From positions 1 through 30,494 of the IMG/VR virus record IMGVR_UViG_3300032223_000748: DNA of 30,494 nt; one strand, written 5' to 3'. The position numbers were made by a program, and so were the translations under genes. This document shows positions 1 to 30,494 of this stretch, in pieces; positions within the stretch are counted from its first letter, which is position 1, and every line of letters starts with the position of its first letter. The DNA is from a virus. Under the pieces are notes generated by a model that was given only the letters and a program-made list of their open reading frames with translations, made no database searches and was not told the DNA's origin.

Positions 1-64
1 ACAACGTTTTGTTGCGTCCTTCGCTATTTTGTACAATCTTTATTTCAGTAATACAACGTAACAT
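1..64 (-). CDS. Start of a gene cut by the left window edge (probably baseplate hub)
   Basis: An ATG at 64 shares its A with the TAA stop of the preceding gene, the same tight junction seen between most genes here. The frame stays open for 21 codons to the window edge (MLRCITEIKIVQNSEG...). Nothing can be recognised from so short a piece. In Mu-like baseplate operons the gene after the tape-measure-associated proteins and before the spike is the hub (gpD/gp44-like), and the spike gene begins at the right edge of this window. I therefore infer a hub gene interrupted by the window ends; this rests on gene order only. Confidence 0.5.
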   Translation of the reverse strand, partial: MLRCITEIKIVQNSEGRNKTL

Positions 65-702
65 TATTGTATTTTTAATTCAACGGGGGCATCCGAAATG
101 CACGACATTGAAAACGTTTGATATGAATAACCGCCCGCAATTTGTGGCAAATCAAAACTTTCAACAACCAAATTTTTTATCCCTAAATTTTGTAAATACG
201 CACTAACAACCGATTTTGAAATAGGTGCGCGCCTCCATTCATTCAGCAAATTAACCTCATACGCTGGGTAATGACCATTCCAACCCGTCACAATACCTTG
301 TACGGTCACTTTTGCGTCGTCTTGCCCGATGTATTCTTTAACGGTGCCGTCGCGACCTTGTATTTCGGTTTTCACAATCCGTGTGGCAAAATTAACGGTC
401 AACAACACCGTCGCCAATTTGATTTCGGGAAACGTCACAACCTCACCCGTTATGTTGTTTGTGTATTGCCCGCCCATCAACGTTAAATCGGCAAAAACGG
501 GCGTACCTAACAATGTACCCAAATAATCAGTCGAACGCGTATTTATTGGCGCGTCGGGTGATTGGTAACCCTCCAACAATTTATTTGGCTGGTATTCGTT
601 TTTACGGGTGTCGGGAACCGTTACATGTTTCAAATTGTACGCACGAATTAACCCCGCCGTTGTAGCAACAATTGTATTTTGTATTTTATATTCTTCACTC
701 AT
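64..702 (-). CDS. Tail/baseplate protein, DUF6046-like
   Basis: A 212-residue protein starting inside the last codons of the tape measure gene (ATGA-type overlap). It has no signal peptide or membrane segment and reads as a mixed alpha/beta soluble protein. The N-terminal part (TAGLIRAYNLKHVTVPDTR) and the C-terminal part (LVVESFDLPQIAGGYSYQTF) resemble the DUF6046 proteins that follow tape measure genes in Bacteroidota phages; this is recognition by eye. From position it probably joins the tape measure to the baseplate hub, like the Mu gp43/gp44 region. An alternative is a tail-tip protein unrelated to DUF6046. Confidence 0.6.
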   Translation of the reverse strand: MSEEYKIQNTIVATTAGLIRAYNLKHVTVPDTRKNEYQPNKLLEGYQSPDAPINTRSTDYLGTLLGTPVFADLTLMGGQYTNNITGEVVTFPEIKLATVLLTVNFATRIVKTEIQGRDGTVKEYIGQDDAKVTVQGIVTGWNGHYPAYEVNLLNEWRRAPISKSVVSAYLQNLGIKNLVVESFDLPQIAGGYSYQTFSMSCISDAPVELKIQ

Positions 703-2318
703 ATACCCGCAACAATTTGTGAATCATTAATTGCCCCCAATAACGTTTGGGCGACTTTTTCTTTTATTTGGCTTGCACCTTCTCCAACGGTTGTTGTACT
801 GACTTTAAATTGCTCAATCAACTTTCCAATTTGAATGTTGATGGTCGTTGACTTACTCCCTGACACTTTTGATGCCTCACCGCCTCCCGTTTTTGGCTTT
901 GTCATTTCGGGCATTGCCGTCATGGCTGGCATTTTTTCCGCACCTTGGGTGATTAAATCTTTGCCCGTCATTTCCTTGTCCTCGGTACTTTTTACCTCAA
1001 CTTTATTTTCGGCGGTAACTTTTACGTCCTTAATGCCCAATAACTTTTTAACTTTTTGATACGCCTTTTCAATTGCGTCCAATATTGGTTTTAATGATGT
1101 TTCATAAATACTTTTAATCATGCCCCCTATCAATTTAATAAAACTCCATACCAATTCAAAGGCCTTTTTGATAACCCAAATAACGCCGATTTTTTCTAAC
1201 AAAACATATATAGTATGTAAAACATCAATGACGCTTGCAACAAATTTTGATACAGCACTAAACAACCACGAAAACCCATCTATGATCCAACCCAATGCGG
1301 TTTGTAACCCGCCTAAAATACCTTCGCCCTCGCTTGAAAATTGCGCCAACGTGTCCCAAACCAACATGATGCCGTTGTAAATGGATGCAAACAAATTTTT
1401 AATGGGAGTAAATAAAGGTTCAAAAAAATTGTACACCGCATTTGCAAACATTTTTATATTATTGGCAATTGCACCAAAATCTACGTTTTTACTAATAAAC
1501 GTCCATAATTCACTTAATTTGTCAATTGCTTGCATACCAACACTTGCAATCCATTCTAATGCTGGCGACAAAGATTCCTCAATCTTATCGGCTAACTCGC
1601 CCAAACTATCTTTCATTTCCTCAATGGTCTTTGTGCGCCTAAAACCCGCGTCGGCTTCGGCTGCGGCTTTCGCTGACCCTCCAAATTCACCCTCCAATTC
1701 CTTTAATATCAACTTTTGACGTTCAACCGTGTCGGTGACGGTTTCAAATTTCTTTTTCAATTCGTCCACATTCACACCCGCACGACCTAACGCCGTAATG
1801 CCTCTTTCGGGGTCTTGCAATGCTTTACCCAATTGCAAAATTGACGCTTGCGGGTCGCCTTTCATACGCGTTGCCATATCCAATGCGGCTTGCGTTGTCC
1901 TATCAAAAATGTCCTTGGAAACCGCGGGGAACGTTAACAAAACACCTTGTACGCCCTCAACTTGGCCACGGGTAAACTTCATTTCATGGGCAAATTTCTT
2001 TGCACTTTCAACCATGCCGTCGAAAGTTACACCAGCTTGACTTTGGGTACTTTTCAAACCCGCTTGCAATTGTGAATTGGCAAACTCAATTTGTTCGTAT
2101 GCTTCGCGTGATTCACCGATAAATTCGGTCACCTTATCAACAACATACGCGCCCGCAATAATACCGCCAATTTTTTTGATGGCTTCGTTAACATGGTTCG
2201 ATGCTTCGGCCACATGGTGCATCGACTTCTCTAATTTGGTCGCCTCGGCGTCGGCTTCTTTTAATTTACCCGTCAATAAATCTTTGAGGGTTAATATAAA
2301 TTCAACGGTGTTGCTCAT
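699..2318 (-). CDS. Tail tape measure protein
   Basis: A 539-residue protein that sets tail length and is threaded inside the tube. Residues about 15-60 are a charged heptad-rich coiled coil (LKEADAEATKLEKSMHHVAEASN). An alpha-helical Ala/Lys-rich region follows, then a middle third with many hydrophobic, Trp-rich segments (around 250-400) typical of tape measures that insert into the host membrane at infection, and a Thr/Ser/Lys-rich tail. At about 1.5 angstrom per residue it would give a tail near 80 nm. Its ATG overlaps the stop of the frameshifted chaperone fusion by one base, which is the standard position for a tape measure. Confidence 0.9.
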   Translation of the reverse strand: MSNTVEFILTLKDLLTGKLKEADAEATKLEKSMHHVAEASNHVNEAIKKIGGIIAGAYVVDKVTEFIGESREAYEQIEFANSQLQAGLKSTQSQAGVTFDGMVESAKKFAHEMKFTRGQVEGVQGVLLTFPAVSKDIFDRTTQAALDMATRMKGDPQASILQLGKALQDPERGITALGRAGVNVDELKKKFETVTDTVERQKLILKELEGEFGGSAKAAAEADAGFRRTKTIEEMKDSLGELADKIEESLSPALEWIASVGMQAIDKLSELWTFISKNVDFGAIANNIKMFANAVYNFFEPLFTPIKNLFASIYNGIMLVWDTLAQFSSEGEGILGGLQTALGWIIDGFSWLFSAVSKFVASVIDVLHTIYVLLEKIGVIWVIKKAFELVWSFIKLIGGMIKSIYETSLKPILDAIEKAYQKVKKLLGIKDVKVTAENKVEVKSTEDKEMTGKDLITQGAEKMPAMTAMPEMTKPKTGGGEASKVSGSKSTTINIQIGKLIEQFKVSTTTVGEGASQIKEKVAQTLLGAINDSQIVAGI

Positions 2319-2823
2319 TAGTTTTCCATTTTACCCAACCTTTGCAATACGAATTTTAAACGCCCCCACGTTTTCCACAATTGTTCGTCGGTTAACGTGT
2401 CGGGGTCAATAGTGAAATTGGAATAATAGGCAATAAACGCGCTTATTTGCGTTTCCTCGCTTGAATCAACCGTTATGGTGTATTCCTCTATTTTTTTTTA
2501 AATTGCTCTTGGCTTATCTTAATCAACTCCATGCAAGCCATCGAAGCACCCAAAAAATATTTGTCGTTTTCGGGCAATTCTACGTAAATACGTGGGTCGC
2601 TTGCGTCCTTAATCAAAATCGCCTCTAACAGCTCACCAGCGGCCACCGTTGCGCCCTTTTGTATGGCTGAATCCAATGCCCGTTGTTTTACGATTCTCAT
2701 TGGTTCTTTGATGTAGCCAACTACCTTTTCGTCGTTTTCAGCGACAAAAATTAACGGGTGAACCTTGCAATTTTCACGTTGCGAAAGTTCACCCGCTTTT
2801 TTTTGAATTTCCTCGTTTGTCAT
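2318..2823 (-). CDS. Tail assembly chaperone, long form made by -1 frameshift
   Basis: If ribosomes slip back one base on the A9 run at 2491-2499, translation continues past the TAG at 2488-2490 for 57 more codons to a TAA at 2318-2320, giving a 168-residue product. The extension begins IEEYTITVDSSEE and ends LQRLGKMEN. It is acidic, helical and open over its whole length, and it fills what would otherwise be a 169-base gap before the tape measure. The arrangement matches lambda gpG/gpGT: short and long chaperones sharing an N-terminus, directly upstream of the tape measure. The long form is expected to bind the tape measure and recruit tube subunits. Confidence 0.8.
2488..2823 (-). CDS. Tail assembly chaperone, short form (gpG-like)
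   Basis: A 111-residue acidic, helical protein between the tail tube and tape measure genes. It ends in EQFKKK followed by TAG, with the three lysines encoded by nine consecutive A. By position and by the slippery end it is the analogue of lambda gpG, a cytoplasmic chaperone that coats the tape measure and is not kept in the virion. The leader before its ATG is A/T-rich (tcgtaaaacaaaattt), as for other starts here. Sequence similarity alone would not identify it; context does. Confidence 0.75.
   Translation of the reverse strand: MTNEEIQKKAGELSQRENCKVHPLIFVAENDEKVVGYIKEPMRIVKQRALDSAIQKGATVAAGELLEAILIKDASDPRIYVELPENDKYFLGASMACMELIKISQEQFKKK
2491..2502 (-). other. Slippery site for programmed -1 frameshift
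   Basis: On the minus strand the sequence is CAATTTAAAAAAAAATAG: TTT followed by nine A, ending directly at the 0-frame stop. Both T-TTA-AAA and A-AAA-AAA allow tandem slippage by one base. The stop codon right after the slip point should stall the ribosome and favour slippage. I did not model a downstream structure. Confidence 0.75.
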
Positions 2824-2852
2824 AAATTTTGTTTTACGACAAATTTACAAAA

Positions 2853-3269
2853 TTATCTAACAATCGCACCAATTACAATTGGAACGGTTACCATCAATTT
2901 TGAATCGCCTTGGTTGGCTGTAAAATTGTCTTCCATAAACTCACATGATTGCAATTTGTCGGTTGTCACCAACACCCCGCGACCTGAGTAATTTACTTGG
3001 ATGTCAAACGGGGCAATCAATAGTGGATCGCGATTTGGTGCGCTGGCAATAATGCGTTTCCATTCGTCCAAATACAATTCAATTGAACCCTCGTATTCAA
3101 AATTTGAATAACCACGCGACACGGGTTGTGACCCATAACCGTAATTGTTTTCCTTTTTTTGTTTTCTTTTATACTCAATTTTGGTGATGCCTACCACGGG
3201 AACACCGAACAACGTCAATGTGATGTTCGCCCATGAATAGTTTATACCATTAATTAAAGGTGTTGACAT
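2853..3269 (-). CDS. Tail tube protein
   Basis: A 138-residue, beta-rich protein lying directly after the sheath gene, the fixed order of contractile tails. It contains the pattern of tube proteins: a short N-terminal strand region (NGINYSWANITLTLFG), a basic loop (KIEYKRKQKKENNYG), strand pairs (FEYEGSIELYLDEWKRI) and a terminal hydrophobic strand (KLMVTVPIVIGAIV). It would polymerise into the inner tube through which DNA passes. Length fits the family. The identification leans on synteny and fold-like features rather than a catalytic motif. Confidence 0.8.
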   Translation of the reverse strand: MSTPLINGINYSWANITLTLFGVPVVGITKIEYKRKQKKENNYGYGSQPVSRGYSNFEYEGSIELYLDEWKRIIASAPNRDPLLIAPFDIQVNYSGRGVLVTTDKLQSCEFMEDNFTANQGDSKLMVTVPIVIGAIVR

Positions 3270-3275
3270 GTTTTA

Positions 3276-4796
3276 TTAAATTGAAAGGGTGAAACCAATG
3301 TTAACGGTGATTTGACGTGCAACGCCCACGGGAACTAATTTAACCGCAATAGTCAAATTGTTGGTTGATAACACATTTTGCGTTGGGTCAATTACAACAT
3401 CAAATGCCGACAATTCGTTGTCGCGTACCATTTGTTGTAAATTTATCCCCGCTTGGCTTTCGAAATACGAAACCGTTGTGTCTTTCAATGTTCCGTCCGC
3501 ATTTAACGTCAATGGGCTGTTTAAATTAGGCAACATCGATGAATAAATACCGCGTACCGCTTTATCAATGGTGCGGTTGTTTTCAATGTATGCGTAATCA
3601 CTTGAAACCGAAATTGCGCAATGTGAATCGTTGAAATAAGACCCCGCAATACCAACGTAATTAATCAGGAAAATGTATCGGTAATTGTCCAACGTATTTA
3701 AAATGCTTTGTGAGGTCGATTTTACCGATGTTCCATTGGCAAAATTAATTGTGTCACACTCACTACCATTTGAAATGTTGAATTTTGATACCCATGCAAT
3801 GTCTTCACTCACCTTTGCAAGGGCAACCGCCCCCAATGTCGCACCCAAACACGTAATCGATTTGGCCTGTGTAACATATAGGTAATTTCCTTGTCCCGCG
3901 CCGTCTTGACCAATTACAACACTAACATTCGGGTTGTTATACGATGCCAAATTTGCTAACGTGGTTAAATCGCTGACCGCTTTAATGTTACCAGCAAATA
4001 CCACACTCAACGGCTTGTGTAACCCCGCTAATGTATTGCATACGCTTTGAATGGTTGTTGTGTCGCCCGCTGAATAGGTTGAATCTTTAAAGATACCCAA
4101 TTGACGTATTTTGCCATCCGCAACATTTTGCATGTCTTGAATTTCGGTGTAGTTCGTCGAACTTGACCAAATACCGATATACAATGCGCCTTTTGGTTGG
4201 ATGCGGAAAAACTCGGAAATATGGTAATGCCACACCGCTTGTTTTGAAACGGTACCGCTTGAAAATTGCCCAATTGTACCCGCCAATGTTGCGCCCGAAC
4301 TATACGTTGCCGAAATTGGTGTTGTTGCGGTGTTTAACCAAACCCCAAAACGTTTTGGTGCGCTAATTGTCACGGTTGATGTACCAACGGTTGCGCTAAA
4401 TCCGTGCGAATATGTACCCGCATTGATAACCGCACCAATTGCCGTTGCAACCAACGCCGTTGAACTATCGCCCGAAACTTTTGTGTATGTACCCAAATCG
4501 TATGTTGTAGCCGTTCCCACCTCGTCAATTGCCGTAACTTTCAATTGTACGGTGTCGCCGTCGGCACCTTTATTTGTTACTAAATACGTACCCGTTGCGG
4601 CCGTACCGTCGGAATAATCGTTTAAGATACCCGCGTTTTCGGCTTCCTGAACACTTCCGACCAATTGTACTTTGCTTGCTGGCCATCCCGATGGTGCTGT
4701 TCCGTAAAACAACAACCCCGAAATGTAATCTTCGCCCTCCAATGGACGACCCAACCCGCCTTGTCCTTTGACAAATATGATGTCGTTTAATGCCAT
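3276..4796 (-). CDS. Tail sheath protein (DUF2586-like)
   Basis: A 506-residue protein forming the contractile sheath around the tube. The N-terminus (MALNDIIFVKGQGGLGRPLEGEDYISGLLFY) resembles the DUF2586 sheath family of Bacteroidota Mu-like phages. Residues about 65-190 are an inserted Thr/Ser/Gly-rich beta domain, probably surface exposed. The C-terminal half has the conserved sheath core (LDNYRYIFLINYVGIAGSYFNDSHCA, then NRTIDKAVRGIYSSMLPNLN) and ends in a hydrophobic strand. The gene is followed six bases later by the tube gene. The family name is by eye; sheath function is well supported by size and neighbours. Confidence 0.85.
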   Translation of the reverse strand: MALNDIIFVKGQGGLGRPLEGEDYISGLLFYGTAPSGWPASKVQLVGSVQEAENAGILNDYSDGTAATGTYLVTNKGADGDTVQLKVTAIDEVGTATTYDLGTYTKVSGDSSTALVATAIGAVINAGTYSHGFSATVGTSTVTISAPKRFGVWLNTATTPISATYSSGATLAGTIGQFSSGTVSKQAVWHYHISEFFRIQPKGALYIGIWSSSTNYTEIQDMQNVADGKIRQLGIFKDSTYSAGDTTTIQSVCNTLAGLHKPLSVVFAGNIKAVSDLTTLANLASYNNPNVSVVIGQDGAGQGNYLYVTQAKSITCLGATLGAVALAKVSEDIAWVSKFNISNGSECDTINFANGTSVKSTSQSILNTLDNYRYIFLINYVGIAGSYFNDSHCAISVSSDYAYIENNRTIDKAVRGIYSSMLPNLNSPLTLNADGTLKDTTVSYFESQAGINLQQMVRDNELSAFDVVIDPTQNVLSTNNLTIAVKLVPVGVARQITVNIGFTLSI

Positions 4797-4797
4797 T

Positions 4798-5001
4798 TTA
4801 TTTCTTTTTGCGTTGTTTTACAACTTTGTTTTCTAATGTTGTTTCCTCGGTTTGCTCAATGGTTTCATCAATTTCGGGTTCGTCAAGTAACAAACACACG
4901 CCGTTTTTTACTTCATGTATATGTACCTCGCCATTAAGTACCCAAACTTTTTTGATATGAGGGAGGTTTTTATATTCCTCCCTTATTTTTTTTTGTGACA
5001 T
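4798..5001 (-). CDS. Small acidic/basic protein of unknown function upstream of the sheath
   Basis: A 67-residue protein with a basic start, a central short beta stretch (VWVLNGEVHIHEVKNGVCLLL), an acidic Glu/Thr-rich segment and a Lys/Arg-rich end (KVVKQRKKK). The second to fifth codons contain an A9 run. It sits between the secreted-looking protein and the sheath, with one base before the sheath start codon region. I do not recognise a family. By position it may be a minor head or neck protein. Confidence 0.6.
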   Translation of the reverse strand: MSQKKIREEYKNLPHIKKVWVLNGEVHIHEVKNGVCLLLDEPEIDETIEQTEETTLENKVVKQRKKK

Positions 5002-5007
5002 AACCTA

Positions 5008-5439
5008 TTATTGTACCGTTCTACATGTTTCAACCCACTTTGCGCCGTCAAATATAAATTGAATGACCGCACGTAACCCCGTTGATGTTGTTGCCGTACC
5101 CGTTGAAATAAAATTAGTACCCGCGAATTTAACTTTTTTACCGCTTGTGCTTGAACTTGCAACGATAACCAATTGATCCCCCGCGTATGAACGTGTTACA
5201 ATTGGCGATTTGAAATAAACGCTATCGGTTAAGGCAACCTGAACAATTGTTTTCCATGCGTTCGGGTTCAACGTGGTACTATCCGCACCGCTTGCATCGG
5301 TAACGGTTTTGTATGCGTATGTCAATACACGTCCCGTGTTGTCCATACCCGCCGACGTTCCAAAACGTGGCGATGTGCTTTGTGCATTAACTCCAAATGC
5401 ACATGCAATGATTGATAAAACAAAGATAAATTTTTTCAT
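5008..5439 (-). CDS. Protein with N-terminal signal peptide between capsid and sheath genes
   Basis: A 143-residue protein opening with a textbook export signal: MKK, a hydrophobic stretch (FIFVLSIIACAFG) and VNA before Gln20. Cleavage after Ala19 would leave an N-terminal Gln, as in the Bacteroidota Q-rule. IIAC at 10-13 could alternatively be read as a weak lipobox. The rest is Ser/Thr-rich beta (TSPRFGTSAGMDNTG..., then AVIQFIFDGAKWVETCRT) with two conserved-looking aromatic ends, like a small decoration or fibre domain. It follows the capsid gene, separated by a terminator. Whether it is a virion component or is exported to the host envelope cannot be decided from sequence. Confidence 0.75.
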   Translation of the reverse strand: MKKFIFVLSIIACAFGVNAQSTSPRFGTSAGMDNTGRVLTYAYKTVTDASGADSTTLNPNAWKTIVQVALTDSVYFKSPIVTRSYAGDQLVIVASSSTSGKKVKFAGTNFISTGTATTSTGLRAVIQFIFDGAKWVETCRTVQ

Positions 5440-5450
5440 TGTAGTATTTT

Positions 5451-5475
5451 TTTTAAAAACGCCCCGAAGGGCGTT
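5451..5475 (-). terminator. Intrinsic terminator after the capsid gene
   Basis: On the minus strand a 7-base-pair stem (AACGCCC / GGGCGTT) closes a TTCG tetraloop and runs straight into TTTTT. It lies 14 bases after the capsid stop and 19 bases before the next start. It probably lets capsid mRNA end here while a fraction reads into the tail genes. Confidence 0.8.
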
Positions 5476-5488
5476 CGTGTGATTAAAA

Positions 5489-6535
5489 TTAAGCGGTTAA
5501 TGTTGTGTATATAACAAGCTGGTCTGTGAATCCAATTTGGGTGTCCATTTTGAAAAGACCTTTAACAAAGAACAACTCCGAATTGTTTTGCAAACGCATC
5601 AATTGCAATTGATTGTCTTCCGTGCTGTTAATACCCAACCACAAATTTGAATCAATATCGGGTTTTGAAATACACAATACGATTGTGTTGTCAGGCATAC
5701 CCGCCAATGGCTTAATTTCGTACCCTTTAAAACGGTTGATACCCTTTTCGGTGTAATCGTTGTTCTTGTACGTTGCCGTTGTTGTTAACCATGCTTCGTA
5801 AACTTGTTGTGTCGCGTATGAAACGTGAAATTTCAAACCACCCTCACCATATTTGAACAACAATGCTTTTGTATTTGCGTTGGTAGCGAGAGCCGCATAA
5901 CAACGTTGGAACGCATCGCCCACGTTTTCCTCACCTGAACCAGCCGTACCCGCAACCAATGTTTTTGGGTTGCTAATCGAAATGGTTGGGTATGTTGATG
6001 CACTTACGCCATCCAATGCCTTTTTGATAAGACCATCAAAGTAAAAATATGCGCTTGCGCTTGCCGAATCACCCTTTGTGGTTGGATCAACCGCCGCACC
6101 GTCCGCATCGTAATCAAGGCGTGAACGCCAAATTGCGTTTTCAAAAAATTCATTCAAACGCTTCATGGTTTGCATCATCATGAAATTTTCAGCCGTAACG
6201 GGCAACTCACGACCCAACAATTTTGGTTGCAATTGCTCGGCGTAGAAATGTTGTTCGTAATCGCGTGGGTTGAACTCATAATACAACATGAGGTCTTGCG
6301 GTGTTAACACACGACCGTCAACGTCCACACTACCCTGTGATTGTGGTGTTGCGGTTCTTTTTTGCATGAAATTAGATACCTCAATACGTGGAATGGTCTT
6401 TTTCTTACGGATGCCATCCTCTACGTAGATACAACCTTTTTCGATTGTGTCAGCACCTACAACGGCGCGTGTAATCATGTACGAAGCCGCTGGGCCACTC
6501 CACGACGTGTCTATAATGTTTAATGCGTCAGACAT
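5489..6535 (-). CDS. Major capsid protein
   Basis: A 348-residue protein directly after the protease/scaffold gene and before a terminator, the expected place and size for an HK97-fold capsid protein. It contains an N-terminal arm (to about 60), a helix-rich region with FENAIWRSRLDYDADG (about 130-145), and a C-terminal part rich in strands (NRFKGYEIKPLAGMPDNTIVLCI, then SELFFVKGLFKMDTQIGFTDQLVIY). The leader before the ATG (cctaaaaatcaataaaaa) is A-rich, fitting strong translation in Bacteroidota. No N-terminal delta domain is obvious, consistent with a separate scaffold. Confidence 0.9.
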   Translation of the reverse strand: MSDALNIIDTSWSGPAASYMITRAVVGADTIEKGCIYVEDGIRKKKTIPRIEVSNFMQKRTATPQSQGSVDVDGRVLTPQDLMLYYEFNPRDYEQHFYAEQLQPKLLGRELPVTAENFMMMQTMKRLNEFFENAIWRSRLDYDADGAAVDPTTKGDSASASAYFYFDGLIKKALDGVSASTYPTISISNPKTLVAGTAGSGEENVGDAFQRCYAALATNANTKALLFKYGEGGLKFHVSYATQQVYEAWLTTTATYKNNDYTEKGINRFKGYEIKPLAGMPDNTIVLCISKPDIDSNLWLGINSTEDNQLQLMRLQNNSELFFVKGLFKMDTQIGFTDQLVIYTTLTA

Positions 6536-6557
6536 TTTTTATTGATTTTTAGGGTTA

Positions 6558-7064
6558 TTAATTGATGTTTAATTTGTTTCTCACCTCTTGCATTGCACGT
6601 GCGGCTACCATTTGCAATTCGGCATCATTCGCGGTTTGGCTAACGGTTACGCTTACGGCTTTACCATTGGTTGGCAATGATTCCAACAATGTTTTTGTTT
6701 CAGCCATATTTTTGATTGCCATTGCAACCCATGAATTTTTCGCCTCGGGTTTTACTTTTCCTTGTTTAACTGAATCGTCAACCATTTTCTCGGCTTCGGC
6801 TTTTTTTGCCTCGTCTTCGGCTTTGGCTTTGGCCTTTTCGGCGTCTTCCATTTTGGCTTTCAATTCATCCATTTCGGCTTTCAATTTGTCGCACGTTTGT
6901 TTTGCTTCGGCGTAATCGTCGGCCATTTTATTTAACTTGTCCTCCATTTCGGCTTTTTTGTCCTCCATTTCGGCTTTTTTGTTCATTATTGCGGTAATTT
7001 CCGCAACAATTGATTGCTCGTTTGCGTCGGTGTTAAGACCCAACATATTGGCAACTCTTGTCAT
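6558..7064 (-). CDS. Probable separate scaffold protein from an internal start in the protease gene
   Basis: Met205 of the protease gene (ATG at 7064) is preceded by an A-rich leader, cctaaaaataaaacaaac. This closely resembles the leader of the capsid gene (cctaaaaatcaataaaaa) and is unusual for the inside of a gene. Starting here would give a 168-residue protein containing only the coiled-coil scaffold part (MTRVANMLGLNTDANEQ...). Lambda makes its Nu3 scaffold in this way from inside gene C. The existence of the product is inferred. Confidence 0.5.
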   Translation of the reverse strand: MTRVANMLGLNTDANEQSIVAEITAIMNKKAEMEDKKAEMEDKLNKMADDYAEAKQTCDKLKAEMDELKAKMEDAEKAKAKAEDEAKKAEAEKMVDDSVKQGKVKPEAKNSWVAMAIKNMAETKTLLESLPTNGKAVSVTVSQTANDAELQMVAARAMQEVRNKLNIN

Positions 7065-7676
7065 GTTTGTTTTATTTTTAGGTTGAAAAATACTATTTGC
7101 CATTTGACGACCCGTCGTCCACATTGCTTTTGCGTTGCCATGTTTTACATTGGCTTCGTTGCTGTACTCTATTTCGTCACAAAAACCCGTTGTCAATGCT
7201 TCACTCGCCCCAATCCATGTTGTGCGATCCATCATTTTCAAAACAAAATCAACACTTTTACCCGTTCTTTCGCTAATCATTATCGCCAAACTTTCACGCA
7301 TTTTTTTTAATTCCACGCTATCGCCCCCGTATGGGTTGTGATACATCAACAATGAATAATCGGCCATGTATCGTTTGCGACCCGCTTGAAATATAACGGC
7401 CGCAATGCTGGCCGCAATACCGACGTTGTACGTATCAACTTTGGTTTTTGATTTCAAAATTGCGTTGAATATTTTGTACCCATCCATCACAATGCCACCC
7501 TCCGAATTTATCCAAACTTGGATGCGCTTTTTGTTCAACGTGTCCAATCTTAACAATTCCTCTTGAAACAACGCCCCATCAATGCCCATACCTTGCACCT
7601 CGTCAAAACCAATGTGTTTATTTATCAACATTATTGGCTCATCACTTTCAACATCAACGGTGTATATCCAATTCAT
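6558..7676 (-). CDS. Prohead protease (ClpP/S14-type) fused to scaffold domain
   Basis: A 372-residue protein. Residues 1-175 are a ClpP-like serine protease: strand and oxyanion region (VWINSEGGIVMDGYKIFNAI, 54-73), nucleophile Ser90 in GIAASIAA, His113 in LLMYHNPYGG, and an acidic residue near MDRTTWIGASEAL (Asp150) as likely third member. Residues about 230-302 are a long charged coiled coil with a tandem KKAEMED repeat, followed by a helical tail, the composition of a scaffold. The fusion resembles phage protease-scaffold genes such as lambda C/Nu3, and it lies just before the capsid gene. It would direct prohead assembly and then process it. Confidence 0.85.
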   Translation of the reverse strand: MNWIYTVDVESDEPIMLINKHIGFDEVQGMGIDGALFQEELLRLDTLNKKRIQVWINSEGGIVMDGYKIFNAILKSKTKVDTYNVGIAASIAAVIFQAGRKRYMADYSLLMYHNPYGGDSVELKKMRESLAIMISERTGKSVDFVLKMMDRTTWIGASEALTTGFCDEIEYSNEANVKHGNAKAMWTTGRQMANSIFQPKNKTNMTRVANMLGLNTDANEQSIVAEITAIMNKKAEMEDKKAEMEDKLNKMADDYAEAKQTCDKLKAEMDELKAKMEDAEKAKAKAEDEAKKAEAEKMVDDSVKQGKVKPEAKNSWVAMAIKNMAETKTLLESLPTNGKAVSVTVSQTANDAELQMVAARAMQEVRNKLNIN

Positions 7677-7725
7677 GAGGTAAAATTATTCGGTTTTTTT
7701 ATTGGTTTGGGGGTGTGGGGTACAA

Positions 7726-7920
7726 TTAAAGGTATTTTTTTTTGTCGTTTAGGTATTTGTGTTTGTGTTCGTCAGGTATTCGGTTGAAAAAATCTTTGAA
7801 AATTATGTTGATTCCTTCGCTTACGCCCAATTGGTTAACCGATACAAACCCTTTAAACAACGCATCGTTTTTTGGTTTTAAATACCCACATACTTTGTTT
7901 TGATGCACCCGTTTTGCCAT
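7726..7920 (-). CDS. Small ribbon-helix-helix-like protein
   Basis: A 64-residue basic protein. I choose the ATG at 7920, which overlaps the TAA of the fibre gene (TAATG), over an upstream ATG inside that gene. A short strand (KVCGYLKP), a helix (NDALFKGFVSVNQLG) and a second helix (VSEGINIIFKDFFNRIP) give the order and spacing of Arc/CopG ribbon-helix-helix DNA-binding proteins. The protein ends in DKKKYL with the lysines encoded by A9. It could regulate late transcription, perhaps binding near the protease/capsid genes; function is inferred from shape only. Confidence 0.55.
   Translation of the reverse strand: MAKRVHQNKVCGYLKPKNDALFKGFVSVNQLGVSEGINIIFKDFFNRIPDEHKHKYLNDKKKYL
7735..7743 (-). 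other. A9 homopolymer, candidate second frameshift site
   Basis: Nine A on the minus strand (GACAAAAAAAAATAC) lie two codons before the stop of the small helix gene. A -1 slip opens 20 more codons, Pro-rich, ending at a TGA that overlaps the ATG of the protease gene. The run could instead be a simple mutation-prone tract. Confidence 0.35.
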
Positions 7921-8735
7921 TATGCAACTTTGAATGTTAACGTGCAACCAACTTTAAAATCGCCCGTTGTACTACCAATCATTTTAAAATACATTTTTGT
8001 CGGGGTCGCGGTGTCAACCAAAAAAATGGCTGGGTTGATTGTACCGCTATTACTTGCGCCAATGTTTGCAACACTACCAATCCAAATATCGTCTTGTACG
8101 TCGTTAATGGATGCGGTAAATGGCATGTCAAAAGTAAAACTACAACGATTCGCGTTGTATGCTGAAACATTGCCCGTTATAGTTAAATTGGCATGCAACA
8201 CATCGCCCATGCGTTTGTATTTCCAAATGATGTATGAAACCGTACATGTACCATTGCCCGCAACAATTGAACTTGCAACGTCGGTGTAATTCCAATTAAA
8301 AAATATCAAATTGCCATAATTAACGGTACCCGAACCACTCGCACCAGACGCAATGACAATTTTTTTGATTTCATGCACGTTGCGACTGACTGAATCGGTA
8401 AATACCACGGCGTCGGCATCCGTACCCGTGTAATATGTTGTCGTTATGGTACAAACGGGGACATTGCCACCGCTGGTTGTAAACGTTGTCGCGTCAACCA
8501 AATAAATTTCCCCATTGAAAAAGATTGCGCCCGCGCTTATGTTATAAGAGGAACCCGACCCGCTATTTAAACACCCATAAAGTACGTACCCCTTTGTTGT
8601 GTCATACGTACCAACAACGCCACGCGTTAAATAGTCAATGACTTCACGATACGCCAATTGTACGTGTTTCAATGCACCCGATTTCATCGGCATACCCACG
8701 CCCGTTGTTATGTTGGTTAAATTTAAATTCCTCAT
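7920..8735 (-). CDS. Tail fibre / receptor-binding-like protein
   Basis: A 271-residue Gly/Ser/Thr-rich beta protein. The start (MRNLNLTNITTGVGMPMKSGALKHVQLAYREVI) is a helical attachment-like region. The middle contains typical trimeric fibre features (SYNISAGAIFFNGEIYLVDATTF, about 65-90). The last 100 residues (WKYKRMGDVLHANLTITGNV ... CTLTFKVA) have the same plan as the C-terminus of the large protein at 26662-29094. It follows baseplate J-like and baseplate wedge-like genes, so it is likely attached to the baseplate. No signal peptide is present, unlike the large fibre-like protein. Confidence 0.7.
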   Translation of the reverse strand: MRNLNLTNITTGVGMPMKSGALKHVQLAYREVIDYLTRGVVGTYDTTKGYVLYGCLNSGSGSSYNISAGAIFFNGEIYLVDATTFTTSGGNVPVCTITTTYYTGTDADAVVFTDSVSRNVHEIKKIVIASGASGSGTVNYGNLIFFNWNYTDVASSIVAGNGTCTVSYIIWKYKRMGDVLHANLTITGNVSAYNANRCSFTFDMPFTASINDVQDDIWIGSVANIGASNSGTINPAIFLVDTATPTKMYFKMIGSTTGDFKVGCTLTFKVA

Positions 8736-8736
8736 G

Positions 8737-9450
8737 TTAGTATGTTTCTATGTTATAAGTTAGGCCAATTGTGTTGTATCTATCTACAAAATTTCGAATA
8801 ATCTTATCAATCAAAATCGGGTCACCGCTTGCGTCAATTTGATAATACACGGACGATTTTACCATAATTGTAAAATTGTAAAACACGTTAAATGTGTAAT
8901 CGTCAATGATTACCTCGTTTGATCCACCCGCGTAACTAATACTACTTTGCGCCTCGGTATATCCCAAAATAAAAACGCTGGTGACCATTGAATTTTTGAC
9001 AATGTAAATGTCGCTTAATGATGGCGGTTGTCTAAATACAGCCCCCGCCCTTGAAAAACGTTTGTTCATTGCGTATTCTAATACCAATTTGTTAGCGTTG
9101 AACATTACGCGTTCATCAACTCCAATAAAATTGTCTTGTATTTTAACCCAATCGGACGACGTCGGTACGCTAATATTCCCATCAATTAAGCTAACGTAAA
9201 CGGCTTCACCATACAATACGGGGTTGTTTATTGAATATCCCGACCCACCCGCGTAACCAGCTTCCCAATTTGCAACATATTGCATATTGTAATATTCAAT
9301 ACCTGTTTTGTAGTATGTAAATATTTGGTCGCGTAAATATTTCAATTGCCCGTACATGGCACGAACCCAACTAACTTGTTTTTCCGTCCGTTTGTCAGGC
9401 GGTAACAACTCAATTGCTTTTTGGTCGTATGAAATATTGTAAATACTCAT
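8737..9450 (-). CDS. Baseplate-associated protein with a carbohydrate-module-like segment
   Basis: A 237-residue protein starting inside the baseplate J-like gene end. The N-terminus (ELLPPDKRTEKQVSWVRAMYGQLKYLRDQIF) is helical and recalls tail protein I/gp48-like wedge proteins, which follow J in Mu and P2. Residues about 70-105 read YSINNPVLYGEAVYVSL...TSSDWVKI, a pattern like chitin-binding CBM5/12 modules (YxxGxxV...YxxxxxN...W). The remainder is mixed strands and ends near a helical region (KIIRNFVDRYN). Probably links J to the fibre; the exact family is not certain. Confidence 0.6.
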   Translation of the reverse strand: MSIYNISYDQKAIELLPPDKRTEKQVSWVRAMYGQLKYLRDQIFTYYKTGIEYYNMQYVANWEAGYAGGSGYSINNPVLYGEAVYVSLIDGNISVPTSSDWVKIQDNFIGVDERVMFNANKLVLEYAMNKRFSRAGAVFRQPPSLSDIYIVKNSMVTSVFILGYTEAQSSISYAGGSNEVIIDDYTFNVFYNFTIMVKSSVYYQIDASGDPILIDKIIRNFVDRYNTIGLTYNIETY

Positions 9451-10292
9451 TCGGATATGAATGTTAATGTGTCTGTCAATGTATTGCCCGATGTCGTTTC
9501 GCCTACTATGTAACCACTAACCGTCGCCCACAATCGACCAACCAATGTTTCGTTTTGCACTAAATATGTGGCCGAACTCAAAGGGGTCGCGTCGTTTCTC
9601 GCCTTTACGTTGTTTAATACTACGTCATTTACACCCGTTACCGACCTAATGGCAAACTCCAAATCTAACAATTTGACAACGCCATCAAATGGGATGGTCG
9701 CCAAATAATTGTCGATTGCTGAAATAACGGCATCCGAAATGCCAACGGTGTACATACCATTGTAATAAATGGTAGCATCAATGTAAATTTTATCGCTTGC
9801 CGTACTACTCACAATGTAATTGATTCCCGCCACGCCTATTATGTCCACATAACTTTGCAATGCCGACAATTCGCCCGATGCCAATGCTTCGGGAGGGTTA
9901 TTTTTTGCGACTTTAATTAACACCGCGTTGTTGATGTTGCTTTTAACCGAACAACGTGATACAATGCGCAAATCGGCATTGACAACGGGATATTGTGGCA
10001 CTAAATCAATCAATTGTACAACTTGGGGATCGGTCGCGCTGTATTGAAATTTCAAAACCTTGTCTTGTACCCATTGCGCCGTTTGTGGTGCGGACAATGA
10101 CACGGTTGTTTCAACTTCCGTTTTAAATATGTCCAACAATTGTTCCAACAACGCAATCGCGGACGCGGTCACCCATGTCCACAAACGCCAAATGGCGCGA
10201 CGGCTGGTATTGTTTGTCAACGTCACCAATTCGGGTTGGCTTGCGACGTCTGTTATTATTGCTTTTTGTATTTCGTCAACTGACCTTGCCAT
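9447..10292 (-). CDS. Baseplate J-like wedge protein
   Basis: A 281-residue protein. The N-terminus is helical (IWRLWTWVTASAIALLEQLLDIFKTEVETTV). The C-terminal third holds the signature region of baseplate J-like proteins: AVISAIDNYLATIPFDGVVKLLDLEFAIRSVTGVNDVVLNNVKAR (about residues 185-230). It would be a wedge component joining the hub to the periphery. It is somewhat shorter than Mu gp47 or P2 gpJ. Its position, amid head genes and upstream of the protease and capsid genes, is unusual. Confidence 0.8.
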   Translation of the reverse strand: MARSVDEIQKAIITDVASQPELVTLTNNTSRRAIWRLWTWVTASAIALLEQLLDIFKTEVETTVSLSAPQTAQWVQDKVLKFQYSATDPQVVQLIDLVPQYPVVNADLRIVSRCSVKSNINNAVLIKVAKNNPPEALASGELSALQSYVDIIGVAGINYIVSSTASDKIYIDATIYYNGMYTVGISDAVISAIDNYLATIPFDGVVKLLDLEFAIRSVTGVNDVVLNNVKARNDATPLSSATYLVQNETLVGRLWATVSGYIVGETTSGNTLTDTLTFISE

Positions 10293-10293
10293 G

Positions 10294-10722
10294 TTATACG
10301 CTGTATTGATTTGTTAAATACCAATTGCCATCTATTGCGGTAAATTTCCAACATGAATACGCCATAATTGATGTCACATCATTTCCATCTAATGATTTGG
10401 GGCGTCCGCTTGTGCCTTGTTGTATGTTAGCTGGGGAATCGGCCGTATTTACTATGGTTATTTCGCAACCTCCAAACAATGATGCGTCGGGAAATAATAT
10501 GCCATTTGATGGCGACGATGCCACAAAATAAACGCCCGCATTTTGTATTGTGAAATTGTCGTTGTCCAAATCCATGCCCGTTGCAAATCCCGAATTGGAA
10601 ATACTATCAATTATGTCGGTTAATGCTGAACCAATGCGATTGGCGGTGTTTGCGCCCTTTTGCGTTTCGTTCTTTATCGTGTTTATTTCCGCAATTAATG
10701 CGGTGCGGTCTTTAATTGCCAT
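10294..10722 (-). CDS. Unknown virion-associated protein, fibre-like
   Basis: A 142-residue protein. The N-terminal 45 residues are a polar helix (MAIKDRTALIAEINTIKNETQKGANTANRIGSALTDIIDSI), similar to helices that open many Bacteroidota phage tail proteins. The rest is beta-rich with Gly/Ser/Asn, ending SCWKFTAIDGNWYLTNQY, like a small knob domain. It overlaps the upstream gene end and sits just before baseplate J. It may be a trimeric accessory fibre. No firm family. Confidence 0.55.
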   Translation of the reverse strand: MAIKDRTALIAEINTIKNETQKGANTANRIGSALTDIIDSISNSGFATGMDLDNDNFTIQNAGVYFVASSPSNGILFPDASLFGGCEITIVNTADSPANIQQGTSGRPKSLDGNDVTSIMAYSCWKFTAIDGNWYLTNQYSV

Positions 10723-11281
10723 AAAATTGGAATGAATTATCGAATGTATTGTCGAATTTGTCGAACAAATTTACGTAATCAATCACAACATTTGTTTCTA
10801 TTGTTTCAATTACCCCCGTTTCGGTTGGTATTTGTGCGTCAAAACTTCCCACGCTATCAACAAACGCACATGAAAAATCGATTGTGTAATGATACAAATT
10901 TGTATGCGAATAATCTTGTGACTCACTAATTTTCATCATTGAACTTCCCCCCGTGGGTTGAAAATTGTTGAATTTGTTAATGACGGCATCCCTAAACGTA
11001 AACACGTTAACGTTTTCCTCAAAATTACCACTTCCCGCGTCGTATTCCTCATGTCCTATGTGTATGCGTATGATAATATCCCCGACCGAATACCCGCCCC
11101 CGATGGCAACAAATGGGTTGGGCGAAATGATTTCAACAAATGCGCATGGGAATGGGAATACGTATGTGTCCCCGTTGGCTAATTGCGTCAATTGGTCGTT
11201 CCAAATGTGAACGAACTTAAACGATTGTATTTCCCTCAATCGACCCAATAAACTACTAAACAACGCGCCTACATTTGCCAT
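10712..11281 (-). CDS. Mu gp37-like neck protein (probable tail terminator)
   Basis: A 189-residue alpha/beta protein. A start helix (ALFSSLLGRLREI) is followed by strands (CAFVEIISP, DIIIRIHIGHEEYDAG) and a later strand (LYHYTIDFSCAFVDS). It lies directly after the gpG-like gene, as the gp37-like proteins do in Mu-type phages. The order suggests a tail terminator or neck protein that closes the tube at the head side. Similarity is weak by eye, so position carries much of the call. Confidence 0.55.
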   Translation of the reverse strand: MANVGALFSSLLGRLREIQSFKFVHIWNDQLTQLANGDTYVFPFPCAFVEIISPNPFVAIGGGYSVGDIIIRIHIGHEEYDAGSGNFEENVNVFTFRDAVINKFNNFQPTGGSSMMKISESQDYSHTNLYHYTIDFSCAFVDSVGSFDAQIPTETGVIETIETNVVIDYVNLFDKFDNTFDNSFQFYGN

Positions 11282-11682
11282 ATCTTTTCACTTAAAATTT
11301 CAAATTTTTGCATCAATTGTATGTTCAATTCTTTACTATATCCCATAAACGGACGCGCTGGCATTTTGCCCGTTCCTTCATTCAAATACTTGGGGTATTG
11401 TTCACCCTTTGGCATGTTGACCTCAAATACAACCTTTTTGTCGGTCACCGTTTTCAATGAATTGTTAACCGCTTTTCTCAATGTTCCCGTCCTGACCAAT
11501 ATTGCTTTGCCTTGTGTTTTCTTTGTTTCCGTTTTTCGCTTTGCCCAACTTGTCCCGTCAAATCCTTGGCGTTTCCACGATCCAACAAAATAGTTTTTAG
11601 CAACCATGGCCAATTGTTCCATGATTTTTTTGTTTTTTTCTGGTATGGCGAACCTTATTCGGTCAAAATTAAACTTGCTCAT
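11269..11682 (-). CDS. Virion morphogenesis protein, Mu gpG / P2 gpS-like
   Basis: A 137-residue basic protein. The features of the gpG/gpS family are visible: an N-terminal amphipathic helix, the sequence WKRQGFDGTSWAKRKTETKK (about 36-55), the ILVRTGTLRKAV motif (61-72), and a C-terminal PKYLNEGTGKMPARPFMGYS segment (about 97-116) where ARPFMG is a hallmark. These proteins act in tail completion or head-tail joining. It overlaps both neighbours by about 13 bases. Confidence 0.8.
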   Translation of the reverse strand: MSKFNFDRIRFAIPEKNKKIMEQLAMVAKNYFVGSWKRQGFDGTSWAKRKTETKKTQGKAILVRTGTLRKAVNNSLKTVTDKKVVFEVNMPKGEQYPKYLNEGTGKMPARPFMGYSKELNIQLMQKFEILSEKIWQM

Positions 11683-11938
11683 AATATTCTAATACGATGT
11701 TTTTACTTTGAAATTTTGTACCCTTTTCAATATTAACACCATCGAATTGCATTAATTCGCCTTCCATCAAAGGTCTATCAATTAACGTTTGCACCCCGCT
11801 TTTGTACCACTCATAATACATTGGATGCAAATGCAACGCCTTTAATGGTTCAAAATTGGCACGTGCGCATGAAATAATATTGGCACATTGGTCAATTGCC
11901 GTGTTGTGTGACCGTTCAAATTTATTAAAATCGTACAT
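11669..11938 (-). CDS. Small unknown protein in the head-neck block
   Basis: An 89-residue protein with a helical N-terminal half (NTAIDQCANIISCARANFEPLKALHLHPMYYEWYKSG) and a short beta end. It is packed between the ferritin-like and gpG-like genes with an overlap at its end. Three Cys and several His are present but no clear metal-binding spacing. Function is unknown; co-transcription suggests a structural or assembly role. Confidence 0.6.
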   Translation of the reverse strand: MYDFNKFERSHNTAIDQCANIISCARANFEPLKALHLHPMYYEWYKSGVQTLIDRPLMEGELMQFDGVNIEKGTKFQSKNIVLEYYEQV

Positions 11939-11939
11939 A

Positions 11940-12302
11940 TTATTTGAGGGTTAAAAGGTACAATGTGTGGTTAATCAATCCCGTCATGTCAGCCAATATG
12001 TTTTCCAAATCCTTGTCAATAGATGGAACAATTATTGTCGTATTGGCTTCACGTACAACGCCCCGCAATTCAACCAAATATTTCGTACAATCAATATCGT
12101 TGTTGAAATCAATGTTGATTTCGCCCAATACACGACCATATACACCCGTATACGTTTCAATGAAGGTATCAACTAAATCAATCCAGCCGTCGTAAAATTT
12201 GCCTAATGCTTTGTGTTGTGAATACGATGTTGTATTCCAATGCGCAAAATGTATTACGTCACGCGCTTCAAATGCCTTTTGTAAAAAATCAATCGGTTTC
12301 AT
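11940..12302 (-). CDS. Ferritin-like four-helix protein (DUF5856-like)
   Basis: I choose the ATG at 12302 (MKPIDFLQKAFEARD), preceded by caataccaaaaacgg, not the upstream ATG that would overlap the gpF-like gene by over 100 bases. The resulting 120-residue helical protein has IHFAHWNTTSYSQHKALGKFYDGWIDLVDTFIE, the pattern of DUF5856 and Dps/ferritin-like phage proteins, with His, His, Asp and Glu spaced as in a metal site. It sits between gpF-like and gpG-like genes. Role unknown; iron storage or a purely structural four-helix bundle are both possible. Confidence 0.65.
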   Translation of the reverse strand: MKPIDFLQKAFEARDVIHFAHWNTTSYSQHKALGKFYDGWIDLVDTFIETYTGVYGRVLGEINIDFNNDIDCTKYLVELRGVVREANTTIIVPSIDKDLENILADMTGLINHTLYLLTLK

Positions 12303-13095
12303 CCGTTTTTGGTATTGGTAGGTTAAAATTTTCTTTCGCCAAATCTTTGTGCTTTGGGTCAACTTCAAAATATGGATGGTCGTCCTTGAATACGTAACCA
12401 TCCTTTCCCGCGTTCATTTTAAAAACGTCTTGCATTTTGTCGTCTGTCTTATCGGCTAATTCGTCGGCCTCTTTTTCGGTCGTAATTTCTACGTCTTCAA
12501 ATTTACTTACTTGTAACAATAAACAACGGCAATTGAAATGATTTGGAGGGGTAAATTTATTCCAAAAAGGGTCATCGACGGGTAAGGTCACGCCCTCCAA
12601 TGGGGCGCAAATATCCGACGTTCTTTCGTCCTCAATTGCACTATATTGTAAATAGGGAAATTCTTGTTTTGTTTTTTCAATTTCAACCCAATGTTGTGCG
12701 GCCATCCCTTGCGAAATTGCTGTGTTGTACTCCGTTTCCAACCATGTTTCGTTGTATGTATCGTACACCTCCAACGCCTTTTCTTTGAAATCTTTAAACG
12801 ATTCCGATTCGGTCAACAATTCATTCATTTTCAAAATGTCCTGCATTTCACGAACTTGTTGATACGTTTTAGCCGCTGAAAACATGTAAATATTCTCACG
12901 CATTTCGTTCAACAATTCGTAATCAATGCCCCCCACTTTAAATTCGGACAAGCTATTGCCGTACCCATCGTACAATCCCGATTTTAATTTGTCGGCAATG
13001 GCATGGTATAAATCAATGGGCAAATTGTCAACGGTTATGTCGCCGTTGAAAACCTTTTCAATAAATTCGTCGATTTGTTTATCGGTATATTTCAT
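12289..13095 (-). CDS. Mu gpF-like head morphogenesis protein
   Basis: A 268-residue protein following the portal, as gpF (gp30) follows gp29 in Mu. The centre is helical (TYNETWLETEYNTAISQGMAAQHW, about 110-135). The diagnostic end of the Phage_Mu_F domain follows: YSAIEDERTSDICAPLEGVTLPVDDPFWNKFTPPNHFNCRC (about 150-192), with the conserved D-R-T-x-x-C and PPxHFxCRC parts intact. The C-terminus is acidic. A minor head protein likely located at the portal and involved in prohead assembly or DNA injection. Confidence 0.9.
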   Translation of the reverse strand: MKYTDKQIDEFIEKVFNGDITVDNLPIDLYHAIADKLKSGLYDGYGNSLSEFKVGGIDYELLNEMRENIYMFSAAKTYQQVREMQDILKMNELLTESESFKDFKEKALEVYDTYNETWLETEYNTAISQGMAAQHWVEIEKTKQEFPYLQYSAIEDERTSDICAPLEGVTLPVDDPFWNKFTPPNHFNCRCLLLQVSKFEDVEITTEKEADELADKTDDKMQDVFKMNAGKDGYVFKDDHPYFEVDPKHKDLAKENFNLPIPKTDETD

Positions 13096-14425
13096 TCAAT
13101 TTGTTGCGTACTTTGTTAGATATACCCAAATTTGGCGATTGTTGTGCTGGCATTTGTTGTATCACCTTTGTTGGAATCCCCGTGCGTTCCTCAAAATATT
13201 CCGCGTCCATTTGCAATCCTGCGTTTTTCATTACTTGTGCGATTTCGGCCGTGGCTTTGTTGCTGGCATCTTCACGCGCCCGCATGGCTTCGCGTTCCTC
13301 GTCGTTTTTGATTTCAAAATATAAGTCGTCGGGTATGTATATTCCCATTTCGCGCAAACGTGGCAACAATTCCGTGTTAATATTATTCTCTAAAAACCGC
13401 GTATCAACGGTTTGTATATCCATTAATGATTGACTCACGGGGCTGTCTTGCCCTTGCGTTGCCCCCAATTTGCCCGTCGTGCTATCCAATGCGTCAGCAT
13501 GACCCAACAAAATTTTGCTAATCTTTTTTTCGCAACGGGTTTCTAAACTTTCGTATATCTTAAAACCAGCACCATTCATTGAACTTTCAACCAATTCCAA
13601 TTCATCGGTTGGGTCTAACAAAATGTACCCCGCCGATCCCATTTGTGCCAATGCCTTTTCAAACAATGCGCGTTCGTCTTCATTGGTTTTTGTTGTGGTT
13701 GCTTTACGAATTGGCATGCCGTACAACTCGGCCGCGTCCATGTTAAAACCCATGGTATTACGGCAAATGATTTCGTACATGGCAACTTTGTACAATAGAC
13801 CATACCCACACAAAGAAATACCAACCTCCGTTGGGGTTTTTACCCATACGTTCCACAATCGGTACGGGTCGTCCATGAATTGCGCACCGCTTAACGCGTA
13901 CACGTATGACGTAACGTTTAGGCGGTCGGGGGATATATTGAAACGACGTATTGTTGTCAATTGCGGGAACTCGTCATTGACAAGGTCGCCCATTGAAATT
14001 AACGAATATCCAAAAAATTGTGCGTCCAATACGTAATTGCAATACAATTTGAACCAATCCTTTTTTAATATAGCGGTGTATTGTTCGTTTTCCTCACCCT
14101 CGGCGTTGCACAATTTGAAATCTTTTAACAACGTCAAATTTTTACGCCTTGACATACACGCGGAAACGTGACCATTTAAAATCGTGTCCAAATACAAACG
14201 TTGCATACGCACACGATGCGGATACCATGCCTGTTCGGCTTCGCCTACGGCTTCACGCCATAACTGAATATCGTGACGAATACGTTGCAATTGTACGGGC
14301 GTGATGTACGACCTCAAATTGCGTTCGGGGTTCTTTATGTTTCGCCAATCGCTGGGGCGTTCTTGCGTCAACGGGTTATCGGGCGTAGGAAAAAGATAGT
14401 TTTTTATGTTTTGTAATACTCCCAT
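13079..14425 (-). CDS. Portal protein, Mu gp29-like (DUF935)
   Basis: A 448-residue protein forming the ring at the head vertex through which DNA is pumped. The N-terminal region (ITPVQLQRIRHDIQLWREAV), the block LDTILNGHVSACMSRRKNLTLL (about 78-99) and the C-terminal region (KISKILLGHADALDSTTGKLGATQGQDSPVSQSLMD) are typical of the Mu gp29/DUF935 portal family. The tail end contains a Pro/Gln-rich linker (VIQQMPAQQSPNLG). It overlaps the gpF-like gene by 17 bases, indicating coupled translation. Confidence 0.9.
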   Translation of the reverse strand: MGVLQNIKNYLFPTPDNPLTQERPSDWRNIKNPERNLRSYITPVQLQRIRHDIQLWREAVGEAEQAWYPHRVRMQRLYLDTILNGHVSACMSRRKNLTLLKDFKLCNAEGEENEQYTAILKKDWFKLYCNYVLDAQFFGYSLISMGDLVNDEFPQLTTIRRFNISPDRLNVTSYVYALSGAQFMDDPYRLWNVWVKTPTEVGISLCGYGLLYKVAMYEIICRNTMGFNMDAAELYGMPIRKATTTKTNEDERALFEKALAQMGSAGYILLDPTDELELVESSMNGAGFKIYESLETRCEKKISKILLGHADALDSTTGKLGATQGQDSPVSQSLMDIQTVDTRFLENNINTELLPRLREMGIYIPDDLYFEIKNDEEREAMRAREDASNKATAEIAQVMKNAGLQMDAEYFEERTGIPTKVIQQMPAQQSPNLGISNKVRNKLNEIYR

Positions 14426-14427
14426 TG

Positions 14428-15303
14428 TTAGTATGAATTTATTTGACGAATATAACCCCCAAATCGTATGCGATTACCTTGTTTTGGCTTAATTAGGGGC
14501 AAATTAGGTGTTACGCTACCCTCGGCGCACATTCTCAACCATGCAATCGCATCGTCGTAACGTTTAACCCGCAAATCGGGAATGTTACGGGGTGCAATGC
14601 GTGTGTGTAAATGATACAACACCATGTCGCAAAGATATAACACCATTTGCGGGTCGCGATTGTCGCCTTTGGTAAAAAATGTCGTGTCGTTCGGGTTTTC
14701 ATGCAAAACGGAATAAGGCGCACCAACTCCCCAATATTGTAACCCGCTTATTGGATCGTCGGGCGCAACGTTTGGCAATGGTAGGTCTTTAATTTCTCTA
14801 TATTGCAACGCGGTGTCATGGTCTAACACGGCCGTTTGCACCTTACATTGATACGTTTTGTTTTTCCAAAATACCATATCGCCTATGTTATACAATGCGC
14901 CGTATTCAAATTCGGGATATGGGGTGTTTACGTATGCCAATGTGTATTGTGCGCCAATCAATGACCAATCAGCTGGGATAAATGTACCTGTTGTGTTATT
15001 TATGCAAATGTACACGTCGCCATCGTAAAGGGTCAAATCGTTAATGACGTAATTGCTCGTCGATTGGTATTCGTCAGCATCAAAATAAAAACGTTCGAAC
15101 GCATAATACGTGCGGTTGTAATTAAAGGGCAACAAATTTTGGAACTCACGCGATATGTCGTATTTCTGTTTCAAATAGCTTTTCGCCTCGGCTTCGCCCG
15201 ACAATTGTGCGCGGTCGCGTATGGTTTCGTCGTTGTTGATTATTTGTTGTATGTTAACGTCTTGAATGTTAACCTGATAATCAATTGGGATAAGGTAGGC
15301 CAT
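14428..15303 (-). CDS. Head-tail connector, Mu gp36-like (DUF1320), with two inserted CBM-like modules
   Basis: The ATG at 15303 (MAYLIPIDYQ) is chosen because the upstream ATG at 15342 lies inside the terminase gene. The 291-residue product begins and ends like DUF1320 proteins: QLSGEAEAKSYLKQKYDISREF near the start and MVLYLCDMVLYHLHTRIAPRNIPDLRVKRYDDAIAWL near the end. Between them, at about 75-155, are two copies of a Y-x-G-D-x-x-Y/F pattern (LYDGDVYICINNTTG...PADWSLI and YNIGDMVFWKNKTYQC), like chitin-binding CBM5/12 modules. DUF1320 is usually near 140 residues, so the gene has roughly doubled. Confidence 0.75.
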   Translation of the reverse strand: MAYLIPIDYQVNIQDVNIQQIINNDETIRDRAQLSGEAEAKSYLKQKYDISREFQNLLPFNYNRTYYAFERFYFDADEYQSTSNYVINDLTLYDGDVYICINNTTGTFIPADWSLIGAQYTLAYVNTPYPEFEYGALYNIGDMVFWKNKTYQCKVQTAVLDHDTALQYREIKDLPLPNVAPDDPISGLQYWGVGAPYSVLHENPNDTTFFTKGDNRDPQMVLYLCDMVLYHLHTRIAPRNIPDLRVKRYDDAIAWLRMCAEGSVTPNLPLIKPKQGNRIRFGGYIRQINSY

Positions 15304-15338
15304 CCGATATTGTTTTACTTTCAAAATTAGGCAAATTA

Positions 15339-16907
15339 TCAATAACTATTTTTGCTCTGTGTATTCTTACCGAATACCATACCCCGTCCCACGTCGCCCG
15401 CTTGGTATTTAGCGAATTCTTGCGCAAATGCCACGCACAAAAAATAATCGTTTGCGTCGGACGTATGGCCATATTTTTCGGACGTTACGCCCGTTGATAC
15501 GTTCTTTATTTTCTCTTTCAACTTCGTGCCGTCGCTATCCTCTTTCAAATATAGGTAATCGGATATTGTATTGTTACATTTTTTGTCGATTTGTACCGAT
15601 ATATTCGCGTAATTAAATTCAAAAATTTGATTGATAAAATTGCCCCTCATAACAACGGGCGGTGCTTGTTTTGACACCCTCAATGATGGTTTGTATTGCT
15701 TCAATTCGTTCAAAATGATTGCATAATCATTGTAACCTTTTTCGCTTCGTGTGTCTTGCTTCATGCCTGATGGGTCGCCATAAATGAACATACCCGTTTC
15801 GTGTTTAGGGAATCGATATTTGAACGTGTCACACACGCCCTTTGTGGTGTTTTTGGGGGTTGTAGTGCATATTTCAGCGATTTGATATGCCTTTTTCCCG
15901 TCGATTTGCCACACGCAACACGTCATGTAAGGGTTGACGTTAAAATCAAACGTCACATGTAAAGGCAATTTGGGGTTGTATTCCAAATCGGCGGTATGTT
16001 GCACCGCGCTGAATGACTTATAAAACTCGCCACCCGCTTGGGTTGGTTGTGGGTTTTGCTGGTATAGTGATTCGTATGTACGTATATTTTGCGCCCTGAC
16101 GGTCATTAATTTATCAATGCTGTGTCGTGATGGCCACAATGCGTCGCCCATATTACGAGGGTCGTAATCGTTTTCCGTAATTTTAATAGCTGGCAACATT
16201 AATATTTCCCATTTCTCACCGCCCAATTCCATTTGTTGAATGATTTTGCCCGACAAATCGTTTACGTCCCACCTTGTTTGGGTGATTAAAATACGACTAT
16301 CATTGTGAATACGGGTGTACAACACATCGTTAAACCAATTCCAATTTCGGAATTGATATGTTGGCGACATGGCTTCAATTGAATCTTTAACGGGGTCGTC
16401 TATTATGGCCACATCGGCGGGCGTTCCCGTCAATGATCCACCCACGCCAACCGTTTTGAGAAAACCCCCATGTCCAACCGTTTCAAATATTTCGGAATTT
16501 CTTAACCAATTCGTCGCAACGCTAACCACGTTTGAACTTGACAATATGGTGTCAGGGAAAATGTCGCGGTATTGTTCCGAATCAATAATACGTTGACAAT
16601 CCCGATTGAATGAACTTGCCAACGTAGCCGAATAAGATGCCAAAACGATTTTTTTTTTGGGGTCTTTGCCTAATATGTAGGCGGGCAAATTACGGCTTAC
16701 CAACTCCGATTTCCCGTGCTGGGGAGGCATGAATACCATGAGCCGTTTAATTTCCCCCTTAATAAATCGGTCTAAATACTTGCACAATAGTAAATGATGC
16801 CAATTTGCTTCATAATTTGGCTTAACGTATTGGACAAAATCGATAAAATTACGCTTCGCCAATTCCGCTTTTACGTTGCAATTCAGCAATTGTTCGCAAT
16901 TCGTCAT
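15339..16907 (-). CDS. terL: Terminase large subunit
   Basis: A 522-residue packaging motor and nuclease. Walker A is MPPQHGKSE (60-68), Walker B is DVAIIDD (165-171), and a coupling region follows at LITQTRWDVNDLSG (208-220). The RNase H-like nuclease has FDFNVNP (Asp321) and a late acidic site in TSDANDYFLC near 500. All catalytic motifs appear intact. An A10 run encodes KKKI at about 84-87. The gene overlaps the small subunit by 59 bases, as is common for terminase pairs. The motif set fits the terminases of Mu-like and other headful-packaging phages, but the packaging type cannot be told from sequence. Confidence 0.95.
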   Translation of the reverse strand: MTNCEQLLNCNVKAELAKRNFIDFVQYVKPNYEANWHHLLLCKYLDRFIKGEIKRLMVFMPPQHGKSELVSRNLPAYILGKDPKKKIVLASYSATLASSFNRDCQRIIDSEQYRDIFPDTILSSSNVVSVATNWLRNSEIFETVGHGGFLKTVGVGGSLTGTPADVAIIDDPVKDSIEAMSPTYQFRNWNWFNDVLYTRIHNDSRILITQTRWDVNDLSGKIIQQMELGGEKWEILMLPAIKITENDYDPRNMGDALWPSRHSIDKLMTVRAQNIRTYESLYQQNPQPTQAGGEFYKSFSAVQHTADLEYNPKLPLHVTFDFNVNPYMTCCVWQIDGKKAYQIAEICTTTPKNTTKGVCDTFKYRFPKHETGMFIYGDPSGMKQDTRSEKGYNDYAIILNELKQYKPSLRVSKQAPPVVMRGNFINQIFEFNYANISVQIDKKCNNTISDYLYLKEDSDGTKLKEKIKNVSTGVTSEKYGHTSDANDYFLCVAFAQEFAKYQAGDVGRGMVFGKNTQSKNSY

Positions 16908-17283
16908 CCGTTAATTTTGATAAATCAATTTGTTGGGTAATCTTTTCACCTTGGGTTGTTACGTCGATTGATTGTTTTGCCTTGCCATGCGCACGATCCA
17001 ACATTTTTTCGATAATGTCCCACCCGTCACCACTCAACATTGTTTCGCCAGCCAATCGCAACATTCGGGGGTTTTCTGTGTCCATTACGATTTCCTTTAT
17101 TTTGCTTTCGGGTAATCCTAATAAAATACTAAACGCCTCCCAAATTGCGGATGCCGTGACGGCTTCGTGTCCCTCGGCCTTTAACTTGGCGTTAATAACC
17201 GTTAATGTCTTGGGAGGTCGCCCGTTAGGGTTTCCCGTTTGCCCTTTTTTGAATTGTGTGTGTTTTGGTGGTACGCCTTTCAT
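16849..17283 (-). CDS. terS: Terminase small subunit
   Basis: A 144-residue DNA-recognition subunit. The N-terminus KKGQTGNPNGRPPK (12-25) is the basic Gly/Arg/Pro motif seen in many small terminases and related DNA-binding proteins (DUF5681-like). A helical centre (ASAIWEAFSILLGLPESKIKEIVMD) and a coiled C-terminus (SKLTDDELRTIAELQRKS) follow. It immediately precedes and overlaps the large subunit gene. It should bind the packaging start site and regulate the motor. Confidence 0.8.
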   Translation of the reverse strand: MKGVPPKHTQFKKGQTGNPNGRPPKTLTVINAKLKAEGHEAVTASAIWEAFSILLGLPESKIKEIVMDTENPRMLRLAGETMLSGDGWDIIEKMLDRAHGKAKQSIDVTTQGEKITQQIDLSKLTDDELRTIAELQRKSGIGEA

Positions 17284-17304
17284 TTTCCCTGTATTTTCCC
17301 TGTT

Positions 17305-17415
17305 TTATGGCCATTCGTGGCCGTCGGTTTTACTTTTGCTTTTATCCAACAAATTTACCCAAATTACGGCAATAATTACAACAATGATAAATTCAATCAG
17401 ATATATACGCCACAT
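17305..17415 (-). CDS. 36-residue single-pass membrane protein
   Basis: A small gene with an A-rich leader (aacttaaaaacaaacaacc). The product begins MWRIYLIEFIIVVIIAVIWVNLL, one strong membrane helix, and ends in a short charged tail with DGHEWP. It fits the gap between the PAPS-reductase-like gene and the small terminase, starting 12 bases after the former. Function unknown; a membrane-targeted early protein is possible. The region also holds a TAAATTTG box that may be a late promoter. Confidence 0.5.
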   Translation of the reverse strand: MWRIYLIEFIIVVIIAVIWVNLLDKSKSKTDGHEWP

Positions 17416-17427
17416 GGTTGTTTGTTT

Positions 17428-18162
17428 TTAAGTTGTACATGCGCAATTGTATGCTGGGTTCAATTCGCCCAAATCTACTTGTTTGAATAAATTATTTTGT
17501 GCTATATCCAACATTTGTTGATACGTTATGTCTTTGAAATACGTTCTACCTTTTCCGTTTAATTTGCTTTTTTGTTCGTCTTCAATCCATTTATCGGCCA
17601 ATTCGGGGTAAGACATTAAAATGTTGATAATTACGTTTTTGCCTTTCATAAAACACAAATCGCAATTGCCCAAAATAGGCGGAATTTCCAAATTGTATGG
17701 TTTTTTACTCCAAAATTCATTGACCATTTGTTTTGTAATGCCTTTGTCATACAATGGGAATTTGTCCACAACATTTTTGTATTTGCTTTTTCTATTCAAT
17801 ACACGTCTTTGTTCATCCGCACGAAAACCAATCAAATTTTCAAATTTTCTTATTCCAATTGTACGCAAATAACGTTTACACGTTTTTATTTTCAATTCAT
17901 CCGTACAAAATCGTTTTTGTTGGTTTGGTATTGATTTGTGTTGTTTTTTCATCAATAACGCGCTAAATGGGTCAATTACCCCCCCCCAATTTAATTTTAT
18001 TATTGATATGTTTTCGTGCGCTTCAAAATCGGCAATAAATTTGTATGTTTTAGGGTGTTCACGTCCCGTGTCGCAAAATATAACCAAATCGCCTTGTTGG
18101 TATTCATGTATTGTCATGTATGCCGACGTTTTGCCACCGCTGAAATTTATTACCCTTTGCAT
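17428..18162 (-). CDS. PAPS reductase / adenine nucleotide alpha-hydrolase-like protein
   Basis: A 244-residue protein of the PP-loop superfamily. The nucleotide-binding loop FSGGKTSAYM lies at 7-16 and DTGREHPKTY at 31-40. Cys pattern: Cys30, Cys86 (RFCTDELK), Cys95, Cys167 and Cys170 (GNCDLCFMKG), and Cys240/Cys242 (NCACTT) at the end. CysH-type reductases, DndC-like and other sulfur-transfer enzymes share this loop, and the extra Cys may hold an iron-sulfur cluster. It sits among early genes just before the terminases, where phages often carry DNA-modification or anti-host genes. Sulfate assimilation, phosphorothioation-like DNA modification or another sulfur chemistry are all possible. 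Confidence 0.8.
   Translation of the reverse strand: MQRVINFSGGKTSAYMTIHEYQQGDLVIFCDTGREHPKTYKFIADFEAHENISIIKLNWGGVIDPFSALLMKKQHKSIPNQQKRFCTDELKIKTCKRYLRTIGIRKFENLIGFRADEQRRVLNRKSKYKNVVDKFPLYDKGITKQMVNEFWSKKPYNLEIPPILGNCDLCFMKGKNVIINILMSYPELADKWIEDEQKSKLNGKGRTYFKDITYQQMLDIAQNNLFKQVDLGELNPAYNCACTT
17979..17987 (-). repeat. G9 homopolymer inside the PAPS-reductase-like gene
   Basis: Nine G on the minus strand encode part of NWGGVID (residues 58-64). It is the longest G/C run I noticed in an otherwise A/T-rich window. Such tracts mutate by slippage and could switch the gene on and off; a one-base change would truncate it soon after residue 60. Confidence 0.8.
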
Positions 18163-18167
18163 AATTT

Positions 18168-18494
18168 TTATTTGTAAATTTTGTTAATGTGGTCGGCCAA
18201 TGATTTGTCGGCCATTGCTTTTAATGCCAAAAATGTTTCGGAATTTTCAATTATTCCCAACGCCTCCATGAACTCACGCATTGTAAACCGAAATTCCAAC
18301 CATCTTTCGTCGGGTATGGGTTGCCATTGTTCGTCGTCCAATACAAATTTGATGGGAGTTTTGAAACTTGTTGTGGTGCTTTCATGAATGATAGTAACCC
18401 ACAATTCGTTTATGTATTCGTCAATCATGTGCGGGGTATCACAATAATCAATTGTTGTGGCAATCCAACCCGTTTTTTTGTTTTTCCATTTCAT
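18168..18494 (-). CDS. Unknown early protein (108 residues)
   Basis: An acidic protein with a Trp-rich start (MKWKNKKTGWIATTID), strands in the middle (INELWVTIIHESTT) and a helical end (FTMREFMEALGIIENSETFLALKAMADKS). It overlaps the preceding gene by four bases (ATGA) and ends six bases before the PAPS-reductase-like gene. I recognise no family. Co-transcription places it among early genes. Confidence 0.65.
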   Translation of the reverse strand: MKWKNKKTGWIATTIDYCDTPHMIDEYINELWVTIIHESTTTSFKTPIKFVLDDEQWQPIPDERWLEFRFTMREFMEALGIIENSETFLALKAMADKSLADHINKIYK

Positions 18495-18727
18495 GACTTA
18501 TTGTTTTTGTTAAATGTGTCGTCGTAGTACGATTCAAAAATTGGCTTGGGTAATTCTTTGCCGTGCCAAAATTCGGCGGTTTGTTTCAATTGGTTTTTTT
18601 CGACCTCAAACGCCGTTCGGCACAATTCATTTAATGCCGTGTCGCGGTTCAATAATTCTTTTTCGTCAATGTAACCCTCGGCGGTCATGTGGGTCAATAG
18701 CCATTCAATGGGTGTTTGTTTGCTCAT
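18491..18727 (-). CDS. Unknown early protein (78 residues)
   Basis: A small helical protein (MSKQTPIEWLLTHMTAEGYIDEKELLNRD... then TAFEVEKNQLKQTAEFWHGK) with an ATGA overlap to both neighbours. The composition suggests two or three helices and no membrane segment. No family is recognised. Confidence 0.65.
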   Translation of the reverse strand: MSKQTPIEWLLTHMTAEGYIDEKELLNRDTALNELCRTAFEVEKNQLKQTAEFWHGKELPKPIFESYYDDTFNKNNKS

Positions 18728-18924
18728 GGTTTTTGGTTTTGATTGTTTACAATGTTACATTTTTCGCAAATAATACGTATTTCGTCGGCGGTGTGTCCTT
18801 TATTAATCAAATCGTCCACAATTCGTTCATTTGTCCAAAATTTATTCCACCATGCGCGGCGCATTACAAATTTGAAATAACCGCCTATGTAATATTGGTT
18901 TTGTTTTTTTGCATACAATTGCAT
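18724..18924 (-). CDS. Unknown small protein after the helicase (66 residues)
   Basis: A basic N-terminus rich in Tyr, Phe and Trp (MQLYAKKQNQYYIGGYFKFVMRRAWWNKFW) is followed by a helical part with ICEKC, one CxxC-like pair (C-E-K-C). It begins almost directly after the helicase stop and overlaps the next gene. A small zinc-linked protein is possible but a second metal-binding pair is not seen. Confidence 0.6.
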   Translation of the reverse strand: MQLYAKKQNQYYIGGYFKFVMRRAWWNKFWTNERIVDDLINKGHTADEIRIICEKCNIVNNQNQKP

Positions 18925-18926
18925 AA

Positions 18927-20273
18927 TTAAAATGGGTTGTATTGGTTAGTAATGTTTTGAAACAATTGTATTTCACTTCTAAAATCTAATTCAACGGTCA
19001 ACAATACGCCGTTTCGTTGCTTTGCGATTCGCAATTTGCGCCTACCCTCCAAACTTGCGTCGTTGGCCAATTCGGCTTCATTTGCGCCCCATAACATCAA
19101 AATTAGGTCGGCGTCTTGTTCTAACGATCCCGATTCCCTCAATGACGATGGGGGCGGGGCAACCTCCCATGTTACACCTTTGACACCCTCACGTGACAAT
19201 TGTGACAATGCAATTACGGGTACGTCCAATTCTTGCGCCAAATTCTTTAATTCACGCGAAATGGTGCTAATTTCTTGTTCACGATTACCTTTTGTCCCCT
19301 CCCCTTGCATCAATTGGAGGTAATCGACCACAATTAACCCCAAATTGTTTTTCTTTTTCAATCGTCGTGCCTTGGATTTCAATGTCCTAATGTTTACCGC
19401 TGAACTATCGTCGAAAAATATATTAGCGTTAACCAGCTTTGATGCCACCTGACCCGCCAATTTTTCCATTTCAGCATCCGACAACCGCCCCGTTTGTATT
19501 TTATGCAATATTATTTCCGATTCAGCGGCCAACATACGTAAAACAAGGTACATGGCTTTCATTTCCAACGACCACACGGCAACGGTTGTTGGTCTTGTTG
19601 TATTCAATGACGCGTTGCGTATTAAATTCAACGCCATTGCCGTTTTTCCTCCCGAAGGACGGGCCGCGATAATAATTAAATCACCATTTTGCCAACCACG
19701 GGTTGCGCGGTCTAATTCAGGAAACCCCGATGGTATGCCCGTCAATGTCGAATCGTTGTGCCTCCATTCGCTTATCTTTTGCAATGTGGTTTTTACAACA
19801 TTCAAAATTGGTGTCATGTTGCCACCGCCCGTTTGTGACGATAACGACGCAATTGATTTTTCGGCGTATTCCATTACCTCAAAGGCGTCGTATTCGTTGT
19901 TGGTACTCTTATCGATTAACTCCGACCCAATGCGGGTAAATTCACGCAATATGTGTTTTTCGGCAATTATTCGGGCGTGTGCCTCAATGTTAGCGGACGA
20001 AACAACGTCGTTGGTTAGTTTTACTACCTCGTATGCACCACCGACCTTTTCCAATTCGCCCATGCGGGTTAATTGTTCGACAACGGTTAAAACGTCAATT
20101 GGCTGGTAATCTTTCGCCAATGCTTCAATTGCTTGGTAAATTTTTTGGTGTTTGGTTACATAAAACGATTCGGCGTTGATAATGGACGAAACAATTTCGT
20201 ATGCGTCCTTTTGCAATAAAATTGCGCCCAATACGGCGGTTTCAATTTCTTTGTTTTGTGCTGGGATGTTCAT
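18927..20273 (-). CDS. dnaB: Replicative DNA helicase, DnaB-type
   Basis: A 448-residue hexameric 5'-3' helicase. An N-terminal DnaB domain occupies about 1-105 (IPAQNKEIETAVLGAILLQKDAY, typical start) and a RecA-like motor lies from about 175. Walker A is ARPSGGKT (204-211), Walker B is LIVVDYLQL (313-321), and the arginine-containing region SREGVKG and LRESGSLEQDAD follows. Length matches bacterial DnaB. It should unwind the phage origin, loaded by a partner that may be the DUF4373-like protein encoded just before it. No primase is visible in the window, so host DnaG is probably used. Confidence 0.95.
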   Translation of the reverse strand: MNIPAQNKEIETAVLGAILLQKDAYEIVSSIINAESFYVTKHQKIYQAIEALAKDYQPIDVLTVVEQLTRMGELEKVGGAYEVVKLTNDVVSSANIEAHARIIAEKHILREFTRIGSELIDKSTNNEYDAFEVMEYAEKSIASLSSQTGGGNMTPILNVVKTTLQKISEWRHNDSTLTGIPSGFPELDRATRGWQNGDLIIIAARPSGGKTAMALNLIRNASLNTTRPTTVAVWSLEMKAMYLVLRMLAAESEIILHKIQTGRLSDAEMEKLAGQVASKLVNANIFFDDSSAVNIRTLKSKARRLKKKNNLGLIVVDYLQLMQGEGTKGNREQEISTISRELKNLAQELDVPVIALSQLSREGVKGVTWEVAPPPSSLRESGSLEQDADLILMLWGANEAELANDASLEGRRKLRIAKQRNGVLLTVELDFRSEIQLFQNITNQYNPF

Positions 20274-20277
20274 TTTT

Positions 20278-20982
20278 TTAATCGGTTGTTTTGAGAATGT
20301 CGTTAGCTTTCTTGTCGTTTGGTTTTATCAATGGTGCAATATCCGAAAATTTTTCGAATTTTAACGTATTTAAAAAATGTCGGTAAATGTCGTCGTTGTC
20401 TTTGTAGTATTTTCCGTCGGTAACCTCTTTCGTCTTGAATATTTCCCACAACTTCAAAATTGTTTCGGGTGTTACTCTCTTTTTTTGTGTAATTCCGATG
20501 TACTCAATACATGATCCAATTTGCGCATCATTTAATTTCATTTCCTTTCCTTTGTTTTCCTTTCCTTTCCTTTCCTTTGCATTGGCCACCCCATTACCCC
20601 CGCCAATAGCCCCCCTATTTACCCCCTCAATAGCCACCCCATTAGCCCACCTTTTTGATGCACCCGTTTTGCCGTTTTCGATTAATTTGTTGCGGGTTTC
20701 AATGTGCTGGTTCAATCTTTCTGAATGGAATTTGTCGCCATCAATTACAAATAATTCAAAACCTTCAATCACCGCCCGTACTTTTACTTCGTTGGTTTGC
20801 ATTTGCATAGCCAAAACGGGTATGATTTTTAGGGGCAATTTCCCGCCCGCGTCGGCCAAATTTTCAACAATGAACCAATAAATGCCGTACCCCTCCATGC
20901 CTAATTGCTGGCGCATGAATAATATTTTGACGTCATTGTGTGCATTGTAATCGTGCGAAAAATAAAACGTCGTTTTTTTCAT
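20278..20982 (-). CDS. DUF4373-like replication initiation/loader protein
   Basis: The ATG at 20982 (MKKTTFYFSHDYNAHND) is preferred to the one at 21018, because the former begins right at the conserved domain. The 234-residue product has the DUF4373 (Lin1244-like) N-terminal domain: FSHDYNAHNDVKILFMRQQLGMEGYGIYWFIVENLADAGGKLPL, a winged-helix-like fold found in phage replication proteins. A low-complexity Lys/Gly/Glu linker (AKERKGKENKGKEMK) joins it to a helical C-terminal domain (PETILKLWEIFKTKEV...). It lies directly upstream of the helicase gene, fitting an origin-binding or helicase-loading role. Confidence 0.75.
   Translation of the reverse strand: MKKTTFYFSHDYNAHNDVKILFMRQQLGMEGYGIYWFIVENLADAGGKLPLKIIPVLAMQMQTNEVKVRAVIEGFELFVIDGDKFHSERLNQHIETRNKLIENGKTGASKRWANGVAIEGVNRGAIGGGNGVANAKERKGKENKGKEMKLNDAQIGSCIEYIGITQKKRVTPETILKLWEIFKTKEVTDGKYYKDNDDIYRHFLNTLKFEKFSDIAPLIKPNDKKANDILKTTD
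20541..20580 (-). repeat. Pentanucleotide purine repeat (GGAAA)n inside the DUF4373-like gene
   Basis: Eight five-base units, six of them perfect TTTCC on the plus strand (GGAAA on the coding strand), encode the Lys/Glu/Gly linker. The unit length is not a multiple of three, so gain or loss of one unit shifts the frame and separates the two domains. Similar linkers are known in this protein family. Confidence 0.85.
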
Positions 20983-21060
20983 AAAATAAAATTGCCTTCG
21001 CATGGTAGGAAATCGCACAATTCCCCACCAATTGAAGGCGTTTAAATGTCTTGTTGGTGT

Positions 21061-21081
21061 GTGCGCACCATGGCAAATTTA
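21061..21081 (-). promoter_or_regulatory. Candidate promoter and palindromic operator upstream of the replication genes
   Basis: In the 106-base gap before the DUF4373-like gene (from its chosen start), the minus strand has TAAATTTG at 21074-21081, a match to the Bacteroidota -7 box TAnnTTTG. No good -33 TTTG lies at the usual distance. Seven bases downstream is a perfect 8-base palindrome GTGCGCAC (21061-21068) within TGGTG...CACCA, an operator-like placement at the start site. Confidence 0.35.
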
Positions 21082-21088
21082 CAAATTT

Positions 21089-21307
21089 TTACAACTTCGC
21101 GTATTTCAATACCTTTTTTATTTCAACAACATTTGCGTATTCCGTGGGTATTTTATGCAATTCATCGATTACATAATACGATTTTTGCCCGATATACTCC
21201 AATGTTGCATCAAACAAACGGCCTTGCTTTGTATAATACCATTTGCCATAATCATTTGTCGATAAAATACGTATGACGTGTATTTGTTTGTATTTATTTC
21301 CTTTCAT
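21089..21307 (-). CDS. Unknown early protein (72 residues)
   Basis: A small basic protein with many Tyr residues (IRILSTNDYGKWYYTKQGRLFDATLEYIGQKSYYVIDELHKIP). Strands dominate, so it may be a compact beta-barrel-like protein. The A-rich start and tight spacing after the 102-residue gene (10 bases) support it. Function unknown. Confidence 0.6.
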   Translation of the reverse strand: MKGNKYKQIHVIRILSTNDYGKWYYTKQGRLFDATLEYIGQKSYYVIDELHKIPTEYANVVEIKKVLKYAKL

Positions 21308-21316
21308 GTGTCTTTT

Positions 21317-21625
21317 TTACAAATCACCAATGTTTTGCCTCACTTCATTAGCCAATATGTGACGTTTTCCCCACTCCTTGCCCCTCAATTCGGGGTGTTT
21401 TTCTTGCAATTTACGACGTACACGGGTGATGTTGTCAGGAAATGGGATGCGACCGCCAGCAAGTAAATGTAAAAACTCAATGGCGTTCATTCGTTCCAAA
21501 TTAGCACCGCCCAACCTTTGAAAATAGTACGCGCAAACCAATTTTGCGTCGTCATCGCGGTACGCCTCTTTCATTTCCAACAATGCGTGTATTTCGTCCG
21601 ATAAATTTTTTAGTTTGTAAATCAT
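21317..21625 (-). CDS. Unknown early protein (102 residues)
   Basis: A helical protein (MIYKLKNLSDEIHALLEMKEAYRDDDAKLVCAYYFQRLGG), with MNAIEFLHLLAGGRIPFPDNITRVRRKLQEKHPELRGKEWGKRH in the second half. The RVRRKLQEKxPELRG segment is a pattern I associate with small conserved phage proteins near replication genes, probably nucleic-acid binding. It lies between NinG-region and DUF4373-region genes. No named family is assigned. Confidence 0.65.
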   Translation of the reverse strand: MIYKLKNLSDEIHALLEMKEAYRDDDAKLVCAYYFQRLGGANLERMNAIEFLHLLAGGRIPFPDNITRVRRKLQEKHPELRGKEWGKRHILANEVRQNIGDL

Positions 21626-21779
21626 GTAATTGATTTTTGAATTTTAAAATTTGTTTCAATGGTAATTTGCTTACATAGGGTACGGGTGTCAAAAACAAAG
21701 GGTTTTTCACGGAAAAAATATATACCTCATTCGCTGGGGGGATATGCGGTTGTTCGGGTTGTTTTACTTTTTTTGCCAT
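21552..21779 (-). CDS. Possible small protein overlapping two neighbours
   Basis: A 75-residue frame (MAKKVKQPEQPHIPPANEVYIFSVKNPLF...) that fills the gap between the NinG-like gene and the 102-residue gene. It overlaps the former by 53 bases and the latter by 74. The overlaps are longer than usual here, but without it about 100 bases would be empty in a very compact operon. The C-terminal part, read in the overlap, looks less protein-like. Function unknown. Confidence 0.4.
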   Translation of the reverse strand: MAKKVKQPEQPHIPPANEVYIFSVKNPLFLTPVPYVSKLPLKQILKFKNQLHDLQTKKFIGRNTRIVGNERGVPR

Positions 21780-22131
21780 ACTCTTGTATTATTGCTTCCA
21801 ATTCAATGCGTGACCATTTGTGCGATTTTCTCAAATCAACCGATGTTTCCAATAAAAAAACCCTATCCGTGCCGTATCGCTTTACCAATCCTTTGCGGTA
21901 ATTGATTAGATTTCCATGTAAAAAATTGTTGCAACGCAAACATTGACCATTTACGTTCATTGTATCAAATCGTAATGCCGAAAAATGACCCGCGGAAAAA
22001 TAATGACCCGCATGATCCACATCACGCCCGCACGATATACACCCTTTGTCCTTGTCGCGGTCACGTACCCACGCATTAAATACGGTTTGCGCCTTGCTCA
22101 ACAATTTAGGTAATGGGGTTAACTTTTTCAT
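21727..22131 (-). CDS. ninG: NinG/Rap-like recombination nuclease
   Basis: The ATG at 22131 (MKKLTPLPKLLSK) gives a 134-residue protein and a modest 26-base overlap; the longer start at 22206 would overlap the exonuclease gene by 100 bases. The protein has the NinG order: basic N-terminus, KAQTVFNAWVRDRD, a zinc-type CISCG, then HAGHYFSAGHFSALRFDTMNVNGQCLRCNNFLHGN with the second CxxC and His-rich centre. Lambda NinG (Rap) is a Holliday-junction-cutting endonuclease. With ERF and the exonuclease upstream, it completes a phage recombination module. Confidence 0.85.
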   Translation of the reverse strand: MKKLTPLPKLLSKAQTVFNAWVRDRDKDKGCISCGRDVDHAGHYFSAGHFSALRFDTMNVNGQCLRCNNFLHGNLINYRKGLVKRYGTDRVFLLETSVDLRKSHKWSRIELEAIIQEYGKKSKTTRTTAYPPSE

Positions 22132-22813
22132 AAATGATTTTTTGAATGATTTGTTGTTTGGTTTCCTCGGCCTTTTCAATTCGTTCCATGATTTGTTCGT
22201 TAACAAATTCGTCGCGGGTTATTTCTGACCAAAAAATACGACCTTCAATTGGTATGTCAAATTCATATTTGTTGCCGAAATCGTCCGTATGGCTTGACGT
22301 TAAATAACGAACCAAATACCCAACATTTGAACCCGTTGCCATCATTTGCATTTGCATTTGATAGTAATAAGATTTAGGGACGCCTTGGTATTCTTTCGCC
22401 TCCATGAACATGCGTTTTTGCTCAAAAAAGGAAACGGGGTTGTATGGGCATTTTACATCCATTACAGCTTTGATAATGGAAAAATCATTGTCGTCGTACA
22501 ACACACCGTCAGGCGATGCCCCCGAAATTTCATTTATGGGAAAATACGTTGTTGATGTCAAGGCAAACCCCATGTTGGTTAACTTTTCAAACGCTTCAAA
22601 TGCTTCGTATTCGTTTACAACACCGTGTTCGGTTGCCATGCTGGTAAATTGCTTACGGTACCCCGTTGTTTCCTCAACCGCTTTTTCGAATATATACGAC
22701 ATTGCTGTGTCACTCCAAATACCCAAATTTTTATCCTTTGTTGTTTTGGGTTCAACAAACAATTTATATATTTCGGACGCGGTAAATTTACCTTTGCGTT
22801 TATTTTGCCACAT
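22106..22813 (-). CDS. YqaJ/lambda-type recombination exonuclease
   Basis: A 235-residue PD-(D/E)XK nuclease. Motifs in order: G-x-x-N-E (HGVVNEYEAF, Glu68), S-P-D-G (100-103, Asp102), D-V-K-C-P (119-123) and the YYYQMQMQM block (149-157). These are the catalytic acid, metal-binding and Lys/Gln residues of lambda exonuclease and YqaJ-type viral recombinases. It should degrade one strand from double-strand ends, giving single strands for the annealing protein encoded just upstream, whose stop codon overlaps its start. Length is typical. Confidence 0.9.
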   Translation of the reverse strand: MWQNKRKGKFTASEIYKLFVEPKTTKDKNLGIWSDTAMSYIFEKAVEETTGYRKQFTSMATEHGVVNEYEAFEAFEKLTNMGFALTSTTYFPINEISGASPDGVLYDDNDFSIIKAVMDVKCPYNPVSFFEQKRMFMEAKEYQGVPKSYYYQMQMQMMATGSNVGYLVRYLTSSHTDDFGNKYEFDIPIEGRIFWSEITRDEFVNEQIMERIEKAEETKQQIIQKIIYEKVNPIT

Positions 22814-23397
22814 TAGATTTGCGTTTTTCGGTTACTGAATAGGGCGCGAATTTTGGGGGTTTTGTCAACAACCGATTTGTTTTGTTTGTATGCGTGGTTC
22901 AATTCATCAACCGTATTGCAACCATTTACCAACGTTTCCCATATTGATAAGTCGATTTTTTCGGGCGCAACCTCATGCGTCTGATATTCGGTGTCAATTT
23001 TTTCCTCCGTTGGAATCAAAAACATTTGCATCAACGCGTATTTCAATGCGGTACTCATGGCCTTGTTGGTTGATTTGTCACCACTATCCATTGCCTCACC
23101 TTCAATTGTTGACGTTATAAACGATCCATCCATTGCATAAAAGGTAAATTGGCACGTTGCAATTGTGTAAATCAACGTTCCCCCCTTTTGCGTTTGCCTT
23201 TCCTCACGTTTTGATTCCACAACATTTGATGTTATAAACACGCCATGTTTGGCAAAATAAGGGTGAAGGGCATTGTACATGTCGTCAATACCTCGGAATT
23301 TATACCCTTGTTGCTGGTTGGTTTTGTTTTTGCCGATGTGTTCAACCTCGGCCATGATGGCGGTTAACGCCTCAAAAATGTTTTTGGTCTTTTGCAT
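22813..23397 (-). CDS. erf: ERF-family single-strand annealing protein
   Basis: A 194-residue protein of the ERF superfamily. Typical pattern: IFEALTAIMAEVEHIGKNKTNQQQGYKFRGIDDMYNALHPYFAKHGVFITSNVV near the start, TIATCQFTFYAMDGSFITSTIEGEAMDSGDKSTNKAMSTALKYALMQMFLIPT in the middle; the GDKSxxKAxSxAxKYxLxxxFxIPT string is the family hallmark. It anneals single strands for recombination-dependent repair and replication, and works with the adjacent exonuclease. The C-terminal 60 residues are variable, as usual. Confidence 0.93.
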   Translation of the reverse strand: MQKTKNIFEALTAIMAEVEHIGKNKTNQQQGYKFRGIDDMYNALHPYFAKHGVFITSNVVESKREERQTQKGGTLIYTIATCQFTFYAMDGSFITSTIEGEAMDSGDKSTNKAMSTALKYALMQMFLIPTEEKIDTEYQTHEVAPEKIDLSIWETLVNGCNTVDELNHAYKQNKSVVDKTPKIRALFSNRKTQI

Positions 23398-23403
23398 GTT
23401 TTT

Positions 23404-23718
23404 TTATTTGTTTAGTAATTGAATTTTTGTGCGAATGTCATTGTACAATTCGTGAACGTCCTTTTTTAAATCAACATTAAATCCCGCCCGTTTTAGGTAT
23501 TTATTGCGTCGCTTGAATTGTTTTACCGCTTGGGCGCACATATCCAATTTTGCCATCGTTTGCGCGTTTTTTATACAATCCTTTAAATTGCTAAAATCGG
23601 CATAATATGAAATTTGAAATGGTTTGCCTTTTCGATAATACACATGGCGTTGAACTTGTTTTGGCAAAAAAACAAACCAATAAAAAAGGACGAATAAAAT
23701 GATAATGAACAAGGCCAT
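23404..23718 (-). CDS. Unknown protein with N-terminal membrane helix (104 residues)
   Basis: Residues 2-18 (ALFIIILFVLFYWFVFL) are one membrane helix, followed by a basic, helical cytoplasmic domain (IKNAQTMAKLDMCAQAVKQFKRRNKYLKRAG). Its start lies two bases before the stop of the preceding small gene. An early membrane-bound protein; superinfection or host-takeover roles are possible but not shown by sequence. Confidence 0.65.
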   Translation of the reverse strand: MALFIIILFVLFYWFVFLPKQVQRHVYYRKGKPFQISYYADFSNLKDCIKNAQTMAKLDMCAQAVKQFKRRNKYLKRAGFNVDLKKDVHELYNDIRTKIQLLNK

Positions 23719-23719
23719 T

Positions 23720-23881
23720 TTAAATTGATTTTAGTAACTGAATTTTCATTTTTTCAGTACCTCCAACCTCGTTGATTTTAGATTGATTGATGTAAACGGT
23801 GATTGGTTTTTTGGGGTCGGTTGCTTTTTTTCTACCAGCATTTACCCGCGCACCCCCTCGATTGTCTTTTTTGATTTTCAT
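23720..23881 (-). CDS. 53-residue GGAR-AGRK basic protein
   Basis: A short gene in the space between two longer early genes. The protein starts MKIKKDNRGGARVNAGRKKATDPKKP, the common GGARxxAGRK motif of small DNA-binding phage proteins, followed by ITVYINQSKINEVGGTEKMKIQLLKS, which resembles a ribbon-helix-helix-like strand and helix. The start follows aaaaaaacacac. Probably a small DNA-binding regulator; family name not assigned. Confidence 0.65.
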   Translation of the reverse strand: MKIKKDNRGGARVNAGRKKATDPKKPITVYINQSKINEVGGTEKMKIQLLKSI

Positions 23882-23925
23882 GTGTGTTTTTTTTGGCGAA
23901 TTTAAACGATTTTATCAAATTAATA

Positions 23926-24153
23926 TCATTTAAAGGGGCATTTTTTTATCCCATAATCAACGCCCGAATGAAACACGGCTAAAATGTCCAACGACGATTC
24001 AACACGCAATTCGAACGTCGTAAATTCGTCGTCGGTTTCTAAAATTTCGATTTTATGACCTAATCGGGTGTGTAAAAATTCCATGCGGTCATGTGTCACG
24101 CACATTTTGTAAATGGCGTAGGTGTCGGCTGGTTTGTGGGTGTACTTGTACAT
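23926..24153 (-). CDS. Unknown early protein (75 residues)
   Basis: A small mixed protein (MYKYTHKPADTYAIYKMCVTHDRMEFLHTRLGHKIEILETDDEFTTFELRVE...) with a possible beta centre (KIEILETDDEFTTFELRVESS). An A-rich leader (ttttaaaatcaaaatca) precedes the ATG. No family recognised. Confidence 0.6.
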   Translation of the reverse strand: MYKYTHKPADTYAIYKMCVTHDRMEFLHTRLGHKIEILETDDEFTTFELRVESSLDILAVFHSGVDYGIKKCPFK

Positions 24154-24164
24154 TGATTTTGATT

Positions 24165-24263
24165 TTAAAAGTTAAAAAAATTGTCGGCAAATAATGCGAC
24201 TAACAATGCAATGATAAGAAATACCGTTGCTTGTGTTGATGTTAAATCGTCAGGGTGTTTCAT
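24165..24263 (-). CDS. Tiny membrane protein (32 residues)
   Basis: The start at 24263 is chosen because it follows the upstream stop by 19 bases with an A-rich leader (taaactaaaaaccaaaatc); longer frames begin deep inside the preceding gene. The product is MKHPDDLTSTQATVFLIIALLVALFADNFFNF, with one membrane helix from about 14 to 28. Function unknown. Confidence 0.5.
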   Translation of the reverse strand: MKHPDDLTSTQATVFLIIALLVALFADNFFNF

Positions 24264-24282
24264 GATTTTGGTTTTTAGTTTA

Positions 24283-24573
24283 TTAACGATATATTGATCC
24301 ATAGTCATTTTTGTCCTCTCGCATGTCGTTGTAAATTTCATCAAACAAATTGTTGTAATTATCGACATTTTCAAGGTGTTGGGTTATGTAAAAATTACCG
24401 CAATTGTCATGGTTGTCCTTATCCCATGTGATGTTGTCAATTTCCCAATCCCATTCACATGATGGGTCGTTGCTGGTTGGCCTCCATTTAAGATTGGCAA
24501 TAAATTCAACCTCCAATTCAATTTCGTCGTTTTCGGTGTTGTGATAAATGAATTTTTTGTACGTGTATTCCAT
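24283..24573 (-). CDS. Unknown acidic early protein (96 residues)
   Basis: A very acidic protein with several Trp and Asn (ENDEIELEVEFIANLKWRPTSNDPSCEWDWEIDNITWD), then a helical end (NLFDEIYNDMREDKNDYGS). The first half reads as antiparallel strands. Small acidic proteins expressed early in phages sometimes mimic DNA or block host enzymes, but nothing here proves this. It starts six bases after the first early gene ends. Confidence 0.65.
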   Translation of the reverse strand: MEYTYKKFIYHNTENDEIELEVEFIANLKWRPTSNDPSCEWDWEIDNITWDKDNHDNCGNFYITQHLENVDNYNNLFDEIYNDMREDKNDYGSIYR

Positions 24574-24578
24574 GGCTG

Positions 24579-24767
24579 TTATTTTAAATTTTGTTTGAGG
24601 GTTTCCAATTCAACTAAACGATTGCGGTAATACGCCAACATGTTTTGGGGCGGGTATTCGCGTTGCTCAATAGTTGAAATAATACCAATAATTTGATTGG
24701 TGCGGGCGTCGATTGATTCCAAAATCAATTGGCAATCGTGGTAATCTAATTTGTAAGATGTGTTCAT
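24579..24767 (-). CDS. First gene of the early operon, small helical protein
   Basis: The start is placed at 24767 (MNTSYKLDYHDCQLILES), because the in-frame ATG at 24797 lies inside the promoter -7 box region and could not be transcribed. The 62-residue product is helical with a coiled-coil-like end (MLAYYRNRLVELETLKQNLK). The leader is a run of A (aacaaaacaaaaaaat) with no Shine-Dalgarno, a strong start type in Bacteroidota. Function unknown, but being first behind a strong promoter suggests high early expression. Confidence 0.7.
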   Translation of the reverse strand: MNTSYKLDYHDCQLILESIDARTNQIIGIISTIEQREYPPQNMLAYYRNRLVELETLKQNLK

Positions 24768-24786
24768 ATTTTTTTGTTTTGTTTCA

Positions 24787-24817
24787 CAAAGATACATGGT
24801 ACTTTGATTCCACCAAA
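24787..24817 (-). promoter_or_regulatory. Bacteroidota-type promoter for the early operon
   Basis: Minus strand: TTTG at 24814-24817, exactly 19 bases, then TATCTTTG at 24787-24794, matching the Bacteroidota primary sigma consensus TTTG-N19..21-TAnnTTTG with no mismatch. Transcription would start a few bases downstream, leaving a short A-rich leader before the ATG at 24767. A second, weaker TATATTTG box lies upstream at 24837-24844 without a well-spaced TTTG. Confidence 0.8.
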
Positions 24818-24870
24818 TTTTTTTTCATTCTTTTTTCAAATATATTTCAAAGTAATGTGTAAAACACACA

Positions 24871-24899
24871 AAAAGAAAACCCCCCGTGGAAACGGGGGG
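24871..24899 (-). terminator. Strong intrinsic terminator before the early promoter
   Basis: An 8-base-pair GC-rich stem (minus strand CCCCCCGT / ACGGGGGG) closes a TTCC loop and is followed by TTTTCTTTT. There is no U-run on the plus side, so it acts on minus-strand transcripts arriving from the lysis genes. Confidence 0.85.
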
Positions 24900-24975
24900 C
24901 GTCTGTCTATTATCCAAATTCCATGAAAAACGTAAAATTGGCACAATTTTTTGACATGCAAAAACATGTGACGTA

Positions 24976-25001
24976 CAAAAAACCCACGTAAAAACGCGGG
25001 T
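24976..25001 (-). terminator. Second terminator-like hairpin
   Basis: Minus strand ACCCGCGT-TTTT-ACGTGGGT forms eight pairs including one G-U wobble, followed by TTTTTTG. On the plus strand the same position is an A-C mismatch, so the structure favours the minus-strand RNA. Confidence 0.7.
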
Positions 25002-25016
25002 CGATTCAATTACAAG

Positions 25017-25046
25017 AAAACCCCCCACGCCGTAAAAACGGCACGG
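25017..25046 (-). terminator. Third hairpin after the lysozyme gene
   Basis: Minus strand CCGTGCCGT-TTTT-ACGGCGTGG forms nine pairs with two adjacent G-U wobbles that are mismatches on the plus strand. GGGG and then TTTTCTT follow. The distance to the U-run makes it a weaker terminator; it may instead protect the 3' end of the mRNA. Confidence 0.5.
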
Positions 25047-25078
25047 TTAAGATTAACAAACTCAAAACTCACGCAAAT

Positions 25079-25567
25079 TTACGACCATTTAGGCCAATTA
25101 AATTTTATTTCGCCCGTAAAATATAAATGTGCCTCACAACGGCGACGACGACCCAACCCCCACAATTTATTGCCTAATCTATCCCACAAACCCGTACCAA
25201 TTATTTCGGCTTTAATGCGCTGGTCATTTGGATCGGCGTTAATCAATTCGTCTAATTTTGTTTTGAGGAAATTACCAATACCGCGGTTGTACACGTAATC
25301 AAAAATTGCCGTGGTTTGCGATTCGTTCAAACTGACTTTTATGTATTGATTCAAATACGTGGCAATTTGCGCATCCTCTAATTTCATCCACTCAATGACT
25401 TTCATTCGGTCAATCTTATCACCTTGCATGACCTTTCGTTTGGCCTCGTAATTGTAGGTCGAACCATACCCGATTGTCCACACTCCCCCACTGTCTTTAT
25501 ACGCGTTAGGGGAAAAACCCTCAAAATGTTCGCGTATTTGCGATAGTTTATCGTAATTGGGCGTCAT
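25079..25567 (-). CDS. Endolysin, GH24 T4-type lysozyme
   Basis: A 162-residue muramidase that cuts peptidoglycan between MurNAc and GlcNAc. The catalytic triad pattern E-x8-D-x5-T is intact: Glu16, Asp25 and Thr31 in FEGFSPNAYKDSGGVWTIGYGS. A later NRGIGNFLKTKLDELIN segment and GLWDRLGNKLWGLGRRRRCEAHLYFTG (the usual RRRxxExxLF end) complete the family. There is no signal peptide or SAR helix, so it needs a holin to reach the wall. It overlaps the spanin gene by four bases and ends the late operon before the terminators. Confidence 0.95.
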   Translation of the reverse strand: MTPNYDKLSQIREHFEGFSPNAYKDSGGVWTIGYGSTYNYEAKRKVMQGDKIDRMKVIEWMKLEDAQIATYLNQYIKVSLNESQTTAIFDYVYNRGIGNFLKTKLDELINADPNDQRIKAEIIGTGLWDRLGNKLWGLGRRRRCEAHLYFTGEIKFNWPKWS

Positions 25568-26082
25568 TTTTTACGTATAAAATGGGTTAATATGGCAATA
25601 ATCAACAAAAGTAACAAAATCAATATGGCGATATTTCGCGTTTTTAGGGCGTTTTTAGCCGTTTCCAACTCTTTTTGGACAATTGCATTGTTTGCGTTGC
25701 AATCGTTTAATTTCAACGCCAATTCTTTCGTTAGGGAACTATCACGAACGTATTTTGTAATTACCTTCGATGGCAATTGAACAACCTTTGAAATAGTAAT
25801 TGTTTTACCAGCTTTGTAAATTACATGGGTGACGGTGTCAAATTCCGTATTGACAATGGTGTCAACTCCCGAAACATAATCGTTGGGGCAATTGAATGAA
25901 ATTAGTGTGTCGGTATAAAATATGGCGGTATCAACTCCCGTAACATTACACGGGAAATTGGCACGAAATAACGGCAAAACGTCGGCGGGGTGTTCTTTCA
26001 TCGCTTTGTTGGCTTGTTTTATGGCCTTTTGCGATGTGTAACAACCTACCAACGCGAACGCAATGATAAGGTATTTTAACAC
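25564..26082 (-). CDS. Unimolecular spanin (lipoprotein plus C-terminal membrane helix)
   Basis: A 172-residue protein with both anchors of a one-piece spanin. The N-terminus is a lipoprotein signal (MLKYLIIAFALVGC, lipobox LVGC with Cys14). Residues about 149-166 are a membrane helix (IAILILLLLLIIAILTHF) followed by RKK. Between them lie strands (DTAIFYTDTLISFNC, then TVTHVIYKAGKTITISKVVQLPSK) and a coiled-coil-like helix (ALKLNDCNANNAIVQKELETAKNALK). In phage T1 gp11, the known example, such a protein spans both membranes and fuses them at lysis. Its place between holin-like and lysozyme genes supports the call. Confidence 0.85.
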   Translation of the reverse strand: MLKYLIIAFALVGCYTSQKAIKQANKAMKEHPADVLPLFRANFPCNVTGVDTAIFYTDTLISFNCPNDYVSGVDTIVNTEFDTVTHVIYKAGKTITISKVVQLPSKVITKYVRDSSLTKELALKLNDCNANNAIVQKELETAKNALKTRNIAILILLLLLIIAILTHFIRKK

Positions 26083-26086
26083 GTAT

Positions 26087-26239
26087 TTATTTTTTGTCGC
26101 CCGAATGGTAACCCAAAAACAACAAACTACCCGACGTTAAAATTTGACCAATAAAAACCAATGTTGGGTTTGTAGAATTTTGTAAGTAAGTACCCACGGC
26201 GGCTAAAATACCGCACAATGTAGTTTTCCAATCTTTCAT
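26087..26239 (-). CDS. 50-residue holin-like membrane protein
   Basis: A short gene starting on the stop of the previous one (ATGA). The product is MKDWKTTLCGILAAVGTYLQN, then a second hydrophobic stretch (TLVFIGQILTSGSLLFLGYHSGDKK) with a charged end. Two short membrane segments and a Lys-rich tail are the look of small phage holins or antiholins. It ends five bases before the spanin start. Confidence 0.65.
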   Translation of the reverse strand: MKDWKTTLCGILAAVGTYLQNSTNPTLVFIGQILTSGSLLFLGYHSGDKK

Positions 26240-26415
26240 TTTTTAATGTATTTTTTGATGATTGCGATGACCGCGGGCGCACTTTTAATTATTGACATAA
26301 TGGATGCAACGATGGCAAAAAAACCTACTAAATTACTCATGGTCAACCATGATAGCAAGCTAAACGCCCAAACAACCAATATGTCCCATTTCCCGCCCGT
26401 ATCGAAATGTTGCAT
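26236..26415 (-). CDS. 59-residue putative holin
   Basis: A gene with a leader of A (ctaaaaacaaaaaaa). The product has a polar start (MQHFDTGGKWD), two membrane helices (about 11-26 and 28-44) separated by a short turn, and a hydrophobic-basic end (AVIAIIKKYIKK). Size, basic C-terminus and location two genes before lysozyme fit a class II-like holin. The pair with the next gene may work as holin and antiholin; which is which cannot be told. Confidence 0.65.
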   Translation of the reverse strand: MQHFDTGGKWDILVVWAFSLLSWLTMSNLVGFFAIVASIMSIIKSAPAVIAIIKKYIKK

Positions 26416-26482
26416 TTTTTTTGTTTTTAGGTAGTAAAAATACCCATATACATTTTGTATTTATACGCTGGTGTGGTACAAT

Positions 26483-26665
26483 TTAACCCGTGTAATTTAA
26501 ATATTGAAAATGATTTGGTATTTCACAATCAACTAATTCAAATTCATTTGGGTAATCAATCAAACACGGATGGTGTTCTAAATCACCCATGTAATTGCGT
26601 GTATCAACAACCGTGTATGCTTCATTCGGGTTAAAACTACTCCCGATTTGTCTAATATGTATCAT
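26483..26665 (-). CDS. Unknown protein between fibre and lysis genes (60 residues)
   Basis: A small acidic soluble protein (MIHIRQIGSSFNPNEAYTVVDTRNYMGDLEHHPCLIDYPNEFELVDCEI...) starting on the fibre gene stop (ATGA). It has no membrane segment. It could be a fibre assembly chaperone, as genes in this position often are, but no family is recognised. Confidence 0.55.
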   Translation of the reverse strand: MIHIRQIGSSFNPNEAYTVVDTRNYMGDLEHHPCLIDYPNEFELVDCEIPNHFQYLNYTG

Positions 26666-29094
26666 TGCGCGTAGTATTGTATTGTTGCGTAAATGTTTTT
26701 TGGGTTTATGGAACTGCCCGAACTACGGAATACGTAAACGTTGTACCCGTTGTTACTACTATTGATTTGAATTGCTGAAACAAATGTTGAACCCGACGGC
26801 AATGTTACGCCGTCCACTTGTATTGATCCCGACCCCGTGTACAAAATGGCGTTTGCACCACTTATGCCCGTCGGTGATGCTGGCGTTGGTAACGTACTTG
26901 GAAATGGTATTGTACATGCCGTGATTGCCGACCCCGCCGTACCAAAAACCAAATTGACCCACACGGTTACTTGTTTGCCAACTTGCACCCATCTATACGT
27001 GTGGTTTGTTGTCCCCGATGGGGCGGTTGTACCCGTAAATGTAGGCGTCCCCGAATATGTCCCCGACGAATCGCGGAACGATTGTGTTGTTACACTTGCG
27101 CTTGCGTTGGTATTATTTGCAACAAATGAATATGACGCAATCGTTTTTCGTTGAAATACCGACGTGTCCGACGTGCCAATTTTTGTGTCTATTCTTGCAC
27201 TCAACGTCGCGGTGTCGGTTTTGCGTAGGTATTTACTTAACATCGTTGATGTGTCCGACGTGGTTATGTAATTTCCCGACGCTTGTTTACCGTTAATAGC
27301 CGTGTAAATGTTTGTACGCATCGTGTCAGAACGATATTTTGAAAAATACGTCAATGAATCATTTAACCTATGGTATTTATTGCTCAATGTTGATGTATCT
27401 ACGCTAATTATTTGACTCGATTTTGACAACCCATAATTTGTATTGTTAAAATACTTCGACAACATTGTTGCCGTGTCACTTGGTTTGATGTATCGCGTAC
27501 CAATTGCGGTTGTTGGGCTTACATCATGCCACAGTGAATCCACACGGCTAAATTGTAACAATGTAGAATCATTCGGCACTAATGCGATTTTAACATCACT
27601 CATTTCGTCTAACTGAAAACCATTTCTAATAGCCACCTGAATAGTGCCAAAATTAGGGTGTGCTCTTGTTATGGTTCCGATTGCGACATAATGATAAGGT
27701 GCTAATGGCTTTGTCGTTGTATATCCACCTGCCACCGTTGGGCTTAAATATAAAGTTTGACCATCGGTATAACTTGAAGTTGGCAAATTTAAATTTGTGA
27801 TTGTTCCGTTTTGTATAACGGTACCCTCCGAATTGTTGGCGATATCGTCAACAACTAACCCGTATGTGTACGCCGATGTTGATTCCGCGTTTGCTTTTGC
27901 CAAAGCAATAGATGGAAGTACACTTGAATGTGCGCCGTTTATATAAACCACGGCACCCCTTGGGATTGTTGCGCCGCTGCTATTCCAAACTTGCGTTATT
28001 AATCGTGTTGCACTTGTAACCGTTGCCGACGAACGTATTGTTATGTCAGTGGTTGTGCCATTTTTTACAACTCTAATTGTTGAATCATTCAATCCCGTTA
28101 CCGAATTTACCCACTTATTTGCGGTGTCCGATATTTTTAATTTTGTAGAAACTGAACTATCAACGTAATGGCGTGTCGCTAATGTGTCAACTTGGTTGTT
28201 TTGATATGGCAAAAACAAATTACCAAACGAACTATCAATGTAATTCAAAAACTGACCACGATTTTTTGTTTGAAAATACAAAGATGGTGTATTGTATGCG
28301 TTGTTGTTAATCCCAATCTCAATGTATTTGTTGGTGCTATCTTTCATTCCTATAAATGCCCCTTGATACAAAGGTGATATGTATATTTCGCTGCCATTTA
28401 CAATCGTGTCATACATATCAATTTCTTTTCCATACGTTATATGTCCATTTGATAAAACTTCGTTTAATGTTGGCACACTCGCAACAATTGAACTATCAAC
28501 ATAATGGTGTGTTGCAATGGTTGTTGTGTCGGGATAACTTATGTCCGATGTCAATGCTAATGTCCCCGATGTACTCGGCAACAAATACTCATTGTTTCCC
28601 GTATTCATACGAATAAACGCCCTATCGCCATTCGCTGGCCTATTTATTCCAATTCCCATGTCGTAACCAGCAATGCCACCGCCCCCGTAATGAAATAAGG
28701 TATCGCCATTTTTGTTGTAAAAATTTAATCCCCCATCAATATTACCATCAATGATTTGATACCCTCCCGAAAATGAATCGTACACATACAATCCTTGAAC
28801 ACCAACATAATTGGTTGTCGTTGCGCCTTGGTCGGTTACTTGTTGCAAATTTGGTGTTGAACCTCCCCCACCCGTGCCATTTAATTTCATCCACTTGCCG
28901 TGCAATTTGTAATAAACGGCCGAATCCTGAGGGCGCAACACAATTTGTGCGCTATCGTTTAACAACGTGGCAACGGTGTCGCTTACGGGAATACCCAACC
29001 CCTTGGCAAATCTTTGTTTACCATTAATGATTGTCCATTGCGCCGACGCGCTGAAACTCACAAATAAAAATGCAAAAAATAATACTTTTCTCAT
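26662..29094 (-). CDS. Large fibre-like protein with N-terminal signal peptide
   Basis: An 810-residue protein. Residues 1-18 are a signal peptide (MRKVLFFAFLFVSFSASA) with Gln19 after the predicted cut, as in the Bacteroidota Q-rule. Then come Gly-rich beta repeats, two HYVDSS motifs (about 196 and 310), a beta domain from about 355 to 495 starting ITQVWNSSGATIPRGAVVYI, repeated DTxTMLSKY / DTATLSARI segments (about 540-650), and a C-terminal domain (YRWVQVGKQVTVWVNLVFG...) resembling that of the fibre at 7920-8735. It lies after the baseplate genes and before lysis. Receptor-binding fibre is likely; the signal peptide is odd for a virion part. Confidence 0.8.
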   Translation of the reverse strand: MRKVLFFAFLFVSFSASAQWTIINGKQRFAKGLGIPVSDTVATLLNDSAQIVLRPQDSAVYYKLHGKWMKLNGTGGGGSTPNLQQVTDQGATTTNYVGVQGLYVYDSFSGGYQIIDGNIDGGLNFYNKNGDTLFHYGGGGIAGYDMGIGINRPANGDRAFIRMNTGNNEYLLPSTSGTLALTSDISYPDTTTIATHHYVDSSIVASVPTLNEVLSNGHITYGKEIDMYDTIVNGSEIYISPLYQGAFIGMKDSTNKYIEIGINNNAYNTPSLYFQTKNRGQFLNYIDSSFGNLFLPYQNNQVDTLATRHYVDSSVSTKLKISDTANKWVNSVTGLNDSTIRVVKNGTTTDITIRSSATVTSATRLITQVWNSSGATIPRGAVVYINGAHSSVLPSIALAKANAESTSAYTYGLVVDDIANNSEGTVIQNGTITNLNLPTSSYTDGQTLYLSPTVAGGYTTTKPLAPYHYVAIGTITRAHPNFGTIQVAIRNGFQLDEMSDVKIALVPNDSTLLQFSRVDSLWHDVSPTTAIGTRYIKPSDTATMLSKYFNNTNYGLSKSSQIISVDTSTLSNKYHRLNDSLTYFSKYRSDTMRTNIYTAINGKQASGNYITTSDTSTMLSKYLRKTDTATLSARIDTKIGTSDTSVFQRKTIASYSFVANNTNASASVTTQSFRDSSGTYSGTPTFTGTTAPSGTTNHTYRWVQVGKQVTVWVNLVFGTAGSAITACTIPFPSTLPTPASPTGISGANAILYTGSGSIQVDGVTLPSGSTFVSAIQINSSNNGYNVYVFRSSGSSINPKNIYATIQYYAQ

Positions 29095-29642
29095 GCGTTA
29101 ATCATTTCCGTGTAAATAATAAACAACCGCGAACCATCAAAAATTGGGTTGGTCAATGTCAACACACCCGTACTTTTATTCCATGACCATTCCGTTTTTA
29201 ACAATGGTTGTATGTCGGCCTCAATTCCTTCAATGCTTTTGCCAATTAATGATGTTAAATTTATAATCGTTTCGCCCGTTCCCGATGTAGAAACGTAATC
29301 GTATGTTTTGGTCGCTTGGTACACACTCATTGTGTCGGGTACGTATGGCGAAGGGTTCGGAACGTATGCGCTGGGTTGATTCGCAACGGTCACATAATAC
29401 GTATTTCCATTACTACCATACCCCGTCGCGTATATTATGTTTTGATTTGTCGTTGTTACGCTAACCAGCGAATCCACAACCAATGTATCGTCCCAAACAA
29501 ATTTTTGACCCGTGTACGGGATGGCGTCGGCATTTGGTACGTTGTTGTCTTGTATCAATTTGTAAAAATAATCCATTGATCCGTATGTGTTCATACATAC
29601 GTCGGCCAATGTTTGCCCGCTTATTGCGCTAAATGTTTTCAT
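29091..29642 (-). CDS. LysM-like tail protein with beta C-terminal domain
   Basis: A 183-residue protein. Residues 2-51 (KTFSAISGQTLADVCMNTYGSMDYFYKLIQDNNVPNADAIPYTGQKFVWDD) resemble a LysM repeat, as in phage tail protein X-like proteins. The rest is Ser/Thr-rich, ending with a strand-rich segment (EWSWNKSTGVLTLTNPIFDGSRLFIIYTEM). It is translated between gp25/gp46-like and fibre genes. LysM may bind peptidoglycan or hold the fibre to the baseplate. Confidence 0.65.
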   Translation of the reverse strand: MKTFSAISGQTLADVCMNTYGSMDYFYKLIQDNNVPNADAIPYTGQKFVWDDTLVVDSLVSVTTTNQNIIYATGYGSNGNTYYVTVANQPSAYVPNPSPYVPDTMSVYQATKTYDYVSTSGTGETIINLTSLIGKSIEGIEADIQPLLKTEWSWNKSTGVLTLTNPIFDGSRLFIIYTEMINA

Positions 29643-29941
29643 ATTGGTTCGGCATTTGGGTTGATTGTCAATTGTCCATCAACGGACAAAGTTACAACGG
29701 GCGCACTTGTTTTGTACCCGTCGGCCTCTAATTCAATCGATATTTTACGATTCAATTGTTGCGCGTTGGTGTTGCTTTTAATGTACGCCATCAATCCCAC
29801 CCCATCCAATGGGTTTTCTTTCCACCATCCCGCAAACGCGTTGATTGTATCAATGACATGTTGCGTGTCACTTTGTGCAAAAATGAAATCGTCGTTTTTT
29901 ATGTACAAATCGCCGTTGTTTAATGCTATGTCGTACCTCAT
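29639..29941 (-). CDS. Baseplate wedge protein, gp25/Mu gp46-like
   Basis: A 100-residue protein, directly following the spike with an ATGA overlap. The pattern MRYDIALNNGDLYIKNDDFIFAQSDTQHVIDTINAFAGWWKENPLDGVGLMAYI, with a short strand start and the WWKENPLxGVGL turn, fits gp25/gpW and Mu gp46-like wedge proteins. It would link the hub to the sheath start. The gpJ partner is not nearby but at 9447. Confidence 0.75.
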   Translation of the reverse strand: MRYDIALNNGDLYIKNDDFIFAQSDTQHVIDTINAFAGWWKENPLDGVGLMAYIKSNTNAQQLNRKISIELEADGYKTSAPVVTLSVDGQLTINPNAEPI

Positions 29942-30480
29942 TGTTTTATTGTTGTGTTTTCAATGTCCGTTCGGTTGGTCGGTGTCAATGTCCCCGAAAT
30001 GGGTGACAATGGCGCACCCGTAGGCGATCCACCCCCACCATTGCTATGCGTATGCGAATTGAATGTTGAAATGATTGAATTTATTTTGTTTTCAATCGTG
30101 TTCAATTTGTCAGTCAATGAAATAACTTTTACCATGCCCCCTAATTCGCCGTCATTAAATTGTATCAAATCGCCAGCCCAATATATCTTTTCAACCTCTG
30201 AATACTGAACAATGAATGGGTCGGTATATTTTGAAAATAATACTTTCACCTCACTATCAATACGTGGAATAATCAATACGCCATCACTAACAACCGTTTG
30301 AAATTCGACGTTGGTTATTTCGGTTGATGCGTTCCCGCTTATTGCTTCAACCGTACATGTCCCGTTGGCTTCGTTTATTTCCGATACCTTACCCGTCACC
30401 AAATACAATTGGTCAATGTTGTATGTTCCCGTCATTTTTTGTATGGCCGATATTATCGACCTGTCGTGTTGTTCGTTCAT
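29938..30480 (-). CDS. Baseplate spike protein (gpV/gp45-like)
   Basis: A 180-residue protein. The N-terminal half is an OB-fold-like barrel (YLVTGKVSEINEANGTCTVEAISG, then GVLIIPRIDSEVKVLFSKYTDPFIVQYSEVEKI), the middle a helical/beta stalk, and the end SHTHSNGGGGSPTGAPLSP (about 139-157) is the His-x-His Gly-rich tip seen in Mu gp45 and P2 gpV, where His residues bind iron at the needle point. It punctures the outer membrane. It begins with an ATG overlapping the stop of the gene cut by the right edge. Confidence 0.88.
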   Translation of the reverse strand: MNEQHDRSIISAIQKMTGTYNIDQLYLVTGKVSEINEANGTCTVEAISGNASTEITNVEFQTVVSDGVLIIPRIDSEVKVLFSKYTDPFIVQYSEVEKIYWAGDLIQFNDGELGGMVKVISLTDKLNTIENKINSIISTFNSHTHSNGGGGSPTGAPLSPISGTLTPTNRTDIENTTIKQ

Positions 30481-30494
30481 ATATTCGAAATAAG
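30477..30494 (-). CDS. Last codons of a gene cut by the right window edge
   Basis: Reading in from the edge, the frame LISNI ends in a TGA that overlaps the ATG of the spike gene (ATGA). It is only six codons, but the overlap is the usual gene junction here. It could be the end of the gene whose start is at 64, which would be the baseplate hub. Confidence 0.4.
   Translation of the reverse strand, partial: LISNI

Follow-up and report, generated by a model that had tools for sequence, protein, structure and literature searches.

Retention of GATC only inside GGATC in an uncultured phage record that has lost many short words

In the 30,494-base virus sequence analyzed here (the window, which is the complete IMG/VR record IMGVR_UViG_3300032223_000748, classed linear), the tetranucleotide GATC is retained only where it lies inside GGATC. 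Many other Type II words are lost from the window as well, and different sets are lost from its relatives. We put at about an even chance the reading that many Type II sites are avoided by this phage and that GATC is exempt where GGATC is modified, as by an enzyme of AlwI specificity.

Gene content and affiliation of the window

The record is probably a fragment of a larger phage genome. Its minus strand carries nearly all of the genes, which encode a sheath, Mu-like portal, Mu F-like protein, Clp-type protease, terminase, DnaB helicase, ERF, YqaJ, NinG and lysozyme. Three of these are located as follows.

3276..4796, minus strand: tail sheath (DUF2586, PF10758), query for relatives and basis of the tree
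13079..14425, minus strand: Mu-like portal protein (PF06074)
15339..16907, minus strand: terminase large subunit (PF03237)

Judged by its genes, the window is a Winoviridae-like myophage, as shown by homology of its sheath (DUF2586), portal, Mu F-like, Clp-type protease and baseplate genes. Sheath identity with Flavobacterium phage pippi8-1 is about 45%, and relatives at 52-56% identity were found in Sphingobacteriales and Chitinophagaceae genomes. The phage is a virus of Bacteroidota bacteria. A PAPS-reductase-like gene (PF01507, phrog_424) is also present at 17428-18162.

GATC occurs only inside GGATC

The window contains 21 GATC sites, located and flanked exactly as a sequence-only reading of it had listed them. 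All are YGATCC or its complement (nine TGATCC, seven CGATCC, four GGATCG and one GGATCA), and they are conserved only partly in aligned relatives.

1284..1288, minus strand: GGATC site (GATCC on the plus strand)
3025..3029, plus strand: GGATC site, kept as GGATCR in L029, L030 and L050
5175..5179, minus strand: GGATC site
6084..6088, plus strand: GGATC site, kept in L020 and L050
7226..7230, minus strand: GGATC site, aligned relatives without GATC here
8921..8925, minus strand: GGATC site
10027..10031, plus strand: GGATC site, kept in L020 and L026
11579..11583, minus strand: GGATC site
13635..13639, minus strand: GGATC site, aligned relatives without GATC here
14753..14757, plus strand: GGATC site, kept in L020
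16435..16439, minus strand: GGATC site
16995..16999, minus strand: GGATC site
19126..19130, minus strand: GGATC site
20513..20517, minus strand: GGATC site
22014..22018, minus strand: GGATC site
23123..23127, minus strand: GGATC site
24296..24300, minus strand: GGATC site
25230..25234, plus strand: GGATC site
26825..26829, minus strand: GGATC site
29578..29582, minus strand: GGATC site, kept in L029
30026..30030, minus strand: GGATC site

The scarcity of GATC that had been claimed is upheld, since base composition predicts 108 sites and a second-order Markov model predicts 54. Shuffles that preserve the proteins and codon usage, on which the sequence-only reading had staked its rule, give 50.6 ± 5.9 GATC sites (range 33-67), and YGATCC never makes up more than half of them. 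Because these shuffles do not match the window, neither the number of GATC sites nor their flanks comes from coding; codon choice is ruled out as the cause, as that reading had argued, and there is next to no probability that base composition or codon usage yields the rule by chance. As in restriction avoidance, the recognition word stays far under expectation after composition, proteins and codon usage have been allowed for.

The six-base form proposed earlier, GGATCR, is one base too long. GATC outside GGATC (HGATCD) is never seen, with about 36 sites expected from a second-order model that includes AG depletion. Inside GGATC it is unavoided, with 21 sites seen against about 17 expected from the second-order model (GGATCC not counted) and 22.9 in the codon-preserving shuffles. 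The classes that the final R excludes amount to only about 3 expected sites (1.4 for GGATCT/AGATCC and 1.6 for GGATCC). In record L082, which lies on another branch (sheath identity about 51%) and has normal AG content (rho 0.90), all ten GATC sites fall in GGATC, three of them as AGATCC, and HGATCD stands at 0/14. Given how few sites the R classes should hold and the presence of AGATCC in L082, the rule is that GATC survives only inside GGATC, which is the AlwI-type pattern. AG/CT depletion and avoidance of GGNNCC account for the R in GGATCR.

Recurrence in other records and other words

A related imbalance is found in record L031 (observed/expected 1/13 for HGATCD and 6/8 for GGATC). Where HGATCD falls below 0.3 of expectation, GGATC is either lost too or kept to a greater extent, and the reverse pattern, with GGATC lost and other GATC kept, is absent from all scanned records. 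The 62 other GATC-avoiding records have an observed/expected ratio of 0.11 outside GGATC and 0.22 inside it (binomial p = 3e-12, for records that are not independent), and the corresponding values in nonavoiding records are 1.02 and 0.97. GATC is completely missing from the sister phages L021 and L022.

Avoided tetranucleotides with one exempt flanking base account for 23 cases in real records with a length of 8 kb or more, of which the control run had 128; some of the cases are from near-relatives, so the independent events number fewer than 23. Sequences simulated from a second-order Markov model gave no such exemption, and those from a third-order model gave one. The exempt forms include AGCT as TAGCT, ACGT as AACGT, GCGC as TGCGC, CATG as CCATG, CCGG as CCCGG, CAGG as TCAGG or GCAGG, and CCAG as CCAGC or CCAGT. 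For cultured Flavobacterium phages, the counts of CCAGC versus other CCAG are 119 versus 2 (pippi8-1) and 130 versus 4 (lotta8-1). The same two phages (L175 and L198, respectively) carry GGGA nearly always as GGGAA (46 versus 1 and 50 versus 2) and lack CATG, CCGG, GGCC and CTAG. The window likewise has CCAG nearly only as CCAGC (52 versus 2, the 52 sites extending from 263 to 30173), and nonpalindromic CCAG is absent or nearly so in L026, L070, L019, L021, L022, L047 and L101.

Several further losses in the window had been passed over by the sequence-only reading, as had the AG/CT depletion described below: CCGG (0/80 observed/expected), CTAG (0/13), CCNGG (0/52), GGNCC (2/73) and AGNCT (0/12). 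CCGG, CCNGG, GGNCC and CTAG are typical Type II sites. The low AGCT count noted by eye is correct at 15, but it does not reflect separate avoidance, since AG/CT depletion alone predicts 14.

Proposed restriction with a modified subset of sites

Bacteroidota hosts equipped with many Type II restriction-modification systems would drive the loss of their recognition words from the phage, and a GATC-cutting enzyme (MboI/DpnII specificity) would remove every GATC that can be cut. GGATC would survive if both of its strands are modified by a methylase of AlwI specificity (GGATC and GATCC), supplied most likely by the host or possibly by an unsequenced part of the phage. M.AlwI methylates GGATC and GATCC and does not methylate AGATC, TGATC or CGATC (PMC4081073). 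Restriction at GATC that leaves a protected subset of sites had already been put forward from the sequence; it is still the best fit and is strengthened by the independent case of L082, the one-way hierarchy among records and the same pattern for other words, with the protected word shortened to GGATC. We infer that the pattern is driven by restriction and that the exemption comes from methylation rather than from enzyme preference.

A Bacteroidota host whose systems are listed offers a parallel. Flavobacterium psychrophilum has HpaII (CCGG), ScrFI (CCNGG) and a GATC methylase among its 12 systems (PMC11837570), and FPSV-S1, a Winoviridae phage of this species, has observed/expected counts of 0/78 for CCGG, 0/50 for CCNGG, 2/46 for HGATCD and 0/10 for GGATC. 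The analogy with this pair supports the view that an avoided word may be the site of a host Type II system.

The earlier suggestion to look for a methyltransferase yielded none in the window: families PF02086, PF01555, PF00145, PF05869 and PF02384 have no match in the 30.5-kb record, which is possibly a fragment. The DpnII-family nuclease (PF04556) is found in none of 11 host-like genomes. In two host-like genomes, D12 methylases were rejected as GATC systems, one being located beside a putative EcoRV-like nuclease (a call made by eye, with no family match) and the other seemingly solitary. We know of no methylase that matches the exempt words TAGCT, TGCGC and AACGT, which counts against a methylase account. 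The CCAGC exemption in Pippiviruses, whose genes include none annotated as a methylase (PMC7077304), argues that a phage methylase is not the general cause.

A nuclease that by itself spares GATC after G (specificity HGATCD) would leave the same mark as GGATC modification. Methylation would then be unnecessary, and degenerate-flank enzymes could explain the other exemptions too. PspXI (VCTCGAGB) is an example of such flanks, and the one-flank exemptions of many words with differing exempt bases, also in phages without an annotated methylase, are consistent with this alternative. However, we know of no enzyme with HGATCD specificity, and all-or-none exemption of many unrelated words needs many such enzymes. 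We consider it somewhat unlikely.

A combination of two causes, in which a YGATCR-cutting system acts together with an AG/CT depletion that removes AGATC, appears quite unlikely. It would account for the absence of YGATCR (0 seen, about 29 expected), and AG depletion by itself keeps AGATC rare. However, AGATCA and AGATCG are also not found when 7 sites are expected with AG depletion modeled, and L082, in which AG is normal, has no GATC outside GGATC and yet has three AGATCC.

Even spacing of the sites

The even spacing described earlier is real by all tests used. The coefficient of variation of GATC spacing is 0.395, and none of 200,000 uniform placements is as even. Greenwood's test gives p = 5e-6, or p = 3e-5 when placement is restricted to the window's own GGAT/ATCC positions, and among words of 4-6 bases, 971 in all, GATC is the most evenly spaced. 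Spacing is likewise too even for CCAGC, the window's other exempt word (p = 1.5e-4); the two words show no joint placement in the window (p = 0.11).

Restriction does not account for this spacing. Two-site enzymes, of the sort described in PMC4081073, would remove close pairs and leave the lack of long gaps unaccounted for. Even GGATC spacing is seen only in the window and not in further records that follow the rule, so we treat it apart from the GATC rule; as a part of the exemption rule it was dropped, other exempt words being without it. The spacing, with that of CCAGC, is what could favor YGATCC as a functional motif (such as a signal for repair, recombination or packaging) that is kept at intervals of about 1.4 kb with other GATC purged. 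The functional motif, put forward in the earlier reading, is unsupported and very unlikely: the number of GGATC sites is that of the shuffles, their conservation in relatives is partial, the sister phages L021 and L022 lack GATC altogether, and other records with the rule do not space GGATC evenly.

Depletion of AG/CT

AG/CT has a rho of 0.37 across the window (1..30494), in all three codon phases and in intergenic sequence, and the coding regions hold 1,248 AG and CT where synonymous choice predicts 3,063. Most terminase relatives have AG rho values of 0.91-0.95. The sister rows in the sheath tree (L021, L022 and L106) have AG at 1.13-1.15 and CA/TG at 0.62-0.64, and low AG recurs in L103 and in L067/L070/L078. 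The finished genome of cultured tant8-1 has an AG rho of 0.36 and FPSV-S1 has a CA rho of 0.63, so these depletions are not assembly artifacts of one record. BAG is lost from tant8-1 (0.07-0.14) and AAG is spared (0.87). Depletion of CA/TG (rho about 0.57-0.64) with CAA/TTG spared is observed in the window's sister clade (L021, L022, L047, L101 and L106) and in the cultured phage L196 (FPSV-S1).

Relative to L020, substitutions of AA, CG, GG and TG for AG each outnumber the reverse change. A single mutational process was rejected on this basis, and the replacement pattern fits selection better. A host signature was also rejected as the cause, because sampled host-like DNA has rho values of 0.76-0.94, far above 0.37. 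A purely additive context model around AG fits poorly (deviance/df 4.2), but its fit is equally poor for other dinucleotides, so the misfit carries little weight.

Like the even spacing, the AG/CT depletion is not explained by restriction combined with GGATC modification, and we know of no explanation for the loss of whole dinucleotides in selected phage lineages. One conjecture, which we regard as unlikely, is that the defenses of some hosts recognize very short words subject to a one-base exemption (e.g., BAG/CTV, with AAG spared), leading to genome-wide dinucleotide loss, and that lineages escaped different ones (AG in the window, CA/TG in the sister clade).

Comparison with known systems

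From sequence alone, flank exemptions would show which cutting specificities and which protecting ones an uncultured phage has met. This is testable in cultured pairs, namely pippi8-1, lotta8-1 and tant8-1 on Flavobacterium LMO8 and FPSV-S1 on F. psychrophilum. No matching precedent for flank rules or AG depletion was found in the literature covered, which lay mostly outside subscription journals.

Restriction-site avoidance by phages (Rusinov et al. 2018, PMC6286503) shares with our case the loss of Type II words of 4-5 bases. In its abstract, background and part of its methods, that study does not discuss the sparing of an avoided site according to its flanks; the window differs in losing many words at once and in having words exempted by single flanking bases. 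In the AlwI system, with its fused GGATC and GATCC methylases (PMC4081073), the word that the methylases protect is the one spared in the window, although the window yielded no gene of this kind.

Tantvirus tant8-1, a Flavobacterium siphovirus, resembles the window in AG/CT depletion (rho 0.36) and has a terminase 44% identical over 313 residues, but no further protein homology was detected and its GATC is unavoided. GATC is likewise unavoided in Pippivirus (pippi8-1 and lotta8-1), in which AG/CT is near normal (rho 0.84) and sheath identity to the window is about 45%. These phages nonetheless carry homologs of the window's tail sheath, portal, Clp-type protease and baseplate genes, and they share with it the retention of CCAG as CCAGC and the loss of CCGG, CTAG, CCNGG and GGNCC.
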